A DNA stretch of 64,000 nucleotides. Origin: Sulfurimonas sp. (GTDB lineage Bacteria > Campylobacterota > Campylobacteria > Campylobacterales > Sulfurimonadaceae). Numbering within the stretch: the stretch's first letter is position 1; the number at the start of each line of letters is the position of its first letter. The notes beneath the pieces are model-generated. The model had not been told where the DNA came from. It was given only the letters and a program-made list of their open reading frames with translations, and searched no databases. The DNA lies in contig NZ_CP093397.1 of assembly GCF_029027585.1 (NCBI RefSeq), forward strand, positions 744,001 to 808,000. Direction: 5' to 3'. Both the position numbers and the translations under genes were made by a program. Shown one piece after another: positions 1-64,000 of this stretch.

Positions 1-190
1 TTCTTGAATTCTTTAAAATATTTTGTATATGTGTTGTGTCATCACTACTTGCAACTATAAAAGAAAGTTCTTTTGAATCATAGGCATAAAAAAGATTACA
101 AACACTGATAATATTTCCATCTGTAGATGCAAGACTCAAAACATGATGCTTATCTATAAAATTTATAATTTTTTTTAAATCATCTTCCAT
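1..190 (-). CDS. PNPOx-like (FMN-binding split-barrel) protein, 3' part cut by window edge
   Basis: An open frame starts at the ATG ending at 190 and runs off the left edge, giving about 63 residues. The start reads MEDDLKKIINFIDKHHVLSL, followed by ASTDGN, an NLFYAYD strand and SFIVASSDDTTH. This alternation (helix, 'LAS..DG', 'Y..D...L.F..S..TTH') is typical of the pyridoxamine 5'-phosphate oxidase-like split-barrel fold that binds FMN or haem. It lies five bases after the stop of the 72-aa gene and is probably the last gene of the ovothiol operon. The family call is inferred from the pattern; the substrate is unknown. Confidence 0.6.
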   Translation of the reverse strand, partial: MEDDLKKIINFIDKHHVLSLASTDGNIISVCNLFYAYDSKELSFIVASSDDTTHIQNILKNSR

Positions 191-195
191 AAATA

Positions 196-414
196 CTATT
201 GAAACATGAAGTTTTCTAAACCTTCGGCATCTACGATATCTCTTTTTTCTAACATTAATCTACCCGTTCCATCCGCTTTTAATGTATCATACACATCAGT
301 CGGATTTGACATGTTGTAGTAACTTCTTAAAAAATCTATAAGCATCTCAAAATTATTCTCTTTTATTGCGTGTTGCTTATACTCTTTAAATTCTACCCAG
401 TTTATATTTATCAT
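196..414 (-). CDS. Small hypothetical protein, 72 aa
   Basis: I do not recognise a family. The protein is soluble, acidic and without a signal peptide or membrane segment; it begins MININWVEFKEYKQHA and contains a predicted helix followed by 'YYNMSNPTDVYDTLKADGTGR', then a short acidic tail. It sits 18 bases downstream of the PatB-type lyase gene and 5 bases upstream of the PNPOx-like gene, on the same strand, so it is probably co-transcribed with the ovothiol genes. The tight spacing and a codon pattern like its neighbours support a real gene. Confidence 0.6.
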   Translation of the reverse strand: MININWVEFKEYKQHAIKENNFEMLIDFLRSYYNMSNPTDVYDTLKADGTGRLMLEKRDIVDAEGLENFMFQ

Positions 415-432
415 CTTTATCCCTAAATAAAG

Positions 433-1617
433 TTATTTTTTGTATTTTATCCTAAGTGCTTTGTCTAATCGCTTAATCACTTCTAGCATCTGCGAAGTTG
501 ATACAGCAAAATTAAGCCTCATAAAACCACTTCCTTCTCTACCAAAACTCAGACCTGCATTTAAACCTAATTTGGCTTTTTGAGTAAAAAACTTTCTTAA
601 ATCTCTATCGGATAAGTTCATTCCACGACAATCTAACCATGCCAAATAAGTTGCTTCAATAGGAATCAGTTTTATTTTATCTTTGTATTTTTGACATAGT
701 TCATTTAAACTTTTGTAGTTTTTACCTAGATGCTCTACTAACTCATCTCGCCACTGAGAACCATCTTTATAAGCACTTTGAAATGCCACATGACTAAGAA
801 CACTTCCCTGTGCAAAATGCACACGATTATAACTTTGTGTAAATTTTTCTCTTAACTTTTTGTTTGTAATCGCAACACTACTCATAGCAAAACCAGCCAT
901 ATTAAATGTTTTTCCAACACCAATGGCAGTTATAGTTATATCTCTTGCTTGTTTACTTATAGATGCAAAAGGTATATGTTTGTTTGGAGCATATACTAAG
1001 TCTGAGTGTATTTCATCACTAAAAACAACTATATTATTTTCTAAACAAATCTCTAAAATCTCTGTTAGTTCATCTCTTGACCACACTCTTCCAACAGGAT
1101 TATGAGGTGAGCATAAAAGCAGAAGTTTAGTATTGGCATCTACCTTTGATTTTAAATCATCTATATCAAAGGTGTATCTTCCATCGCTCATCTGTTTTAA
1201 AGGATTTATTAAAAGTTCTCTTTTATGTTCTTTTACACTATGAAAAAATGGCGGATAGATTGGAGTTTGCACGATAACCTTATCGCCAATTTCACTAAAA
1301 GCATCTATGGCAACACTCATAGATGCCACAACAGAATGAGAGTAAAGTAAATCTTCAAGCTCAAACTTTACCCCATGTTTCTCATCCATCCACTTTATTT
1401 GCACTTCAAATGCACTTGTGGGAACTTCTTCATAACCAACTATTGGATGCTTTAACCTCTGCTTAACTGCTTCAAGTACAAACTCTGGTGTATCAATATC
1501 CATATCTGCCACCCAAACAGGCAAGACCTCATCTGAACCAAATAATTTTTCTCTTAAAGTATATTTTTCTGCATTTGAATTTTCTCTAGATGCTGATGAA
1601 GTAAAATCATATTTCAT
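433..1617 (-). CDS. PatB/MalY-type PLP-dependent C-S lyase, candidate OvoB
   Basis: A fold-type I PLP enzyme of the MalY/PatB group, which cleave carbon-sulfur bonds of cystathionine-like substrates. Visible hallmarks are the Asp-Glu pair in FSDEIHSDL, the Schiff-base lysine in GVGKTFNMAG, and the C-terminal Arg in GFMRLNFA. I place the start at 1617 (MKYDFTSSASREN): it overlaps the ovoA stop as ATGA, whereas an in-frame ATG 12 bases upstream adds only MEKK. In ovothiol synthesis, a PLP sulfoxide lyase (OvoB) converts 5-histidylcysteine sulfoxide to 5-thiohistidine. The direct overlap with ovoA makes this gene the obvious OvoB candidate; that role is inferred from context, while the lyase family is seen in sequence. 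Confidence 0.82.
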   Translation of the reverse strand: MKYDFTSSASRENSNAEKYTLREKLFGSDEVLPVWVADMDIDTPEFVLEAVKQRLKHPIVGYEEVPTSAFEVQIKWMDEKHGVKFELEDLLYSHSVVASMSVAIDAFSEIGDKVIVQTPIYPPFFHSVKEHKRELLINPLKQMSDGRYTFDIDDLKSKVDANTKLLLLCSPHNPVGRVWSRDELTEILEICLENNIVVFSDEIHSDLVYAPNKHIPFASISKQARDITITAIGVGKTFNMAGFAMSSVAITNKKLREKFTQSYNRVHFAQGSVLSHVAFQSAYKDGSQWRDELVEHLGKNYKSLNELCQKYKDKIKLIPIEATYLAWLDCRGMNLSDRDLRKFFTQKAKLGLNAGLSFGREGSGFMRLNFAVSTSQMLEVIKRLDKALRIKYKK

Positions 1618-3713
1618 CTTTTTTTCCAAACACTGACTTCAGATATTGTATGTTGGTATTTTCTTTTAGTTTCTTTTATAACAAACTCCAAATCTTGTAA
1701 GTGAATAAGTTCAAACTTTTCTAAAAGTATCTCTTTTAAACTATCTAAGGTTTTAATGTTTTCACCATTAGCATCTATGTATCCTCCAAGCCAAAGCTCT
1801 TTTTTTGTAGAACTTTCTTGCCAAGTATATGGAGATGCTATGATTAAAATGCCATCATCATTTAATCTTTCATCAATACTATCTAAAAAAAGTCTTGGGT
1901 TATAAAGTCTATCTATAAGGTTTGTTGCCATTACCATGTCATAAGAGTTAAAATTAGATTTTAAATTACAAGCATCTCCTTGCCAAAATGAAACTTTTTG
2001 ACTTAGGTTTTCATATCCCAACTCTTTTATTGTAACTTTTTTATTTTCTACTAACTCGCCTTCTTGTTTTGTATGAAAAGCCACAAAACCTTTTTCTTTA
2101 AGCTTTGAGCCAACCTGAATAAAACGAACCGAAAAGTCAATCCCTTCAACCTTATCAAAACTCTTTGCAAGTTCAAACGAAGCTCGTCCTGTTGCACAAC
2201 CCAAATCTAATGCTTTCGTTTTTTTACCCGAAAATTTTGAAGCAATTTTTGCCATCTCAATAGCAAAATTCTTAACTCCAAAATACCCATCGCTGTATTG
2301 AAATTCACAATACTGAGATACAAGTTCATCACTTTCATATATATATTTTTCTTTATACTCTACACTATTTGAAATAACATACCTAAATCCAGAAAATTGA
2401 GGAAAATGTTTTCTAAAAGCATAACGGGAATGCTTCATTATTAAATTTCCACTACTAGCCCATGATGAGCCTAAGATAAGTGCGTGTTTACCATCAAAAG
2501 TAGGAATAGAAAAGTCATCATAAGCTTCATGAATTTCAAAGCCATCAAAGCCAAAGATTGGGGTACGACTCCACTGCCAAACATTTCCAACAACATCATA
2601 GATGCCATTAAAACTAAACTCATTTACAGGACAAGAACTACCATAATGATAAAAGTTTAAGTTTGCTCTACTCTCATGGAATTCTGGTAAATCTTGTAAA
2701 TTTGAACGATTATAAATTGCCATATATTCCGCTTCACTTGGAAGGGAATATGTAACATTATCTACTAAACTTTTATATCTACAAAAAGCATTTGCTTCTA
2801 GTGCATTTACCTCAACTGGAAAATTCATCGGCATCTGAATAACTTTACTCAAAGTTCTATATTTATAAACTCCATTTTCTTTTATCCAAAAAACTGGAAA
2901 TTTAACTTTTGAGCTTTTTAAAAACTCTAAACCTTCTTCATCCCAATACTCATCTTTTTCATAACCTTTTGCATCTACAAACTTCATATACTCTTCATTT
3001 GATACTAAAAACTTTGAAGTCTTAAACTCACCTACTTCTTCTTCATACTCTCCGTACTCATTATCCCAGCCATAAAGATTATGTGCCTTACTTTTACCTA
3101 GTTTTATCTGCTGGGCATCTATGTTTATCATCTCATTTATTGGTGCATCTGCGCTATGAGAACATTCACTAAAGCATTTAACTTCTTTTATACACTCTAG
3201 TGGCATCTGTCTATGAAGAACAAGTGAAGTTTCTATATGGATTCTTTCATGTTCTATGCCCATCAGTATTATCCACATATCACTATCTTGTTTTATAGGG
3301 AGAGTTAAAGGCATACTCATTATCAAATCATTTACAAGCTCTTTTATCTTGCATCTATACTCTCTAACCGCATCGACACTCGGCCAAGCATAGTTTTTAG
3401 CCTCTGTATCATCCCAAGCCATTTCATCAACGCCAACGGCAAATATTGCCTCAAAATCTGCATCTATTCTTTTGTTTATTATCTTCATATTTATTAGTTT
3501 ATTTACAAAAAAAGTTGCTGTATGTCCAAAATAAAATATCATAGGATGACGAGTTAGTTCTGACTTTTTATAAAACACATCATCATTTTTTAAGAGTTCA
3601 AATACTTTTTCGTAAAGATTACAAGTATTGTTAAAATACTCTTTAATTTCTTGTCGTTTTTTTTGTATGTCATTCCCATCTAGCGTTACTGGGTATCTAC
3701 TAAGATTATTCAA
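1614..3713 (-). CDS. ovoA: OvoA, 5-histidylcysteine sulfoxide synthase with fused N-methyltransferase
   Basis: Three domains are visible: an N-terminal DinB-like domain with the iron-binding HX3HXE motif (HERIHIE, near residues 155-161), a central FGE-sulfatase-like domain (PSEAEYMAIY, then GNVWQWS and SGFRY), and a C-terminal SAM methyltransferase (ALDLGCATGRAS). OvoA joins histidine and cysteine with O2 to form the sulfoxide, and the methyltransferase completes ovothiol A. I choose the TTG at 3713: AAAGGA lies six bases upstream and the family-typical stretch (YPVTLDGNDIQKKR) follows at once. A longer frame to 3785 would run into the divergent pgeF gene and its promoter. The product is about 699 aa, full length for an OvoA with the methyltransferase. 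Confidence 0.92.
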   Translation of the reverse strand: MNNLSRYPVTLDGNDIQKKRQEIKEYFNNTCNLYEKVFELLKNDDVFYKKSELTRHPMIFYFGHTATFFVNKLINMKIINKRIDADFEAIFAVGVDEMAWDDTEAKNYAWPSVDAVREYRCKIKELVNDLIMSMPLTLPIKQDSDMWIILMGIEHERIHIETSLVLHRQMPLECIKEVKCFSECSHSADAPINEMINIDAQQIKLGKSKAHNLYGWDNEYGEYEEEVGEFKTSKFLVSNEEYMKFVDAKGYEKDEYWDEEGLEFLKSSKVKFPVFWIKENGVYKYRTLSKVIQMPMNFPVEVNALEANAFCRYKSLVDNVTYSLPSEAEYMAIYNRSNLQDLPEFHESRANLNFYHYGSSCPVNEFSFNGIYDVVGNVWQWSRTPIFGFDGFEIHEAYDDFSIPTFDGKHALILGSSWASSGNLIMKHSRYAFRKHFPQFSGFRYVISNSVEYKEKYIYESDELVSQYCEFQYSDGYFGVKNFAIEMAKIASKFSGKKTKALDLGCATGRASFELAKSFDKVEGIDFSVRFIQVGSKLKEKGFVAFHTKQEGELVENKKVTIKELGYENLSQKVSFWQGDACNLKSNFNSYDMVMATNLIDRLYNPRLFLDSIDERLNDDGILIIASPYTWQESSTKKELWLGGYIDANGENIKTLDSLKEILLEKFELIHLQDLEFVIKETKRKYQHTISEVSVWKKR

Positions 3714-3730
3714 AAATATTCCTTTATATC

Positions 3731-3746
3731 TGCTATAATAATTATA
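3731..3746. promoter_or_regulatory. Overlapping divergent -10 boxes between ovoA and pgeF
   Basis: The 13-bp perfect palindrome TATAATAATTATA (3734-3746) supplies a -10 hexamer to both strands. On the plus strand it is preceded by TGC, giving the extended TGCTATAAT common in Campylobacterota, and it ends six bases before the pgeF ATG. On the minus strand TATAAT (3746-3741) would start transcription near 3734, giving ovoA a leader of about 20 nt holding AAAGGA. One polymerase could serve only one direction at a time. Confidence 0.6.
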
Positions 3747-4471
3747 TGCAATTCTATCATAGTAAAGTATTAAATAATGTATCAAATATCACACATGCTT
3801 TTACAACTAAAGTATCTGGCAATTTAGCCTTTCATGTAAATGACAATCCAAAAGTCGTGCAACTAAATCATACTGTCTTAGCTAAGAAATTAAATTACGA
3901 CAAGAAAACACTTATTCATATGAAACAAATTCACTCAAATATAGTACACCTTGTAGATGTAAAAGATAACTTCGACAACCCTCCAACTTGCGATGCTCTT
4001 ATAACAGATAAACTAAATACACCTTTAATGGTAATGGTTGCTGATTGTTCTCCTTTACTTTTTTTTGATACTAAAAAAAATATTATCGCTGTTGCTCATG
4101 CTGGGAGAGAAGGTACATTTAGTAATATTATTAAGAATGTAATCAACTCTTTTAAAGAAAATTATAATTCAAACGCTCAAGATATAATTGTGTCTATTGG
4201 AGCAAGTATAAAAAAATGCTGTTATGAAGTTGGAGATGAAATATATAAAGAATCTTGTGAACTAAACTTGAACTATGCCATAGAGAAAAAAGATAAAAAT
4301 TACTACTTAAATATTAGTAAAATCTTAAAAACTCAACTCCTAGATGCTGGGGTTAAAGAGCAAAATATTGAAATTTGTAATGAGTGCAGTTGTTGTGAAG
4401 ACAAAAAGTATTTTTCTTATAGAGCAGATAAAAAAAGTGGAAGGTTTTGTGGAGTTATCTTGCTAAAGTAA
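3746..4471 (+). CDS. pgeF: Peptidoglycan editing factor PgeF (YfiH/DUF152, laccase-domain)
   Basis: A 241-aa member of the YfiH family, which removes misincorporated residues from peptidoglycan precursors and has also been described as a purine nucleoside phosphorylase/polyphenol oxidase. Metal-site motifs are present: KQIHSN, VADCSPLLFFD and AVAHAGREG. The usual GWRGT segment reads GREGT here, so the tryptophan is absent. The start at 3746 is the only ATG before the conserved THAFTT segment, and its -10 box ends just six bases upstream, so the mRNA may be leaderless. The 3' end overlaps the convergent dxs gene by nine bases. Confidence 0.85.
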   Translation: MQFYHSKVLNNVSNITHAFTTKVSGNLAFHVNDNPKVVQLNHTVLAKKLNYDKKTLIHMKQIHSNIVHLVDVKDNFDNPPTCDALITDKLNTPLMVMVADCSPLLFFDTKKNIIAVAHAGREGTFSNIIKNVINSFKENYNSNAQDIIVSIGASIKKCCYEVGDEIYKESCELNLNYAIEKKDKNYYLNISKILKTQLLDAGVKEQNIEICNECSCCEDKKYFSYRADKKSGRFCGVILLK

Positions 4472-6284
4472 CTCTTCAACCTTTCTTGCTAGTTGTCTTG
4501 GTAAAATTCCTAATGATTCTTCAACAAGTTTTGTATTTCCATGAGTTATAAACGCATCTTCATATTCAAAACTCTCTAATTCTATATCTCTAATCTTATC
4601 TTGAGCTAAAAATTCTAAAATTGCACTGCCAACTCCACCCATTTTAGAACTATCAGAAAATATAAACCATTTTTTATGTTTTTTTGCCATATCTCTTAGC
4701 ATCTCTTTATCTAATGGTTTAACAAATCTTAAGTCTAAAATACTCACATCTTCTTTTAATAGTTTTGATGTTTCATAAGCACGACCTACTCCGTTACCAT
4801 AACCGATAAAAAGAATATCACTATCATTAGAACTTAGAAGTTGTGAAGTTCCAAGCTTAAATTCATTTGATTGTGTCAAATCTGTTTTTATAAATGAGCC
4901 TCTTGGATATCTCAAAGAACATGGATGCTCATACTTAGATGCAAAAGCCATAGCTTGATGAAATGACTTCTCATCTCTTGGAGCAAAAAGTGTCATATTA
5001 GGGATTGCTCTTAAAAAAGATATATCAAAAACACCTTGATGGGTTTCTCCATCTTCACCAACTATACCCGCACGGTCAAGTGCAAAAACAACAGGTAAGT
5101 CCATAAGACAGGTATCGTGAATAACTTGGTCATAACCTCGCTGTAAAAAGGTTGAGTAGATTGTACAAAAAGGTTTAAAACCCTCTTTTGCTAAAGCACT
5201 CATAGAAGTAACTGCATGTTGTTCTGCGATTGCTACATCCCAAAATCTATTTGGATAAATTTCTAAGAGTTCACTCAATCCTGTTCCACTTGGCATCGCA
5301 GCAGTAGCACCAACAATTTTTTCATTTTCTTTTGCTAGATGAAGTAATGATTCTGTGTAAATTTGAGTAGCACTTTTCTCAGAACTTTTTTTGTAACTGC
5401 TTCCATCATTCAAATCAAATGGACCAACTCCATGCCATTTTTCCTCTTTACCCTCAGCGATATCATAACCCTTACCTTTAATAGTTTGAGCATGTATAAT
5501 TACAGGCTGACCTAGTTTTTTTGCTTTTTGAAAGATTGATATTAGTTGCTTAAGGTTATGTCCATCAACGGGTCCAATATAGTTTATCCCCATCTCTTCA
5601 AACATTATCCCAGGAGTTATTAGCTTTAAACTCTCTTCCATCTTTTTTTGCAAGATAATGTGCTCCATCTCCAAAGTTATCAACAAAATTTTCAGTATGT
5701 TTTTTAAACTTTTGGTAAAAAGAACCAGCCATTGCAGAACTAAGGATTCTACTTAATGCTCCAATAGGTTTTGCGATACTCATTTCATTATCATTAAGTA
5801 TGATTATCATAGGGTATTTTCTATCGCCTAACTCATTTAATGCTTCATATACCATTCCAGCAGTCATAGAACCATCACCTATCATAACAACAGGGATTCT
5901 TGAGTCCTCTTCACCTTTAATAGCGATGCCTTTTGCAGCACCAACGCCTAAAGATATAGAAGTAGAACTATGCCCTGCTACAAAATAATCATGCTCAGAT
6001 TCACATGGTTTTGTGTAACCACATAAACCACCAAATTCTCGCAAAGTATCAAACTCTTTCCATCTCGAAGTTAGAAGTTTATGTGCATAAGCTTGATGAG
6101 ACACATCAAAAATGAAAGGGTCTTTTTTTGAGTCAAACACTTTATGCATCGCTACAATAAGCTCTGTTGCACCAAGTGTTGAACTTAAATGACCACCATT
6201 TTTACTAACTACTCTTAGTATTTCTTCTCTTATATCACCACAAAGATGTTCTAATTCTTCTATATTTTTTGATTTAATATCCAT
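4463..6284 (-). pseudogene. dxs: dxs, 1-deoxy-D-xylulose-5-phosphate synthase, split by a one-base frameshift
   Basis: Dxs condenses pyruvate and glyceraldehyde 3-phosphate with TPP, the first step of the MEP isoprenoid pathway. The N-terminal half (6284 down to about 5650) has the TPP motif GDGSMTAG and ends out of frame after HYLAKK. The C-terminal half continues as MEESLKLITPG, NYIGPVDGHN and DVAIAEQHAV. The break is at a run of seven A on the coding strand (5643-5649). Removing one A restores LAKKMEESLKL and one 606-aa reading frame, the normal Dxs length. Because Dxs should be essential (ispE is also in this window), I think the run is a sequence error or a slippage site and the gene is functional. 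It follows fliH by seven bases. Confidence 0.88.
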
Positions 6285-6291
6285 CTATACT

Positions 6292-7065
6292 CTATTCACT
6301 TAAGGCTGCTCTTTTAACTCTCTCAAATCTTTTTGATATTTGAGCGTCTATATTTCCTGCATCACTAATGGCTATGACACCACCCTCGCTTACAGCACTA
6401 TCTGAAATCACTTCAATATGTTCTAATGATCCAACACTTTGAGAAATTTCTCCATGATTTTTAGGATTTACTTTAAGAGTTACCTTAGATGCCCCTTGCA
6501 ACTCTTTTATCAATTCACTTGATAAAATTTGAGCTATTTTTGTAGAGTTATCGCCCAACTCAACATTTACAACTTCTTTAGCAATATCAAGTGCCGCACT
6601 AATAAGTTCACTTTTTATCCCTTCGAGTGCTTTTTCATATTCAGCTGCACTATTTTCTAGTGTTGCAACAGAAGAACTAAACTGAGCTAAACCATTTGCC
6701 ATACTTTCTTCTTCATCTTTAAAGGCTTGTGTTTTACCTTCTTGTATGCCTTCGTTAAATGATTCTTCTTTAATCTTTTGTATTTCTACCTTATGTTCTT
6801 CACTCATATCTTCTAGTTTCATCTGTAACTTTATAAAATTCGATGACATTTCATCTGTCTTTTTCATTAATGATTCGATAAGAGATTCTTTAGAAGAGTT
6901 ACTTAAAGAGCTTGAATCTACATCACTATCTCTTAAACCAGGATTTTTATCTTTAGTAAATGAGTCATCTTGCTCTTCTTCACCAGCTCCAAGATTTAAA
7001 ACTTTAAAATTGTACTTATCTACACTATGATTATTCATATTTTGATTTGAAATTACACTTTCCAT
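6292..7065 (-). CDS. fliH: Flagellar assembly protein FliH
   Basis: FliH is the cytoplasmic regulator and stator of the flagellar export ATPase FliI. The 257-aa protein has a disordered acidic/serine-rich N-terminus, a long charged coiled-coil-like middle (about 70-150, including the EGIQEGKTQA repeat) and the conserved C-terminal domain with ALDIAKEVVNVEL and LKVNPKNHGEI. It lies directly after fliG, seven bases downstream, as in Campylobacter. The middle and the first 60 residues are poorly conserved, so identification rests on the C-terminus, the architecture and the operon. Confidence 0.9.
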   Translation of the reverse strand: MESVISNQNMNNHSVDKYNFKVLNLGAGEEEQDDSFTKDKNPGLRDSDVDSSSLSNSSKESLIESLMKKTDEMSSNFIKLQMKLEDMSEEHKVEIQKIKEESFNEGIQEGKTQAFKDEEESMANGLAQFSSSVATLENSAAEYEKALEGIKSELISAALDIAKEVVNVELGDNSTKIAQILSSELIKELQGASKVTLKVNPKNHGEISQSVGSLEHIEVISDSAVSEGGVIAISDAGNIDAQISKRFERVKRAALSE

Positions 7066-7072
7066 CTTATAC

Positions 7073-8098
7073 CTACTCTATCATCTCATCAGTAGAACCC
7101 ATCTGAATAACACCAGATTCAGCAAGTGTATTAACAGCTTCAACTATCATTCTTTGAGAACTCTCAACATCTTTCATTTTAACGGCACCAAGAAATTGCA
7201 TCTCTTCTTCAAATGCTTCTCTAGCTCTCTCACTCATAGCAGTAAAGAATTTTTCTTTCAACTCTTCTGCTGAAGATTTAAGAGCTAGCATTAAGTCTTT
7301 TTTATCTACCGTTTTTAAAATCTCTGTTATAGCATTTTTATCAAGTGTCACAATATCTTCAAAAGTAAACATCATCTCTTTGATTAAAGTTGCCATCTCT
7401 TCATCTACTTGTTCAACTTGAGCAAGAGTTGCTTTTGCAGATTTTGCACCAAGACGGTTGAAAATATCTGCAACCGCTCTTGGACCACCAACTTCAACTT
7501 TATATGAAGCAAGAGATTCTAGTTTAGACTCTAAAACTGCAGAAACTCTTTTAATAACTGAAGGAGAGATATCTCCAAGTTTTGCCATTCTCATAGCAAC
7601 TTCAGAACGCAAATCATCTGGAAAATATTGTATAGTATCTGCGGCTTCTGTTGCATCCATATGCGCTAATATAAGAGCAATTGTTTGAGGATGCTCTGTG
7701 ACAATAAAGTCTGAGAGTTGCTGAGGCTTGATTTTTGAAAGGTATGAGAAATTTTGTGTATTTTGCATACTTTTTGAAAGCTTTTCTAAGACCTTTTTTG
7801 CTTCTTCTGCACCAAGAGTTCTATAAAGAAGTTCTCTTGCATACTCCATGCCACCAGTTGTAAGAAACTGACCAGATTGAAAGATAGCATGAAATTCTTC
7901 TAAAATTGCTGTTCCTATCGCTTTATCTATACTTCTATTTCCTGCGATAAATTTTGATACATCTGTTATCGCAATTACACTTAAGTTGGAAAAAATTGAT
8001 GCTGTAGATTCTTCACCAAGTAGCATTAATAAAATTGCAACTTTTTCCGCCATACTCATTTCATCAAAGGTTGCTTGTTGTGTTGGTGATAAATTCAT
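7073..8098 (-). CDS. fliG: Flagellar motor switch protein FliG
   Basis: FliG forms the torque-generating part of the C-ring and binds both FliF and MotA. At 341 aa it has the usual length, with the N-terminal AEKVAILLMLLGEE segment, the middle EHPQTIALILAHM segment carrying the EHPQ motif, and a C-terminal domain rich in charged residues (SAEELKEKFFTAMSERA). The start overlaps the fliF stop by four bases (translational coupling), which fits the need for matched amounts of MS-ring and C-ring proteins. No anomalies are visible. Confidence 0.96.
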   Translation of the reverse strand: MNLSPTQQATFDEMSMAEKVAILLMLLGEESTASIFSNLSVIAITDVSKFIAGNRSIDKAIGTAILEEFHAIFQSGQFLTTGGMEYARELLYRTLGAEEAKKVLEKLSKSMQNTQNFSYLSKIKPQQLSDFIVTEHPQTIALILAHMDATEAADTIQYFPDDLRSEVAMRMAKLGDISPSVIKRVSAVLESKLESLASYKVEVGGPRAVADIFNRLGAKSAKATLAQVEQVDEEMATLIKEMMFTFEDIVTLDKNAITEILKTVDKKDLMLALKSSAEELKEKFFTAMSERAREAFEEEMQFLGAVKMKDVESSQRMIVEAVNTLAESGVIQMGSTDEMIE

Positions 8099-9798
8099 GG
8101 TTTTACAACTCCTTCTTCTTCAACAAGAAGTGATTGCAATAGTGCTGCTACCTCTTCTGGTCCTTCTTCTACCATAGTTCTAATTTTTTCTAGTAATACT
8201 TCATGTTTGAGTTCATCTTCATTAAAACCTTCTCCAACACCAAGCTGACTTTCAACTTTTTTACGCATTTTTTGAACTTTTTCGACCAAATCTTCTTCTT
8301 CATCATCTTCTATATCCAAAGTTGGACGACTTTGCTCATCTTCTTCTTTTGATACTTCAAGCATTTTAGCAGCAAAAGGAGATATGATTTTTTTATAAAG
8401 TATTAAAAGTAATATCATTACAAAAAGATATTTAAACAAACCAGAAAAAGGTGCTAAATAAGTTTCGCTAAAATTAACAGCTTTAGAAACTCCATCAATC
8501 TCAACAGGAGAGATATCTCTTGTAAATCGTAAATTTTTTACACTTACTATATCACCTCTTACCTCATCGATTCCAATAGAGCGACTAACGAGAGAAGAAA
8601 GAGCTTCTAGATCACTTTCTTGAATTTTTTCATACTCAAGAGTTTCTGTTGGGTTACCTTCATCATCTATTTTATAATTATATTTTCCATCTATTATTAC
8701 CGCTGCACTAATTCTTTTGATGCGAGCAAATTGTGACTTTGTAGTTGAAACTGTTTTTCCAACTTCATAATTTGTTGTTCCAGTATTTTTTTCATATTTT
8801 TCACTAGGTTTATTAGACTTTAGACCTTGTACTGGACCTATATTACTTACAGTTCCAGGTACTCCTCCGATTTGTTGTGATGAACCACCCTCTTTTTTCT
8901 CTTCACTGACTTGCTCACTTCTTACCACATTTTCAGGGTCAAATACTTCTGATGTTGAGTTTTTAATAGAAAAATCGAACTCTATAGTAACTTGGGCAAC
9001 TACTTTTTGCTTTCCACCAACAAAAGGAGAAATAACATCTATGATTTTTCTCTGTCTTTTTTTCTCTTCTTTATTTTTAAATTTTTGTTGAACCGCTGAG
9101 AGTTCACCCATTTGAGCCATCTCATCTTCATCACCTAAAGTTTCACCATCAGAATTTATAAGCATAACATTTGCTGATGTAAGTTTAGGTACAGATGACG
9201 AAATAAGGTTTTTTATACCTCTTATTTGCCTAGATGAGAGCCTTCTACCTTCCACAATCTGCACCATAACAGAAGCAGTAGGCTCAACTTGTTTAGCCAC
9301 AAAAAGTGTGTCTTTTGGAAGAGCCAAGCTTACACTTGATGATTCTATTGGTCCAAGAGAGTTTACTGTTCGAGAAAGTTCACCTTCTAATGCACGAAGA
9401 TATTTTACATCTTGGTCAAACTTTGTTGCACCAAATTCTTGTGTATCAAACAGTTCAAAACCCACACCTTTATTTTTAGGAATACCCATAGATGCAATTA
9501 CAATACGCTCTTTATAAACAACATCTTTAGGTACTTTTATAACATTATTATCTTCTAGTTTATATACGATACCGTCTTTTTCAAGCTGTTCTACAACTTT
9601 AGCTGCATCCTCAGAACTAAGTGCGCTAAAAAGGATTTCATATTTATCTTTTGTATCTTTTTGAGCAGTAAAAACAACCATAAAAATTAAAAATGCAACT
9701 ATACCTATAACAGCCGCAGAGATAATAATTCTTTGTTGTTTAGTTAACTTATCAAAAAGGGTAACTAACTGTGAAAAAAGTACCTTAAAATCCATCAA
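8095..9798 (-). CDS. fliF: Flagellar MS-ring protein FliF
   Basis: FliF builds the inner-membrane MS ring. The 567-aa protein has two transmembrane segments, one near residues 23-45 (IIISAAVIGIVAFLIFMVVF) and one near 455-470 (YLFVMILLLILY), around a large periplasmic part with the YscJ-like ring-building segment (GVGFELFD, SVSLALPKD). The cytoplasmic C-terminus is acidic and ends in the FliG-binding tail. It begins 15 bases after hisC ends, so flagellar assembly genes are fused into an amino-acid operon. Confidence 0.96.
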   Translation of the reverse strand: MMDFKVLFSQLVTLFDKLTKQQRIIISAAVIGIVAFLIFMVVFTAQKDTKDKYEILFSALSSEDAAKVVEQLEKDGIVYKLEDNNVIKVPKDVVYKERIVIASMGIPKNKGVGFELFDTQEFGATKFDQDVKYLRALEGELSRTVNSLGPIESSSVSLALPKDTLFVAKQVEPTASVMVQIVEGRRLSSRQIRGIKNLISSSVPKLTSANVMLINSDGETLGDEDEMAQMGELSAVQQKFKNKEEKKRQRKIIDVISPFVGGKQKVVAQVTIEFDFSIKNSTSEVFDPENVVRSEQVSEEKKEGGSSQQIGGVPGTVSNIGPVQGLKSNKPSEKYEKNTGTTNYEVGKTVSTTKSQFARIKRISAAVIIDGKYNYKIDDEGNPTETLEYEKIQESDLEALSSLVSRSIGIDEVRGDIVSVKNLRFTRDISPVEIDGVSKAVNFSETYLAPFSGLFKYLFVMILLLILYKKIISPFAAKMLEVSKEEDEQSRPTLDIEDDEEEDLVEKVQKMRKKVESQLGVGEGFNEDELKHEVLLEKIRTMVEEGPEEVAALLQSLLVEEEGVVKP

Positions 9799-9813
9799 AT
9801 TCCCATTTTATAA

Positions 9814-10908
9814 TTACAAAATTTCGCAAGTTAAAGCAAAAAATCTACTATTTTGCTCCGCTGTTCCGACTGTTACTCTGATCGCATTCATTCCATAACC
9901 ACTTAAATCTCTAACTATCATTCCCTGTTGCAAAAGCTCACTTGCAATTTGTGAAGATTTTTGGTTTGAATTTAGACACAATGTAACAAAATTTGTATAA
10001 CTCTCAATTATATCTATTTTTTGCTCTTTTGCAAACTCTTCATAGCGTTTCATCTCTTTAAAGTTGTCAACTATACTATTTTTAACAAACTCTTCATCTT
10101 CTAAAGCGATTGTAGCTGCTTCTAAAGATAAAGTTGTTATGTTAAATGGTGGTCTAAGTTTATAAAGCTCTTTAATGATTTTAGCATCTGCTACTCCATA
10201 ACCAACTCTCATCCCACCTAATCCATAAGCTTTTGAAAAAGTACCTAAATATATAGTATTACTAAACTCTTTAAGTAAATCTTTTGGCTGGACATATTTA
10301 GAAGTATCTTTAACTAAAGCGTATTCCATATAAGCACCATCAACTACTACTAAAGTATCATCATCTATCTTTTTGATAAAGTCAAATAAGGCTTTAGCAT
10401 CTATAGCATCTCCTGTTGGATTATTTGGAGTACATAAAAATATTATGGAAGGTTTCTCTTGTTTATAAATTTTATAAAACTCATCTAAATCATGTTCAAC
10501 CGTACTAGTTCTTAAAATCTCTGCTCCAACATGTTTGGCATAAATCTCATACATTGCAAATGTTATAGAGTTCATCAAAATTTTAGACTCTGAATTTGCT
10601 TTTGCGTGAATTAAAAATTCTATTATTTGGTCACTTCCTGAACCAATAATAATATTTTCATCTTGCACTTGAAATCTTTTGCTCAATCCTTGCTTTAAAC
10701 TCATCATAGAGTCATCTGGATATAGTGCCATTTTTGAAACTATTTTGACAATTGCTTCTTGAACTTTGAGTGAACATCCATTAGGATTTTCATTACTTGC
10801 AAGTTTCACAATATCTTGTGGTTGGATACCAAACTCTCTTACAACTAACTCTATTGGCTTTCCAGCTTCATAAGTTTTTATATCTTTCATTTGTTTATTA
10901 AACTTCAT
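9814..10908 (-). CDS. hisC: Histidinol-phosphate aminotransferase HisC
   Basis: HisC transaminates imidazole-acetol phosphate in histidine synthesis; homologues in this phylum may also act on aromatic keto acids. PLP-site features are [11 protein letters not shown] near the N-terminus, [18 protein letters not shown] and the lysine in [16 protein letters not shown] set the start at 10908 ([18 protein letters not shown]): GGAG lies six bases upstream, and the ATG twelve bases earlier (MEII) overlaps that Shine-Dalgarno. The start lies inside the last codons of pheA, so the two are translationally coupled, a sensible pairing if HisC also serves phenylalanine/tyrosine synthesis. Confidence 0.93.
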
Positions 10909-11989
10909 TATTATCTCCATTTACATAACTGCCTAACCATGTAACTTCACTACCATGTTTATCCAGAACTCTTTGTATTCTTTTCTCATCTATATGCCCA
11001 TAAAAATCTATATAAAACCAATATCCAAACCCACTTTTATCTTTAGAGGGACGAGATTCGATTTTTGATAGATTTATATTTTCTTCATCAAAATCTTGTA
11101 AAAAATGCACTAATGCACCAGCTTCTACACCATCTTTTAACCTTACTAAAATCGAAGTTTTGTCATCTTCACTTTTAGCATTTTTAAAATCACTAAGTAT
11201 TACAAATCTTGTACTACTATCATGAGCATCTTCAATATTTTCAAACATTGTTGGCACACCATATAGTTTTGCAGCTATATGACTACAAATCGCTGCAGCA
11301 TCTGGGTCCTCAGATGCTAAAATAGCAGCTTTTGCGGTTGAATCAACAGGAATTTGATCAACATTAACTAAACCATGCTCTGCTAAAAATTCTCTACACT
11401 GTCCAAAACCTTTGTCTTTTGAGTAAATTTTTGTAATTTTTTCTATTGAAGTTGCTTTTGTAACAAACGACATATGAATAGGCATATAAAGTTCTGCTAC
11501 TATTTTTACACTACTTTTTGCTAGTAAATCAAGAGTTTCTCCAACTATACCATCTTTTGAATTTTCTATTGGAACTACACCAAACTTAGCTCTTTTAGCT
11601 TCAAGTGTTTTAAAAACAGAGTAAATTGAACCTAGTGATATATAGTCACTCATAGCACCAAAACGACTCTCTGCCGCTTGATGAGTAAAGGTACCTTCTG
11701 GTCCAAGGTAAGCTATTTTTTCTGGTAATTCCAAGTTTCTTGAAACTGCAAATATTTCTAAAAATATCGCTTCAATAGCATTTCTATTTAAAACGCCTTC
11801 ACTTTCTTTACTTTGTCCTTCTAACCTATCAATGATAGCTTTTTCTCTCTCAGGTCTATAAATGGTTCCACCTGATTCACTCTTAATCTCACCAACTTTA
11901 CCAACAACTTTCATTCTATCATTTAAAAGTTTTAAAATTTCATTATCAATAGCGTCTATTGCAATTCTACAATCATCTAAAGTTTTCAT
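10898..11989 (-). CDS. pheA: PheA, bifunctional chorismate mutase/prephenate dehydratase
   Basis: PheA turns chorismate into prephenate and then phenylpyruvate for phenylalanine synthesis. The 363-aa protein shows an AroQ-type mutase domain (1-85), the dehydratase domain starting at [13 protein letters not shown] (about 94) with the catalytic-region motif [10 protein letters not shown], and a C-terminal ACT domain with SKIESRPSK, where phenylalanine normally exerts feedback inhibition. All three parts are intact. It overlaps the HAD gene upstream by four bases and hisC downstream by eleven. Confidence 0.95.
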
Positions 11990-12777
11990 CTGCTATGTCC
12001 TTGATTTTGTTCTAATATCTCTTGCATATCTGCAAATATTTCGTCTGGTCTTAGTTCTTGCTTTAAAGATGGAATAATTTCTTGTGCAGTTTTATACTTT
12101 CCACTTGTCACAAAAATAGTTTTCATACCCATCTCTTTTGCTCCACCCAAATCACCTTTAACATCATCACTAATCATTGTTATTTTACTAAAAGTGGCAT
12201 CCTCATCTTGAAGTTGCAGCCCTTTTAATGCTTCTTCATAAAAAGCTAAACTTGGTTTTCCCACAACTTTGTATGAGGTAGAAGTTGCAAATTCCAACAT
12301 TTTCAAAATTCCACCTACCCCAGGGTATCTTTTAGCATTTTGAGCATAAATAGAAGTTTCATTCATTCCAATCAACTCTGCACCATCAAGTAAAAAATCT
12401 ATCATTTGAGCATATTCATCAGCTTTAAAATCTTCTTTAATAGCGACTAAAACCGTTTTAGGTTTTTCATAGTCTAAAACATAACTCATATTTTTTATAG
12501 TTTGTAAAAAAGCTTTTGAGCCATAAGCAGCTACTCTTTGTTTAGATACACAAGATTCTAAAATCATCAAAGGGTCTATATATGAAGAAAGTTCAAACTC
12601 AAAACCAAGAGATTTTAAATATTGATAAAAATCAGATGATGATTTTTTAGTGTTATTTGTAACTATCATATATGGCACTTTTTTCTCATTTAAACTGCGA
12701 ATAAACTCTAAAGCACCAGCTATGGGAGTTTTGTCTGCATCGCTAATAAGAGTACCTTGAACATCTATGAAATACAA
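11986..12777 (-). CDS. HAD-IIA family hydrolase with an altered DxD motif
   Basis: This 263-aa protein resembles the NagD-like HAD subfamily IIA, phosphatases for small phosphorylated metabolites. Motif I reads FIDVQGTL: the nucleophile D5 is present, but the second aspartate, normally the general acid/base, is Q7. Motif II is MIVTNNTKKSS, the motif III lysine is in VVGKPS, and motif IV is MISDDVKGDLGGA. The changed acid/base suggests weak or altered phosphatase activity. The gene lies between lysA and pheA, overlapping pheA by four bases, a position conserved in Campylobacter. Its substrate cannot be told from sequence. Confidence 0.85.
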   Translation of the reverse strand: MYFIDVQGTLISDADKTPIAGALEFIRSLNEKKVPYMIVTNNTKKSSSDFYQYLKSLGFEFELSSYIDPLMILESCVSKQRVAAYGSKAFLQTIKNMSYVLDYEKPKTVLVAIKEDFKADEYAQMIDFLLDGAELIGMNETSIYAQNAKRYPGVGGILKMLEFATSTSYKVVGKPSLAFYEEALKGLQLQDEDATFSKITMISDDVKGDLGGAKEMGMKTIFVTSGKYKTAQEIIPSLKQELRPDEIFADMQEILEQNQGHSR

Positions 12778-12781
12778 ATTA

Positions 12782-13990
12782 TTAATCTTTTATATAATCT
12801 GTTTCTAAAGCTATCAAATCATCAAAGCTTTCTCTTTTTCGTATAAGCTTTGACTCTCCATCAATAACTGCTACCTCAGCACTACGCCCACGCGTATTAT
12901 AGTTACTACCCATTCCAAAACCATAAGCTCCCGCACTATGAATAACTACTAAGTCATTTCGTTCTAACTCAGGAAGTAGATAATCTTTAGCGAAAAAATC
13001 TCCACTCTCGCAAACTGGACCAACAATATCAACTGCTCTTGGAGCAGAAGTAGAATCTGTAATAGCTTCTATCTTGTGATAAGCACTATATAATGCTGGA
13101 CGAAGAAGATCATTCATAGCTCCATCAACTACTACAAACTTTTTATCGCCATTTTGTTTTTCATAAAGAACTTTTGTTAAAAAGTATCCTGCATTTGCAG
13201 TTAAAAATCTTCCAGGTTCACAGATAACAGTCAAGTCCAGACCTTTAAGAGTTCCCAAAATTGCTTGTACATATTCATAAGGCTCAATAGTGACTTCATC
13301 GTCATACTTAATTCCAAGTCCGCCACCAACATCAAAAAACTTTAGTTTAATATCGATTGTTTCTAATGAACGAACCATATCTGCAACTATAACTGCTGAT
13401 TCATAAATAGGCTCTAGATGCGTGAGCTGTGAACCGATATGGAAGTGAATTCCTACAGGTTCTAAAGACTCAGAATTTTTTGAAAATATATACATTCTTT
13501 TAGCTGTGTCTATCTCTACTCCAAACTTATTGTCGTGAAGTCCTGTTGAAATATATGGATGAGTTTTTGGGTCAATATTTGGATTTACTCTAATGCTTAT
13601 TCGAGAAACTTTACTTAACTCTTTGGCAATAGACTCTACTCGTTTAAGCTCTGCTTCGCTTTCTACATTAATATATAAAATATCTTTTTTTATCGCTTCA
13701 CGAATCTCATCATCACTTTTACCGACACCAGAAAAGATGATTTTATATGCTGGTATACCCGCTAAAAAAGCACGACGCACTTCTCCGATAGAAACACAGT
13801 CAGCACCACTTCCCATTTTTGCAAAATGTTTTACAACACTTAAATTTGAGTTTGCTTTAACTGCGTAAGCCAAGATAGATTTTCTTGCTTTAAATGCATC
13901 TTTTAACTCGTCATATTGTTTACTCATGTAATTAAAATCATAAATATATAATGGAGTTTGATACTTAGATGCCAATTCTTTAAAATTCAT
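12782..13990 (-). CDS. lysA: Diaminopimelate decarboxylase LysA
   Basis: LysA decarboxylates meso-diaminopimelate to lysine, the last step of the pathway. The 402-aa enzyme belongs to the alanine racemase-fold PLP decarboxylases: PLP lysine K45 in AYAVKANSN, the HIGSQL segment, the glycine loop GGGLGIKY, CEPGRFL, and the active-site cysteine in CESGDFF. It is the first gene of the lysA-HAD-pheA-hisC-fliFGH-dxs series. A GGAAATTAT leader lies before the ATG, and TAAAAT (near 14025) about 35 bases upstream is a possible -10. Confidence 0.95.
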   Translation of the reverse strand: MNFKELASKYQTPLYIYDFNYMSKQYDELKDAFKARKSILAYAVKANSNLSVVKHFAKMGSGADCVSIGEVRRAFLAGIPAYKIIFSGVGKSDDEIREAIKKDILYINVESEAELKRVESIAKELSKVSRISIRVNPNIDPKTHPYISTGLHDNKFGVEIDTAKRMYIFSKNSESLEPVGIHFHIGSQLTHLEPIYESAVIVADMVRSLETIDIKLKFFDVGGGLGIKYDDEVTIEPYEYVQAILGTLKGLDLTVICEPGRFLTANAGYFLTKVLYEKQNGDKKFVVVDGAMNDLLRPALYSAYHKIEAITDSTSAPRAVDIVGPVCESGDFFAKDYLLPELERNDLVVIHSAGAYGFGMGSNYNTRGRSAEVAVIDGESKLIRKRESFDDLIALETDYIKD

Positions 13991-14105
13991 TTATAATTTC
14001 CAAATCTTTTTTAAGAGATTTTATCTAAAAAGTGCTTATATTTTTGTTATAAAAAATATCTCTCACAAAAGGAGAAGCTTTATATCAAAAGTAACTGAAC
14101 ATCCT

Positions 14106-15176
14106 CTAAGTAGCTAAACGATATTTTTTCCATTGTCGTATTGCTACAAACAATAAGAAGACAACTGGTGCTACCACTCCTACTTCACTCGAGAGTGTTT
14201 TATTATTTGAAAGTTCTATAAGCATAAACAAAATTCCCCAAACAAGAAGTGTTGCTAAAATTGCACCAAAACTAAAAAGTGAAACATTTAAAAACCTTAC
14301 ACTTATTGGAACAAAGAAAAAGATAATAACCACTAAACAAGGTACAAAGAATGGATATATAAAAATCTTATAAAGAGCACCTTTAATGCTGTCGGTATTA
14401 ACGCCTTGATTTTTAAGTAAAACAAGCGCTTCTATTGCATTTGTAATGGTAAAGTTAACTTTTCCTTCATATACTTGATCTAGTATTTTAGGTCTAAATC
14501 CTTTTAAGATTTTCAAACCTGTTTGATGCTTTACTCCCATACCTTTTGAATCAAAACTCATATCATCAGGTCTTGTAATGATGTCAGCATCTTTAATAAA
14601 CCAATAACCATCTCTATACATCGCACTTGAAGCTACGATGACTTCTTTTAACATATTGTCTTTTATACTAAAAACTCTTATACCTTCTGCTTTTTCTTGC
14701 AAAGGTAATAATTTAGAAAAATATACATATTTGTCTTCATAAGTAAAAAAGAGATCCCTTGTAGGACTAAGATAGGCTGCATTTTCACGAATATTATTTG
14801 AAAATTCATCTGCACGAGAAAAACTAGGAAGAGCATGCAGAGATATGAAAAGAACTATGATAGAAGTAGATACAACAACAAAAGGCTTTAGTACATCAAC
14901 TCTTGTGTAACCAAGTGAATAAAAAGACACAAGAGCATTTGAGCGAATAAGAAAGATTTTAGTTGTTATCATTGCAAATATTAAAGCTAGTGGAAGAAGC
15001 ATATCGATGGCAAAAAATATCTTGTAAACCAAATAAATCAGCACTAAGTTAGCTGAAGAGGATAGTTTATCGGCATTGTCCATATAATCAAAACCGACTA
15101 AAAACATCACAAGTGCAATCAAAATAATCATGAAATATTTAAGATAATGAACAGATATATATTTGAATGCTAGCAC
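14106..15176 (-). CDS. LptF/LptG-family lipopolysaccharide export permease
   Basis: A 356-aa inner-membrane protein of the YjgP/YjgQ family, which forms the transmembrane part of the LptB2FG transporter that extracts lipopolysaccharide. Hydrophobic segments lie near residues 12-30, 50-72 and 97-118, followed by a soluble beta-rich domain (about 120-260) and three more segments at the C-terminus, the standard 3+3 layout. Whether this is the LptF or the LptG partner cannot be decided here; no second copy is in the window. It follows pth by 21 bases and may be co-transcribed with it. The 115 bases between it and lysA hold no gene that I can see. Confidence 0.85.
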   Translation of the reverse strand: MLAFKYISVHYLKYFMIILIALVMFLVGFDYMDNADKLSSSANLVLIYLVYKIFFAIDMLLPLALIFAMITTKIFLIRSNALVSFYSLGYTRVDVLKPFVVVSTSIIVLFISLHALPSFSRADEFSNNIRENAAYLSPTRDLFFTYEDKYVYFSKLLPLQEKAEGIRVFSIKDNMLKEVIVASSAMYRDGYWFIKDADIITRPDDMSFDSKGMGVKHQTGLKILKGFRPKILDQVYEGKVNFTITNAIEALVLLKNQGVNTDSIKGALYKIFIYPFFVPCLVVIIFFFVPISVRFLNVSLFSFGAILATLLVWGILFMLIELSNNKTLSSEVGVVAPVVFLLFVAIRQWKKYRLAT

Positions 15177-15197
15177 ATTATTCCTTCTCGTATATTC

Positions 15198-15755
15198 TTA
15201 TTTTATCTGAAATTTTTTAATTGTATATTTAGAACTCACATCTTCTAAAGAATTTTCTAAAAGACTCTCTATTGCTTCACAAGTTCTAGTGATTAAACTC
15301 TCTAAATGCTCTTTTTCTTTAATAGTAAAATCTCCTAAAACATAAGAAGAAACTTCTCCCTTATGCTCTGGTTTACCTATACCCAACCTTACTCTTTTAT
15401 ACTCTTTGGATATTTTTTCATCTGTTGATTTTAAACCGTTATGACCACCATGACCACCTCCACTTTTAAAACGCAAAGTCCCAAATTCTAAATCTAAATC
15501 ATCATGTATTACAACAACATCTTCAATCTTATAAAATTTTTTTACGGCTTGTATTGAATTGCCAGAAAGATTCATAAAAGTAAGTGGTTTTAATAAAAAA
15601 TGATTTTTAAATTTGAAGAGTTCACCATTAAACGATGAAGAAGATAGTTTTTGAGCATTTTGTCTTAAAATAAGCTCATTTATAACCATAAAACCAATAT
15701 TATGGCGATTTTGTGCATAAGTCGCCCCAGGATTACCTAGACCGACTATAAGCAT
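15198..15755 (-). CDS. pth: Peptidyl-tRNA hydrolase Pth
   Basis: Pth recycles peptidyl-tRNAs dropped by stalled ribosomes. At 185 aa it is normal in length and shows the family signatures VGLGNPGATYAQNRHNIGF with the catalytic histidine in NRHN, KPLTFMNLSG, and VVIHDDLDLEFG followed by the GGGHGGHNGLKS loop. The rplY gene lies 117 bases upstream, an rplY-pth pairing common in bacteria, but the gap between them holds two strong palindromes. Confidence 0.96.
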   Translation of the reverse strand: MLIVGLGNPGATYAQNRHNIGFMVINELILRQNAQKLSSSSFNGELFKFKNHFLLKPLTFMNLSGNSIQAVKKFYKIEDVVVIHDDLDLEFGTLRFKSGGGHGGHNGLKSTDEKISKEYKRVRLGIGKPEHKGEVSSYVLGDFTIKEKEHLESLITRTCEAIESLLENSLEDVSSKYTIKKFQIK

Positions 15756-15810
15756 TTAAAGCCCTTTAAAATCTCAAAAAAACTTTTTTTTTGTAGCTTT
15801 AGGGGGTTGT

Positions 15811-15857
15811 AGGGACATTTGTCCCTGCCACTATAATGGGCTTCGCTCATTATAGTG
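15811..15857. repeat. Two adjacent perfect palindromes between rplY and pth
   Basis: The first, AGGGACATTTGTCCCT (15811-15826), is a 7-bp inverted repeat around two bases. The second (15829-15857) has perfect 10-bp arms, CACTATAATG and CATTATAGTG, with further pairing inside around a TTC loop. No T-run follows on either strand, so neither is a standard intrinsic terminator. The block is richer in GC than its surroundings and looks like a small mobile or REP-type repeat, or an RNA processing/attenuation element between the rplY and pth cistrons. Confidence 0.6.
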
Positions 15858-15872
15858 TTTAGCATGATGTAT

Positions 15873-16409
15873 TTATTTAGCTTTGATAATACTTATCAAT
15901 GCTACACGATCTGAATCTAAGATAGTAACATTAGGGATAGCATCTAAATCACGAACAAGTTTAGAATTACCTACATCCATTTTGGTAACATCGATTTCTA
16001 TTGTGTTTGGAAGGTTTTCAATGGCAGCTTTTACTCTTAAACGAGGTTTTGCTATATGAAGAAGACCTTGATTTTTAAGCCCTACCGCTTCACCAACTGC
16101 TACAACAGGAACATTATAAGTTGTTTGGAGACCTGCTTGTGCTACCATTAAATCAACATGTAAAAGCTTACCTGTTACTGCTTGTGACTCATATGATTGA
16201 ACTACAACGCTCAATTCTTTACCATCTACCTTGATAGCAAATGCTAAATTATCTTTGTTGCGAACACTACGGATATATTCATTCATTTTGAATGCAGCAT
16301 TGATATTTTCAAGCCCTTTTCCGTAAATGTTAGCAATTAGATATCCATCACGACGAAGTGCTTTAGTGCCCTTTTTGCCAATACTCTCTCTAATTACGCC
16401 TTCTAACAT
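15873..16409 (-). CDS. rplY: Ribosomal protein bL25, long (Ctc/TL5) form
   Basis: bL25 binds 5S rRNA in the large subunit. At 178 aa this is the long Ctc/TL5 form, with the N-terminal 5S-binding domain (about 1-90, beginning MLEGVIRESIGKKGTKALRRDGY) plus a C-terminal beta domain (about 95-178, with IEIDVTKMDVG). AAGGATTTAAT precedes the ATG and a -10 box (TATAAT) lies 29 bases upstream, so it probably has its own promoter separate from the tal-pilT pair. Confidence 0.93.
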   Translation of the reverse strand: MLEGVIRESIGKKGTKALRRDGYLIANIYGKGLENINAAFKMNEYIRSVRNKDNLAFAIKVDGKELSVVVQSYESQAVTGKLLHVDLMVAQAGLQTTYNVPVVAVGEAVGLKNQGLLHIAKPRLRVKAAIENLPNTIEIDVTKMDVGNSKLVRDLDAIPNVTILDSDRVALISIIKAK

Positions 16410-16437
16410 ATTAAATCCTTAATAAAAAATGTTTGGG

Positions 16438-16443
16438 ATTATA
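16438..16443 (-). promoter_or_regulatory. Probable -10 box of rplY
   Basis: On the minus strand AAGTATAATCCC contains a perfect TATAAT between the pilT stop and rplY, about 29 bases from the rplY ATG. No clear -35 is visible, which is usual for vegetative promoters in Campylobacterota. Confidence 0.5.
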
Positions 16444-16462
16444 CTTGTTTTTGCTTTAAACT

Positions 16463-17650
16463 CTACTTTAAATCAAAAATATCATCACTTTTATCAATCT
16501 CGATATTTCCTTTTTCATCAGAAGATGTATGTTTAGTTGTTTTAGCAGAAGTCAAACCACTCATTCTTAACTCCAAATCAGATGCACTTGTTGCATAATC
16601 TTTGGCTTTTTCTTTTGTGATGATACCTTCTTCATATAGTTCTAAAATATGTTGATCAAAACTTTGTGATTTATAATGCGCTTTCCCTTTTTCAATAGCA
16701 TCTCTAATCTCATAATCTCTATTTTCCATAATAAGTTTTTCTATAGTAGGTGTTCGGACTAAAACTTCCATAGCAGCTCGTCTTCCCCCTTCTATGGTTG
16801 GAATAAGTCTTTGAGAAACTATACCTTGAATTACACCTGCGAGTGACATTCTTACACGATTTTGCTCTTCAGTTGGAAAGGTTGCAATGATACGGTTGAT
16901 AGTTTCTTTAGCATCTATAGTATGCAGAGTTGAGAAGACTAGATGCCCTGTATCTGCCGCATGAAGTGCAAGGTTTATCGTTTCTCTATCACGCATCTCC
17001 CCAACTAAGATTATATCAGGGTCTTCACGAAGAGATGCTCTTAAAGCTGCACCAAAAGAGAGTGTATCTTGACCAACTGAACGCTGATTTATGATGCAAC
17101 CCTTATCTTTGTGAACAAACTCAATAGGGTCTTCAATAGTAATAATATGTTTTCTTTTTGTAAAGTTTATCTCATTTATAAGAGATGCTAGAGTTGTTGA
17201 CTTACCACTACCGGTTACTCCAGTAACAAGCACAAGTCCTCTCTCTTTTTGTGTAAAACTCTTTAAAATATCAGGAAAGTGTAACTCTTCCATCGAAGGT
17301 ATTTTTACAGGAATAACACGAAAGACAGCAGACACTCCATCCATCTGAAAAAAAACATTTACACGAAAACGATTTCTTTCATCAAAAGGATAAACTAAAT
17401 CTATCTCTTTATTTTCTATAAACTCTCCAAATCTTCCCTTTAGCAACTCTTTTGCAAAAGTAAGTGCATCATCTTTAGCAAAAATATCTCCAGCAAATTG
17501 AACAATATTTCCGTTAATTCTTGCACGAATCACAGAATTTGCTTTTATATGAAGGTCACTTCCCCCAAGCTCTATCATCTTTTTTAAATAGGCTCTAACT
17601 TTATTTAATTGTGCAAAGGTTAACTTGCTAACATCTACTTCAGTACTCAT
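16463..17650 (-). CDS. pilT: Type IV pilus retraction ATPase, PilT/PilU family
   Basis: A 395-aa secretion ATPase that powers pilus retraction, needed for twitching and often for DNA uptake. It has the N-terminal PAS-like part (GGSDLHIKANS), Walker A GVTGSGKST (K150), the Asp box DPDIILVGEMRD, and the His box HTIDA with AERVERI-type helices after it. It ends in a charged tail with no known motif (TKHTSSDEKGN). No other pilus gene is in the window. It overlaps the upstream tal gene by four bases. PilU or another retraction paralogue is the alternative. Confidence 0.88.
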   Translation of the reverse strand: MSTEVDVSKLTFAQLNKVRAYLKKMIELGGSDLHIKANSVIRARINGNIVQFAGDIFAKDDALTFAKELLKGRFGEFIENKEIDLVYPFDERNRFRVNVFFQMDGVSAVFRVIPVKIPSMEELHFPDILKSFTQKERGLVLVTGVTGSGKSTTLASLINEINFTKRKHIITIEDPIEFVHKDKGCIINQRSVGQDTLSFGAALRASLREDPDIILVGEMRDRETINLALHAADTGHLVFSTLHTIDAKETINRIIATFPTEEQNRVRMSLAGVIQGIVSQRLIPTIEGGRRAAMEVLVRTPTIEKLIMENRDYEIRDAIEKGKAHYKSQSFDQHILELYEEGIITKEKAKDYATSASDLELRMSGLTSAKTTKHTSSDEKGNIEIDKSDDIFDLK

Positions 17651-18627
17651 AAAGAATCCAAAATCTCACTAAAAGCACCTTTAAAGGACTCTAATCCATT
17701 TTCAATTTGCTTATCAAGAACTGCTTCAAAATCAATACCTGCGTTAATAACTCCATCAAAATACTCTTTAATTACTTGATTTGAGATAGGTAGAGCTTTT
17801 TCTTTTACTCCATCTCTATCAAAAGCCAGTATAGTATCTATTGGAGCTGTATTTATACTGTTAAACGCTAATAGCTTTTCTACATAATACTCTGGAGGTA
17901 ATGAATCACCTTTAACCCCAGTACTTGCAAAAAGTGCTCTACAACCTGTTACATTCATATCTTGTATTGTTGCATAGATATTTGCACTATTATAGATGCC
18001 ACCAAGAGCTTCATCTAAACCTTTTTTTCTTAGTATTGGGTCTATTGCTCTATCAATTCTACTTACAAAAATACTTATAACTGTATCAACTTTTTGTCCA
18101 TGTTTTTTATTGCCTCGCTCAAAAGCTTCAGCGCAAGATATTGCTTGTGATTTTTTAAATACCAAAGTTGCATTTACTGGAATACCCTCACTACTCAAGG
18201 CTTCCATTGCAACATATCCTGCTCTTGTTGCTGGAACTTTAATCATTACATTTTTATAACCTATCTCAGCAAAAAGTCTTTTTCCTTCTTCTATTGTAGC
18301 ATCTGCGTCATCACAAAGAAAAGGGTCAACTTCTATGCTTACATAACCATCATTTCCAACATTATAAAGTATTTGTAAAATACTTGCTGCTTTTTTTATA
18401 TCATAAATTGCAAGTGCTTCATACTTCTCTTTTGGACTTAACTTTTTAAGAGATTTTAGTTGTTCTTTATATGCTGATGAGTTTAAAATAGCATTTTTAA
18501 AAATTGCTGGATTAGAAGTTGCACCATTTATTATGCCTTTTTCTATTAAGTCTTTAAACTCATTGTCCAAATAATCTCTCTCTATAAAATCTGCCCATAA
18601 TGAAAATTTTAAATCTTTAATATACAT
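17647..18627 (-). CDS. tal: Transaldolase
   Basis: Transaldolase moves dihydroxyacetone units between sugar phosphates in the non-oxidative pentose phosphate pathway. The 326-aa protein carries the Schiff-base lysine K130 in NVMIKVPATRAG, the early GATSNPAIF signature and a late ASTGVKGDS. Length and motifs fit the bacterial Tal class with C-terminal extension. It shares an overlapping junction with pilT, which is unlikely to reflect function. The start at 18627 gives the conserved MYIKDLKFSLWAD opening. Confidence 0.93.
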   Translation of the reverse strand: MYIKDLKFSLWADFIERDYLDNEFKDLIEKGIINGATSNPAIFKNAILNSSAYKEQLKSLKKLSPKEKYEALAIYDIKKAASILQILYNVGNDGYVSIEVDPFLCDDADATIEEGKRLFAEIGYKNVMIKVPATRAGYVAMEALSSEGIPVNATLVFKKSQAISCAEAFERGNKKHGQKVDTVISIFVSRIDRAIDPILRKKGLDEALGGIYNSANIYATIQDMNVTGCRALFASTGVKGDSLPPEYYVEKLLAFNSINTAPIDTILAFDRDGVKEKALPISNQVIKEYFDGVINAGIDFEAVLDKQIENGLESFKGAFSEILDSL

Positions 18628-18676
18628 ACTAATACCAACCTTTATATAATTTTTTTGCTCTCTGACTTATTATATC

Positions 18677-19027
18677 TCAAAAATTATCAAATTTTTTTAA
18701 ATTTAATAAAAGAAAGTAATGAAGTAGTAGTAAAATATACATTACTTCACTATTTACATAGATACTCTCTTTTATCAAATCAAAATAAAGAGTAACTTCA
18801 AAAATAAACTCTTTATAAATATTTAAATTTATAATGACTATACAAAAAATACTAATAAAAGAAAATACTAATAAAGAAAAATGAGCATAATATTTATATA
18901 AAAAATATCCAAAAACAACTAAACTTATAAAGTACAAAGCATAAAAATCAACAAAGAAAAAGTATAACAATATATTATGAAATATTAACGCTACTGCAAA
19001 AAAAATAGTATTTTTAAAAAGAAGCAT
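18677..19027 (-). CDS. Small hypothetical membrane protein, 116 aa
   Basis: Not recognised. The protein is almost entirely hydrophobic, with about four predicted membrane segments (roughly 5-26, 30-46, 50-70 and 92-110) and only short polar links. Its ATG follows the histidine kinase stop with no bases between, so the two are almost certainly co-transcribed. It may be a partner of the kinase's membrane sensor domain, but that is only inferred from position. No signal sequence or metal-binding motif is visible. Confidence 0.55.
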   Translation of the reverse strand: MLLFKNTIFFAVALIFHNILLYFFFVDFYALYFISLVVFGYFLYKYYAHFSLLVFSFISIFCIVIINLNIYKEFIFEVTLYFDLIKESIYVNSEVMYILLLLHYFLLLNLKKFDNF

Positions 19028-20365
19028 TTAGTCTATTGTTTTTGGAAGTCTAAAACTAAACACTGAACCTCTACTAGATGTTTTAACTTCTATATCACTA
19101 TCAAATTGTTTTTGCATAATCATCTGACTCATATAAAGACCAAGTCCTGTTCCATTTTTTCCTTTGGTACTAAAATAAGGTTCAAAAAGTTTATCTATAT
19201 TTTTAATATCTATGCCATTTGCATTATCTTTTATGCTTATTTTTACACTATATCTTTCATCTTGAACAACTATACTTATCTGTGGGGTTTTTCTTTTGGC
19301 TTCGATGAGTGCATCTATGGCATTATTTAAAATATTAAGTACAACTTGTACAACTTCATTTACATATGTATCTATACTAATTTCATTTATATTTTCTAAG
19401 AGTATTTCAACACCTATTTCTTTTGTTCTTAGAGTAGAGAAGTTGATTGCTTTTTGGAGTAGTTGGGCTACATCAATGCTACAAACTTCTTTATTTGGTC
19501 TAAAGTAAGTTTGAAAATCATCAACAGTTTCTGAGAGGTACATTATAGTATCGCTAATTTCACTAAGTGTTTTATCTACTTCTTTATCTTGAGAATCTCC
19601 ATTGATTAATTGTTTTATTTGATATTTTGATATTTGTAATGTGATTGTTGATAAAGGTTGTCGCCATTGATGAGCTATCATACTTATCATCTCTCCCATT
19701 ACTGCTTGTTTTGACTGAGCTGTAAGAAGTTTATCTTTTGCTTTTAACTCTTCTAGTTGATCGGCGAGTTCAAGATTGAACCTTCGAAGCATATCTTGTT
19801 GTTTTAAAATGAGTTTCTTTGCTTGGTCCATCTTAATCTGGTAAAAGTGAACAATAATACTTAATATTATTAAAACAAATGATATATATGTAACCTGATA
19901 AAGAGAATACTCAACTTCTACAAACCCTTGTAATGGGGCAATAACCAATAAAATTATTATTCCACTCAACCAATAAATACTATTTTTTGTATTTTGAAAA
20001 TACAAAAGGATTATGGGGTATGTAAAAAGCCATATATGTTTTAAAGCACTTGGTTCACTGATATATACAAGGAAAAGAAAAAGAAAAGAAAACTGTGCTG
20101 TTAAAACAAAAGCAACTTCTTCAAATAAGCCTCTATATTTTCTCAATATAAAAAAAAGCATAAGATTCATAAAAATTAAAAACATCTCTAACGGAATCAG
20201 ACCTGAGATATCTCTAATTAAATTACCAACTATTCCGTAGGCTAGTGCAACAGAAGATAAAACTAAACCAATATTTACCATTTGATATCTAGATTGCATG
20301 TCCCTTTGATTATCGTTAAAATTCCATCCACTTGTAAAAAAATCATCATAATTAAATCTTTTCAT
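19028..20365 (-). CDS. Membrane-bound sensor histidine kinase (orphan)
   Basis: A 445-aa kinase with about six membrane segments in residues 30-175, a coiled-coil linker (178-222), then the HisKA-type dimerisation helix with phospho-accepting H232 in MIAHQWRQPLS, the N box NNAIDALIEA, the G1 box DNANGI, the F box FEPYFST and the G2 box GNGTGLGLY. The HQWRQPL form is common in the large Campylobacterota sensor families. No periplasmic domain of any size is present, so the signal is probably sensed in or near the membrane. There is no response regulator beside it; the neighbours are a small membrane protein and pabB. Confidence 0.88.
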   Translation of the reverse strand: MKRFNYDDFFTSGWNFNDNQRDMQSRYQMVNIGLVLSSVALAYGIVGNLIRDISGLIPLEMFLIFMNLMLFFILRKYRGLFEEVAFVLTAQFSFLFLFLVYISEPSALKHIWLFTYPIILLYFQNTKNSIYWLSGIIILLVIAPLQGFVEVEYSLYQVTYISFVLIILSIIVHFYQIKMDQAKKLILKQQDMLRRFNLELADQLEELKAKDKLLTAQSKQAVMGEMISMIAHQWRQPLSTITLQISKYQIKQLINGDSQDKEVDKTLSEISDTIMYLSETVDDFQTYFRPNKEVCSIDVAQLLQKAINFSTLRTKEIGVEILLENINEISIDTYVNEVVQVVLNILNNAIDALIEAKRKTPQISIVVQDERYSVKISIKDNANGIDIKNIDKLFEPYFSTKGKNGTGLGLYMSQMIMQKQFDSDIEVKTSSRGSVFSFRLPKTID

Positions 20366-20382
20366 TCTCTCTCTCCTATCAT

Positions 20383-21321
20383 CTATGGCAGATATATTTT
20401 ATCTAATAATTCACTATATTCATCAGATGCATCACTATCTAAAGTTATGCCTCCACCACTTTTATAAATATATCCATTTTTAGTTTTTTGCACAAAACGA
20501 ATCATCACTCCACTATCAAAACTCTCTCCATCAAAAATGCCAAAAATACCACTAAAATAACCTCTATCATATGCTTCTGTCTTTTTTATTATCTCTAAAG
20601 TGCTTTTTTTTGGTGTTCCACTTATACTGCCCGCTGGAAGTAAAGAGTTTAAAATATTTCCAAGATTTTCTCTCCAATCATCTCCTATGTCACCACTAAT
20701 GTGTGAGCTAACTTGCAAAAGTTTTTTCTCTCCCGAATCAATCTCTTGGACATATCTAAATTTTTGTACTTTTACATTATTTGCTACTATGGAGAGGTCA
20801 TTTCTCAATAAATCTACAACCATAATATGTTCTGCCATCTCTTTTTCATTTTTAAGTATCTTTTGCTTAGCATCTACTAAAGAAGCATCTATTGTCCCTT
20901 TCATAGGGTATGCATTGATTTTATTATCTTTTATTTGTATAAATTTTTCAGGAGAAAAGCAAACGAACTTATCTTTATATCTTAGTTTATAATGAGCATT
21001 TGCAAGAAGGTAAATCTCTTTAAGTGATAAGTCAGATTTGACCTCAGTCGGAGCAGTTAAATTTAAAAGATAAGTATTTCCAGATTTTATTTCTTGGATA
21101 ATATTTTCAAATTTTTCTTTATAACTATTAAAATCTGTAGATTCTTTTTCAAAAAACTCACTATGCTTTTTATACTTATAATTTTCATCTATGCAAAAAT
21201 CTATATCATGTAAATAAAGTTCATTTAAAGGAATCACTTTTATATTTTGCGCTAAAAAATCACTTATAAAAAGAAATGGTACTCTATCTTTTGCTAGTCT
21301 ATTCAACTCATTAATTGTCAT
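20383..21321 (-). CDS. pabB: Aminodeoxychorismate synthase component I (PabB-like)
   Basis: A chorismate-utilising enzyme that aminates chorismate for folate synthesis. At 312 aa it is essentially the catalytic domain alone, lacking most of the N-terminal part of larger PabB/TrpE proteins, as is usual in this phylum. Motifs: [48 protein letters not shown] and [19 protein letters not shown] of TrpE is PMKGT here, favouring PabB over anthranilate synthase. Its start lies 11 bases inside pyrB, so translation is coupled. Confidence 0.85.
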
Positions 21322-22186
21322 GTATAAGTTTTTTTAGTACCGCCATTCTTATTGATACACCATTTGTGACTTGTTGCAGGACTTTACATCTTTCATCTGC
21401 TAAAAGAGCGTCGCATATATCTATGTTTCTATGAACAGGCCCAGGGTGAAGAAGTATAATATCTCTATCTCCTATTAACTCCGTAGTTATACAAAAATCA
21501 CTTGCATAATCTTTTAAAGAAGCGTAACTTTGGGAAGAGTGTCGTTCTGTTTGAGTTCTTAAACTCATAATAACATCTACTTCATCAACTATTTCATTTA
21601 AGAAATGTGTTGTTCTAAGAGTGGTTTTTGGTAAAAAATGAGGTGGTGCAACTAGAATAACTTCCATACCAAATCTACAAAGAAGTTCAATGTTTGAGTT
21701 TGCAACTCTTGAATTTTTAATATCACCAACTATCGCAATTTTTTTACCCCTTACATCACCAAAATGTTCTTTTAAAGTAAAGAGGTCTAAAAGTGCTTGA
21801 GTTGGATGGGAATGTGCACCATCTCCTGCATTTATGATAGATGCTTTTGTATGATTTGATAAAATTTTAGGAACACCAGAGTTTTGATGTCTTACCACTA
21901 TGGCATGAGGATTCATAACATCTAGATTCATAGCAGTATCAACTAAAGTTTCACCTTTTTTTGTTGAACTTTTTGTTAAGTCTAGATGCACCATCTCAGC
22001 ACCCAATCTTTTTGCAGCTATTTCAAAAGAGCTTCTAGTTCTAGTTGAGTTTTCAAAAAAAAGTGTTATTATTATTTTATCTTGTAAAATTCTATAAAAT
22101 TTACCATCACTAAACTTTCTTGCATCTTCAAAAAGCTCTTCTATCTCTTTTATACTAAAGTCATCTGTACGAATCAAGTGTTGCAT
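21311..22186 (-). CDS. pyrB: Aspartate carbamoyltransferase, catalytic subunit
   Basis: PyrB makes N-carbamoyl-L-aspartate, the committed step of pyrimidine synthesis. The 291-aa chain shows the carbamoyl-phosphate loop [13 protein letters not shown] (STRTR at 47-51), the HPTQALLD loop (about 128), [12 protein letters not shown], and the C-terminal [11 protein letters not shown]. No pyrI regulatory subunit is present, so feedback regulation of the E. coli type is not expected. bioD lies 15 bases upstream on the same strand. Confidence 0.95.
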
Positions 22187-22201
22187 CTGAATCCTTTTAA
22201 T

Positions 22202-22849
22202 TTAGAGATTATACAAGACATCACAAATCGTGTCAATATTTTGACCTACTTTCATAACTTTAAAACCACTTTTTTGAAAATATGGTTGAGAAATTTTTGA
22301 AAAACTAGCTTCATCATCTCGAATATTAAACGCTATCGTATGTTTAATTTTTTTACTCTCTAATGCTTTTTTACTTAACAAAGTATCATTTATGCAACCT
22401 AGAGAACAATGAGTAACAAGAAGTGTAGACGCATCTAGGTATTTTATCAAATCTATTATCATTGTATTTTCATCTATTGGTACATAAAGCCCACCAGCTC
22501 CTTCTATTATCAAAACATCACATAAATTTTCTAATTTTTGTATTGTATTATCAATTTTTTTTAAATCTAATGGAGTGTTTCTAGATGCCACAAATGGTGC
22601 TGCTGCTAATTCGTACTGAATTGGTACAATATCATTTACGCTAATATCTTTAAACTCAATATTCAACTCTTTAACTAAACTCAATAGTTCTTCCCCATCT
22701 GGACAAAAACCATCCAATACACCGGTTTCAATAGGTTTCATTACACCAACTCTTAAACCCCTAGATGCATACTCTTTTAAAAGTAGTTTTGTTGTATATG
22801 TTTTACCTATATCTGTATTTGTCGCTGTTACAAAAATTTGTTTTTTCAT
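22202..22849 (-). CDS. bioD: Dethiobiotin synthetase BioD
   Basis: BioD closes the ureido ring of dethiobiotin using ATP and CO2. The protein has the P-loop FVTATNTDIGKTYTTK at the N-terminus, KPIETG, and EGAGGLYVPI in the middle. I choose the ATG at 22849 (MKKQIFVTATN), giving 215 aa; an earlier in-frame ATG at 22867 would place TATAAT inside the gene. That TATAAT ends six bases before the chosen ATG, so the message may be leaderless. It is divergent from the PLP enzyme at 22933. Confidence 0.9.
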   Translation of the reverse strand: MKKQIFVTATNTDIGKTYTTKLLLKEYASRGLRVGVMKPIETGVLDGFCPDGEELLSLVKELNIEFKDISVNDIVPIQYELAAAPFVASRNTPLDLKKIDNTIQKLENLCDVLIIEGAGGLYVPIDENTMIIDLIKYLDASTLLVTHCSLGCINDTLLSKKALESKKIKHTIAFNIRDDEASFSKISQPYFQKSGFKVMKVGQNIDTICDVLYNL

Positions 22850-22855
22850 ATTGGG

Positions 22856-22861
22856 ATTATA
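22856..22861 (-). promoter_or_regulatory. Probable -10 box of bioD
   Basis: A perfect TATAAT on the minus strand ends six bases (CCCAAT) before the bioD ATG at 22849. With the usual 6-7 base distance from -10 to the first transcribed base, transcription would begin at or next to the start codon. Confidence 0.5.
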
Positions 22862-22899
22862 TGACAATTAACTTTAACTATTAATTATCCCTTATTCGC

Positions 22900-22905
22900 T
22901 ATAAT
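22900..22905 (+). promoter_or_regulatory. Probable -10 box of the PLP enzyme gene at 22933
   Basis: TTCGCTATAATCC contains TATAAT preceded by GC, the usual form of vegetative promoters in this window. The first transcribed base would be near 22912, giving a leader of about 20 nt with AAAGGTA before the ATG. Confidence 0.6.
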
Positions 22906-22932
22906 CCAGTATTATAAAAAGGTATCTAAAAA

Positions 22933-24174
22933 ATGAAGAATTATGAAGAATTTTGTACAAAATTTGTTCAAAAAGTTGGGAACAAAGAAGGCGCTGTTAG
23001 TCCAGCACTAATAAACTCGGCATCTTTTGCTTATGGTACAGCACAAACAGCAGAGGGTATATTTGATGGTAGTGTAAAAAAACCTCTATATTCTCGTATG
23101 GGAAATCCAACATCAGCAAAACTTGAAACTATCATGGCTGAGATGGATGGAGGAGTTGGCGCAGTAGCAACAAGTTCTGGCATGGGAGCTATTACATTAG
23201 CGACTATGTCAATTGTTTCTATGGGCGATGAAATCATTTCTATTGGTGGTCTTTTTGGTGGAACTTATGCTCTTTTTAGTGAAACTTTAACTCGGTTTGG
23301 AATTAAAACAAACTTCTTTGATGTTGATGAGATAAAAGAGATAAAAGAAGCAATAAATGATAAAACAAAAATCATATTTTTAGAAAGCGTTGGTAATCCA
23401 AATATGCGATTACCTGACATAAAACAAATAGCAAAAATAGCAAACGATAAGGGGGTAATATTTATGGTTGATAATACTATTACTCCTTTATGTGTATCTC
23501 CTTTAAAATTAGGAGCAGATATTAGCATCTACTCAACTACAAAAATTATCTCAGGAAATTCATCTGCTCTTGGTGGATGCGCGGTGTTTCGTGCTATAAA
23601 AGATAATGATAAATTAAACAGTTCAAGATACCCTTTTTTAGCCAAATTTATAAAAGGCGTTGGCAAAATTGCACTAATAGCAAATGCAAAAAAAAGAGCA
23701 TTAAGAGATTTTGGAATGAGTGCAAATGCGAATGCTTCATACCAAACTATGCTTGGGCTTGAAACGCTTCCACTACGCCTATCAAGAGTATCAAATAGTG
23801 TTGAGATAATAGTTTTAGCCTTAAACAAAGCAGAATTAAATATAAATCATCCATCTCTAAAAGAGCATCCACACAATAAAAGATATTTAAATGATTTTAA
23901 AGACGGATGTGGAACACTCTTTACTATCGATATGCTATCAAAAGAAAAAGCATTTAATTTTTTGAACAAAACTAAACTAGCAACTTTAACAGCAAATATT
24001 GGAGACAGTAGAACCTTAGCACTTCATATGGCATCTACAATTTATGCAGATTTTGATGAGCCTGCAAAAGACTTTTTAGGTATAAGTGAAGGTTTAATAC
24101 GAATCTCAATAGGCTTAGAAAATCCTCAAGACATAATTGATGATTTTATTCAAGCCGCACAACAAGGGATTTAA
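22933..24174 (+). CDS. Cys/Met-metabolism PLP enzyme (trans-sulfuration family)
   Basis: A 413-aa fold-type I PLP enzyme of the family containing cystathionine gamma-synthase, methionine gamma-lyase and O-acetylhomoserine sulfhydrylase. Seen: YSRMGNPTS near the N-terminus, ATSSGMGAIT phosphate-binding segment, FMVDNTITPLCVSPLKLGADI, the Schiff-base lysine in YSTTKIISG, and RISIGLENPQDIIDDF at the end. The usual SxTKY(I/L)GGH is TTKIISGNSS. Sulfhydrylation of O-acetylhomoserine to homocysteine is the most likely role, but family members cannot be separated by eye. It has its own promoter and lies four bases before clpS. Confidence 0.85.
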   Translation: MKNYEEFCTKFVQKVGNKEGAVSPALINSASFAYGTAQTAEGIFDGSVKKPLYSRMGNPTSAKLETIMAEMDGGVGAVATSSGMGAITLATMSIVSMGDEIISIGGLFGGTYALFSETLTRFGIKTNFFDVDEIKEIKEAINDKTKIIFLESVGNPNMRLPDIKQIAKIANDKGVIFMVDNTITPLCVSPLKLGADISIYSTTKIISGNSSALGGCAVFRAIKDNDKLNSSRYPFLAKFIKGVGKIALIANAKKRALRDFGMSANANASYQTMLGLETLPLRLSRVSNSVEIIVLALNKAELNINHPSLKEHPHNKRYLNDFKDGCGTLFTIDMLSKEKAFNFLNKTKLATLTANIGDSRTLALHMASTIYADFDEPAKDFLGISEGLIRISIGLENPQDIIDDFIQAAQQGI

Positions 24175-24177
24175 CTC

Positions 24178-24477
24178 ATGCCAACACATACAGATATAGA
24201 ACTTCTTAATGAAGTAAAAATTAAACATCCTAAAAAGTACAAAGTATATTTATTAAATGATGATTATACTTCTATGGAATTTGTAATTGAAATACTCATA
24301 ACTATTTTTTATAAAAACTATGAAGATGCTCAAAATGTTATGCTTGATATTCATAAAAAAGAAAAAGGTTTATGTGGTGTTTATACACATGAAATCGCAG
24401 AAACAAAAATAATACAAGTTCATCAAAAAGCTAAAGATAATGGATTTCCATTAAAAGCTGTAATGGAGCAAGAATGA
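24178..24477 (+). CDS. clpS: ATP-dependent Clp protease adaptor ClpS
   Basis: ClpS recognises N-degron substrates (proteins with Leu, Phe, Tyr or Trp at the N-terminus) and hands them to ClpAP. The 99-aa protein has the folded core starting KYKVYLLNDDYTSMEFVIEIL, with the N-degron pocket region NDDYT..EFV, and HKKEKGLCGVYTHEIAETK, including the metal/substrate-pocket His in THEIAE. It overlaps clpA as ATGA, exactly as expected for a coupled adaptor-chaperone pair. Confidence 0.95.
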   Translation: MPTHTDIELLNEVKIKHPKKYKVYLLNDDYTSMEFVIEILITIFYKNYEDAQNVMLDIHKKEKGLCGVYTHEIAETKIIQVHQKAKDNGFPLKAVMEQE

Positions 24478-26665
24478 TAAGTACTAATTTAAATGATATA
24501 TTTCAAAAATCAATTCTTTATGCGAAGGGATTAAGACATGAATATTTAACAATAGAACATGTTTTTATTTACTTCTTAGTTCAAAAGATGGTTCAAACAT
24601 CATACAAACATGTGGTGGTGATGTAACTAAGATGAAAGAAGTTCTTGGAGATTATATAATCACAAATATTGACACTTTGCCTAAGGAAATTTCACAAGAT
24701 CCTTATGAGAGTGTTGCACTTTCAAGATTAGTTGATAATATGATTAGACATATACAAAGTGCAAATCAAGATAGTGCTGATGTTGGTGATTTACTAGCTG
24801 CTCTTTTTGAGGAAAAAAATACTTTTAGTTATATGCTTTTAGATGAGTATCAAATATCACGCTTAGATATTTTAGAAATTATCTCACATACTGAAAAAGA
24901 TGAAGAAAAAGAAGATAATGAATCTTTTTTAGATAAATATACTATAAACCTATTAAACAAAGCAAAAAGTGGAAAAATCGATCCTGTTATTGGTAGAAGT
25001 AATGAAATAAAAAGAGTTATTCAAATTTTATGCAGAAGAAAAAAGAATAATCCTATTTTAGTCGGAGAAGCAGGAGTTGGGAAAACTGCCATAGCTGAAG
25101 GTTTAGCTCTAAATATTTCAAGTGGTAATGTTCCAAAAATCATAAAAGAAGCTGAACTTTTTGCACTTGACTTGAGTGCTCTTTTAGCAGGAACTAAATA
25201 TAGAGGTGATTTTGAGAAACGCCTCAAAGGTGTAATGGATGAACTAAAATTACACTCAAATGCTATTCTTTTCATAGATGAGATTCACACTCTTATAGGT
25301 GCAGGAGCTACAAGTGGAACGATGGATGCAGCTAACCAGCTAAAACCTGCCCTAGCATCTGGAGAGCTTAGATGCATGGGTGCTACTACCTTTGCAGAAT
25401 ACAGAAATGGATTTGAAAAAGACAAAGCACTTAGCAGAAGATTTTCTAAAGTTGATATAAATGAACCTTCAATCAAAACTTCTATTAAAATTTTAAAAGG
25501 TTTAAAAAGTAAATATGAAGAGCACCACGGAGTCACATATACAGCAAAAGCTCTACAAAATGCAGTTGAATTATCAAAAAGATATATAACAGATAGATTT
25601 TTACCAGACATCGCGATAGACTTGATAGACGAAACTGCCGCTAGTTTTCATTTAAAAAAAATTAAACGCAAAAAAGTCACAGGCTATGATATAGAAAAAA
25701 CTATCACCTCTATTATTGGTATATCAAATTCAAAAATAACAAAAGATGAAAATAGTTCTTTAATAAACTTGGAAAAAGATTTAATGGCTTTAGTTATTGG
25801 GCAAGATAATGCAGTAAAAGAAGTTACTAAAGCAATTAAAATTTCAAAAGCTGGACTAACTCCATCAAATAAACCAATAGCCTCATTTCTTTTTTCTGGT
25901 CCTACTGGTGTTGGAAAAACAGAACTAGCAATATCACTTAGTAATACTCTTGGCATAAACTTTGAACGCTTTGATATGAGTGAATATATGGAAAAACACG
26001 CTCTTAGTAGATTAGTTGGAGCACCTCCTGGTTATGTAGGTTTTGAACAAGGTGGTTTACTCACAGAAGCGATAAAAAAACATCCATATACAGTTTTACT
26101 TCTTGATGAAATAGAAAAAGCACATCCAGATTTAGTAAATATTTTACTTCAAATAATGGATAATGCTACTCTAACTGACAACAATGGATACAAAGCAAAT
26201 TTTCAAAATGTAATTCTTATCATGACATCAAATATAGGCTCAAGTTCAAGGGCAGTAATGGGATTTAATAAAGACACCTCTTTATCAAAAGATGAAGATT
26301 TAAACTCATTTTTTACACCAGAATTTAGAAATAGACTAGACGCTATTGTAGAGTTTGAGCAATTAGATATAAATACGGTTAAAAGTATTGCACAAAAGTT
26401 CATTAATGAATTAAACCTTGAACTTATAAAGAAAAAGATATCTATATCAGCCTCACTAAACGCGATAGACTTCATTGCTAAAAATGGATATTCTAAAGAG
26501 ATGGGAGCAAGACCATTAAAAAGGTATATTCAAGATAATATTACAAATAAACTAAGTGATGAAATTTTATTTGGTAAGTTGAAGCATGGTGGTAAAGTAC
26601 AAGTAAGTTTTAATAAAAAACTAATTTTAAAATTCAAAGTTCTAGATGATTCCTCAACTAAATAA
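24474..26665 (+). pseudogene. clpA: clpA, ClpP-associated AAA+ unfoldase, with one missing base near the 5' end
   Basis: ClpA unfolds substrates for ClpP. The gene starts at 24474, overlapping the clpS stop as ATGA: MISTNLNDIFQKSILYAKG, RHEYLTIEHVF (a normal Clp-N repeat). Frame is then lost: V-F codons end at 24566 and the continuation LLLSSKDGSNIIQT begins at 24569, so one base is missing in the T-rich stretch 24561-24571. From there it is open to 26665, with Walker A motifs GEAGVGKT and GPTGVGKTE and the D2 sensor region RLDAIVEF. The corrected product would be 730 aa, a normal ClpA length. A downstream ATG at 24632 would give an N-domain-truncated 677-aa protein. Sequence error seems most likely. 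Confidence 0.88.
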
Positions 26666-27335
26666 GCATGATTTAGCTTTTCCTGATCCAAATGATGCGA
26701 ATGAAGATGGTATTTTAGTTTGGGGTGGTGACTTAAATCCATCAAGACTAATTCGAGCTTATCAAAATGGAATATTTCCATGGTACTCTAAAGATGATCC
26801 AATATTATGGTGGTCACCAAACCCTAGACTAATTATGGAACTAGATGATTTTAAATTAAGTAAATCACTAAAAAAGAGTATGAAAAAATTTAATTATAAA
26901 TTTGATTCAAACTTTCAAGAAGTTATGCAAAAATGTAAATCAACTCCAAGAAATGACCAGTATGGTACATGGATAAGTGATGAAATAATAGAAGCTTTCT
27001 CAACACTTTACGATATGGGTATAGCTCATTCAATAGAAAGTTACAAAGATGGCGAACTAGTTGGTGGCTTATATGGTGTAGTAGTCGGAAAAGTATTTTG
27101 TGGTGAATCAATGTTTGCTAGTGTAAATGACGCTTCAAAATCTGCTTATGCAGTTTTAATAAAACATTTAAAAGAATGGGGTTATGATTTTATAGATTGT
27201 CAAGTGCCAACTGAGCATCTTAAGAGTTTAGGTGCCAAAGAAGTAAAAAGAGAGTACTTCCTAAATAGATTGTTAAAAGTAAATATGGATAAAATAGATA
27301 ATGTCTGGGAGATAAATAAAAGTTTAATAGAATAA
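26646..27335 (+). CDS. aat: Leucyl/phenylalanyl-tRNA-protein transferase Aat
   Basis: Aat adds Leu or Phe to proteins with N-terminal Arg or Lys, creating the N-degron that ClpS recognises. The 229-aa protein has the typical FPDPNDANEDGILVWGGDL, YQNGIFPWY, WWSPNPR, HSIESYKDGELVGGLYGV and FIDCQ, followed by HLKSLGAKEV. It starts inside clpA, overlapping by 20 bases. Substrate modifier, adaptor and unfoldase of one pathway are therefore consecutive genes; only ClpP lies elsewhere. Confidence 0.96.
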   Translation: MIPQLNKHDLAFPDPNDANEDGILVWGGDLNPSRLIRAYQNGIFPWYSKDDPILWWSPNPRLIMELDDFKLSKSLKKSMKKFNYKFDSNFQEVMQKCKSTPRNDQYGTWISDEIIEAFSTLYDMGIAHSIESYKDGELVGGLYGVVVGKVFCGESMFASVNDASKSAYAVLIKHLKEWGYDFIDCQVPTEHLKSLGAKEVKREYFLNRLLKVNMDKIDNVWEINKSLIE

Positions 27336-27397
27336 AAAAGTAAAAAAAATAGAAGGTATTAGTAAAAATAGTTTAAGAAGTAAGTAAGAAATGATCA

Positions 27398-27515
27398 ACT
27401 AGGCAGCGACCTACATTCCCACAGATGCAATCTGCAGTATTATCAGCGATGAGAGGCTTAGCTTCTGGGTTCGGAATGGGACCAGGCGTTTCCCTCTCTC
27501 TATAGCCACCTAGAC
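27398..27515 (-). rRNA. rrf: 5S ribosomal RNA
   Basis: Read on the minus strand, the sequence begins TGTCTAGGTGGCTATAGAG, has the CCCATTCCGAACCCAGAAG core and ends with AGGTCGCTGCCTAG, the two ends pairing as helix I. It is the last gene of the rRNA operon. Ends are approximate by a few bases. On the minus strand downstream of it the sequence is T-rich, but I see no strong terminator stem before the convergent aat gene. Confidence 0.93.
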
Positions 27516-27863
27516 AATCACATATAAAGATACCTAAGTATTTTTATATGTGACTGTATGAGTCAATATGAGTGAGTACTCATTAAATATTAATTGCTAA
27601 AGTCTGGCTCTAAAAGCCGATACTCCCGTCGCTAAAGCGTAAGTGGGGTACAACACCATCTTAGTAGATAATCGGGGTCATTGGTTGAATATTTTATTGC
27701 AAAGCAATGAAATATTAAAGCTGTGACCTCTGTAAGGCTAAACAAACAGTTAAAACTGCCTATTAAGTTTACATCTTCAAAGAACTAAATAACTTCTGCG
27801 CTTTAGCGCTAATACACTAAACAAGGTAGTGAACGAATTGTATTTCTAATTAAAGAAATGTAT
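27516..27863 (-). other. 23S-5S spacer with two long hairpins
   Basis: No gene is seen in these 348 bases. Two stems stand out: 27518-27553 (11-bp arms TCACATATAAA and TTTATATGTGA, directly next to the 5S 5' end) and 27688-27716 (AATATTT, ATTGC arms around a short loop). Both are probably processing or folding elements of the rRNA precursor. No tRNA cloverleaf is present. Confidence 0.6.
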
Positions 27864-30768
<2,905 letters not shown>

Positions 30769-31166
30769 ATTAATATTAAAATGTTTGAATAAGATTTAAC
30801 TCTTACTCTTTGTTATTCTAATTTGCGTTCACTACCTTGGTTAATGTATCATTTATATTCCCATTAAGAAATGCTTATGCCCTTGTGGTACAAGTTCCTT
30901 AATTTCGCTTGGACCGCTGTGGTCACTAAAGCTAAATATATATTCAACAAATAATCAAGTTAGTAATTTGTTTATTGTAGTTATTTAGTTTATAATTAAT
31001 AATTGACTTATCTTATAATTTAATATACGATTCGTTTCTTATTATTATATGTTGACTTTAACAATTATAATTTAATGAACAAGACTAATATAAATAGAAG
31101 TCTAATAAAAAAGCTAAATTTCTTTAGTTCTTTTATTAAGCTTCTTGTAGTATGAATTTCCAAAAA
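30769..31166 (-). other. 16S-23S internal spacer (part between tRNA-Ala and 23S)
   Basis: About 400 bases, very AT-rich, with no coding frame. I searched for a second tRNA (tRNA-Ile is usual here) and saw no cloverleaf in it or in the 128 bases between tRNA-Ala and 16S. The part from about 30820 to 30930 is less AT-rich (TTCCTTAATTTCGCTTGGACCGC region) and may be an antitermination or processing element. Confidence 0.5.
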
Positions 31167-31242
31167 TGGTGGAGAATAACAGGATCGAACTGTTGACCTT
31201 CTACGTGCAAGGCAGACGCTCTCCCAGCTGAGCTAATCCCCC
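31167..31242 (-). tRNA. tRNA-Ala(TGC)
   Basis: Seventy-six bases on the minus strand beginning GGGGGATTAGCTCAGCTGGG, with anticodon TGC in the loop (CCTTGCACG), a GTTCGATCC T-arm and an encoded CCA end. The acceptor stem GGGGGAT pairs with ATTCTCC with two G-U pairs. It sits in the 16S-23S spacer and is cut from the rRNA precursor. Confidence 0.93.
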
Positions 31243-31277
31243 ACTTTTATGTAATAATAGTAAATTCCATAAATCAC

Positions 31278-31297
31278 TGAAAACTAAGCAAGTAATA
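31278..31297 (-). other. 3' arm of the pre-16S processing stem
   Basis: These 20 bases are the exact reverse complement of 33248-33267 upstream of 16S. Allowing one G-U pair, the match extends to about 25 bp. The two arms bring together the ends of the 16S precursor as a long helix, the usual RNase III substrate. Confidence 0.75.
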
Positions 31298-31370
31298 AAC
31301 ATTAATAACAACATATCTCTCGTGAGATTTTCTTTGTAAGATAAACAAATGAATGTTTACTCTTTACTCT

Positions 31371-32889
<1,519 letters not shown>

Positions 32890-33341
32890 AATTATCTGTT
32901 TCCTTGAAACGGAACAAGTCCCGTTTCAATTCCTTGCACTAAAGCTACAAACTAACAAGTAGTTTGAGAATTGATGTTTGGAGTTTAGAAACTTTTATCA
33001 TGTAAAGTACTTATTGCTAAGTATTACTGATCTTTTGCCCAAGAATTAAAATTCATTGGCTTTGATTGTTTTATAGTCTAAACTAACTACTGCTTAAAGT
33101 ATTAGTTACGACTTTTTGTATAGTATCTATTACTATTTGGGAACCAAACATAACCTAAGTTATATCTGGTAACTAATAGAATAGACGGTTGTTGTTATAT
33201 TAGTTATTTCTAAGTAACATTTCCAACTTAATAGTTATTATTAAGTCTATTACTTGCTTAGTTTTCAATGATCTCAAACATCTCTGAACCTCTTATGGCT
33301 CTTGACTCCTAAACTTTAGGTGTCTGTGTTTGTGGACGGGA
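32890..33341 (-). other. rRNA operon leader with 5' arm of the pre-16S stem
   Basis: This 450-base transcribed leader contains no gene. The stretch 33248-33267 is the 5' arm of the pre-16S processing helix. Closer to 16S are a 10-base inverted pair near 32904-32928 (TTGAAACGGA with TCCCGTTTCAA) and several AT-rich repeats of the form 'agTTAnTA'. Antitermination (boxA-like) signals may be here but I could not assign one with confidence. Confidence 0.55.
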
Positions 33342-33372
33342 ATTATAGACAAGTGTTGCTTAGTCTGTTCTT
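33342..33372 (-). promoter_or_regulatory. Probable rRNA operon promoter
   Basis: On the minus strand GTCTATAATTCCCGTCC contains TATAAT (33347-33342) followed at once by a GC-rich stretch. A GC-rich discriminator of this kind is typical of rRNA promoters under stringent (ppGpp) control. The promoter is about 450 bases upstream of 16S and immediately after the divergent/tail end of the M14 gene. Confidence 0.6.
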
Positions 33373-33417
33373 AATGTTTCGAAATTGTTTTGGGATTTGG
33401 AAAAAGTTAATTGAAAA

Positions 33418-36012
33418 TTAACTTTTTTCCTTAGAATTTATCTCTATAAAAACAGGCTCAGAGAAGTTTGGAACATCATCATAAGAGAAAACTGCATAAT
33501 ATTTATGCATATCTTTATCTCCAAAATTATCATATGTATAATCATCCATTCCGCCATATAATTTCTGCCCATCATAAGCAGTACAAGGTACTTTAAAAGG
33601 GTTTTTCACAACAATAGCACCTTTATACCCATCATCATTTGGTAAATCCCATTTTAATTTTATTATATTACTTTCAATTGAATAAGTTAAATTTTCTACC
33701 TGTTGCGGAGGATTTCTTCTTTTTTTAATATACTTAATCACCAATGAAGGTCTTTTAACTCTTTTAGTATCCATAAATTTTACATCTTGGTTTTTCAAAA
33801 ATACTTGAGATGTAGCAGAGATAACAAAATATGCTTTTGCATTTTTAGAAACATTCTCCGCCATTTCATTAATTGCATATGTATCAAAGACAAATCGTTG
33901 AATTGGTTCAGATTTAACATCTAAAACACTTACATCGTAACCTATTCTCTCAATAATTTCTCTTTTTTGAATTTTCTCATATGTATTTACACCATCACTT
34001 GGAACAATCATCTCTATGTGAAAACGCAGAGTATTTTTAGAGTCTATTTTAATTGCTTCAATTTCTAAATATGCACTTGATATTATTGTATTATCCATTT
34101 CAGGCCATTGAGATAAATCAAACTCTAAGCAAGCATACTTTTTAAAACAATTTTCATCATAACCTGCTAACAATTTACTTTCTAATATTTTGTCATTAAT
34201 AGCTGTAAACTCTCTTGATGATTTTAGTTCAATTTTAGCTTCATCAACAGTATAAGATATGTCTAGTTTTGGTCTGTAAGTAAGACCTCCACTAAATTTA
34301 CCATACCCTATATCCCACTGCATTAACTGAGAAGCACGATCGATTGGAAGAGTAGATGGACCATCAAACCTAAAAAGAGCCTCTGAGCGTAAAAGAGATT
34401 TTTGCAAAACTCTTAATTCTTGCGATGCAAATGTATATGTTCTCCAGATGCCTTGTGACAACTGTGCAGAACCTGTTGGTCTATCTATATAACTTAATGA
34501 CTTAACATTTTTTATCTCATCAAAGCTACTTATATTATCAATTGTTCGCTCATCTATCTGTCCTACTCTCCACTCCCCAAAACTCTCTACCTGTACAGAA
34601 ACTCTATTCATCGGATAAAAAGAGATAGATGCACTAGTTATGATGGCATTTTTGGGTATGCTAGAGAGTGAAAATCCACAAACTCCAAAACATTCACCCT
34701 TACTCTCAGACACTCCAACAAACATAGAGTTATTTCCATAATGATCTGTATTTTTTTTTGTTTTTTCTCCAACATAGCCGACTTTGTCTGCTAATGGATA
34801 TAAAATTTTTGAAAACATATTTTCTGCTGGTTGTGTTCTAACACCTAAAATTTGAGCATATGGAGATTTGATAAATTTTGCTTTACAAACTGCTCTTACA
34901 TAATAATAATAATTTCTTGAAGATTTCAAATTTTTATCAATAAATGTTTTTAACTTTGTTGTACCAATCCTATTTGACACTTGAGAAAAACCTTTTTGTT
35001 TTTTTGAACGATATATTTCAAAGTAAACAGTTTCATCATCTGCATAATCCCAACTAAGTTCTACTTCTTTAAAAGTAATTTCACTTGCAACAAAATTTTC
35101 AACTCTAGGCAGAGCATTTTCTTTTTTATAATTTTTTGCTTCAGACAAGGCTATCATTAATGCAGGAAGATTTTCATCAATATTTTCACTCATATGTTCT
35201 TTATAATCACTAATGTTTCTTGTTCCGACTTCAACAACAAGACTAAGAGCACCTTGCGAATAATAAAACTCTCTACCACTTCCAGAAATAAGATGAACTG
35301 GAGGTTTTCCCATATGAATGCCATATTCACGACCAGACCTTTTTCTAATCTCTTCTGCCATATTACCTGCTAAAAGATTTAAATCAATAGCATCAATAGC
35401 ATCTTCGTGTATAAAGTTGTGTGCAGGAAAGAATACATTTCCTTGAGAATGATAATCTAGAGCTATAGTAATATTCTTATGCTCTATTACAAAATCTCTA
35501 AGTGCTGTTGTTTCAGGTTCACTAAAGGCAGATGGTCCAGAATAGACATTTGAACTCGTATCTTTATTTGGTGTAAAACCTACAGAAAAATTTCTATTTA
35601 AATCAACTCCAAAACTACCATCAGCATTTTTTCTTCTATTCTTTCTCCAAAATGAAAAATGATTTCTTGAATACTCAAATCCATCTGGATTTGCACAAGG
35701 AACCATATATAAAGTTGCTCTATCAAGAATTTCATTTAGTTGTGGGTCATAATCAATATGTTCTATTATATATTTAGCAAAACTTATACTTAACTCTATT
35801 CCTATCCATTCTCTTGCATGAACAGTTCCCGTAAAAAAAAGTGCTGGTTTATCTAAATGATTATCAACATTTTTTGTAACACTCACAGCTATTATCTCTC
35901 GGTCTTCCCATGTTGTACCAATTGTTCGAACTTGAAAAAGGTTTGGATTATTTTTTTGTGCATCCTTAAAAAATGCTACACACTCATCATATGAACTATA
36001 TTGTTCTCTCAA
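33418..36012 (-). CDS. Multidomain M14 zinc carboxypeptidase with C-terminal beta-sandwich/FnIII domains
   Basis: The N-terminal 300 residues are a carboxypeptidase A/T-type M14 domain with complete active site: zinc ligands H65 and E68 (HAREW) and H188 (DYHSQ), substrate residues N139-R140 (DLNRNF) and catalytic E261 (VVEVGT). After it come a fibronectin III-like domain (about 302-395), two long beta-rich regions of unknown family (about 400-585 and 590-770) and a second FnIII-like domain at the end. The start is TTG at 36012 with AGGA seven bases upstream. There is no signal peptide, which is odd for a protein with FnIII domains, so it may be cytoplasmic or exported by another route. It is the last gene of a trio with an ATP-grasp ligase and an M20 peptidase. 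Confidence 0.88.
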   Translation of the reverse strand: MREQYSSYDECVAFFKDAQKNNPNLFQVRTIGTTWEDREIIAVSVTKNVDNHLDKPALFFTGTVHAREWIGIELSISFAKYIIEHIDYDPQLNEILDRATLYMVPCANPDGFEYSRNHFSFWRKNRRKNADGSFGVDLNRNFSVGFTPNKDTSSNVYSGPSAFSEPETTALRDFVIEHKNITIALDYHSQGNVFFPAHNFIHEDAIDAIDLNLLAGNMAEEIRKRSGREYGIHMGKPPVHLISGSGREFYYSQGALSLVVEVGTRNISDYKEHMSENIDENLPALMIALSEAKNYKKENALPRVENFVASEITFKEVELSWDYADDETVYFEIYRSKKQKGFSQVSNRIGTTKLKTFIDKNLKSSRNYYYYVRAVCKAKFIKSPYAQILGVRTQPAENMFSKILYPLADKVGYVGEKTKKNTDHYGNNSMFVGVSESKGECFGVCGFSLSSIPKNAIITSASISFYPMNRVSVQVESFGEWRVGQIDERTIDNISSFDEIKNVKSLSYIDRPTGSAQLSQGIWRTYTFASQELRVLQKSLLRSEALFRFDGPSTLPIDRASQLMQWDIGYGKFSGGLTYRPKLDISYTVDEAKIELKSSREFTAINDKILESKLLAGYDENCFKKYACLEFDLSQWPEMDNTIISSAYLEIEAIKIDSKNTLRFHIEMIVPSDGVNTYEKIQKREIIERIGYDVSVLDVKSEPIQRFVFDTYAINEMAENVSKNAKAYFVISATSQVFLKNQDVKFMDTKRVKRPSLVIKYIKKRRNPPQQVENLTYSIESNIIKLKWDLPNDDGYKGAIVVKNPFKVPCTAYDGQKLYGGMDDYTYDNFGDKDMHKYYAVFSYDDVPNFSEPVFIEINSKEKS

Positions 36013-36027
36013 ATTGTTATCCTAAAA

Positions 36028-36936
36028 TTATTTATTTTTCTTTGTTTTTTTATCTATTAAATCTACTATTAAATCTATTTTTTTATTATTAAAATCTAAG
36101 CCCATTTTTTCTTGTTCTGGTGTTGCAAATGCTGGTATGCCATTTACTTCTAAAACTATATACTCTTCTTTTTCCAAATCATATATTATATCAACTCCAC
36201 CAATATCTACATCACATGCCGCACAAGCTTTTATAGCTATATTTTTAATCTCTTCATTTGCTTCTCTCATAAATACAGAACCACCAGCAGTTACATTTGT
36301 TCGCCAGTCAGTTCCATTTGCTTTTCTACCATAACAAGATACAAATTTACCATCTACAATATCAACTCTAAAATCAGTATTATCATATTTTATAAATTTT
36401 TCTACATAAAAATATCTTAAATCCATTTGATTTAAAAAAGGCATTAACATATCTAAGTTTGCTTCACTTTCTATTTTTGTCAAACCTACTCCACCCCAAC
36501 CATCAGTAGGTTTATAAACCATTTTATCCCATTTTTTGATAATTTTTTTTAAGTGATGTCCATCATCTCTATGGCATAATTTATAATCTGCTGTTTGAAT
36601 TCCTGCCTTTCTCAAAATAAATGAAGTATGAAATTTATCCTCAGTTAACGCGAAAGAATCGTAAGAGTTAATAGTAGAAATGACCCGGTTTAAAGCTTGG
36701 TATAAATACATTTGATACTGCGTTTGTTCACCAGCATTATAAGAGAAAAAAAGATTAAGTTTATCTAGTTTTATATCATTATGTAAAATATGTCCATTTT
36801 TAGCGATTGCATGTCTTAAGTTAATATCACCGATAGTATCTATATCTCTATCTTTTAACTTTTTTACAATTTTTTTAGTGATTTTATCACCACCACCATT
36901 ACTATAAAGCCACATTCCAATTTTTCTATTACTCAT
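36028..36936 (-). CDS. RimK-like ATP-grasp ligase
   Basis: ATP-grasp ligases of this type form amide or peptide bonds through acyl phosphates. In the 302-aa protein the ATP-binding lysine is in KMVYKPTDGWGGVG (the glycine loop), the adenine/ribose region is YFYVEKFI, and the Mg-binding end motif is YIVLEVNGIPAF (E..N.). The N-terminal part (1-90) lacks a recognised domain and contains the SNGGGDK segment. The ATG directly follows the M20 stop (TAGATG) with AAAGGGG upstream, so expression is coupled. Substrate unknown; peptide or amino-acid ligation is inferred from family and from being flanked by two peptidases. Confidence 0.82.
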   Translation of the reverse strand: MSNRKIGMWLYSNGGGDKITKKIVKKLKDRDIDTIGDINLRHAIAKNGHILHNDIKLDKLNLFFSYNAGEQTQYQMYLYQALNRVISTINSYDSFALTEDKFHTSFILRKAGIQTADYKLCHRDDGHHLKKIIKKWDKMVYKPTDGWGGVGLTKIESEANLDMLMPFLNQMDLRYFYVEKFIKYDNTDFRVDIVDGKFVSCYGRKANGTDWRTNVTAGGSVFMREANEEIKNIAIKACAACDVDIGGVDIIYDLEKEEYIVLEVNGIPAFATPEQEKMGLDFNNKKIDLIVDLIDKKTKKNK

Positions 36937-38049
36937 CTATGCCCCTTTAAAATCTGAATTTTTTATAAAATAGATAAAAAGCTTTTCACTTAAGGATATC
37001 CTAGATTCAAAACTTTTTTTATTTGCTCTCTCTTTTAGAGTATGATCACCATCGCCAAATGGTCCAAAACCATCAAGAGTAATAACTCCACATGAACTTA
37101 CAATATTTGCATCACTTACTCCACCCCTCTCTTCATGTTTAAGTGTAGTATTTGTAATGTTTTTTATGTTTTTTATTAACTCCAAAGATTCTTGTGATGT
37201 TTGCATTACATCTCTTTGAATGCCACCACTTAGAGTAGATATAGTTCCTTTTACAAATGATGTTTGAACTATTTTATCAATCTCTTTTAAAACTCTTTGT
37301 TTTTCATCTAAAAGTTTATATCTTAGCTCAAAAACTAAATTTGCATGAGGAGAAATAGTATTTGCTCCTATGCCTCCTTCTATCTTACCAACATTTACCG
37401 TTGTTCCTTTTTCTAAATTAGTAAGTTTTACTAAGTTTTGAAGTTTATAAGTGGCTTCTAAATTTGCATCATGCCCATCTATATAATGATTTCCAGCGTG
37501 AGCAGCTTTGCCTTGTATATCAATAAAAAAAGTTCCAACACCTTTTCTAGCAGTTACTACTTCCATATTTTTACCTGCTGCTTCATATACAAAACAATAA
37601 TCGTATTTTTTAGCCAATGTTGCTGTTAAATATTTTGAATCATCACTTCCTGTTTCTTCATCGCTTACAAATAAAACATCTATATTTTTTATATCTATTT
37701 TTTTTTTATTTAAATTGCGAAGAGCCTGAAGAACTACAATATTTCCACCTTTCATATCACAAACTCCTGGTCCATAAATCCACTCTTTATCTTCAGAATA
37801 ATCTTCAAATTTATTTGGAGGAAATACGGTGTCTAAATGCCCAAGAAGAAGTAATTTTTTTGAGTTTTTATCGCAGGCAGAAATATAATGTCTATGATTA
37901 CCTATGGAACCTCTATTGTGAATATTTAGTTCAAAACCTAAATCTTTAAACCATTCATCAAATATTTCACCAACTTTATCCACACCAGTTTTATTTTTTG
38001 TATAAGAATTCATATTGATTATTGTTTTTAAATCATTTAAGTAGTTCAT
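36937..38049 (-). CDS. M20-family metallopeptidase (glutamate carboxypeptidase-like)
   Basis: A 370-aa binuclear zinc aminoacylase/carboxypeptidase. Motifs: LLLLGHLDTVFP (first metal His and Asp), GPGVCDMKGG (bridging Asp), FVSDEETGS (catalytic Glu-Glu), the lid-domain AGNHY, and GDGDHTLKERA with the final His. The pattern resembles CPG2/ArgE-type enzymes that release amino acids from N-acylated or gamma-linked substrates. No signal peptide. First gene of the trio; TACAAT seven bases before the ATG is a possible -10, giving an almost leaderless message. Confidence 0.87.
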   Translation of the reverse strand: MNYLNDLKTIINMNSYTKNKTGVDKVGEIFDEWFKDLGFELNIHNRGSIGNHRHYISACDKNSKKLLLLGHLDTVFPPNKFEDYSEDKEWIYGPGVCDMKGGNIVVLQALRNLNKKKIDIKNIDVLFVSDEETGSDDSKYLTATLAKKYDYCFVYEAAGKNMEVVTARKGVGTFFIDIQGKAAHAGNHYIDGHDANLEATYKLQNLVKLTNLEKGTTVNVGKIEGGIGANTISPHANLVFELRYKLLDEKQRVLKEIDKIVQTSFVKGTISTLSGGIQRDVMQTSQESLELIKNIKNITNTTLKHEERGGVSDANIVSSCGVITLDGFGPFGDGDHTLKERANKKSFESRISLSEKLFIYFIKNSDFKGA

Positions 38050-38119
38050 ATAATAGATTGTACTATATGTTTATTTAAAAATTGTAAAGAGTTTAGATTT
38101 TATGTAGAAAGAGAGTTGA

Positions 38120-38147
38120 AACTTAGAAGATTATTTTCTTCTAAGTT
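38120..38147 (-). terminator. Hairpin over the rplS stop codon
   Basis: Perfect 11-bp arms AACTTAGAAGA and TCTTCTAAGTT flank a six-base loop that contains the rplS stop. On the minus strand only a short T-stretch follows, so as an intrinsic terminator it is weak; it may protect the 3' end of the ribosomal-protein mRNA. Confidence 0.4.
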
Positions 38148-38490
38148 CTTTAATACGAGCTTTTTTACCTGCAAGATCACGAAGATAAAATAGTTTAGCA
38201 CGACGAACACGACCGCGACGAATAACTTTTATCTCATTGATTGAATCAGAGTAGATTGGGAAAATTCTTTCAATTCCAATACCATTAGCACCAATTTTAC
38301 GCACTGTTATAGTTTTTCCAGTACCTTGACCTCTTTTTGCAATACAAACGCCTTCGTAGCTTTGCACACGAGATTTATCACCCTCTTTAATAGTTACTGC
38401 CAAACGAACAGTATCACCAGCACGAAATTGGGGAAGTGTTTTCTCAGCTACTTGTGCTTTTTCAAAGTTTTCTATATATTTATTTCTCAT
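38131..38490 (-). CDS. rplS: Ribosomal protein bL19
   Basis: bL19 sits at the 30S-50S interface. The 119-aa protein shows the expected [42 protein letters not shown] and the basic end [20 protein letters not shown]. Its start overlaps the trmD stop by four bases, the standard arrangement of the rpsP operon. No anomalies. Confidence 0.97.
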
Positions 38491-39206
38491 CTTTGAGTTC
38501 CTTTATTTGTCATTTTAGAAGCAATTTTATGCTTTAATAACTGCTCAGGTCTGAAAAACTTAGTTTTACATTCAGACAGAGCTAATTTTAGTGAGCGGAT
38601 TTTACTATGATTTCCCTTTAAATATTCTTTAGGGACACTATTGTTTTTATAATTTTGCGGTTTTGAGAAAGAAGGTGCTTCTAAAAGTGGCGTTTCAAAG
38701 CTCTCAACACTTAAAGAATCACTATTTCCCAAAACTCCAGCAACATTTCTCGAGATTGAATCACATATAACTAAAGATGGAAGTTCTCCCCCCGTAAGTA
38801 TGTAATCTCCGATAGAAAAAACCTCATCACAATACTCTTCAAGAACTCTCTCATCAATCCCTTCATATCTTCCACTCACAAAAGCTATATGGGATTTTTT
38901 TGCTAATCTTTTTGCATCGCGCTGAGTAAATTGCTTTGCAACTGGGGTTAAAAAGATTATATGTGTATCTTCATCACTCTTTTTTAAAGAATCTAAACAA
39001 TCATAAAGAGGTTGTGGGTTCATAACCATACCTGCTCCACCACCAACTGCTGTGTCATCAACTTTAAAATGTTTATTATCACTAAAATCTCTTGGATTTA
39101 GATACTCAATATTTATAATATTTTTCTCTATTGCTCTACTTAGTATAGAATCAGAAAAATATCCATTAACAAGATTTTTAAATAAGGTTACAAAAGTAAA
39201 TTTCAT
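38487..39206 (-). CDS. trmD: tRNA (guanine-N1)-methyltransferase TrmD
   Basis: TrmD makes m1G37 in tRNAs, preventing +1 frameshifting. The 239-aa SPOUT enzyme has the deep trefoil knot segments [28 protein letters not shown] and [13 protein letters not shown], the SAM site. The C-terminus beyond PQNYK ([16 protein letters not shown]) is conserved. It begins in the last bases of rimM (TAATG). Loss of frame fidelity would interact with the frameshifts noted elsewhere, but the gene itself looks intact. Confidence 0.96.
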
Positions 39207-39748
39207 TATGAAGCTTCTAAAATATCCAATGCACCATCTGTCGTGATGATTTTTTTATCAATATCTGTATTTAAAATAAATGGTTTATGAAAAGGGATTA
39301 AAAATTTCTTTGGTAAGCCTTTTTTTATCAACTCATCACTTGTAAAAACATTTAGATAATTTGTAACTGCTATACGCTCCACATCATCAACTTTTCCTAT
39401 ACATTTACCATCTTCATAAATTTCACAATCCTCTAAATCAAACCAAAAAAACTCACCTTTTTCTAAGTGGCAATTTTTTCTTGTTTCTTCTCTTGTTGTA
39501 TAGAGTTTTAGATTTGTGTATTGTTTAGCATCTTCAACACTAAAAACACCTGCAATTTTCACCTGAGCTTTGTTATGGTTTACTTCGCTTAAAGTTATTG
39601 TAGTATTTTTATTTGTCAAAAATGTGGAATTATTTTGAAATTGTTCGGGAAAATCACATTTGATATGAAATTTCATATCGCCTTTTATACCGACAGTTTT
39701 GCCAATAGTTGCGATATGAAGTCTTACTTCTTTAATTTGGCTCGACAT
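39206..39748 (-). CDS. rimM: Ribosome maturation factor RimM
   Basis: RimM binds S19 and assists 30S head assembly. The 180-aa protein has the N-terminal barrel ([17 protein letters not shown], a typical GxxxGxKG form) and the C-terminal PRC-barrel ([26 protein letters not shown]). The start at 39748 overlaps khpA by 17 bases; the alternative, a later start, would remove the first strand, so I keep it. Confidence 0.93.
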
Positions 39749-39968
39749 TTATTCTGTAACTTACGCCATCTTTTGCTTTACAACCAGAGATAACAGTTTT
39801 TATCGCACCAATCATTTTGCCCTCTTTACCAATCAGTTTACCAACATCGGCTTGATTAGCAAAAAGAACTATTTGAGTTACTTCATCGCTTTGTTTAATT
39901 TGCACTTTTATGTCATCTGGATAAGTTGCTATAAGTTTTGCAAATTGTGCGACAAATTCACTAATCAT
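39732..39968 (-). CDS. khpA: KH-domain RNA-binding protein KhpA
   Basis: A 78-aa single-KH protein with the GxxG loop in VGKLIGKEGKMIGAIKTVI. KhpA-type proteins bind RNA, in several bacteria together with KhpB/EloR. Its position between rpsP and rimM is very widely conserved. The start is one base after the rpsP stop. Nothing unusual is seen. Confidence 0.92.
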   Translation of the reverse strand: MISEFVAQFAKLIATYPDDIKVQIKQSDEVTQIVLFANQADVGKLIGKEGKMIGAIKTVISGCKAKDGVSYRINVEPN

Positions 39969-39969
39969 C

Positions 39970-40191
39970 TTAGCGACCAGTTATCTTTTTAACTCTGTTA
40001 CTCATTTGAGCACCAACACTTAACCAATAGTCAACTCTCTCGTTATCTACAACTAATACTTTTGTCATTGGATTATAGTGTCCAATAAGTTCAATCCAAC
40101 CACCGTCTCTACGCTTACGGCTATCTGTTACCGCGATACGATAAAATGGTTGTTTTTTTCTTCCCATACGAGTAAGTCTAATTACTGTCAT
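39970..40191 (-). CDS. rpsP: Ribosomal protein bS16
   Basis: bS16 is a 30S assembly protein. The 73-aa chain has the characteristic opening [28 protein letters not shown] and [10 protein letters not shown], ending in a basic tail. It is the first gene of rpsP-khpA-rimM-trmD-rplS. The Shine-Dalgarno (AGGAAGACAA) is directly upstream, behind a structured leader of about 220 nt. Confidence 0.96.
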
Positions 40192-40427
40192 TTGTCTTCC
40201 TAAATATATTATTTGAACGATATTTGAGTAAAACTCAGATATCTACGCTAGCCGCTATGGCACTAAAGGTATTTCTCTCGAAATATTAATAAATGTTTGG
40301 TGGTATTTTTGCAGAATAAAAATAATTATGTAATTTTATTGTGCCTCTTACCGCCTAATTTGGCGTTATGTACAGCTCACAATCACAGAGGGATTATTTT
40401 GAGAGCCAAAACGATAGCGGAATTATA
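40192..40427 (-). promoter_or_regulatory. rpsP promoter and long structured 5' leader
   Basis: A -10 box (GCTATAAT on the minus strand, 40427-40422) lies about 230 bases upstream of rpsP. The leader holds several stems: GCC/GGC at about 40352-40364, TATTTC/GAAATA with a GAGA loop (about 40271-40286), and GATAT-TGAGT/ACTCA-ATATC (about 40217-40241) just before the ribosome binding site. Such a leader suggests feedback control of the ribosomal-protein operon. I know of no named motif that it matches. Confidence 0.5.
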
Positions 40428-40474
40428 GCTAAGTATTTTTCAAATGTAAAGTTTATGTATTAGTCCATAACATT

Positions 40475-40732
40475 TTATATCTCATTATTGTTCCAAGCCT
40501 TAATGGCATCTACCAAATTTTCAAAACCATCAACCTTACCAACTATAAATATTTCATCTAAAACATAACAACATATATTTCCATCTGATTCGAGCATAAA
40601 CAAAGCATTTTCATCTTCGGCTCTTTTGTCAGTTGAGAGAACTCTCATACCATCAACCATATCATTTATTGTTGGTATATCATCATACTCAATATCTATG
40701 AGTTTTTTTCCATCACTTATATATACTGACAT
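40475..40732 (-). CDS. Hypothetical acidic protein, 85 aa
   Basis: Not recognised. A small acidic soluble protein beginning MSVYISDGKKLIDIEYDD with alternating beta strands and a C-terminal helix (NLVDAIKAWNNN). It has a strong Shine-Dalgarno (AAAGGAG) and its own position, divergent from the class IV aminotransferase gene, so I regard it as real. No cysteine pair, metal site or membrane segment stands out except a CCY pair near residue 55. Confidence 0.6.
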   Translation of the reverse strand: MSVYISDGKKLIDIEYDDIPTINDMVDGMRVLSTDKRAEDENALFMLESDGNICCYVLDEIFIVGKVDGFENLVDAIKAWNNNEI

Positions 40733-40800
40733 TATTCTCCTTTGAGAAAATACGATACAATAAAAAATATAAAGCTAAACTTTTAAAAAAGGAAATTCTC

Positions 40801-41391
40801 ATTAAAAACACTTTTTTGGAAACTATAAAATCAGTTGATGGAAGATTATTGCATCTAGGATATCATCAAAAGAGATATGAAAGTGTTTTAAAATCATTTG
40901 GCATCTATACTTTTCATAATTTATGTGAATATTTAAAACCTCCATCTGATGGCATCTACAAATGTCGTTTGATTTATAATGAAAATATAGTAGATATTTC
41001 TTATACGCTCTACATAAAAAAACAAATCAAATCTCTTAAATTAATATATGACAATAAAATAGAATATTTTCATAAATCAACTTCCAGAGAAGTCATAAAT
41101 GAACTTTTTGAAAAAAAACAAAACTGTGACGATATACTTATAGTTAAAAATAATCTTGTTTGTGACACAAGCATCGCGAATATCGCTTTATTTAAAGATG
41201 GCATCTGGTTTACTCCATCAAAACCTCTTTTAAATGGAACAACAAGACAAAGGCTTTTAGATGAAGGAAGACTACAAGAAACAAATATAAAAGTTGATGA
41301 TTTGAAAGATTATACAAAGCTTGCTCTTCTTAATGCTATGATAGATTTTGATATAATACAAAAATATAATTTAAAGGATATTATTTGTTAG
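40801..41391 (+). CDS. Class IV PLP aminotransferase (PabC-like), probable ATT start
   Basis: Fold-type IV PLP enzymes include aminodeoxychorismate lyase (PabC) and branched-chain aminotransferases. The protein shows HLGYHQKR near the N-terminus, the PLP lysine in FHKSTSRE, DTSIANIALF and PLLNGTTRQRLLD. At about 196 aa it is short. PabC would complement the pabB gene at 20.4 kb. The conserved N-terminus (NTFLETIKS) lies upstream of the first TTG (40816). AAGGA with ideal spacing points to ATT at 40801 as start; a start at TTG would lack a ribosome binding site. A -10 (TACAAT) lies at 40756-40761. Confidence 0.8.
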   Translation: MKNTFLETIKSVDGRLLHLGYHQKRYESVLKSFGIYTFHNLCEYLKPPSDGIYKCRLIYNENIVDISYTLYIKKQIKSLKLIYDNKIEYFHKSTSREVINELFEKKQNCDDILIVKNNLVCDTSIANIALFKDGIWFTPSKPLLNGTTRQRLLDEGRLQETNIKVDDLKDYTKLALLNAMIDFDIIQKYNLKDIIC

Positions 41392-41840
41392 ACAATGCCA
41401 TAGACGATATAGATTTTTCAAAATTAATGAAAAAACATATAGAAGAACTAATAATTCATTTTTTTCAAAAAGAGCAAAATTTTGGAATTCTTTGTAATAT
41501 CGAAGATGTTTATTTCGAACCTAAATTACCTAAAAATATAGCAGATGAATTTAGACCTTTAACTCTGTTTTTTTTAGCAGGTTATACTTTTGAGAGTGCA
41601 AATATTCAAGATGGGCATCTAATCTTTGAAGCTGGTTTTGGAACTGATAATTTTGGAAGTATAGTAAGCGTTCCTCTTTTGAGTGTTTTACAAATCATCG
41701 TTGATGAAACACCGCTACTTATAAATCTAGCAACTCATAAGGCTTTAGCTCAAGAGAAGGTAGAGTCAAGTCCAAAAGGAGTTCAAAACTCTATGGCTTC
41801 TTTTTTATCAAACCCAGAAAACTCTAAGTTTGTTAAATAA
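41385..41840 (+). CDS. SspB-like protein (possible ClpXP adaptor), 151 aa
   Basis: Starts at a TTG overlapping the upstream gene by seven bases. The pattern is an N-terminal helix (KKHIEELIIHFFQ), two strands, then HLIFEAGFGTDNFGSIVSVPLLSVLQIIVDE and a polar tail (ESSPKGVQNS). That matches the general shape of SspB, the adaptor that delivers ssrA-tagged proteins to ClpXP (helix, 'F.ARFGG....V.VP..AVL.IYA.E', flexible tail). I see no exact signature, so the assignment is tentative; it could be an unrelated conserved protein. smpB, needed for ssrA tagging, is 5.4 kb away. Confidence 0.5.
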   Translation: MLDNAIDDIDFSKLMKKHIEELIIHFFQKEQNFGILCNIEDVYFEPKLPKNIADEFRPLTLFFLAGYTFESANIQDGHLIFEAGFGTDNFGSIVSVPLLSVLQIIVDETPLLINLATHKALAQEKVESSPKGVQNSMASFLSNPENSKFVK

Positions 41841-41847
41841 AAGAGTT

Positions 41848-42750
41848 TTAAACCTTATTTATAGAGAGTAGATAATGAACTACATTATCAACAAAAGCGT
41901 CATGTTTTCTCTCTTTTAAATATGCTATATAAAAATGTCTTTGTAATTTAAAGTTTTTAATTCTGGCCTCATAAAGTCTTCCATCTTGTATATCACTTTG
42001 AATTACATGTCGTGACATTACAGAAACCAACGGTCTTGAAGAGTTTTTATCTGCATGTAAAATAGACTCTTTTATAGCAGTTGGAGATGCTAATACAGCA
42101 AGAACATTAAAGTTAGCACACTGAACACCTATCTCTTCAAATACTTCAGCTGTTAGTTTTCTTGTATGTGATTCTTCGTTACGACAAATCCAATCAAAGT
42201 CAAGTAAATCATCTGCTGTTAGTTGCTTTTTAAGTGGTTGATTTGAAAAAATAACTAACTCATCTTCAACCCATTCTCTAAATATTATTCCATCTTTAAA
42301 AACTGGAGATTCTATTAAAGCAAGATCAATTTTTTTATCTTCAAGCTGTCCTATAACATCCTCTGAAAGTCCTATTTGTATATAAACTTCATTATCAAGT
42401 CTTTTTTTAATCTCACCTAAATAATTTGGAAGTATATAGTTTCCTATTGCATTTGAACTTCCCATAATAAAAGTGAATTCTTTATTTATAATTTTTAAAA
42501 GTTCTTTTTCACTACTAGATATTGCTTTTTCAAGTTTAACTGCTATTCTATACAGGTCTTCACCCTCTTTAGTTAGTAAAATACCATTCTTTTTTCTCTC
42601 AACTATTCTTGTATCTAAATAATCTTCAATAAATTTTATCTGCTGAGTAACCGCGGGTTGTGAAATACCTAACTTTGCAGATGCCTTAGAAAAACTCTTT
42701 TCTTTAATAACCATCAAGAAGGTTTGTAATTTCGCAAAATCTTTTAACAT
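41848..42750 (-). CDS. LysR-family transcriptional regulator
   Basis: A 300-aa LysR protein: winged helix-turn-helix in the first 60 residues (SFSKASAKLGISQPAVTQQIKFIEDYL), a linker helix, and a PBP-like effector domain (about 90-290). The effector is unknown. It is divergent from uvrD; the intergenic region has a perfect 21-bp palindrome. Shine-Dalgarno AGGAA precedes the ATG. The 3' end is convergent with the SspB-like gene eight bases away. Confidence 0.9.
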   Translation of the reverse strand: MLKDFAKLQTFLMVIKEKSFSKASAKLGISQPAVTQQIKFIEDYLDTRIVERKKNGILLTKEGEDLYRIAVKLEKAISSSEKELLKIINKEFTFIMGSSNAIGNYILPNYLGEIKKRLDNEVYIQIGLSEDVIGQLEDKKIDLALIESPVFKDGIIFREWVEDELVIFSNQPLKKQLTADDLLDFDWICRNEESHTRKLTAEVFEEIGVQCANFNVLAVLASPTAIKESILHADKNSSRPLVSVMSRHVIQSDIQDGRLYEARIKNFKLQRHFYIAYLKERKHDAFVDNVVHYLLSINKV

Positions 42751-42814
42751 AATAATTCCTATAAGTTCATATAATATAAAAATTATAACTCAAAATTATA
42801 ATTAATGCAATAGT

Positions 42815-42846
42815 ATTGTTATAATTTATAACAATTTGGCTATAAT
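42815..42846 (+). promoter_or_regulatory. Palindromic operator abutting the uvrD -10 box
   Basis: ATTGTTATAA (42815-42824) and TTATAACAAT (42826-42835) form a perfect inverted repeat with one base between. It lies five bases before TATAAT (42841-42846), where the -35 element of uvrD would be. A dimeric regulator bound here would affect initiation. The divergent LysR gene makes a LysR site plausible, though the short spacer is not the usual T-N11-A form. Confidence 0.5.
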
Positions 42847-42886
42847 TAAGCTATAGACCATAAATAATACAAATAGTTGGCAGACA

Positions 42887-44935
42887 ATGGAAAAAATATT
42901 TAACAAACTTAACGAATCTCAAACTAAAGCCGTAAAACACTCAGAAGGTCCTGTTCTAATTTTAGCAGGAGCGGGTAGTGGAAAAACAACTACCATCGTT
43001 TCTCGTTTAGCTTATCTCATTGAGGTGCTTGGTATTCCTGCATCTAATACTCTAACTCTTACTTTTACAAACAAGGCTGCTAAGGAGATGCGAGATAGAG
43101 CATTGTCTATGATTAGTAATGTTTCTTCACCTCCACTTCTTTGTACTTTTCATAAATTTGGACTTTTGTTTTTAAAGTTTAATATTCATCTTTTAAAAAG
43201 AGAAAATAACTTTGTTGTGATTGATACAGATGATAAAAAACGAATAATTAAAAAAATAAATTCAGAAATACCGACACCTTTAATAGCTAGTGAAATTTCA
43301 AGATATAAAAACTCTCTTTTAACTCCAGATGATGCGTACAAACAAGCAGAACTTTACAACTATCAACAAATTGCAAAAGTTTATGAAGCATATGAAGCAT
43401 ATTTATTAGAAAATAATTTAGTAGATTTTGATGATTTGATTGCTCTAACATACAAACTTTTAGAACAAAATCCTGACTTAGCTCAAAAAACATCTCAAAA
43501 ATATCGTTACATTATGATAGATGAGTATCAAGATACAAATGAGCTACAACTAAAACTTTTACAAAAATTATGTTGCTCTCATAATAATCTTTGTGTTGTT
43601 GGAGATGATGACCAAAGCATCTATGGTTGGCGTGGAGCGCATATACGAAATATTATGGAATTTGACCAAGATTTTGCTGGTACAAATACTTTTAAACTTG
43701 AAGAAAATTATCGTTCTCGTGAACCTATCTTAAAAGTTGCGAATGCTCTCATAGAACACAATCGTTCTCGTTTAGGAAAGAAACTCATACCTACTTGTGG
43801 AGCGGGAGAAGATGTTACTGTTTTAAACTCTCACGATGAAAATGAAGAATCAAGAAAAATTGCAACTAAAATTACTAAACTTTTAGATTCTGGAGTTAAT
43901 GCAAATGATATAGCTATTTTATATCGTGTAAATGTATTAAGTCGTTCTATTGAAGATGGTTTAAATCGCTCTGGCATCTCTTATAAGCTAGTTGGTGGAC
44001 TCAGATTTTATGATAGAGCAGAGATTAAAGACCTTATAAGCTACATTAGAGTTATAACCAATTTCCATGATGATTTTTCATTTAAAAGAGTTGTAAACAA
44101 ACCAAAAAGAGGTTTAGGAAAAGCAAGTATAGATAAAATTGAGTTAGCGGCTCATGCAAATGAAAGTTCTATCTATGAGTATGTTAAAAAAACATCTGTC
44201 ACTGATTTAGAAGTTTTAGTCAGAAAGAAAAATGCAAAAACTCTAAAAACTTTTATAAAAAACCTTCAAAAAGTATCAAAAGTTGCAATAGAATCAACCT
44301 ATGAGTTTATAGATGCACTAGAAGAAACATTTCACTTAAAAGATATCTATGCTGGAATGGCTGATGAGGCAGATAGAATCTTAAATATGGACGAATTTTA
44401 TGGCTTGTTTCGTGACTTTGTAAAAAAATCTCCAGAGTCTGGTCTTGACGAGTTTTTAAATGAACTTACACTTCAAAGTGAACAAGACCAAGTGGAAGGC
44501 AGAAGCATCTATATGATGAGTATTCACGCTTCAAAAGGTTTAGAGTTTGAGCATATTTTTATCATTGGACTTGAAGAAGGCTTTTTACCTCTAGTTGGAG
44601 ATGGCAGTGACTTAGAAGAAGAAAGACGCTTGGGTTATGTGTCCTTTACTAGAGCAAAAACAACTTTAACTCTTTCTCATGCATCTAGTAGATTTTACAA
44701 AGGTAGAAGAAGTGATTTAGAAAAAAGTAGATTTTTTAATGAAGCTGGTCTTTGTGAAGGCTCTTTAAAAGTTGAAAAAAACACAGCCTTTAAAAAAGGT
44801 GATTTAATTCGTCACAAAATTTTTGGCACGGGAAGAGTTATTGGCATCAGTAAAAGCGGAAGAGAGTTTAAACTAAATATAAACTTCGCAGGTACTTCAA
44901 GGGACATTTTAGCCTCTTTTGTTGAGCGCTTATGA
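42887..44935 (+). CDS. uvrD: UvrD/Rep-family DNA helicase
   Basis: A superfamily 1A 3'-5' helicase used in repair and replication restart. The 682-aa protein has Walker A ILAGAGSGKTTT, motif II DEYQDTN, motif III VVGDDDQSIYGWRGA, EENYRS, and motif V-VI MMSIHASKGLEFEHIFIIGLEEG and RRLGYVSFTRAK. A C-terminal FGTGRVI segment resembles the UvrD/PcrA tail that contacts RNA polymerase. It is first in uvrD-truB-csrA-ispE. Confidence 0.94.
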   Translation: MEKIFNKLNESQTKAVKHSEGPVLILAGAGSGKTTTIVSRLAYLIEVLGIPASNTLTLTFTNKAAKEMRDRALSMISNVSSPPLLCTFHKFGLLFLKFNIHLLKRENNFVVIDTDDKKRIIKKINSEIPTPLIASEISRYKNSLLTPDDAYKQAELYNYQQIAKVYEAYEAYLLENNLVDFDDLIALTYKLLEQNPDLAQKTSQKYRYIMIDEYQDTNELQLKLLQKLCCSHNNLCVVGDDDQSIYGWRGAHIRNIMEFDQDFAGTNTFKLEENYRSREPILKVANALIEHNRSRLGKKLIPTCGAGEDVTVLNSHDENEESRKIATKITKLLDSGVNANDIAILYRVNVLSRSIEDGLNRSGISYKLVGGLRFYDRAEIKDLISYIRVITNFHDDFSFKRVVNKPKRGLGKASIDKIELAAHANESSIYEYVKKTSVTDLEVLVRKKNAKTLKTFIKNLQKVSKVAIESTYEFIDALEETFHLKDIYAGMADEADRILNMDEFYGLFRDFVKKSPESGLDEFLNELTLQSEQDQVEGRSIYMMSIHASKGLEFEHIFIIGLEEGFLPLVGDGSDLEEERRLGYVSFTRAKTTLTLSHASSRFYKGRRSDLEKSRFFNEAGLCEGSLKVEKNTAFKKGDLIRHKIFGTGRVIGISKSGREFKLNINFAGTSRDILASFVERL

Positions 44936-45756
44936 ACCGACTCTTTGTTGCAAATAAACCAACAGGGATAAGTTCTAATCATTTTTTATCAAGCCTAAAA
45001 AGAAAATACAAAACAAAAAAAGCTGGATTTACAGGAACTCTGGACCCTTTTGCAAAAGGTGTACTTATAGTTGGCTTTGGCTCTCATACAAAACTTTTCA
45101 GATTTTTAAATAAAACACCAAAAAAATATAGAGCTACTTTATGGTTAGGAGCAAAAAGTGACTCTCTTGATACAGAGAGGATAGAACATGTTGAAATACT
45201 TAAAGAATTTAATCATGCAAAAATACAAGAAGTTGTAGAGTCTTTAAAAGGTGATTTGATATACGAACCTCCTATTTTTAGTGCAAAACGCATAGAGGGA
45301 CAAAGAGCTTATGACTTAGCAAGAGCAGGTAAAAAGTTTACACTTAACAAGATTAACTCTAGCATCTATGAAAGTAAACTCATCAACTATTCACACCCTT
45401 TTGTAACTTTCCAAACAACTGTTTCAGAAGGTACTTATATCCGCTCACTCGGGCTTATTATCGCTAAAAAACTAGGCGTTGAGTATGGAAGTCTTAGTGC
45501 TTTACAAAGACTTAATGAAGGACAATTTACTTACGATGGAGAAAAAGCTCTTGATATAAAAAAATCTCTTAACATTAAACAAAATTTTTATCTAGGAAAT
45601 AGTGATAATTTGAAATATGGAAGAGTTCTTGCTTTAGATGATTTAGATATAAAAAAAGATGGATATTATTGGATAGATAATGGTGATAATATCTCAATCA
45701 TAAACATTCAAAATAACATAGTAAAATATGAACTAAACAAGGTAAGCGTATGTTAG
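44932..45756 (+). CDS. truB: tRNA pseudouridine-55 synthase TruB
   Basis: TruB makes pseudouridine 55 in the T-loop of tRNAs. The 274-aa protein shows [12 protein letters not shown], the catalytic aspartate in [14 protein letters not shown], the [17 protein letters not shown] thumb region and GTYIRSLG. It overlaps uvrD by four bases and csrA by seven. Residues after 240 ([15 protein letters not shown]) form a PUA-like tail of reduced size. Confidence 0.95.
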
Positions 45757-45980
45757 TATTAGCAAGAAAGTTAGATGAATCCATCAGCATTGGCGACAAT
45801 ATATCCATAAAAATCATCTCTATTGACAAAGGTGTAGTAAAACTTGGCATAGATGCTCCAAGAGATATTTCCATAGTTAGAAATGAACTTTTAGAAGATG
45901 TGAAAGACTCAAATATTGCAGCATCTAAAAAACCCAATCAAAATGATTTAAGTTTACTTAGTAAAATTATTAAAAAATAA
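45750..45980 (+). CDS. csrA: Carbon storage regulator CsrA
   Basis: CsrA binds GGA-containing mRNA sites and controls translation; in Campylobacterota it targets flagellar mRNAs. The 76-aa protein has the full core [27 protein letters not shown] and the RNA-contact R/VRNE segment, with a tail of about 20 residues richer in Ser/Asn. The start lies in truB. Confidence 0.96.
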
Positions 45981-45988
45981 AACATATT

Positions 45989-46759
45989 ATGAAAATCTAC
46001 AAAGCTTTTGCTAAAGTCAATATCTTTCTAAAAATAACAGGAATGAGAGGTGATTACCATGAAATCATCTCAAGATTTATGAAGGTAAATTCTCTTTATG
46101 ATGAACTCTCTTTTAGAAAAAAAACTACAATCGACTTTGAGATAATTGGAGATTTTTCTTGTACAGTAGAGCAAAACACCATATATAAAGCCTACAAAGC
46201 CCTAAAAGAAAGCATAAAGTCTGACTCTTTAGAAAAACTAATGCAAAGCTACGCCATTAAAGTTGAAAAAAAAATTCCTGCTTTTGCTGGTTTGGGAGGA
46301 GGAAGTAGTGACGCTGCTACTTACCTTCACATGTGTAATGAAGTTTTACATCTAGGACTTAGCCAAAATGAATTAGCATCTATTGGTTCAAAAGTTGGAG
46401 CTGATGTAGCATTTTTTATCTACGGATATGAAAGTGCAAATGTTAGTGGAATCGGCGAGATAGTAGAGCAATATAAAGAAGATATACTTGATTTTGAAAT
46501 TTTTACTCCAAAAGTAGAAATCAGTACTCCAAAAGTTTACAAAAGTTATAGAGAAAACTTTTATGCCCCGATAGATGCCACTGAAATAGAAAAATTAAAA
46601 AACATGAGCTCATTATATGTCTTAAATGAGATAAAAGCAGATGAAGCAAACGACCTGTTTAAACCTGCTCTTGAAGAATATAAAGAATTAAAAAATCACT
46701 ACAAACAGGGATATTTTTTCAGTGGAAGCGGAAGTAGCTTTTTTAAGTTACTAAGCTAA
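45989..46759 (+). CDS. ispE: 4-diphosphocytidyl-2-C-methyl-D-erythritol kinase IspE
   Basis: IspE phosphorylates CDP-methylerythritol in the MEP pathway, the same pathway that starts with Dxs. The 256-aa GHMP kinase has FAKVNIFLKITG, the ATP loop PAFAGLGGGSSDAAT, GADVAFFIYG and a C-terminal FSGSGSSFF motif. Full length for this phylum. It shows that the organism relies on MEP-type isoprenoid synthesis, which matters for the interpretation of the dxs frameshift. Confidence 0.95.
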   Translation: MKIYKAFAKVNIFLKITGMRGDYHEIISRFMKVNSLYDELSFRKKTTIDFEIIGDFSCTVEQNTIYKAYKALKESIKSDSLEKLMQSYAIKVEKKIPAFAGLGGGSSDAATYLHMCNEVLHLGLSQNELASIGSKVGADVAFFIYGYESANVSGIGEIVEQYKEDILDFEIFTPKVEISTPKVYKSYRENFYAPIDATEIEKLKNMSSLYVLNEIKADEANDLFKPALEEYKELKNHYKQGYFFSGSGSSFFKLLS

Positions 46760-46768
46760 AAATTACGC

Positions 46769-46774
46769 TACAAT
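46769..46774 (+). promoter_or_regulatory. Probable -10 box of the cytochrome gene
   Basis: CGCTACAAT contains TACAAT between ispE and the cytochrome gene, about 32 bases upstream of the ATG. It suggests that cytochrome c, smpB and the genes behind them can be expressed separately from the uvrD-ispE set. Confidence 0.45.
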
Positions 46775-46806
46775 AAAATATAAAATTTATAAACAGTAGG
46801 TAAAAA

Positions 46807-47226
46807 ATGAAAAAAATAATAATCACTAGTTTAGTTGCTCTAACTATCTCCCTTAGCTCTTTGTCTGCATACGACTTAAAATCAAATATGTTACTTTTAA
46901 ATGCTGAACTAAGAGATGTTCAACAAGGTTTTATTTCAAGTGATAAGCAAGGGGTAAAAGAAGCCATTGATAAATTTGCTAAACATGCAGAGGAACTTCT
47001 TGGAAACAAAGACAACTTTGCAAAAATGCTTCCAAAAGATAAAAAAAACAAGGCTAAAGAAGCTGTAATGAGTGCACAAATCATCGCTCATAATGTTCAA
47101 ATCATCAGAGATGCAATAGACAATAAATATGGCCAATCTGGACAAATCAGAAGAGAAGAATCTCAAAGAGCATATACATATATAGAACATGCTTGTTTTC
47201 GCTGTCATAACATAGTTCGTGACTAA
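46807..47226 (+). CDS. Periplasmic c-type cytochrome, single C-terminal haem
   Basis: A 139-aa protein with a signal peptide ([21 protein letters not shown], cleaved near residue 21) and one haem-binding motif, CFRCH, near the C-terminus. The helical body followed by a late CxxCH resembles cytochrome c'/c-556, in which haem is at the end of a four-helix bundle. The role is electron transfer or ligand binding in the periplasm; the partner is unknown. It lies two bases before smpB and interrupts the usual ispE-smpB adjacency. Confidence 0.85.
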
Positions 47227-47228
47227 AC

Positions 47229-47681
47229 ATGGGTGAAACAGTAGCAAAAAATAAAAAAGCCTACTTTGACTACTTTTTAGAAGAAAAATTTGAAGCTGGT
47301 TTAGTACTTCAAGGAAGTGAAGTAAAAGGTATTCGAGCAAATAGAGTAAATCTCAAAGATAGTTTTATTCGTTTTGTTCAAGGTGAAGCATTTTTATTTA
47401 ATGCTCATATTGGAAGACTTGAAACTACACATCATTACTATACTCATGAAGAAAGAGGTAGCAGGAAACTGCTTTTACATAAAAAACAGCTACAAAAGAT
47501 GAAAACTGCAGTTGAAAAAGATGGTTACACCATAGTTCCTCTTCAGTTATACTTTAATGCGAGAAATCTTGTGAAAATCCAAATTGCCATCGCAAAAGGC
47601 AAACAGCTTCACGACAAAAGACAAGACTTAAAAGCTAAAGATATGAAACGGGATATAGCTAGGGCGATGAAGGATTACTAA
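47229..47681 (+). CDS. smpB: SsrA-binding protein SmpB
   Basis: SmpB carries tmRNA to stalled ribosomes. The 150-aa protein begins at ATG 47229 and shows [49 protein letters not shown] and the C-terminal basic tail [19 protein letters not shown]. All conserved residues are in place. Length is normal. Confidence 0.97.
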
Positions 47682-48535
47682 TGAGATATTTTTTTCTTTT
47701 ATTACTTTTAGCATCTACACTTTTTCCTTTTAACATAGATATATACACCTCTGAGATAGCAAATGGAAAGACCACAGTTTTAGAGTTTAAAAAAGAAAAA
47801 AACATACAATATACTAAAGTTGTTTTAGCCAAAAAGAATTATAAAATCTACCAACATCCCTCAGATGCAAAAAAACTATATTCTTTAATCCCAATAAACT
47901 ACTATAAAAAACCCACAAATTTAAAAGCTAAGGTTTTTTATGAAGAAAACGGAAACATAAAAACTAAAACTTTTTTTTTTAAAGTCATAGATGGGCAATA
48001 TAAAAAAGAAAATATAAAAGTACAAAAATCTAAAGTAACTCTAAATAAAAAAGATAAAAAAAGAGCTTCAATAGAGTATAAAGAAGCAATGAGTATTTAT
48101 AATCACGCAACAAATAAAAGTTATATTTCTTCAAAATTTATCACTCCGATGCAGAGTAAAATAACAAGCTCATTTGGAAAAGCTAGAGTTTATAATAACA
48201 CTTTAAAAGGTTATCATAGCGGAACAGACTATAGAGCAAAGATAGGAACTCCCATAATTGCTAGTAATTCTGGAAAAATCGTTTTAGTAAAAGATAGGTT
48301 TTATTCAGGTGGAAGCGTTATAATTGATCATGGGCATGGCATCTACACTTGCTATTATCATATGAGTAAATTTAGCATAAAAAAAGGTGCTTTTGTAAAA
48401 AAAGGAGAAGTAATTGGACTTTCTGGAGTTAGCGGAAGAGTAACAGGACCTCATCTACATTTTAGTGCAAGAGTTGGTGGAGAGCAGGTTGACCCACTTC
48501 AACTTATAAAGTTAATAAATAAAAATCTATTTTAA
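47681..48535 (+). CDS. M23-family (LytM-type) peptidase, exported
   Basis: Cell-wall endopeptidase or activator. The 284-aa protein has an N-terminal signal ([18 protein letters not shown]), a beta-rich N-domain (about 25-150) and the LytM domain with the zinc ligands in YHSGTDYRAK (His, Asp) and GPHLHFS (HxH). The catalytic set is complete, so it is likely active on peptidoglycan cross-bridges. It starts one base into the smpB stop. Confidence 0.9.
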   Translation: MRYFFLLLLLASTLFPFNIDIYTSEIANGKTTVLEFKKEKNIQYTKVVLAKKNYKIYQHPSDAKKLYSLIPINYYKKPTNLKAKVFYEENGNIKTKTFFFKVIDGQYKKENIKVQKSKVTLNKKDKKRASIEYKEAMSIYNHATNKSYISSKFITPMQSKITSSFGKARVYNNTLKGYHSGTDYRAKIGTPIIASNSGKIVLVKDRFYSGGSVIIDHGHGIYTCYYHMSKFSIKKGAFVKKGEVIGLSGVSGRVTGPHLHFSARVGGEQVDPLQLIKLINKNLF

Positions 48536-48548
48536 TCAAGGATAAACA

Positions 48549-49142
48549 ATGTCAGTATTTCAACTTCTAATGCTTGGAGCCTCAGCTTTTTTTGCATTTA
48601 AAATTTATGAACATATACAAACACTTCAAGACCCAGAAGGTGAAGGAGAAAATTATACTCAAGATGAAACAAAAAGTGCAAATGCTTTCTCACCTTTTGA
48701 CCCAGAAGCTTTAGTACAAAAAGCTGACGAGGCTTTTGAGGAAAAAGATTTTCAAAGAGCCTTAGCACTTCTTAATGAAGCCGATTCTAAAAAACCACAT
48801 GATTCAGAGATTTTATTTAAAATGGGCTATATTCTTCATCAAACAAATGATAATGATGAAGCGTTAAACTATTATAAAAAAGCTCTTGAAGTAGATAAAG
48901 AAAATGAATTTATTCATAACTCAATGGCTAGCATCTACAAAGATAATGGGGAATTCACATCAGCAAAATTACATCTACACGCTTCTTTAGAGATAGACGA
49001 TAAGAATGCAATAACTTACTATAACTTTGGAAATCTTTTTTCTGAGATGAAACACTTAGAAGAAGCAAAAGCAATGTATGAAAAAGCATTAGAAATTAAT
49101 CCTGAATTTACTCAAGCAAAAGAAGAGTTAGAAAAATTATAA
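48549..49142 (+). CDS. Membrane-anchored TPR protein
   Basis: A 197-aa protein with an N-terminal hydrophobic stretch (VFQLLMLGASAFFAF) as anchor, an acidic linker, and four tetratricopeptide repeats from about residue 55 to the end (for example ALALLNEADSKKP, ALNYYKKALEVD, AKAMYEKALEIN). TPRs bind other proteins, so this is probably a scaffold facing one side of the membrane. Its stop overlaps the ATG of the WD40-caspase gene by one base, suggesting that the two act together. Confidence 0.85.
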   Translation: MSVFQLLMLGASAFFAFKIYEHIQTLQDPEGEGENYTQDETKSANAFSPFDPEALVQKADEAFEEKDFQRALALLNEADSKKPHDSEILFKMGYILHQTNDNDEALNYYKKALEVDKENEFIHNSMASIYKDNGEFTSAKLHLHASLEIDDKNAITYYNFGNLFSEMKHLEEAKAMYEKALEINPEFTQAKEELEKL

Positions 49143-52100
49143 TGAAAAAGATTATATTCTTAATCATTGTATGGGTAAACTTATTTTCACAAACTGGAGC
49201 TATTTTAAAACTTGATACAAAAGGTCACACAGGTCTTATAAAAGACATTATTATTTCTAGAGATGAAAGTGAAATCATAACTGCAAGTGATGATAAAACT
49301 ATACGGGTCTGGGATGCTGTGTCTGGAGTAGAAAAAAGAAAGATTTTAGGGCAAATAGGAAGTGGTTCTGAAGGTATGATATTTGCAATGGCACTAAGCC
49401 CTTATGATAAGTATCTTGCCGTTGGTGGTTACTTTGACAACACTCACGCTTCTTCAAACCTTAAACATGGACAAATAAGAATATATGACTATCAAACAGG
49501 TAAAATCATAAAAATATTAAAGTCACACGAAAGTGTTGTTTTTGATTTGGGCTTTTCAAGTGATGGAGAACTGCTTATATCAGGCTCAGATGATGACACA
49601 GCAAAAATTTGGGATGTTTCAAATAATTTTTCACTAAAAGATACAATCACTTTTCACAAAGATGCAGTAAAAGGTGTAAAAATTATAAAAAATGGCAGTT
49701 CTTATTTTGCAATAACATCAGGATATGATTATAAAATAGCTCTGTATGATATACAGGAGCAAGAAATTATAAATAGTATTTCTATTGATAAAAGACTTAA
49801 ATATATCGCTACGACGAACGCTAACGGTGGACATATTGCATTTACTGGAAAAGCTAAAGCTATATATATATATGATTTTGATTTAGAACTAATTAAAGTT
49901 ATAAAAAGCACTAATAAACCTGTAGGACTCGCTTATAGCAAGGATGGTAAATTTCTCATTACAGGCACAGGTAAATCACCAAGAGTGGTAAGAGTATATG
50001 ACGCGAGTAATAATTACACCACAGTAAGCTCATTTAAAAAACACAACAATACAACTATAGCAGTAGCATTTTTAAACAACAAAACTGCTGTAAGTGCTGG
50101 GGGAAACAACAGTGAAATATACATTTGGGATATAAAGACACGAAAAGTAAAAAGAAAAATATCTGGCGTTGGACAAAGAGTTTGGAGTGTTGGTTTAAAA
50201 GGCAATAAAATTGCTTGGGGAACAAAACCTGATATATCAAAAACAAATAAAATGTCTACATTTACAAAATCAATAAATCTAAAAAATTTTAAAATATCAA
50301 AAGATACGAGAAACTTTAAAAGAAATATAACGACAAATGGAAGCTACTCTTTAAAACATATTAAAGGTGGCGATTATGGCTATAACGGTGGAACTTTACA
50401 AATAAGAAAAAATGGCAAAATAAAAAAAACTATAACAAAGAACTCAACAAATGGTTTTAGACATAGATGCTATGGTTGGTATAAAGATTATATCATAAGT
50501 GGTGGAAATAATGGCGACTTACGAGTTTATAATAAGCAGGGTGAAAATGTAGCAACTCTCGTAGGTCACACAAGTACAGTTTGGTCTATATCTATTGATG
50601 GAGATAGACTAGTAAGTGGAAGTGGAGATCAAACAATAAAACTATGGGATTTAAGTAAACTAGATGAGATGAAAGGTTCTTTAGTAAAGTTATCTTGGTT
50701 TAGCACTAAATGGCACAAATGGATATCAAAAAACTACCCAAACTATAAACTCCAAAACGAGAGAGATGTAAGAAGATTCTACAACAAACTTATAGAAAAT
50801 AATGATAATAATAATGCTAAGAAACTAATAGCAAAAACTAAAATCCTAGAACCAATCCTAAATATCTTCGTAAGCAAAGATAACGAATGGGTAGCATGGA
50901 CAAAAAGTGGTTACTTTAACTCCTCAGTAGGTGGAGATAAATATGTAGGTTATCATATAAATCAGGGAGCAAATAAAGAAGCAAGATATGTAGGAAGTGA
51001 TAAATACTTTAATACTCTATATCGTCCAGATATAATCTCTCTTGCTATTCAAACTGGTAGTGAAAAAAAAGCTATCGCTTACGCAAGTAGAACTAAAAAA
51101 GTTAAAACTATAAATATACAAGAATCTCTTCCTCCTGTTATAAGTCTACTTTCTAACTCAAATATAAGAACTAATAAAAAAGCTATAACCATTAAGTTTA
51201 GTGTGGATAGTGACAAACCAATAAAAGATATCATAATCTTACATAATGGTGAACGCCTAAGTAAAAGAGGAATAAAAAGAAAACAAAGTAATAACTATAA
51301 AAGTATAACAATAGAGTTAGATAGTGGAGAAAATATCATAAGCATAAAAGCAAGAAATAAATTTGCTATGAGTGATGAAGTTCTAGTCTATGCAACAAAA
51401 ACCTCAAAAACTAAAAATATATATAAACCAACTCTATATATGTTAAGTATTGGGGTAAGTAAATATAAAAATCCTGAGTATAACTTAGGTGTTGCAGATA
51501 AAGATGCAAAAGCTATGGCTAAAATGTTTAAAAAACAAGAAGGTAAGATATATAAAAAAGTTGTAGTTAAAACTCTTATAAACAAACAAGCTCATAGTGA
51601 TAATATACTTGATGGTCTAGACTGGATAGATAAAGAGGCAACAAGTAAAGATGTTGTTATTATCTTTATAGCAGGGCATGGAGTAAATGATGAAAAAGGT
51701 TCTTACTACTTTTTAAGTCATGATGCAAACTTAGATAAACTAAGAAGAACAGCAGTTAAATGGATAGAGATAGAAGACACAATAAGTAACCTTCCATCTA
51801 AAGTTATACTTCTTGCAGATACTTGTCATAGTGGAAACATTACAGGAACTAGAAGAGATATAACAAGCGCTATTAAGAGTATCATTAATTCTGGTAGTGG
51901 TAGTATTATCATGACAGCTACAACAGGAAGTGGATACTCTTATGAAAAAAAAGAGTGGGGACATGGTGCTTTTACAAAGAGTTTTATAGATGGACTTGAT
52001 AAAATGAAAGCTGATTATGATAATGATGGAACAGTAACTATAAAAGAGATAGATTTATATATTACCACTAGAGTTAAAAAACTCACTAATGGTAAGCAAA

Positions 52101-52156
52101 AACCAACTACTATTATGCCTAGGTCTGTTCCTGACTTTGCTATTGGAGTTAGGTAA
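49142..52156 (+). CDS. Exported WD40-repeat protein with C-terminal caspase-like peptidase
   Basis: The 1004-aa protein starts with a signal peptide (MKKIIFLIIVWVNLFSQTG). Residues 25-510 hold WD40 blades (IRVWDAVSG, AKIWDVSN, IYIWDIKT, IKLWDLSK), followed by a linker and a WVAWTKSGYFNSS module seen in other WD40-caspase fusions. The C-terminal 230 residues are a peptidase C14-type domain with the catalytic histidine H846 (IAGHG) and cysteine C895 (DTCHSG). The end has a D-N-D-G Ca-binding-like loop (YDNDGTVTIKE). Both catalytic residues are intact. The substrate is unknown; location is probably periplasmic. The reading frame has few copies of the window-wide GCATCT motif and may be a late acquisition. 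Confidence 0.9.
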   Translation: MKKIIFLIIVWVNLFSQTGAILKLDTKGHTGLIKDIIISRDESEIITASDDKTIRVWDAVSGVEKRKILGQIGSGSEGMIFAMALSPYDKYLAVGGYFDNTHASSNLKHGQIRIYDYQTGKIIKILKSHESVVFDLGFSSDGELLISGSDDDTAKIWDVSNNFSLKDTITFHKDAVKGVKIIKNGSSYFAITSGYDYKIALYDIQEQEIINSISIDKRLKYIATTNANGGHIAFTGKAKAIYIYDFDLELIKVIKSTNKPVGLAYSKDGKFLITGTGKSPRVVRVYDASNNYTTVSSFKKHNNTTIAVAFLNNKTAVSAGGNNSEIYIWDIKTRKVKRKISGVGQRVWSVGLKGNKIAWGTKPDISKTNKMSTFTKSINLKNFKISKDTRNFKRNITTNGSYSLKHIKGGDYGYNGGTLQIRKNGKIKKTITKNSTNGFRHRCYGWYKDYIISGGNNGDLRVYNKQGENVATLVGHTSTVWSISIDGDRLVSGSGDQTIKLWDLSKLDEMKGSLVKLSWFSTKWHKWISKNYPNYKLQNERDVRRFYNKLIENNDNNNAKKLIAKTKILEPILNIFVSKDNEWVAWTKSGYFNSSVGGDKYVGYHINQGANKEARYVGSDKYFNTLYRPDIISLAIQTGSEKKAIAYASRTKKVKTINIQESLPPVISLLSNSNIRTNKKAITIKFSVDSDKPIKDIIILHNGERLSKRGIKRKQSNNYKSITIELDSGENIISIKARNKFAMSDEVLVYATKTSKTKNIYKPTLYMLSIGVSKYKNPEYNLGVADKDAKAMAKMFKKQEGKIYKKVVVKTLINKQAHSDNILDGLDWIDKEATSKDVVIIFIAGHGVNDEKGSYYFLSHDANLDKLRRTAVKWIEIEDTISNLPSKVILLADTCHSGNITGTRRDITSAIKSIINSGSGSIIMTATTGSGYSYEKKEWGHGAFTKSFIDGLDKMKADYDNDGTVTIKEIDLYITTRVKKLTNGKQKPTTIMPRSVPDFAIGVR

Positions 52157-52878
52157 TGAAAATTTCACAAATATACTCGTTTTTAGATGAACTCTCTCCG
52201 TTTGAACTACAAGAAAGCTGGGATAACTCAGGTTTATTACTTGGAGATTTTAATCAAGAAGTAAAAAAAATAGTTTTAAGCATAGATGTTGATGAAGAAC
52301 TTATTGACTCTATGGACAACGACACTCTTTTAATAACGCATCATCCTATTATTTTTGGTGGATTAAAACAACTAGAATTTAATAAATACCCAGCAAATCT
52401 CATTCAAAAAATGATACAAAAAAATATTTCTAACATTGCGATGCATACAAATTTTGATATAACGCATCTAAATGATTATGTAGTAAAAGAAATTTTAGGC
52501 TATAAAATTTCAAATAAAGATGGATTTATTACTTACTTTGATGTGGATATAGAGTTTGATGAATTTGCAAAAAAAATATCATCAGTATTTGGTCTTCCTC
52601 ATGCAAAATGTGTAAAAGGAGCAAAAAGCTTAAAAAAAGTAGCTTTAACAACAGGCTCTGGATGCTCTTTGATAAAAAATGTAAAAGCAGATTGTTTTTT
52701 AACAGGAGATGTCAAATACCACGATGCTATGGAGGCTAAGAGCATTAATTTGTCACTTATTGATATAGGACATTTTGAAAGTGAACGCTTTTTTTCACAA
52801 ATTTTACATCCTTATTTGAAAAATTTAGGTTTAGAAGCTATAATTGCATCATCAAAGAACCCATTTACATACATATAA
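52156..52878 (+). CDS. Nif3-like dinuclear metal-centre protein
   Basis: YbgI/NIF3-family protein, 240 aa, with metal ligands in THHPIIFG (HH) and HTNFDI, the latter preceded by AM, and GHFESER near the end. NIF3 proteins form toroidal hexamers with two metals per subunit; their physiological role is uncertain (some act as GTP cyclohydrolase-related hydrolases). It precedes the zinc ribbon protein, as in Helicobacter pylori and Campylobacter. Confidence 0.9.
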   Translation: MKISQIYSFLDELSPFELQESWDNSGLLLGDFNQEVKKIVLSIDVDEELIDSMDNDTLLITHHPIIFGGLKQLEFNKYPANLIQKMIQKNISNIAMHTNFDITHLNDYVVKEILGYKISNKDGFITYFDVDIEFDEFAKKISSVFGLPHAKCVKGAKSLKKVALTTGSGCSLIKNVKADCFLTGDVKYHDAMEAKSINLSLIDIGHFESERFFSQILHPYLKNLGLEAIIASSKNPFTYI

Positions 52879-52902
52879 AGTATAAATCCTAAAGGAGATT
52901 GA

Positions 52903-53616
52903 TTGAATCAACATCTTAAACAACTAATAGACCTCTCTCATGTAGATAAAGAGATAGATGCATTTGAGCCACAAATCGAAGAAGCAAACTCTAAATATGA
53001 AGCTGCATTAGCAAAAAAGAAAAGTATCGATACTGATATTGAAAATCTTACTAATGAAATCAAAGATGAGCAACTTAAAAAGCATAAAAATGAACTTCAC
53101 TTAGCAGAACTTTCACAAAAATTGGAAGACAACTCTAGAAAAAGTGGTGAAGTTAAAACTGAGAGAGAAATGAAATCTCTTCAACTTGAAGAAGAAATAG
53201 CAAAAGAACAAGTAACTTTTGCAAACGAAGAGATAGCAAGACTAGAAAAAATTATTGAGTCTAAAAAAGAACAAGTTGAAGTTGCAAAAGTTTCTCTTGA
53301 TGAGATAGATGCAAATCTTGAAACTGTAAAATCTGAAGTTGATAAAAAACTAGAAGTAATCAATAAAGATAGACAAAAAGTATTTATACAAAAAGAAAAA
53401 CTTTTAGGTTCTATAAACCAAAAAGGTCTTACTTTTTACCAAAAGATTCGTCGTTGGGCTAGAAACACTACTGTTGTACCAGTTGAAGATCAAGCTTGTA
53501 TGGGTTGTTATATGACAATTAATGATAAAATTTATGCAGATGTTATAAAAGCTGAAGACATTACAACTTGTCCACACTGTGGTCGTATTCTTCATGTGGT
53601 AGAATCTAACGAGTAA
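52903..53616 (+). CDS. Coiled-coil zinc ribbon protein (HP0958/FlgZ-like, DUF164)
   Basis: A 237-aa protein: long coiled coil (about 10-170) ending in a four-cysteine zinc ribbon (CMGC and CPHC with 22 residues between). This is the layout of HP0958 of H. pylori, which stabilises RpoN and is required for flagella, and its gene order (nif3, zinc ribbon, waaA) is the same. The start is TTG with a strong AAAGGAG. Function as an RpoN/flagellar factor is inferred from the homologue. Confidence 0.88.
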   Translation: MNQHLKQLIDLSHVDKEIDAFEPQIEEANSKYEAALAKKKSIDTDIENLTNEIKDEQLKKHKNELHLAELSQKLEDNSRKSGEVKTEREMKSLQLEEEIAKEQVTFANEEIARLEKIIESKKEQVEVAKVSLDEIDANLETVKSEVDKKLEVINKDRQKVFIQKEKLLGSINQKGLTFYQKIRRWARNTTVVPVEDQACMGCYMTINDKIYADVIKAEDITTCPHCGRILHVVESNE

Positions 53617-53619
53617 GGC

Positions 53620-54786
53620 TTGAAGCCATTTACAGCACTTTACTATATTTTAAGTGTTGTGCTATATGTTGTAGCACTTCCACTTTTAATATACCTTTCC
53701 TTTAAATCAAAATACAAAGAATCAATCCCTTCTCGTTTTTTTCTTTTAAATAACCCTTCTTTTAAAGATGAAGATGGAGTTTGGTTTCATGTATGTTCAC
53801 TTGGTGAAGCAAAGGCATTAAAACCTTTACTTGAGCTTATAAATGGCGTAAAGATTAACATAACAACCATAACACATACGGGACAAACAGAGGTAAAAAA
53901 GTATAAGGCTGATGTTAGGTATTTACCATATGAGATGCTACTTCCTTTTTGGATAAAAAAGCAAAAATTACTTATAGTCTTAGAGGCTGAGTTTTGGTAT
54001 ATGCTTTTTGTAGTAGCAACTTCTAAAGGAACTAAAGTAATTCTTCTAAATGCTCGTATTTCAGATAAAAGTGTAAAAAAATACTTGCAATTTACTTGGT
54101 TTTATAAAAAGCTTTTAGCTAATGTAGAGATTATTTATGCTCAAAGTGAAGTGGATAAAAACCGTTTTATCGCTTTAGGGGCAAAAAATATTGAAGTGAT
54201 TGGTAATATAAAGTTAGCCGCAAAAGTTATAAAAACAAAAGATTATAAAAAACCTTTAGTTCAATGCATTGTTGCAGGGAGTACACATGAAGGCGAAGAA
54301 GAGTCGATTTTAAAATCATTTGTAAAGTATAAAAAAGAAGTAGATGCCAAACTAATTATAGTACCTAGGCATCCAGAAAGGTTCCAAAGCGTTTTTAGCA
54401 CAATGAAAAAATATGCTGATGAAAACTCACTAAGTTTATCAAGGTTTTCTAATACAAATAACTTTGACTCTGATTTAGTTTTAGTAGATGCTATGGGCGA
54501 GTTAAACAATATCTATGCGATAAGTGACATAGCTATACTCGGTGGTGCTTTTAGAAATGATGTTGGTGGACACAATCCACTAGAACCTGCTTTTTTTGGC
54601 TGTAAAATAATTACAGGAAAGCATTTTCACGACCAAAAAGAACTTTTTAAATATGTTCATCATGTTCAATATGTAGATGCACAAAAAATAGATGAAGCAC
54701 TCTTTGCATCTAAGGACTTGCCTCCTTCAATGGTAGAAGAAAAAATAAATTTAAAACCAATAATAAATAAAATACTAGGAAAATAA
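53620..54786 (+). CDS. waaA: 3-deoxy-D-manno-octulosonic acid transferase WaaA
   Basis: WaaA adds Kdo to lipid A. The 388-aa GT30 glycosyltransferase shows WFHVCSLGEAKAL, TGQTEVKKY, VLEAEFWYM, LLNARISDKS, VAGSTHEGEEE, PRHPERF and LGGAFRNDVGGHNPLEPAF. An N-terminal hydrophobic segment anchors it in the membrane. The start is TTG at 53620, four bases after the zinc ribbon stop. All substrate-binding motifs are present. Confidence 0.93.
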   Translation: MKPFTALYYILSVVLYVVALPLLIYLSFKSKYKESIPSRFFLLNNPSFKDEDGVWFHVCSLGEAKALKPLLELINGVKINITTITHTGQTEVKKYKADVRYLPYEMLLPFWIKKQKLLIVLEAEFWYMLFVVATSKGTKVILLNARISDKSVKKYLQFTWFYKKLLANVEIIYAQSEVDKNRFIALGAKNIEVIGNIKLAAKVIKTKDYKKPLVQCIVAGSTHEGEEESILKSFVKYKKEVDAKLIIVPRHPERFQSVFSTMKKYADENSLSLSRFSNTNNFDSDLVLVDAMGELNNIYAISDIAILGGAFRNDVGGHNPLEPAFFGCKIITGKHFHDQKELFKYVHHVQYVDAQKIDEALFASKDLPPSMVEEKINLKPIINKILGK

Positions 54787-54787
54787 A

Positions 54788-55522
54788 ATGGCAAATGAAA
54801 AAGCATATAAAATCTTAGCCTTACAAGAAGGCGTATCAAATAATCAAGCTAAATCTATGATAGATAGAGGTTTAGTTTATGTTGGAAACAAAAAGGTAAT
54901 CATCGCTCGTGGAGAGTTAGATGCTAAAACTAGTTTCAGAGTTCAAAAAATAGAAAAAATGAAACCTATTTTTGAAAATGATGATATTATAGTTATAGAT
55001 AAACCAGCTTATGTAAACTCCGATGAGATAGAAAGGCAACTTAAACCTGCTGTATTACTACACAGACTTGACCGTGAAACTAGTGGCGTTTTGATGCTTG
55101 TAAAAGATGAAGACTTTAGACAAAAAGCGATAAAAGAGTTTAAAAAAGATACTGTTTATAAAGAGTATATCGCGTGGGTTGAAGGTATCATCAGTGAGCC
55201 AATAGAAGTTGATAAACCAATACTAACTCAAAGAAAAAACAATAAAGCATACTCAAATGTTTCGGGAAAAGGCAAACCAGCAAGAACTGAGTTTTTTCCA
55301 GATATTGTAAGTGCAAATAAAACAAAAATTAAATGCATCATTCATAATGGTAGAACACACCAAATAAGAACACATCTACGCTATATAGACCATCCAATAG
55401 TAGGTGATGAGCAATACGGTGGAAGACGCGCTAAAAGAGTTATGCTTCATGCTCACAAAGTTAGGCTACTAGGTATGGAGTTTATAGCACCAGAGCCTAA
55501 AATATTTGTTGATTTTCAATAG
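54788..55522 (+). CDS. RluA-family RNA pseudouridine synthase
   Basis: A 244-aa protein with an S4 domain at the N-terminus (NNQAKSMIDRGLVYVGNK) and the RluA catalytic motif LLHRLDRETSGVLML with its aspartate, then KEYIAWVEG and GRTHQIRTHL. Members modify U955/2504/2580 of 23S rRNA or similar sites; which one cannot be told. Neighbours waaA and ffh match the C. jejuni order. Confidence 0.9.
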   Translation: MANEKAYKILALQEGVSNNQAKSMIDRGLVYVGNKKVIIARGELDAKTSFRVQKIEKMKPIFENDDIIVIDKPAYVNSDEIERQLKPAVLLHRLDRETSGVLMLVKDEDFRQKAIKEFKKDTVYKEYIAWVEGIISEPIEVDKPILTQRKNNKAYSNVSGKGKPARTEFFPDIVSANKTKIKCIIHNGRTHQIRTHLRYIDHPIVGDEQYGGRRAKRVMLHAHKVRLLGMEFIAPEPKIFVDFQ

Positions 55523-55528
55523 TTTTGC

Positions 55529-55534
55529 TATAAT
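55529..55534 (+). promoter_or_regulatory. Probable -10 box of ffh
   Basis: TTTTGCTATAATCC ends the rluA-like gene and gives TATAAT at 55529-55534 about 36 bases before the ffh ATG, with AGAAGG as ribosome binding site. Confidence 0.6.
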
Positions 55535-55570
55535 CCAAAAAAATTTACACCAATTTAAGAAGGTATTTTT

Positions 55571-56926
55571 ATGTTTGACTCACTAACAAGTTCATTTACA
55601 GCGGCTATCAGAAAAATTCGTACATTTGATGATGATAAGGCACTAACAAAAGCACTAAATGAGCTTAAAAAATCACTCTTAAAAGCAGATGTAAATCATA
55701 AAGTAGTTAAGCAGTTAATTACTGATGTTCAATCTCAAACAAGAGAAAATGGCATCGGAAAAGACCAGTTCTTAGATGCACTAAGAGCTACACTTTATGA
55801 ACTCTTAGAAGTAGGTGGGAACAAAGGCTTTATCTTTGCTCCAAATCCTCCAACTGTTATACTTATGACAGGACTACAAGGTTCTGGTAAAACGACTACA
55901 ACTGGTAAACTTGCAACTTATTTAAAAAATAGACAAAAAAAGGTTCTTATAGTTGCCGCCGATTTACAGCGTCTAGCAGCAGTTGAACAACTTCGCCAAA
56001 TCACTACTCAAATAGAAGTAGAACTTTTTGAAGATGAAACACTTAAAAATCCAGTTGATGTTGTAAAAGCTGCTCTTAAAAAAGCAAATGATGGCATCTA
56101 TGATGTTGTGCTTATCGATACAGCAGGTCGTTTAGCGGTAGATGATGAACTAATGAATGAGCTTGACGCTGTTAAAAAAGCAGCAAATCCAAGTGAAATA
56201 TTTTATGTTGCTGATTCAATGACTGGTCAAGATGCAGTAAGAACTGCCACAAGCTTTAAAGAAAAAATAGGCATCGATGGCGTAATACTTTCTAAATACG
56301 ATGGAGATGCTAAAGGTGGTGTAGCTCTTGGTCTTTCATCCCAAGTAAGAGTTCCTCTAAGATTTATCGGTAACGGTGAAAAGATGGAAGATTTAGAAGT
56401 ATTTATACCTGAACGAATCGTAAATCGTCTTATGGGCTTTGGTGACATTGAAGGGTTAGCTGAAAAAACTGCAAATATCATAGATGAAAAACAAGCTAAA
56501 AAGCTAACTGCAAAAATCAAAAAAGGTAAGTTTAATTTCAATGACTTTTTACAACAGATGGAAAGTATGAAAAAAATGGGTAGCATGAAGTCTATCATAG
56601 GAATGATGCCAGGTATGGGAAATATGTCAAAAGCTCTTAAAGATTTTGATATGGAAAACTCAAGTGAACTTAAAAATATAAAGTCAATGGTATCTTCTAT
56701 GACAATGAAAGAGAGAGAAAATCCAGACCTACTAAATAACTCTCGTAAACTTAGAATCGCAACAGGTTGTGGTTTAACTCAAGCAGAGATAAACCGTATG
56801 ATTAAACAGTTTAAAAACGCTGGTAAAATGGCTAAAAAGTTTTCAGGCAAAAAAGGCATGCAAGACTTACAAGCGATGATGGGACAAATGGGTGGTCCTG
56901 GAGGAATGGGAGCTATTCCTAGATAA
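55571..56926 (+). CDS. ffh: Signal recognition particle protein Ffh
   Basis: Ffh binds signal sequences and 4.5S RNA and delivers ribosomes to FtsY. The 451-aa protein has the N domain (1-90), the GTPase G domain with P-loop GLQGSGKTTT, DTAGRLA, SKYDGDAKGG and the methionine-rich M domain (about 300-430). Glycine/methionine-rich C-terminus ends GGMGAIPR. In C. jejuni rpsP follows ffh, but here it is 15 kb away on the other strand. Confidence 0.97.
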   Translation: MFDSLTSSFTAAIRKIRTFDDDKALTKALNELKKSLLKADVNHKVVKQLITDVQSQTRENGIGKDQFLDALRATLYELLEVGGNKGFIFAPNPPTVILMTGLQGSGKTTTTGKLATYLKNRQKKVLIVAADLQRLAAVEQLRQITTQIEVELFEDETLKNPVDVVKAALKKANDGIYDVVLIDTAGRLAVDDELMNELDAVKKAANPSEIFYVADSMTGQDAVRTATSFKEKIGIDGVILSKYDGDAKGGVALGLSSQVRVPLRFIGNGEKMEDLEVFIPERIVNRLMGFGDIEGLAEKTANIIDEKQAKKLTAKIKKGKFNFNDFLQQMESMKKMGSMKSIIGMMPGMGNMSKALKDFDMENSSELKNIKSMVSSMTMKERENPDLLNNSRKLRIATGCGLTQAEINRMIKQFKNAGKMAKKFSGKKGMQDLQAMMGQMGGPGGMGAIPR

Positions 56927-56949
56927 TATCGTTAGTGTTAATTTGAAAA

Positions 56950-57033
56950 TGGTGCGACCGGAGAGATTTGAACTCTCACACCGTTAGGCACAAGCCCCTC
57001 AAGCCTGCGTGTCTACCGTTCCACCACGGTCGC
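56950..57033 (-). tRNA. tRNA-Leu(GAG)
   Basis: Eighty-four bases on the minus strand starting GCGACCGTGGTGGAACGG, with anticodon GAG (CTTGAGG), a long variable arm typical of leucine tRNAs (GCTTGTGCCTAACGGTGTG region), a GTTCAAATC T-arm and encoded CCA. It lies between ffh and the convergently terminated atpE. Confidence 0.92.
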
Positions 57034-57045
57034 AAAAAAATAAGT

Positions 57046-57081
57046 AAAAAAAAAGCTTAACCCGAAAAACGAGTTAAGCTT
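57046..57081 (-). terminator. Rho-independent terminator of atpE
   Basis: On the minus strand, arms AAGCTTAAC (57081-57073) and GTTAAGCTT (57061-57053), with a further CG pair around a T-rich loop, are followed by a run of T (57053-57046). It is 26 bases past the atpE stop and is the clearest intrinsic terminator in the window. Confidence 0.85.
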
Positions 57082-57106
57082 GAGGTATATTTAGTTTAGT
57101 CTAAGA

Positions 57107-57421
57107 CTAGCCTAAATATGGGTTAGCGTAAAGTGCGATTAGTGCAATTACTAGTGCATAAATAACTTGTGCTTCAATCATTGCAAGAGCAATAAACATT
57201 GTAGTCATAAGTTTAGCACCAAGACCTGGGTTACGAGCAGTACCAGCGATAGTAGCAGCAGCAGTATGACCCATACCGATAGCTCCACCAAGAGCAGCAA
57301 GACCAAGACCAAGACCAGCAGCTATCATAGAATAAGCTTTAAGTGTTTGATTAGCAACATCACCATCAGACGCGAATGCAGCAACAGAAAGTGCTACTAA
57401 AAGAAAAAGAATTTTTTTCAT
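57107..57421 (-). CDS. atpE: ATP synthase F0 subunit c
   Basis: Subunit c forms the rotor ring. I start at ATG 57421, with GGAGATTTAT before it; the same frame is open further upstream, but that extension (MYRLRHVKNG) is not subunit c-like. The 104-aa protein has an N-terminal signal-like hydrophobic segment (MKKILFLLVALSVAAFA), the glycine-rich first helix (GLGLGLAALGGAIGMG), the ARNPG loop and the second helix with the ion-binding glutamate in LAMIEAQVIYAL. The gene stands apart from other atp genes, as is usual in Campylobacterota. Confidence 0.94.
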   Translation of the reverse strand: MKKILFLLVALSVAAFASDGDVANQTLKAYSMIAAGLGLGLAALGGAIGMGHTAAATIAGTARNPGLGAKLMTTMFIALAMIEAQVIYALVIALIALYANPYLG

Positions 57422-57538
57422 ATAAATCTCCAATAAATTATTACAATATCGTTCGGATAGCGTAACGCCATTTTTAACATGGCGCAACCGATACATAAAT
57501 GCAACGATTTCCCTACTAGAAATTGATGGCGAATTATA
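57422..57538 (-). promoter_or_regulatory. atpE promoter and leader with hairpin
   Basis: TATAAT on the minus strand (57538-57533) gives a leader of about 105 nt. It contains a hairpin with arms CGCCAT and ATGGCG around a seven-base loop (about 57465-57484). The abundant expression of subunit c often relies on its translation initiation region, which this stem may help shape. Confidence 0.5.
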
Positions 57539-57573
57539 CTAAAAAAGTAATAAAAATGAGTTTAAACAAGATA

Positions 57574-59001
57574 TTATGCGATTAATAAAAATAATCCTAG
57601 TAAAAGAATTATGCCTAAACTTGCGTATTCTAAATATTTTTTTAAATTATCATTATAGTTTGATGTTTTCTTACGAATTGCAACACTTATTAGAGCAGAC
57701 AAAAATATGATTGTGCTCATTCCTAAACTCATTACAAATGCAGATAAAAACCCCGCATAATAAAGTCCAAGAGAAAGAGAAAATATAAAAATTGTCACAG
57801 TTCCAGGACATGGAATGATTCCAGCGGATATTATGAGAGCCATATCTGTTGAATTGTTATCCACTTTACATGAACTACAAGAACATGTTGAGACATGAGG
57901 ATTTGCACTAAAGCTGTATTTGGCTGCATTTTGGATTTTCTTATAAGCTTTATATTTATTATATATGAGATAAAGAGCTATACTAATAATAACTAGTGCT
58001 GATATTTTTGTTGTGTAATATAAGCTTTCATCTATAAACTTAGCCAAAAATGTGTCTACAATGTAATATATTACTAGAGTAAGTAAGAAAGCTGAAAATG
58101 TATGAACAATCCCTATAGCTAATGATATAAACAAAGCTTTAGAATATGAACGATCATTTGATAAAAAATAGCTTCCAACAAGTGTTTTACCATGACCTGG
58201 TCCTAAAGCATGAATAGCTCCATAAATATAAGCAAAAAATAGCAAAAGCGTATATGTAAAAGGATTTTTTTCATCTTTAATAGATTCAAATAGAGACTTA
58301 ATCTTACTTATACTACTTTTGAGTAAATTTTCTTGAATAGTTTCTATTTTGCTATATTCTTGTTTTAAAGGTTCCGTAATTTTTACTTTATGCTTCTCCT
58401 TTACTATTTTTACCTCTTTTTGTATTTTATCTAATGAAGAATAGCTAAAAAATATAGAAGCAGTAAAAAGATATAAATTCTTTTCATAATAAAGTTCACT
58501 TGAATGAACATCAATAGATGAAGTCATAAAGTTAAAAAACGATTCATCATCTTCAAATAAAAACGATAACATCATCTTCTCTTTTATCTCTAAATCTAAA
58601 TATGCTTCATAAGAAAATAAAAGAATATTATCTATCATTTTTATATCAAAATTCTTATACTCTGCTCTTATAACTGAGCTATAGTTATCTTCATAGTTTG
58701 CATACTGGATTTTTGTTAGCATCTGTTTAGGAACTAGGTAGTCAAGTTTAGCTTTTAATACACTATTTAATTCATCTTTATCAAGTTTAGCATTCTTATT
58801 TTTGTCATATTGCTTTACAATCTCATTTGAATAAATATCAGAAAATTTCCACTCTACATGAATATTTGTAAGTTTTTTATTTTCTACAATTAAATCTATA
58901 TCTACTTCAGCAGAAGGAATCATTAGCTGACATGTGGCACAACCAAAAAGAAGCGTTTGAAAAATAAGAAAATAACTTAATATAAATTTTTTAATTTTAA
59001 T
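57574..59001 (-). CDS. DUF1007-NicO fusion, nickel/cobalt-type transporter with probable non-ATG start
   Basis: The N-terminal part is a DUF1007-like periplasmic domain and the C-terminal 270 residues a NicO/RcnA-type membrane permease with IHALGPGHGKTL and GIIPCPGTVTIF, the two conserved metal-site motifs. A Cys-rich loop (HVSTCSCSSC) lies between. The first ATG is 58923, but the frame is open upstream and encodes a signal peptide (KKFILSYFLIFQTLLFGC). The best start is an ATT at 59001 (or 58995) behind TGGATC. It overlaps znuB by 25 bases, so it belongs to the zinc-uptake transcript; export or uptake of a related metal is inferred. Confidence 0.8.
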   Translation of the reverse strand: MKIKKFILSYFLIFQTLLFGCATCQLMIPSAEVDIDLIVENKKLTNIHVEWKFSDIYSNEIVKQYDKNKNAKLDKDELNSVLKAKLDYLVPKQMLTKIQYANYEDNYSSVIRAEYKNFDIKMIDNILLFSYEAYLDLEIKEKMMLSFLFEDDESFFNFMTSSIDVHSSELYYEKNLYLFTASIFFSYSSLDKIQKEVKIVKEKHKVKITEPLKQEYSKIETIQENLLKSSISKIKSLFESIKDEKNPFTYTLLLFFAYIYGAIHALGPGHGKTLVGSYFLSNDRSYSKALFISLAIGIVHTFSAFLLTLVIYYIVDTFLAKFIDESLYYTTKISALVIISIALYLIYNKYKAYKKIQNAAKYSFSANPHVSTCSCSSCKVDNNSTDMALIISAGIIPCPGTVTIFIFSLSLGLYYAGFLSAFVMSLGMSTIIFLSALISVAIRKKTSNYNDNLKKYLEYASLGIILLLGLFLLIA

Positions 59002-59792
59002 TTTGATCCAATCATAAAAATAATAAGTGAAAATGCCGACACCAAAATTATAGATGCACCAGATGTTAAATTATAACTATATGATAACCAAAGACCAACC
59101 ATTGTAAAGAAAGTAGCAATAAACCCTGAAATCAACATCATAGAATAAAGTGAAGAAGATAAATTTTGAGCTATATATATAGGAATAGTAAGTAAAGCAA
59201 TAACCAAAATAAGTCCGACAATTTTTATGGTAACTACAATAGTCAATGCAGACAAAATAAGTATAAGTGTATAGTAAAACTTTACATTTATACCACTTAA
59301 TGCAGCATATTCACTATCATAAGATACAGCTAAAATATCACGATACTTAAATGTAACAACAAAAAGTATTATGACAAGCAAGAAGCTCATAAAATATAAA
59401 TCATCACTATTTACTGCTAAAATAGAACCAAAAAGATAACTCATTAAGTCGACATTATATCCCGGTGTTAAGTCTACAAAGATTATCCCTATTGCCATTC
59501 CAACAGCCCAGATAAGTCCTATAAATATATCTATTTTTTCTCTTTGATTGATAGTTACAAAGGCCATAAATAGTGCTGCAATAATAGCAAAAATAGCTGT
59601 TCCTAAAAATATAGGTATTCCAGTAAAAACAGCTATTCCAATTCCTCCATAAGCGGCATGTGCAATTCCACCAGCTAAAAATACCATTCTGTTTACTACG
59701 ATAAGTGAGCCAATTATTCCAGCTGCAAAACTAACTAACACTCCAGAGATTAAAGCATTTTGTATAAACTCATAAGATAAAGCTTCTAACAT
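58977..59792 (-). CDS. znuB: Zinc ABC transporter, permease ZnuB
   Basis: A 271-aa ABC-3 family permease with about eight membrane helices. FLAGGIAHAAYGGIG and the FVDLTPGYNVDLMSYLFGS segment are typical. Together with ZnuC and ZnuA it imports Zn2+ across the inner membrane. The start overlaps znuC by seven bases. The ABC-3 family also includes Mn/Fe importers, but the Zur-type regulator next door favours zinc. Confidence 0.9.
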   Translation of the reverse strand: MLEALSYEFIQNALISGVLVSFAAGIIGSLIVVNRMVFLAGGIAHAAYGGIGIAVFTGIPIFLGTAIFAIIAALFMAFVTINQREKIDIFIGLIWAVGMAIGIIFVDLTPGYNVDLMSYLFGSILAVNSDDLYFMSFLLVIILFVVTFKYRDILAVSYDSEYAALSGINVKFYYTLILILSALTIVVTIKIVGLILVIALLTIPIYIAQNLSSSLYSMMLISGFIATFFTMVGLWLSYSYNLTSGASIILVSAFSLIIFMIGSKLKLKNLY

Positions 59793-60538
59793 TTACATCT
59801 CCCAAGCATCTGCAAAAGTTCCACTTCGCAGATATGATTATTACTTGTTTTAAACTCTTTTTTCAAAAAACTTAAATCATGATAAGAGAGTTTTTTATTT
59901 ACATGTGCAACTTTAGTGGCATAGTCTAAAATAACTGATAAATCATGACTAATAACTATAACGGCAACTTTTTTACTTAACTCTTTTATTAACTCATAAA
60001 TTTTCTTTTGACCTTGGGCATCTATGCTTGAAGTTGGTTCATCAAGTAAAAGAATTTTTGGGTTAGAATAAAGTGCCCTAGCTATCATTACTCGTTGACG
60101 CTGACCACCTGAGAGTGAGGCTATTTTTTTATTAGCATAATCTTGCATTCCAACTTGTTTGAGTATCACTATTGCATGATTTACTTCCTCTTTTCTGTAA
60201 CCAAAAATAGAAGATTTTTTAGAGTCACCTCCCATCATAACAACTTCTATTACTTTAATTGGGAAGTTCACATTTATATTAGTGTTTTGTGGGACATAAC
60301 CAATACTAGTCATATTATTAGAAGGTTTATTTAAAAAGTTTATAGAACCATTTTGGATATTATTTATACCTAAGATAAGTTTCATTAGAGTACTTTTTCC
60401 TCCACCATTTGGACCAATGAGAACTAAAAAATCTTTATCATAAACATTAAGGTTTATCTCTTGTAAAACCAATTCTTCAGCATAAGCAAAAGAAAGATTC
60501 TTTATCTCTATTACTGGTATATTTTCATTTTTTTGCAA
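59786..60538 (-). CDS. znuC: Zinc ABC transporter, ATPase ZnuC
   Basis: A 250-aa ABC ATPase with Walker A GPNGGGKST, Q-loop GYVPQNT, signature SLSGGQRQR, Walker B ILLLDEPTSSID and H-switch VISHDLS. It ends in a histidine/cysteine-containing tail (NNHICEVELLQMLGRCKC). The start overlaps the znuA stop by 14 bases. Confidence 0.93.
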   Translation of the reverse strand: MQKNENIPVIEIKNLSFAYAEELVLQEINLNVYDKDFLVLIGPNGGGKSTLMKLILGINNIQNGSINFLNKPSNNMTSIGYVPQNTNINVNFPIKVIEVVMMGGDSKKSSIFGYRKEEVNHAIVILKQVGMQDYANKKIASLSGGQRQRVMIARALYSNPKILLLDEPTSSIDAQGQKKIYELIKELSKKVAVIVISHDLSVILDYATKVAHVNKKLSYHDLSFLKKEFKTSNNHICEVELLQMLGRCKC

Positions 60539-61385
60539 TTATTTTTGCCATGTTAATTAAATTTAGAGACCAGTTGGCATCTAATGGAGAGATTTTTTCT
60601 ACACTTACCTTAGCCTCTTTTGCAATTATTTGAGCACTTTTATCAGAAAATTCAGGCTGAGTAAAAATAACTTTTATATTCTCCTCTTTAGCCTCTTTTA
60701 TAATCATAATCATCTCTTTTGCTTTTGGTTTTTTACCATCTACTTCAACAGCTATCTGTACAAGATTATAATCATTTGCGAAATATCCCCACGAAGGATG
60801 AAAAACCATAAACTTACTCTTTGGTTTTATATCTCTTAGTGCATGTTTTATCTGTTTATCTGTATCTTCAATCTCTTTAATAAAATCATCCAAATTTGAT
60901 TTGTAAGATTGTTTATTTTTAGGGTCTAATTCTACTAAAGCTTTATAAATAGTATGTGCCATAATAGATACATTTTTAGGTGAAGTCCAAGTATGCGGGT
61001 CAGTTGCATCATGATGTTTTTCTTCTTCGTTATGATGCTCGCCGTCATGATGATGTTCACTCATTTGTATTTTTGGAACATCAGAGCTAATATTTACAAT
61101 TTTTAAATTAGCATTTTGTGATTTAAACCTATCTATCCAAGTCTCCTCAAATTTAACACCTATGCTAAAGTATATATCAGCTTTTGATATCACTATCATT
61201 TGTGATGCTTTTGGTTCATAAGAGTGTGGCGAACTTCCTGGTTTTACCATTACAGTTATATCTACCATCTCTTTTGCAATTTTTTGTACAAAAGTTTTTT
61301 CTGGAAGGATACTAACAACTATGGCAGGCTTTGCAAAAGCAATAGCATTAAAAAGTATAAAAACTAACAATATGATTTTCTTCAT
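60525..61385 (-). CDS. znuA: Zinc ABC transporter, periplasmic binding protein ZnuA
   Basis: A 286-aa cluster A-I solute-binding protein with a signal peptide (MKKIILLVFILFNAIAFA). It carries the histidine/acid-rich loop near residues 113-128 (HHHDGEHHNEEEKHHD) that marks zinc-binding members, then DPHTWTSP and FHPSWGYFA with the ligand histidines. AAGG lies before the ATG. Divergent from zur, with a Zur-like box between. Confidence 0.93.
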   Translation of the reverse strand: MKKIILLVFILFNAIAFAKPAIVVSILPEKTFVQKIAKEMVDITVMVKPGSSPHSYEPKASQMIVISKADIYFSIGVKFEETWIDRFKSQNANLKIVNISSDVPKIQMSEHHHDGEHHNEEEKHHDATDPHTWTSPKNVSIMAHTIYKALVELDPKNKQSYKSNLDDFIKEIEDTDKQIKHALRDIKPKSKFMVFHPSWGYFANDYNLVQIAVEVDGKKPKAKEMIMIIKEAKEENIKVIFTQPEFSDKSAQIIAKEAKVSVEKISPLDANWSLNLINMAKIIAKK

Positions 61386-61434
61386 CTGGATACCTTGTAA
61401 TTAAATTTACCTGAAATTGTACTAGCATAGAACT

Positions 61435-61457
61435 TAAATGCAACTTAGTCGCATTTA
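61435..61457. promoter_or_regulatory. Zur-type operator between znuA and zur
   Basis: A 23-bp palindrome with arms TAAATGC (61435-61441) and GCATTTA (61451-61457) around AACTTAGTC, itself nearly symmetric (ACT-T-AGT). Length, symmetry and AT-flanked design fit Fur/Zur-family operators, and the arms resemble the TAAAT...ATTTA of Bacillus Zur boxes. It lies upstream of a TACAAT for znuA (61421-61416) and of TAAAAT for zur (61481-61486), able to control both. Confidence 0.7.
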
Positions 61458-61492
61458 GATTTACTAAAGATTTAAAATGCTAAAATACAACT

Positions 61493-61888
61493 ATGCAAAT
61501 CACAAATATTATTGAAGAAAAAAACTTAAAACTCACATCTGCGCGTAAAGAGCTTTTAGAAATACTTGACAGAGAAAAAAGACCTATATCATTTGAAGAT
61601 ATAAAGCATAAAATAAATATGGACAAAGCAACATTTTATAGAAATATTTCAAAATTTGAAAGTAATTCTATTGTTAATAGTTTTGAGTCAAATGATAAGA
61701 AGAGATACTACGAAATACAAGGTTCTCCTCACTCTCATTTTATCTGCAATACTTGTAATCATATAGAATGTTTAGAAAATACCTTACCCACAAAACTTGA
61801 AGGGTATAGTGTTTCAGATGTTATTTATAAAGGTCTATGTAGGAGTTGTAATGAGACAAATTTAGAAAATATTATTATAACAAAGTAG
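61493..61888 (+). CDS. zur: Fur-family regulator, probable Zur
   Basis: A 131-aa Fur-family repressor with a winged helix (about 10-75; MDKATFYRNI) and a metal-binding C-terminus with two CxxC pairs (CNTC and CRSC) for structural zinc and the HSHFIC regulatory-site segment. The divergent znuA and the palindrome strongly support a zinc-sensing role. TGCTAAAAT ends six bases before the ATG, so the mRNA may be leaderless. Confidence 0.85.
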   Translation: MQITNIIEEKNLKLTSARKELLEILDREKRPISFEDIKHKINMDKATFYRNISKFESNSIVNSFESNDKKRYYEIQGSPHSHFICNTCNHIECLENTLPTKLEGYSVSDVIYKGLCRSCNETNLENIIITK

Positions 61889-61894
61889 ATGGAG

Positions 61895-61926
61895 AAAAGA
61901 GTATTTCCATAGACAAATACTCTTTT
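61895..61926. terminator. Bidirectional terminator between zur and pnp
   Basis: Perfect 12-bp arms AAAAGAGTATTT and AAATACTCTTTT surround an eight-base loop. Each strand ends the stem with CTCTTTT, so the hairpin can stop both convergent transcripts. It is placed between the zur stop and the pnp stop. Confidence 0.75.
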
Positions 61927-61935
61927 AAAAAAATT

Positions 61936-64000
61936 CTAAGCACGACCTAAAGAAATTTTATTTCCTTTAAATTCTAATATTTCAACTGTAATTTTTTCAC
62001 CTTCACTTAAAACATCACTTACTTTTTCAACTCTTTTATCAGAAATTTTAGAGATATGAAGAAGTCCATCTGTTCCATCAGGAAGACCTATAAAAGCTCC
62101 AAAATCAACTATCTTTTTAACAGTACCTTCATACTTGTCGCCTACTTGGTATTTGATTTTCTCAATCTTTGGAGCATTAGCGATTCCTTCAATATGCTCT
62201 CTTGCTCCTGAAACACCAGTTTTATTTTTACCAGTAACTTTTACTTTTCCATCTTTTTTATCAATATCTATAGCAACTTCAAACTTTTCTATTATTTCAC
62301 GAATAACTTTACCAGCTTGACCAATAACTTCACCAATCACACTTGGGTCTATATGAAAAAAGTCTGTACTTGGTAAAACTCCGTCATTAAATTCTATCTT
62401 TGACTCAGCATCTATCATTATGTCAATAATATGGCTTCTACCCTCTTTTGCTTGATAAAGTGCTTCTTTTAAAATATCTAAAGAAATTCCACCAAGTTTA
62501 ATATCCATCTGCATTGCAGTGATTCCATCTTTAGAACCTGTCACTTTAAAGTCCATATCTCCATCATGATCTTCAAGTCCCATAATATCCGAAAGAATAG
62601 CATACTTATCACCATCGCTAACCATACCCATAGCAATACCTGCAACAATCTCATTTGTGTCTATATCTGCCGCTTTTAGAGCCATATAACCGCCACAAAC
62701 TGTTGCCATTGAAGATGAACCATTTGATTCTAAAATTTCAGAAACCATACGCACTGTTTGACCATCTAAATCAACTATCGGCTCTAAAGCTCTTTTAGCT
62801 AGATTTCCATGTCCTAACTCTCTTCTTTTCGTACCCAAGATTGGAGAAGCTTCTCCTACACTAAAACCTGGAAAGTTATAATGAACCATAAAGTTTTCAT
62901 TTTGAGTTCCATCGTCAGTAAGGCTTTCAAACATTTGTGCATCTTTTGAATTACCCATAGTTAAAACTACTAAAGCTTGAGTTTGTCCACGAGTGAATAA
63001 ACATGATGAGTGAGCTTTTGGTAAAATATTTGTATCTATGGTTATTGGTCTAATTTCTGTTAAACTTCTTCCATCTGCACGGACTCTTTCATTTAAAATT
63101 TGAGAACGAACTTGCTCTTTTTTTACTTTTTCTATCGCATCTTTAAGTTCTAACTCATCCCACTCATCTTTTACAAGAATAATTTTTTTTCTAAGTTGTC
63201 TAAGTGCAGTTGAACGCTCACTTTTAGCCATTTGATTCATAGCATCTGCAATATCCCCTAGATGCTTATCTCTTAAATATGTAGCCATCTCTTCATTTAG
63301 TGAGTGAGCTTTATAATCAAGTTTTGGTGTTTCTTTTTTGTAAGGTGCGAATGCATTCTCATATTGAGTATTTGTTGCAAAAAGAAGTTCTTGTGTTTTT
63401 TCAAAAATATTTATAAGTTCATCTTCAGCTAATGCATTTGAAGTATGTACTGATATACTTGGCAGACTCATAACTGGGTCTATCATTGGGTCGATTACAA
63501 AGTTATCTTGAATTTGCTCTTCATTTGAAGAAAGTGAACGCATCTCAATCATCAAAAGGTCATCTTTTGTACCAGACAAGTACAAGTCAAGCGTTGAGTT
63601 TTTAAGCTGTGAAAGAGTTGGATTTAAAACTAACTCTCCATCTACTTTTGCTGCACGAACAGCACAAACTGAAGTGTTGATATCTATATCTGAGATATAA
63701 AGAGCAGCAGATGCTGCATTTAATGCTAAGACTTGTAAGTCAGCATCTGAACCTGCACTAAATACCATTATAGTGATTTGAGTTGGATGCCCAAAACCTT
63801 TAGGAAAAAGTGGGCGAAGAGAACGATCAACTATACGAGATGTTAAAGTTTCAAAATCACTCGGTTTTGTTTCTCTCTTGAAAAATCCTCCTGGAATCTT
63901 TCCAGCTGCATATGTTTTTTCAATATACTGAACTGTTAAAGGTAAAAAATCTTCTTTTACTATCTCTGTTTCATTTATAACAATTGTTGCTAAAATAACA
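61936..64000 (-). CDS. pnp: Polyribonucleotide nucleotidyltransferase Pnp, 5' end beyond the window
   Basis: PNPase degrades RNA 3' to 5' by phosphorolysis. The frame is open to the right edge: IVINETEIVKEDFLPLTVQY, then YAAGKIPGGFFKRE, SRIVDRSLRPLFP, and on through MVFSAGSDAD. The second RNase PH repeat (RADGRSLTEIRPI, SSCLFTRGQTQALV), a KH domain (VIGQAGKVIREI) and an S1 domain (YEGTVKKIVDFGAFIG) follow. About 688 residues are visible; only the first 30 or so codons are missing. An internal ATG at 63768 is not the start. Confidence 0.95.
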   Translation of the reverse strand, partial: VILATIVINETEIVKEDFLPLTVQYIEKTYAAGKIPGGFFKRETKPSDFETLTSRIVDRSLRPLFPKGFGHPTQITIMVFSAGSDADLQVLALNAASAALYISDIDINTSVCAVRAAKVDGELVLNPTLSQLKNSTLDLYLSGTKDDLLMIEMRSLSSNEEQIQDNFVIDPMIDPVMSLPSISVHTSNALAEDELINIFEKTQELLFATNTQYENAFAPYKKETPKLDYKAHSLNEEMATYLRDKHLGDIADAMNQMAKSERSTALRQLRKKIILVKDEWDELELKDAIEKVKKEQVRSQILNERVRADGRSLTEIRPITIDTNILPKAHSSCLFTRGQTQALVVLTMGNSKDAQMFESLTDDGTQNENFMVHYNFPGFSVGEASPILGTKRRELGHGNLAKRALEPIVDLDGQTVRMVSEILESNGSSSMATVCGGYMALKAADIDTNEIVAGIAMGMVSDGDKYAILSDIMGLEDHDGDMDFKVTGSKDGITAMQMDIKLGGISLDILKEALYQAKEGRSHIIDIMIDAESKIEFNDGVLPSTDFFHIDPSVIGEVIGQAGKVIREIIEKFEVAIDIDKKDGKVKVTGKNKTGVSGAREHIEGIANAPKIEKIKYQVGDKYEGTVKKIVDFGAFIGLPDGTDGLLHISKISDKRVEKVSDVLSEGEKITVEILEFKGNKISLGRA

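What the first reader, a model, noticed from the sequence alone, without database searches (positions are those of the whole stretch)
1..64000. Window-wide, over-represented motif GCATCT(A) on both strands: a candidate uptake or genome-signature sequence
The hexamer GCATCT or its complement AGATGC appears far more often than base composition allows. By hand I count 22 copies in 1-4470, 17 in 16463-22186 and 16 in 42887-48535. Assuming about one-third G+C, roughly 1.5 copies would be expected in 4.5 kb. In the first segment 15 of 22 are GCATCTA, and none is GCATCTT. Both orientations occur, inside genes on either strand and in different frames, so it is not one amino-acid pair. In Gly-Ile-Tyr or Ser-Ile-Tyr contexts it uses GGC, AGC and ATC codons that are otherwise uncommon here. 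DNA uptake sequences of Neisseria and Pasteurellaceae look like this, and a pilT gene is present. No such motif is known to me in this phylum.
Basis: partly seen in the sequence, partly recalled or inferred. Interest (0 to 1): 0.72.

Follow-up and report, generated by a model that had tools for sequence, protein, structure and literature searches.

The report
Genome-wide GCATCT motif in Sulfurimonas
A short DNA word, GCATCT, is scattered thousands of times on both strands of this sulfur bacterium's genome, is kept in place in some of its relatives and is hardly raised in others, and may be a tag by which the cells recognise their own kind's DNA, though that function is unproven.

Summary
The window lies in a 2.607-Mb Sulfurimonas contig. 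GCATCTA occurs 2,428 times there (1,221 forward, 1,207 reverse); read backwards, 165 times. A codon-preserving shuffle does not remove it: in 1.08 Mb of genes GCATCT occurs 2,301 times against about 1,019, first of 2,089 hexamers. It is also first in intergenic DNA. All six frames are enriched. The flanks give a fuller consensus, TRGCATCTRNG, about 10-fold enriched. Replication-strand bias is slight, 47:53. The trait is patchy: 7 of 60 Sulfurimonas genomes carry 390 or more GCATCTA per Mb; the median is 199. Sites are conserved in three motif-rich relatives (44 of 98, 56 of 122, 39 of 81; background 0.22-0.27) but not in a motif-poor one (12 of 74; 0.15). Preferred flanks differ between lineages. 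Competence and pilin genes are present, but in motif-poor relatives too. Best reading: an uptake-sequence-like motif spread by biased transformation (0.40). The enrichment is far weaker than in classical DUS/USS. A methylation-linked origin is the main rival.

The parts
1..64000 (.). 127 copies of the core GCATCT/AGATGC on both strands; 64 are RGCATCTR and 22 are RGCATCTRNG
   Evidence: codon-shuffle expectation in the window's 55 called genes 46.2 against 116 observed
484..494 (+). copy of the extended consensus TRGCATCTRNG
1318..1328 (-). copy of the extended consensus TRGCATCTRNG
1769..1779 (+). copy of the extended consensus TRGCATCTRNG
2597..2607 (-). copy of the extended consensus TRGCATCTRNG
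11309..11319 (-). copy of the extended consensus TRGCATCTRNG
13964..13974 (-). copy of the extended consensus TRGCATCTRNG
18297..18307 (+). copy of the extended consensus TRGCATCTRNG
45360..45370 (+). copy of the extended consensus TRGCATCTRNG
50462..50472 (-). copy of the extended consensus TRGCATCTRNG
56092..56102 (+). copy of the extended consensus TRGCATCTRNG
16463..17650 (-).
   Evidence: translation; relatives

Best explanation
GCATCT, in fuller form about T-R-GCATCT-R-N-G, is most likely an uptake-sequence-like motif. A surface or periplasmic component of the type IV pilus/ComEC transformation machinery would bind or import DNA carrying it more efficiently. Imported kin DNA recombines into the chromosome, so motif copies that arise by mutation are spread and kept at every position that tolerates them, on both strands. 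Different lineages would have slightly different receptor preferences, seen as flank dialects. Shown here: enrichment, a sharp core within genes, strand symmetry, six-frame spread, patchy distribution, excess conservation between motif-rich relatives, flank dialects, and presence of ComEC and pilin-like proteins. Inferred: that uptake bias is the force, that the organism is competent, and which protein is the receptor.
For: Genome-wide and strand-symmetric: 1,221 and 1,207 GCATCTA. Not codon-driven: 2,301 against 1,019, first of 2,089 hexamers; every frame enriched 1.9-9.4-fold, and 2.4-15-fold for RGCATCTR. First-ranked hexamer in intergenic DNA. Sharp within genes: the 18 single-base neighbours of GCATCT lie at 0.21-1.46 times expectation against 2.26 for the word itself, and flank preference fades beyond about two bases upstream and four downstream of the core. 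Of about 2,000 hexamers it is the one most raised, by z score, against a pool of three motif-poor relatives in each of three comparisons. Sites are kept in three motif-rich relatives at nearly twice the background and not in a motif-poor one of similar divergence. Flank dialects. ComEC in 24 of 24 and prepilin-type signals in 20 of 20 genomes tested. Phylum precedent: C. jejuni takes up only DNA methylated at the 6-bp site RAATTY (PMC10046745, passages). One polysaccharide island has no RGCATCTR where about 6.8 would be expected at the genome rate (P = 0.0011).
Against: Enrichment is modest: 2.3-fold for the core, about 10-16-fold for the full consensus, against 82-92-fold drops at one mismatch in known DUS/USS (another null). 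Ordinary words such as AACTCT reach 1.86 in the same test, and GCATCT itself is 1.17-1.38 in motif-poor genomes. In intergenic DNA two neighbours are raised as well, TCATCT 2.14 and CCATCT 1.93 against 3.27, and the density is lower there, 1.29 against 2.15 per kb. No ComP-family protein over the cut-off in 24 genomes. Competence genes do not separate motif-rich from motif-poor genomes. A conserved minor pilin that could bind DNA is in both groups and has only a weak partial match in motif-rich G037. Inverted pairs of the 7-mer are few: 17 within about 40 bp in 1.25 Mb, 3 of them intergenic, whereas inverted pairs are common for DUS/USS (PMC12616744). A conjugative element shows normal enrichment (O/E 2.52). 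The low polysaccharide island is 1 of 61 loci, so it is marginal after correction. Natural transformation of this species is untested here.
Confidence: 0.4

Rival explanations
1. Methylation-linked iterated motif. A DNA methyltransferase of the D12 class (N6-adenine, often at GAT-containing sites; recalled) modifies GATGC/GCATC, and methylation-dependent repair or methylation-dependent uptake, as with HIP1 in cyanobacteria or CtsM/RAATTY in C. jejuni, drives the word to high frequency.
For: Full-length PF02086 matches in a narrow score band (E 1e-29 to 1e-39) occur in 6 of 7 motif-rich and 2 of 53 other genomes of the 60-genome Sulfurimonas draw (Fisher P 4e-6). With the wider band that I had written down (1e-28 to 1e-42) G055 joins them: 3 of 53 (P 1.1e-5). 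Adding the 8 further Sulfurimonas: 7 of 8 against 3 of 60. In G000, G025, G026 and G292 two such domains lie close together or are fused. HIP-type motifs go with matching methyltransferases (PMC4390886, abstract and passages).
Against: The band was chosen, and related genomes are not independent. G058 (81% complete) and G085 are motif-rich without it; G001, G018 and G055 have it without the motif. My written prediction for fresh genomes outside the genus failed: G175 has no match, G199 only E 7e-4, G064 a Dam-strength match, G212 1.8e-26. Outside the genus the band holds 1 of 3 motif-rich and 21 of 231 other genomes by best match (P 0.26). Specificity is unknown: I could not read the genes. 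GCATCA is depleted and GCATCC not raised, so the driven word is longer than GCATC.
Confidence: 0.25
2. A binding site for a chromosome-maintenance protein (nucleoid organiser, recombination or segregation factor) selected throughout the genome.
For: Present in all 61 stretches read (0.55-4.06 copies per kb); site conservation.
Against: Chi- or KOPS-like sites are expected to be polar to replication (recalled); here 1,185 leading and 1,357 lagging (the small lagging bias has P 0.0007). No candidate protein identified.
Confidence: 0.15
3. Context-dependent mutation, for example a repair bias that turns a near neighbour into GCATCT.
For: TGATGC/GCATCA is depleted in G000, G025 and G015 (0.49-0.55) and somewhat in G085, G176 and G058 (0.76-0.84), and a mutational process would also act on conjugative elements.
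Against: The depletion of GCATCA does not track the enrichment: G037 1.18, G292 1.20 and G008 1.18 are motif-rich. A bias on one step would not readily create the extended flank consensus.
Confidence: 0.1
4. By-product of codon context or of restriction-site avoidance: GATC is depleted to 0.24 and ACGT to 0.04 of expectation in G000, so codons are displaced into GAT-GC.
For: GATC is depleted in all 9 motif-rich genomes sampled (0.24-0.69). Another word, CTCTTTT, is 1.6-2.6-fold over the codon shuffle in each genome or pool computed, motif-rich or not (12 genomes).
Against: Displacement would raise all NGATGC words alike, but in G000 AGATGC is 2.26 and TGATGC 0.54. GATC is also depleted in motif-poor G009 (0.52) and G011 (0.70). 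Intergenic DNA shows the motif, and all six frames are enriched.
Confidence: 0.06

Closest known systems
Neisseriaceae DUS and Pasteurellaceae USS
   Same: Short non-palindromic motif, about one to two copies per kb on both strands, inside genes, with lineage-specific dialects around a fixed core.
   Different: Shorter core and much weaker enrichment; few inverted pairs; no ComP-family receptor over the cut-off; no uptake experiment.
Campylobacter jejuni methylated RAATTY uptake site (CtsM)
   Same: Same phylum; short site; C. [quoted passage not shown]
   Different: RAATTY is its own complement in IUPAC letters; here the site is asymmetric and no methylation has been measured.
Highly iterated palindromes (HIP1) of cyanobacteria
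   Same: Genome-wide over-represented short word, patchy between relatives, with a possible link to methyltransferases.
   Different: HIPs are palindromic and tied to methyltransferases of matching specificity; GCATCT is not palindromic, and the methyltransferase link was not reproduced outside the genus.
Chi sites and KOPS
   Same: Short over-represented words, non-palindromic (recalled).
   Different: Those are expected to be oriented with replication (recalled); GCATCT is 47:53.

Membership tests
DUS/USS uptake sequences | Hundreds to thousands of copies, both orientations | tested here: met
   2,428 GCATCTA, 1,221 and 1,207
DUS/USS uptake sequences | Enrichment not explained by codon usage | tested here: met
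   2,301 against 1,019, rank 1 of 2,089; six frames
DUS/USS uptake sequences | 9-12 bp word with a fall of tens of fold at one mismatch | tested here: not met
   Core 2.26-fold against 0.21-1.46 for neighbours; 11-mer consensus about 10-fold; published falls of 82-92-fold by a base-composition null
DUS/USS uptake sequences | Frequent inverted pairs acting as terminators | tested here: not met
   17 close inverted pairs of the 7-mer in 1.25 Mb, 3 intergenic
DUS/USS uptake sequences | Dialects that follow phylogeny | tested here: inconclusive
   A/G before the core in G000 and G058, T in G085+G176 and G015, mixed in G025, G037 and G292; no genome-scale tree made
DUS/USS uptake sequences | ComEC channel and type IV pilins | tested here: met
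   PF03772 24 of 24; PF07963 20 of 20; both sets include motif-poor genomes
DUS/USS uptake sequences | ComP (Neisseriaceae) receptor family | tested here: not met
   PF16732 over the cut-off in 0 of 24; three weak matches below it. The ComN/PpdA family was not tested
DUS/USS uptake sequences | Motif rare in recently acquired DNA | tested here: inconclusive
   Polysaccharide island O/E 1.20, conjugative element 2.52
DUS/USS uptake sequences | Motif raises DNA uptake | not testable with these tools
   Needs a transformation assay
HIP-type iterated motifs | Palindromic word | tested here: not met
   GCATCT is not its own complement; flank consensus is asymmetric
HIP-type iterated motifs | Methyltransferase of matching specificity in motif-rich genomes | tested here: inconclusive
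   6 of 7 against 2 (or 3, wider band) of 53 in the genus; 1 of 3 against 21 of 231 outside it; specificity unknown
Chi/KOPS | Strong orientation bias with replication | tested here: not met
   1,185 leading and 1,357 lagging
C. jejuni-type methylated uptake site | Methylation of the motif required for uptake | not testable with these tools
   No methylation data

The most novel reading that the evidence does not exclude
A previously undescribed self-DNA recognition system in Sulfurimonas. A clade-specific asymmetric motif, TRGCATCTRNG, with flank dialects, is read by the pilus/ComEC machinery, possibly only when methylated by a paired D12 methyltransferase. It would have arisen repeatedly within Campylobacterota, independently of DUS and USS.
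Probability: 0.33. Interest if true: 0.82.

Novelty: new variant of a known kind. Interest (0 to 1): 0.62.

Why it matters
Named uptake sequences are described in two families, Neisseriaceae and Pasteurellaceae (PMC12616744, passages), and how such biases begin is an open question. A weaker, short, patchy motif that varies between close relatives would be an early or different stage of that process, in a phylum where the one uptake rule I found in print is methylation-based. If instead it is methylation- or repair-driven, it would be a HIP-like phenomenon outside cyanobacteria. Either way the genus holds motif-rich and motif-poor relatives side by side, which makes the cause testable.

Tried and rejected
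Maximum-order Markov expectation (127 against 94 in the window): too strict, because it uses the motif's own parts. Set aside as the null in favour of codon shuffles and low-order Markov models.

Codon or amino-acid cause: rejected. Chi/KOPS polarity: rejected. GATC or ACGT avoidance as the cause: rejected.

ComEC, pilins or PilT as the difference between motif-rich and motif-poor genomes: present in both groups. ComP family: none over the cut-off. FimT-like minor pilin (C1:519 kb): full-length matches in both groups, no residue pattern that separates them by eye; 3 of 23 rows (G292, G040, G011) were lost in my extraction and are not in the alignment. PDB sequence matches of that pilin are nearly all to pilins and begin at the N-terminal helix.

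D12 methyltransferases: associated within the genus; the written prediction failed outside it. On checking I found that the band as written also takes in motif-poor G055, which I had not counted there; both counts are given, and the odds of that rival are left as they were.

CRISPR spacers as a route to phages of this host: no array found in the sampled 48% of the genome; one repeat hit (L042) not followed up. A phage search with a host gene found nothing and tests nothing.

Even spacing: spacing is slightly more clustered than random (CV 1.16), so regular spacing is not supported. Per-gene dispersion was not used, because my floor on small expectations biases it.
Full report
WHERE IT IS. The window is G000:C1:744001-808000 of a single 2,607,188-base contig. 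Its PilT-like protein is 92% identical to that of Sulfurimonas sp. GH10, 89% to OB8 and 83% to STCSWMC_194, so the organism is a Sulfurimonas (Campylobacterota). By place and contig length G025 is OB8, G037 is STCSWMC_194 and motif-poor G030 is the MAG M17_metabat2_scaf2bin.059.

THE OBSERVATION. The window holds 127 GCATCT/AGATGC and 73 GCATCTA/TAGATGC. Genome-wide, GCATCTA occurs 1,221 times forward and 1,207 reverse; the control, the word read backwards, occurs 84 and 81 times. I then read 1,248,188 bases of the genome, the window included. Over this sample GCATCT occurs 2,542 times, against 392 from base composition and 780 from a second-order Markov model, the highest z score of all hexamers seen 30 times or more.

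IS IT CODON USAGE? No. Permuting synonymous codons within each of 1,083 called genes gives 1,011 +/- 21 copies (50 shuffles), against 2,301 seen. Ranked against all words, GCATCT is first of 2,089 hexamers, and words inside, containing or overlapping the core lead at 5 to 9 bases. Ordinary words can also exceed this null: AACTCT is 1.86. Enrichment of GCATCT by position in the codon is 2.27, 9.43 and 4.61 on the sense strand and 2.15, 3.07 and 1.87 on the antisense. In intergenic DNA without the window's rRNA block it is again the first hexamer by z, 218 against 67 by a second-order model (3.27-fold), though TCATCT (2.14) and CCATCT (1.93) are raised too. Density is 2.15 per kb in genes and 1.29 between them. 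Gene calls are mine (longest ORFs of 100 aa or more; 90 aa or more for the relatives).

WHAT THE MOTIF IS. Within genes the 18 one-base neighbours of GCATCT lie between 0.21 and 1.46 times expectation, against 2.26 for the word. Preferences outside the core fade beyond about two bases upstream and four downstream. Successive flanks raise the ratio: RGCATCT 2.84, RGCATCTR 3.52, RGCATCTRNG 7.5 (272 against 36), TRGCATCTRNG 9.8 (158 against 16), TGGCATCTRNG 16 (54 against 3.3); YGCATCTY is only 1.4. The word is found in every stretch, with slightly more clustering than chance (CV of spacing 1.16) and a replication orientation of 1,185 leading to 1,357 lagging, a small but significant bias (P 0.0007).

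RELATIVES. Among 60 Sulfurimonas genomes the median is 199 GCATCTA per Mb; seven have 390 or more: G058 955, G000 931, G037 836, G008 697, G025 612, G015 550, G026 394; then G002 310. G292 (572) came with a wider draw of 248 genomes of the order, in which G085 (471) and G176 (429) of family f7 and G175 (400) of family f6 also stand out. The 390 line is mine and was drawn after seeing the counts. Codon-shuffle ratios on sampled DNA are 2.23 to 2.59 with rank 1 in G000, G025, G037 and G058; 1.87 to 2.36 with rank 3 to 7 in G292, G085, G176, G015 and G008 (18 to 160 kb of genes each); and 1.17 to 1.38 with rank 115 to 422 in G030, G011, G009 and G002. G026 and G175 were not sampled. Against three motif-poor genomes pooled, GCATCT is by z score the most raised hexamer in G000, in G025+G037+G058, and in G292+G085+G176+G015; GATC-containing words are the most lowered or among them. 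In a PilT tree the window, GH10, OB8 and STCSWMC_194, all motif-rich, form one supported group of four rows (99/95); ZodW_Metabat.179, also motif-rich, lies far off beside a motif-poor row. Densities on that tree come from single loci of 3.7 to 21 kb, and one gene's tree cannot settle how often the trait arose.

CONSERVATION. Over aligned orthologous genes, own GCATCT sites are identical in 44 of 98 cases in G025 (background for words with three G/C: 0.256), 56 of 122 in G037 (0.221) and 39 of 81 in G058 (0.269); in motif-poor G030, of nearly the same divergence as G037 (72 and 74% nucleotide identity), 12 of 74 (0.151), and in G011 4 of 19 (0.138) (binomial P 3e-5, 5e-9, 4e-5, 0.44 and 0.26). 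In G025, G037 and G058, 26 of 452, 12 of 472 and 14 of 400 words still have higher raw conservation than GCATCT. The sites are thus kept, or regained, where the motif is in force.

DIALECTS. Ratios for the base before the core: G000 A 2.7, G 3.6, T 1.65; G058 A 2.95, G 3.1, T 2.0; G037 A 2.7, G 3.3, T 2.3; G025 A 1.8, G 3.2, T 2.7; G085+G176 T 2.8, A 1.3; G015 T 2.5, A 1.2, G 0.8; G292 T 2.2, A 1.7, G 2.6, C 2.2. RGCATCTR is 3.4 to 3.7 in G000, G037 and G058, 2.2 in G025, and 1.1 to 1.8 in G015, G085+G176 and G292. Samples are small outside G000.

MECHANISM. ComEC (PF03772) is in 24 of 24 genomes tested, rich and poor, and prepilin signals (PF07963) in 20 of 20. G000 has five pilin-like genes with E below 0.01, two of them within 10 kb of comEC. 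One minor pilin at C1:519 kb carries a conserved FDxxGRP stretch reminiscent of FimT (recalled; no call shows it is FimT; Pfam gives only the N-terminal signal, below its cut-off). Full-length matches are in rich and poor genomes, but only a weak partial match in G037. ComP (PF16732) gives nothing over the cut-off in 24 genomes. So the machinery is there but does not explain the difference. The 20-kb locus richest in polysaccharide genes (L051) has 11 GCATCT against 9.2 by codon shuffle and no RGCATCTR where the genome rate predicts about 6.8 (P 0.0011, one of 61 loci); a conjugative element (L019) has the normal ratio, 2.52. That is one result for and one against an uptake tag that marks native DNA.

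THE METHYLTRANSFERASE LEAD. PF02086 matches of E 1e-29 to 1e-39 occur in G000 (two, C1:928443 and 932584), G025, G026, G037, G015, G008 and G292; in G000, G025, G026 and G292 two lie close together or are fused. In the 60-genome draw this is 6 of 7 motif-rich and 2 of 53 others, or 3 of 53 with the wider band that I wrote down (G055 at 3.3e-42, overlooked in that note). With the 8 further Sulfurimonas it is 7 of 8 against 3 of 60. I wrote a prediction for genomes outside the genus before looking. It failed: of four fresh genomes G175 has no match, G199 is marginal (7e-4), G064 is of Dam strength, and G212 is 1.8e-26, just outside. Outside the genus 1 of 3 motif-rich and 21 of 231 other genomes have their best match in the band. 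I could not read the genes. The lead stands only inside the genus, with few independent lineages.

LITERATURE. Passages read: published DUS and USS fall 82- to 92-fold at the first mismatch, by a base-composition null, and H. influenzae has 1,471 copies (PMC1939737); DUS/USS are often inverted pairs and are described in two families with dialects (PMC12616744; PMC3630211); C. jejuni imports only DNA methylated at RAATTY (PMC10046745); HIPs go with matching methyltransferases (PMC4390886); a survey of spaced motifs mentions for Campylobacter and Helicobacter only Shine-Dalgarno patterns in the passages I saw (PMC5217627). Searches of the held library for an uptake motif in Campylobacterota or Sulfurimonas showed none in the listings (lists are capped); two papers holding both 'gcatct' and 'sulfurimonas' were seen as listings only.

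VERDICT. A real, discrete, maintained DNA motif restricted to some lineages. Its best reading is an uptake-sequence-like signal of a weaker kind than DUS/USS; a methylation-linked origin is the main rival. Function is unproven.

Noticed in passing
own genome sample and relatives: ACGT is almost absent in G000 (0.04 of codon-shuffle expectation), G085 (0.02), G176 (0 copies), G058 (0.02) and G008 (0.05), but not in G025 (0.54) or G015 (0.68): patchy restriction-site avoidance. GATC is also low in G000 (0.24).
   Followed up: partly
own genome sample: GGTGGAG, GTGGTGG and GGTGTTG are over-represented and lie about 2:1 on the leading strand (171:89, 123:57, 201:99): candidates for Chi- or KOPS-like sites, not separated from gene-strand effects.
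   Followed up: no
12 genomes in 9 sets: CTCTTTT/AAAAGAG is 1.6-2.6-fold over the codon shuffle in every set computed, motif-rich or not; a word without explanation.
   Followed up: no
G000, G025, G015: TGATGC/GCATCA is depleted to 0.49-0.55 in these three, mildly in G085, G176 and G058 (0.76-0.84), and not in motif-rich G037, G292 and G008 (1.18-1.20).
   Followed up: partly
window 4463-6284, minus strand: A 1-deoxy-xylulose-5-phosphate synthase-like gene (name recalled) is split into two overlapping ORFs in different frames; a frameshift or an assembly error in a normally essential gene.
   Followed up: no
L027 4187-6667 (G000 C1:867-870 kb): A DnaB-like helicase carries a long insertion at its ATP-binding loop that looks like an intein (recalled; from the translation).
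   Followed up: no
L027 15292-16884 (G000 C1:878-880 kb): A transposase-like gene sits between two pilin genes near comEC.
   Followed up: no
L019 (G000 C1:430-450 kb) and L051 (C1:1895-1915 kb): A conjugative type IV secretion island and a 20-kb surface-polysaccharide cluster (read by me from the translations).
   Followed up: partly

Follow-up and report, generated by a model that had tools for sequence, protein, structure and literature searches.

The genes for an M20 metallopeptidase, a RimK-like ATP-grasp ligase (G1) and a multidomain M14 carboxypeptidase that stand side by side in a 64,000-nucleotide stretch of a Sulfurimonas sp. genome (NZ_CP093397.1, positions 744,001 to 808,000; here called the window) belong to a cassette of four genes, the remaining one of which lies outside the window and encodes a second ATP-grasp ligase, G2. 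The cassette occurs in many marine sulfur-oxidising bacteria. We regard it as an even call whether the trio and the unlinked G2 form one functional module that would attach acidic residues and take them off again, an analogue of RimK/RimB whose erasers are unrelated. The trio is laid out in the window as follows.

36937-38049, minus strand: M20 metallopeptidase, 370 aa, predicted eraser 1
36028-36936, minus strand: G1, RimK-like ATP-grasp protein, 302 aa, predicted amide ligase and writer 1
33418-36012, minus strand: M14 zinc carboxypeptidase, 864 aa, TTG start, predicted eraser 2

The list of open reading frames agrees with the first-pass annotation that the three genes share one strand, with gaps of 0 and 15 bases. 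That annotation, which saw a three-gene unit, was right about the operon but missed the second ligase; the real unit comprises two ligases and two peptidases. Its claim that all three proteins have complete catalytic motifs was borne out by the motif counts across homologues given below, and the absence of a signal peptide also held on inspection, the M14 catalytic domain beginning at residue ~3 in every homologue. The trio lies between rplS and an rRNA operon, a stable site common to close relatives.

Whether the neighbours are conserved together was a check set beforehand, and they are, in 21 of the 22 genomes as well as on a replicon of Photobacterium. The neighbourhood recurs in 13 genera, placed at many separate points of the chromosome. 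Among 249 Campylobacterota genomes, G1, M14 and an intact G2 were each present in 22 and an orthologous M20 in 23; all four genes were found in 21, and G2 and M14 co-occurred in 22/22. In most relatives G2 sits between G1 and M14, and the order M20-G1-G2-M14 was found in many of 80 GTDB loci. In five loci, no M14 follows G1 and G2. One genome (G218) holds G2 and M14 without G1 and M20, and the unit may therefore consist of two separable ligase-peptidase pairs.

In the window's genome, G2 is located away from the trio, at C1:110850-112268, outside the window and adjoining efp. All three members of the genus with the trio have G2 missing from the operon and present elsewhere in the genome. Their unlinked G2 falls in another G2 clade than the in-operon Sulfurimonas type (support 100/99); G2 was probably lost locally from the operon and supplied from elsewhere. 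Remnants of both unlinked loci persist in a single genome (G037), as the C-terminal stub of M14 next to rplS and a G2 full of stops next to efp; the trio locus therefore decays together with that of the unlinked G2.

Outside the phylum, Photobacterium sp. DA100, the only whole-cassette holder in the plasmid search, carries the same four genes in the same order on a replicon, with 4-base overlaps at G1/G2 and at G2/M14 and with no other neighbours in common with the Campylobacterota cassettes. Our neighbourhood scan yielded no further conserved partner or precursor except the trmD/rimM/rplS synteny of one clade; with respect to a graspetide-type precursor, no neighbour family was conserved beyond the four genes when ORFs of 60 aa and over were compared. 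Most cassette holders look marine or vent-derived, and the module is best read as horizontally mobile.

Turning to the writers, G1 scored 73.2 bits against Pfam RimK (cut-off 21), and its canonical metal motif EVNGIP is intact in 84 of 86 homologues. The nearest NCBIfam models, both below cut-off, were MptN (tetrahydromethanopterin glutamate ligase, NF040720; 144 bits, cut-off 350) and then rimK_fam (RimK family alpha-L-glutamate ligase, TIGR00768; 133.6 bits, slightly short of 143.4). The ATP-grasp model of the GAK system, TIGR04356, reached 52.6 bits, below its cut-off of 300. Among PDB structures, ArgX and RimK are nearest to G1. G2 has the RimK fold as well, its model aligning best to RimK (Z 20.6) and ArgX (Z 20.5), and ends in a C-terminal helix-hairpin-helix region. 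At its metal site, alanine replaces the metal-binding asparagine (LECATAF vs EVN) in all of the sequences with a readable motif (46 of 53), and G2 may therefore work differently or be no ligase. A third ligase paralogue, with intact metal motif, lies inside the operon of five vent Sulfurimonas loci. MptN, RimK and ArgX are ligases of acidic amino acids. The RimK fold accepts other substrates too: LysX takes 2-aminoadipate, and D-Ala ligases have the same fold.

The M20 protein matched Peptidase_M20 (PF01546) with 71.8 bits (cut-off 24.6) and M20_dimer (PF07687) with 54.4, which places it in family M20. Its motifs GHxDTVF, CDMKGG, SDEExGSD, EAAG and DHT are present in 70 of 71 homologues, and H71, D73, D98, E131, E132, E156 and H336 are invariant in the 18 homologues compared; near the conserved Arg, the HMMER alignment seems off by one. 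The best PDB match, carboxypeptidase G2 (CPG2; 1cg2, E 1e-22, about 84 bits), is the nearest solved M20 structure and has identical metal ligands. Unlike CPG2, the window's enzyme has no signal peptide and stands in an operon with ligases. The CPG2 model PRK06133 gave 191.9 bits, below its cut-off of 349; M20 is nearest to this glutamate carboxypeptidase, with a fit at family level only.

The M14 protein scored 187.7 bits against PF00246 (cut-off 21.6), as expected of peptidase family M14, and its closest PDB chains are carboxypeptidases A4 (CPA4) and B. Behind the catalytic domain follow four beta-sandwich domains, two of them fibronectin type III (Fn3) or Fn3-like.

35128-36012, minus strand: M14 catalytic domain, residues 1-295 (Pfam match 12-264; HMMER alignment to CPA4)
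35272-35274, minus strand: codon of Arg247, which by alignment is the S1' specificity residue (position 255 of carboxypeptidase A)
34807-35127, minus strand: first Fn3 domain, residues ~296-402 (Pfam fn3 22.6 bits, slightly below cut-off)
34255-34806, minus strand: carbohydrate-binding-module-like beta-sandwich, residues ~403-586 (structure match)
33709-34254, minus strand: second beta-sandwich domain, residues ~587-768 (delimited from the model alone)
33421-33708, minus strand: C-terminal Fn3-like domain, residues ~769-864 (model)

For the first Fn3 domain, residues 3-103 of model m3867b99e7519 match Fn3 structures with Z about 13. In VIA-align, residues ~403-586 matched the chondroitin-sulfate carbohydrate-binding module (CBM) 8wab (Z 18.1, 171 aligned, rmsd 2.9) and the alginate CBM 7vbo (Z 15.4); the same region scored 33.9 bits against NCBIfam DNRLRE (cut-off 34). 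The domain at residues ~587-768 shows in the model's secondary structure (mean pLDDT 88), and the C-terminal Fn3-like domain is the sole M14 part surviving in the decayed G037 locus.

Of 61 homologues, 57 keep all five M14 motifs (HAREW, FWRKNRR, DLNRNF, DYHSQGN and EVG), and each of the others keeps four. The residue aligned to Tyr248 of carboxypeptidase A is variable, a departure at the catalytic site. Arg247 was placed by the HMMER alignment of SGSGRE in M14 with SGSSID in CPA4, and the orthologues are nearly uniform at this position (Arg in 60/61, Lys in 1/61), which in control M14s from S. meliloti and Streptomyces is Thr or Ile. Position 255 is not the sole determinant of M14 specificity (PMC9925722). 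By the rule for this position (PMC9925722), the basic residue predicts an acidic C-terminal specificity, and M14 is therefore predicted to remove C-terminal Glu or Asp. Arg at position 255 also occurs in the M14 catalytic domain of human carboxypeptidase O and of the cytosolic deglutamylases (PMC9925722); different from these, the cassette enzyme is bacterial, has no signal or pro-peptide, is tied to ligases, carries two Fn3 and two more beta-sandwich domains, and does not keep the Tyr248 equivalent.

We therefore favor a single module because of the linkage of the genes, the Photobacterium copy, the relocation of G2, the joint decay, position 255, the CPG2 likeness of M20 and the ligase families. 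G1 and G2 would draw on ATP to attach single amino acids, glutamate or aspartate most likely, to carboxyl groups on an acceptor inside the cell; M14 would take off acidic C-terminal residues and the CPG2-like M20 would hydrolyse the other amide-linked residue, whereby the cell could put in place, reset and recover a short tail or peptide of acidic residues. What was observed directly is the order of the genes, their co-occurrence and joint decay, the intact motifs, the residue at the specificity position and the class of fold; beyond this we infer an acidic ligated residue, a single acceptor common to writers and erasers, and a cycle that can run both ways in vivo. The first-pass annotation had proposed a cycle of adding and removing residues; the enzyme families fit it, and the M14 specificity residue would sharpen it to acidic C-terminal residues, but one of its writers had been overlooked. 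A match to a characterised pathway was also looked for as a check set beforehand, and nothing that we found matched. We found no literature joining these families, though a 2009 amidoligase survey may hold an earlier mention, and the cassette appears to match no described system that we found.

The alternative to which we give most weight, although it is still the lesser prospect, is that a small, free acidic oligopeptide (an osmolyte, antioxidant or metal ligand) is what the module makes and salvages, with an amino acid or metabolite as acceptor, each ligase adding one residue and the peptidases recycling the product. Osmolyte operons of ligase and peptidase exist, as for NAGGN. The cassette is self-contained, without a conserved precursor or carrier gene beside it, travels in identical order on the Photobacterium replicon and has holders that mostly look marine or vent-derived; the third paralogue of the five vent loci would be expected if chain length or composition varies. 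However, M14, at 864 aa and with its four accessory beta-sandwich domains, is larger than a dipeptide would call for, a transporter is not conserved, and the NAGGN synthetase model TIGR03103 gave 31.6 bits against a cut-off of 569.

As a bolder and rather unlikely form of the module reading, the cassette could be a so far undescribed bacterial counterpart of eukaryotic (poly)glutamylation: dedicated ligases would place acidic residues on one particular protein inside the cell, G2 would recruit it through its helix-hairpin-helix tail to nucleic acid or nucleoprotein, M14 would erase like the tubulin deglutamylases, and the set would move between phyla as a four-gene cassette. It is distinctly improbable that G1 and G2 build a polymer of amino acids (poly-glutamate or a copolymer of mixed acidic residues), which M14 would depolymerise from the C-terminus while its carbohydrate-module-like domains hold it, M20 splitting the last dipeptides. 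RimK itself makes poly-alpha-glutamate (PMC12239564, PMC11957791), and the middle domain of the predicted acid-specific M14 is closest to binders of the polyanions chondroitin sulfate and alginate, yet likeness of fold does not demonstrate that a polymer is bound, such modules are common, and the G2 tail is left unexplained.

Modification of ribosomal protein S6 in the manner of RimK/RimB, to which the homology of both ligases to RimK would point, is very improbable: the C-terminal tails of S6 vary, but not visibly by module (10 genomes with and 10 without), and the RimB family PF05618 is absent from 8 of 11 holders, including the window's genome, and present in 2 of 3 non-holders. The likeness to RimK/RimB instead concerns the pairing of a RimK-fold ligase with a peptidase that removes acidic residues, and the accessory, patchy, horizontally spread occurrence known for that module (PMC11957791); the cassette differs in having two or three ligases and, in place of the aspartic RimB, the zinc carboxypeptidases M14 and M20. 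An amino-group-carrier system of the LysW/LysX/LysK kind is scarcely credible. ArgX and LysX are among the structures nearest to G1 and G2, and LysK is an M20 enzyme paired with a RimK-family ligase, but 14 genomes gave no LysW (PF21344) match over the cut-off that 4 control genomes passed, M20 scored 51.7 bits against the LysK-type model (cut-off 163), and M14 is extra. We give next to no credence to unrelated housekeeping enzymes lying together by accident, as the stable site between rplS and the rRNA operon might suggest, given the co-occurrence in 13 genera at many sites, the copy beyond the phylum and the way two unlinked loci decayed together.

Another ATP-grasp and peptidase operon is Rlo, composed of the retropepsin-like peptidase RloA, the inactive transglutaminase RloB and the ATP-grasp protein RloC (PMC12239564); the cassette differs from it in lacking a transmembrane or periplasmic component and in its unrelated peptidases. 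To the small set of RimK-type systems, the biology of which is only now emerging, the cassette would add a module of two writers and two erasers, the latter unrelated, that is common among Campylobacterota of vents and redox zones and also present in Photobacterium. A biochemical prediction follows at once from the Arg or Lys at position 255, and Photobacterium may, through its copy, be a more tractable host for finding the acceptor.

A phage origin was rejected, as viral contigs held no homologues and phage matches were to distant M14 domains only; so was a defence system, the four proteins having no PADLOC match at E 0.01. We treated a link to EF-P as chance, as efp came up in no more than 2 neighbourhoods of the scan around the operon; it adjoins G2 in the window's genus and M20-G1-G2 in one further locus (L184).

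The window covers G000:C1:744001-808000 of the 2.6-Mb single-contig Sulfurimonas sp. genome (G000). In it, rplS (38131-38490) precedes three minus-strand genes, beyond which lies an rRNA operon:

36937-38049, minus strand, M20, predicted zinc carboxypeptidase
36028-36936, minus strand, G1, RimK-like ATP-grasp, predicted ligase
33418-36012, minus strand, M14, predicted zinc carboxypeptidase

The operon recognized in the first-pass annotation was confirmed: all three reading frames are present, M20 and G1 abut (0 bases), 15 bases separate G1 from M14, and a profile search gave supportive Pfam matches for each protein. M14 starts with a TTG codon at 36012 and its catalytic domain begins at the very N-terminus; the protein therefore has neither signal nor pro-peptide, as is also the case in 17/17 aligned homologues.

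Inspection of 20-kb surroundings revealed that most relatives carry a second ATP-grasp protein of 440-520 aa, here G2, between G1 and M14. Across 249 Campylobacterota genomes, G1 was found in 22, M14 in 22 plus one remnant, and orthologous M20 in 23; G2 and M14 occurred together in 22/22 genomes and all four genes, the cassette, in 21. Exceptions are G105, where M20 and G1 lie at the end of a contig; G218, which carries just G2 and M14; and G061, whose M20 stands alone. Fisher P values for co-occurrence range from 1e-27 to 1e-32, which, ignoring relatedness, have descriptive value only. A scan of GTDB species with G1 as query returned 353 loci, and the 80 that were kept all belong to Campylobacterota (Sulfurimonas, Sulfurovum, Arcobacter and relatives). 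Their arrangements include M20-G1-G2-M14, with M20 in line or divergent, and M20-G1-M14. At five Sulfurimonas loci (L120, L122, L128, L135 and L137), G1 is followed in the operon by an extra RimK-like ligase, 57-60% identical to G1 and with its metal motif intact. Except for the trmD/rimM/rplS context of one clade, no further conserved gene family was found near the cassette in the 80 loci. At one locus, a 189-aa ORF between G1 and G2 (L130 7875-8444) resembles, by eye, a Uma2/DUF820-like endonuclease.

In G000, G2 lies outside the operon, at G000:C1:110850-112268, 90 bases after efp. When 72 G2 proteins were placed in a maximum-likelihood tree, the unlinked copies of this genome, G009 and G129 fell within a clade of 17 members, supported at 100/99 and separate from the in-operon Sulfurimonas G2. 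Judging from this topology, the in-operon G2 of the window's lineage was probably lost and then replaced by a copy of different origin; alternatively, ancient paralogy may account for the unlinked clade. Module genes directly follow efp at L108 9048-11132, L109 8836-10918, L110 8820-10840 and L184 4587-8875. These loci represent two distinct contexts, and so small a number could arise by chance.

Three independent signs point to functional coupling of the cassette. Besides the G2 tree, these are a copy in Photobacterium sp. DA100 (Gammaproteobacteria), where gene order is unchanged and both G1/G2 and G2/M14 overlap by 4 bases, and joint decay of both unlinked loci in G037, a genome of the window's genus. 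There, M14 beside rplS is reduced to about its last 37 codons and G2 beside efp is interrupted by stop codons:

L098 10069-10191, M14 remnant
L111 9030-9490, G2 remnant

These parallel remnants show recent loss of the module.

The nearest relatives of G1 are MptN, RimK and LysX/ArgX, none of them scoring over the cut-off. G2 matches the RimK Pfam family (50 bits), and its helix-hairpin-helix tail matches HHH_3 in one homologue (94.6 bits) and HHH_5 in G000 (28.1). An AlphaFold model of a close G2 homologue (mean pLDDT 74) aligned best with RimK (Z 20.6) and ArgX (Z 20.5). The metal site of G2 differs, because LECATAF stands where the family has E-x-N, Ala replacing the metal-binding Asn; the remaining ATP-grasp core is strongly conserved (both from alignment A1). 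G2 is a putative ligase, which with this altered site may act in another way or lack activity.

As for the peptidases, the closest solved structure to M20 is carboxypeptidase G2 (the enzyme of that name). Arg247 of M14 aligns to carboxypeptidase position 255 (HMMER alignment to carboxypeptidase A4), which is Arg in 60/61 and Lys in 1/61 M14 homologues; other M14 proteins have Thr (Sinorhizobium) or Ile (Streptomyces). In vertebrate carboxypeptidases, Arg255 confers acidic specificity, such an enzyme cutting FA-Glu-Glu and not FA-Phe-Phe, and positions besides 255 also contribute to specificity (PMC9925722). The model of M14 residues 296-864 (pLDDT 88) comprises an Fn3 domain, a carbohydrate-module-like domain, another beta-sandwich and, at the C-terminus, an Fn3-like domain. 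The carbohydrate-module-like domain resembles a chondroitin-sulfate-binding (Z 18.1) and an alginate-binding module (Z 15.4), a likeness of fold and not proof of polymer binding. Modules of these types usually function extracellularly, which makes their presence in M14, without an export signal, unusual.

The most economical reading of these predictions is a cycle that writes and erases acidic residues, in which G1 and G2 would spend ATP to attach Glu or Asp to an acceptor, M14 would remove acidic C-terminal residues, and M20 would hydrolyse the amide-linked residue still left. Candidates for the acceptor are a protein, a small molecule and an elongating chain. Partial co-occurrence in G218, together with adjacency, suggests the functional pairs G1+M20 and G2+M14. 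The earlier proposal, a cycle adding and removing residues on a peptide or protein tail, thus stands in part: the enzyme families and Arg247 fit acidic write-and-erase, but the trio was incomplete, G2 having been missed.

The closest described systems are RimK/RimB (PMC11957791) and Rlo (PMC12239564). The cassette is similar to both in outline but is not a member of either, since RimB is absent in G000 and the cassette's peptidases are unrelated to theirs. The C-terminal tails of ribosomal protein S6 vary, but do not separate 10 module holders from 10 non-holders. A LysW carrier system is unlikely, as none of 14 genomes gave a LysW match above the cut-off, whereas 4 control genomes did. We found no description of the four-gene set in the open literature searched, one relevant 2009 survey being outside coverage. 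The cassette belongs with operons that combine an ATP-grasp amidoligase and a peptidase, in what looks like a new form, and carries a sharp, testable prediction of substrate specificity.

Elsewhere in the window, the ORF at 1614-3785 (minus strand) resembles a fusion of an OvoA-type 5-histidylcysteine sulfoxide synthase with a methyltransferase. The gene after it (433-1629, minus strand) resembles a PLP-dependent C-S lyase; assigned by eye, the two (433-3785) are probably an ovothiol pathway pair.
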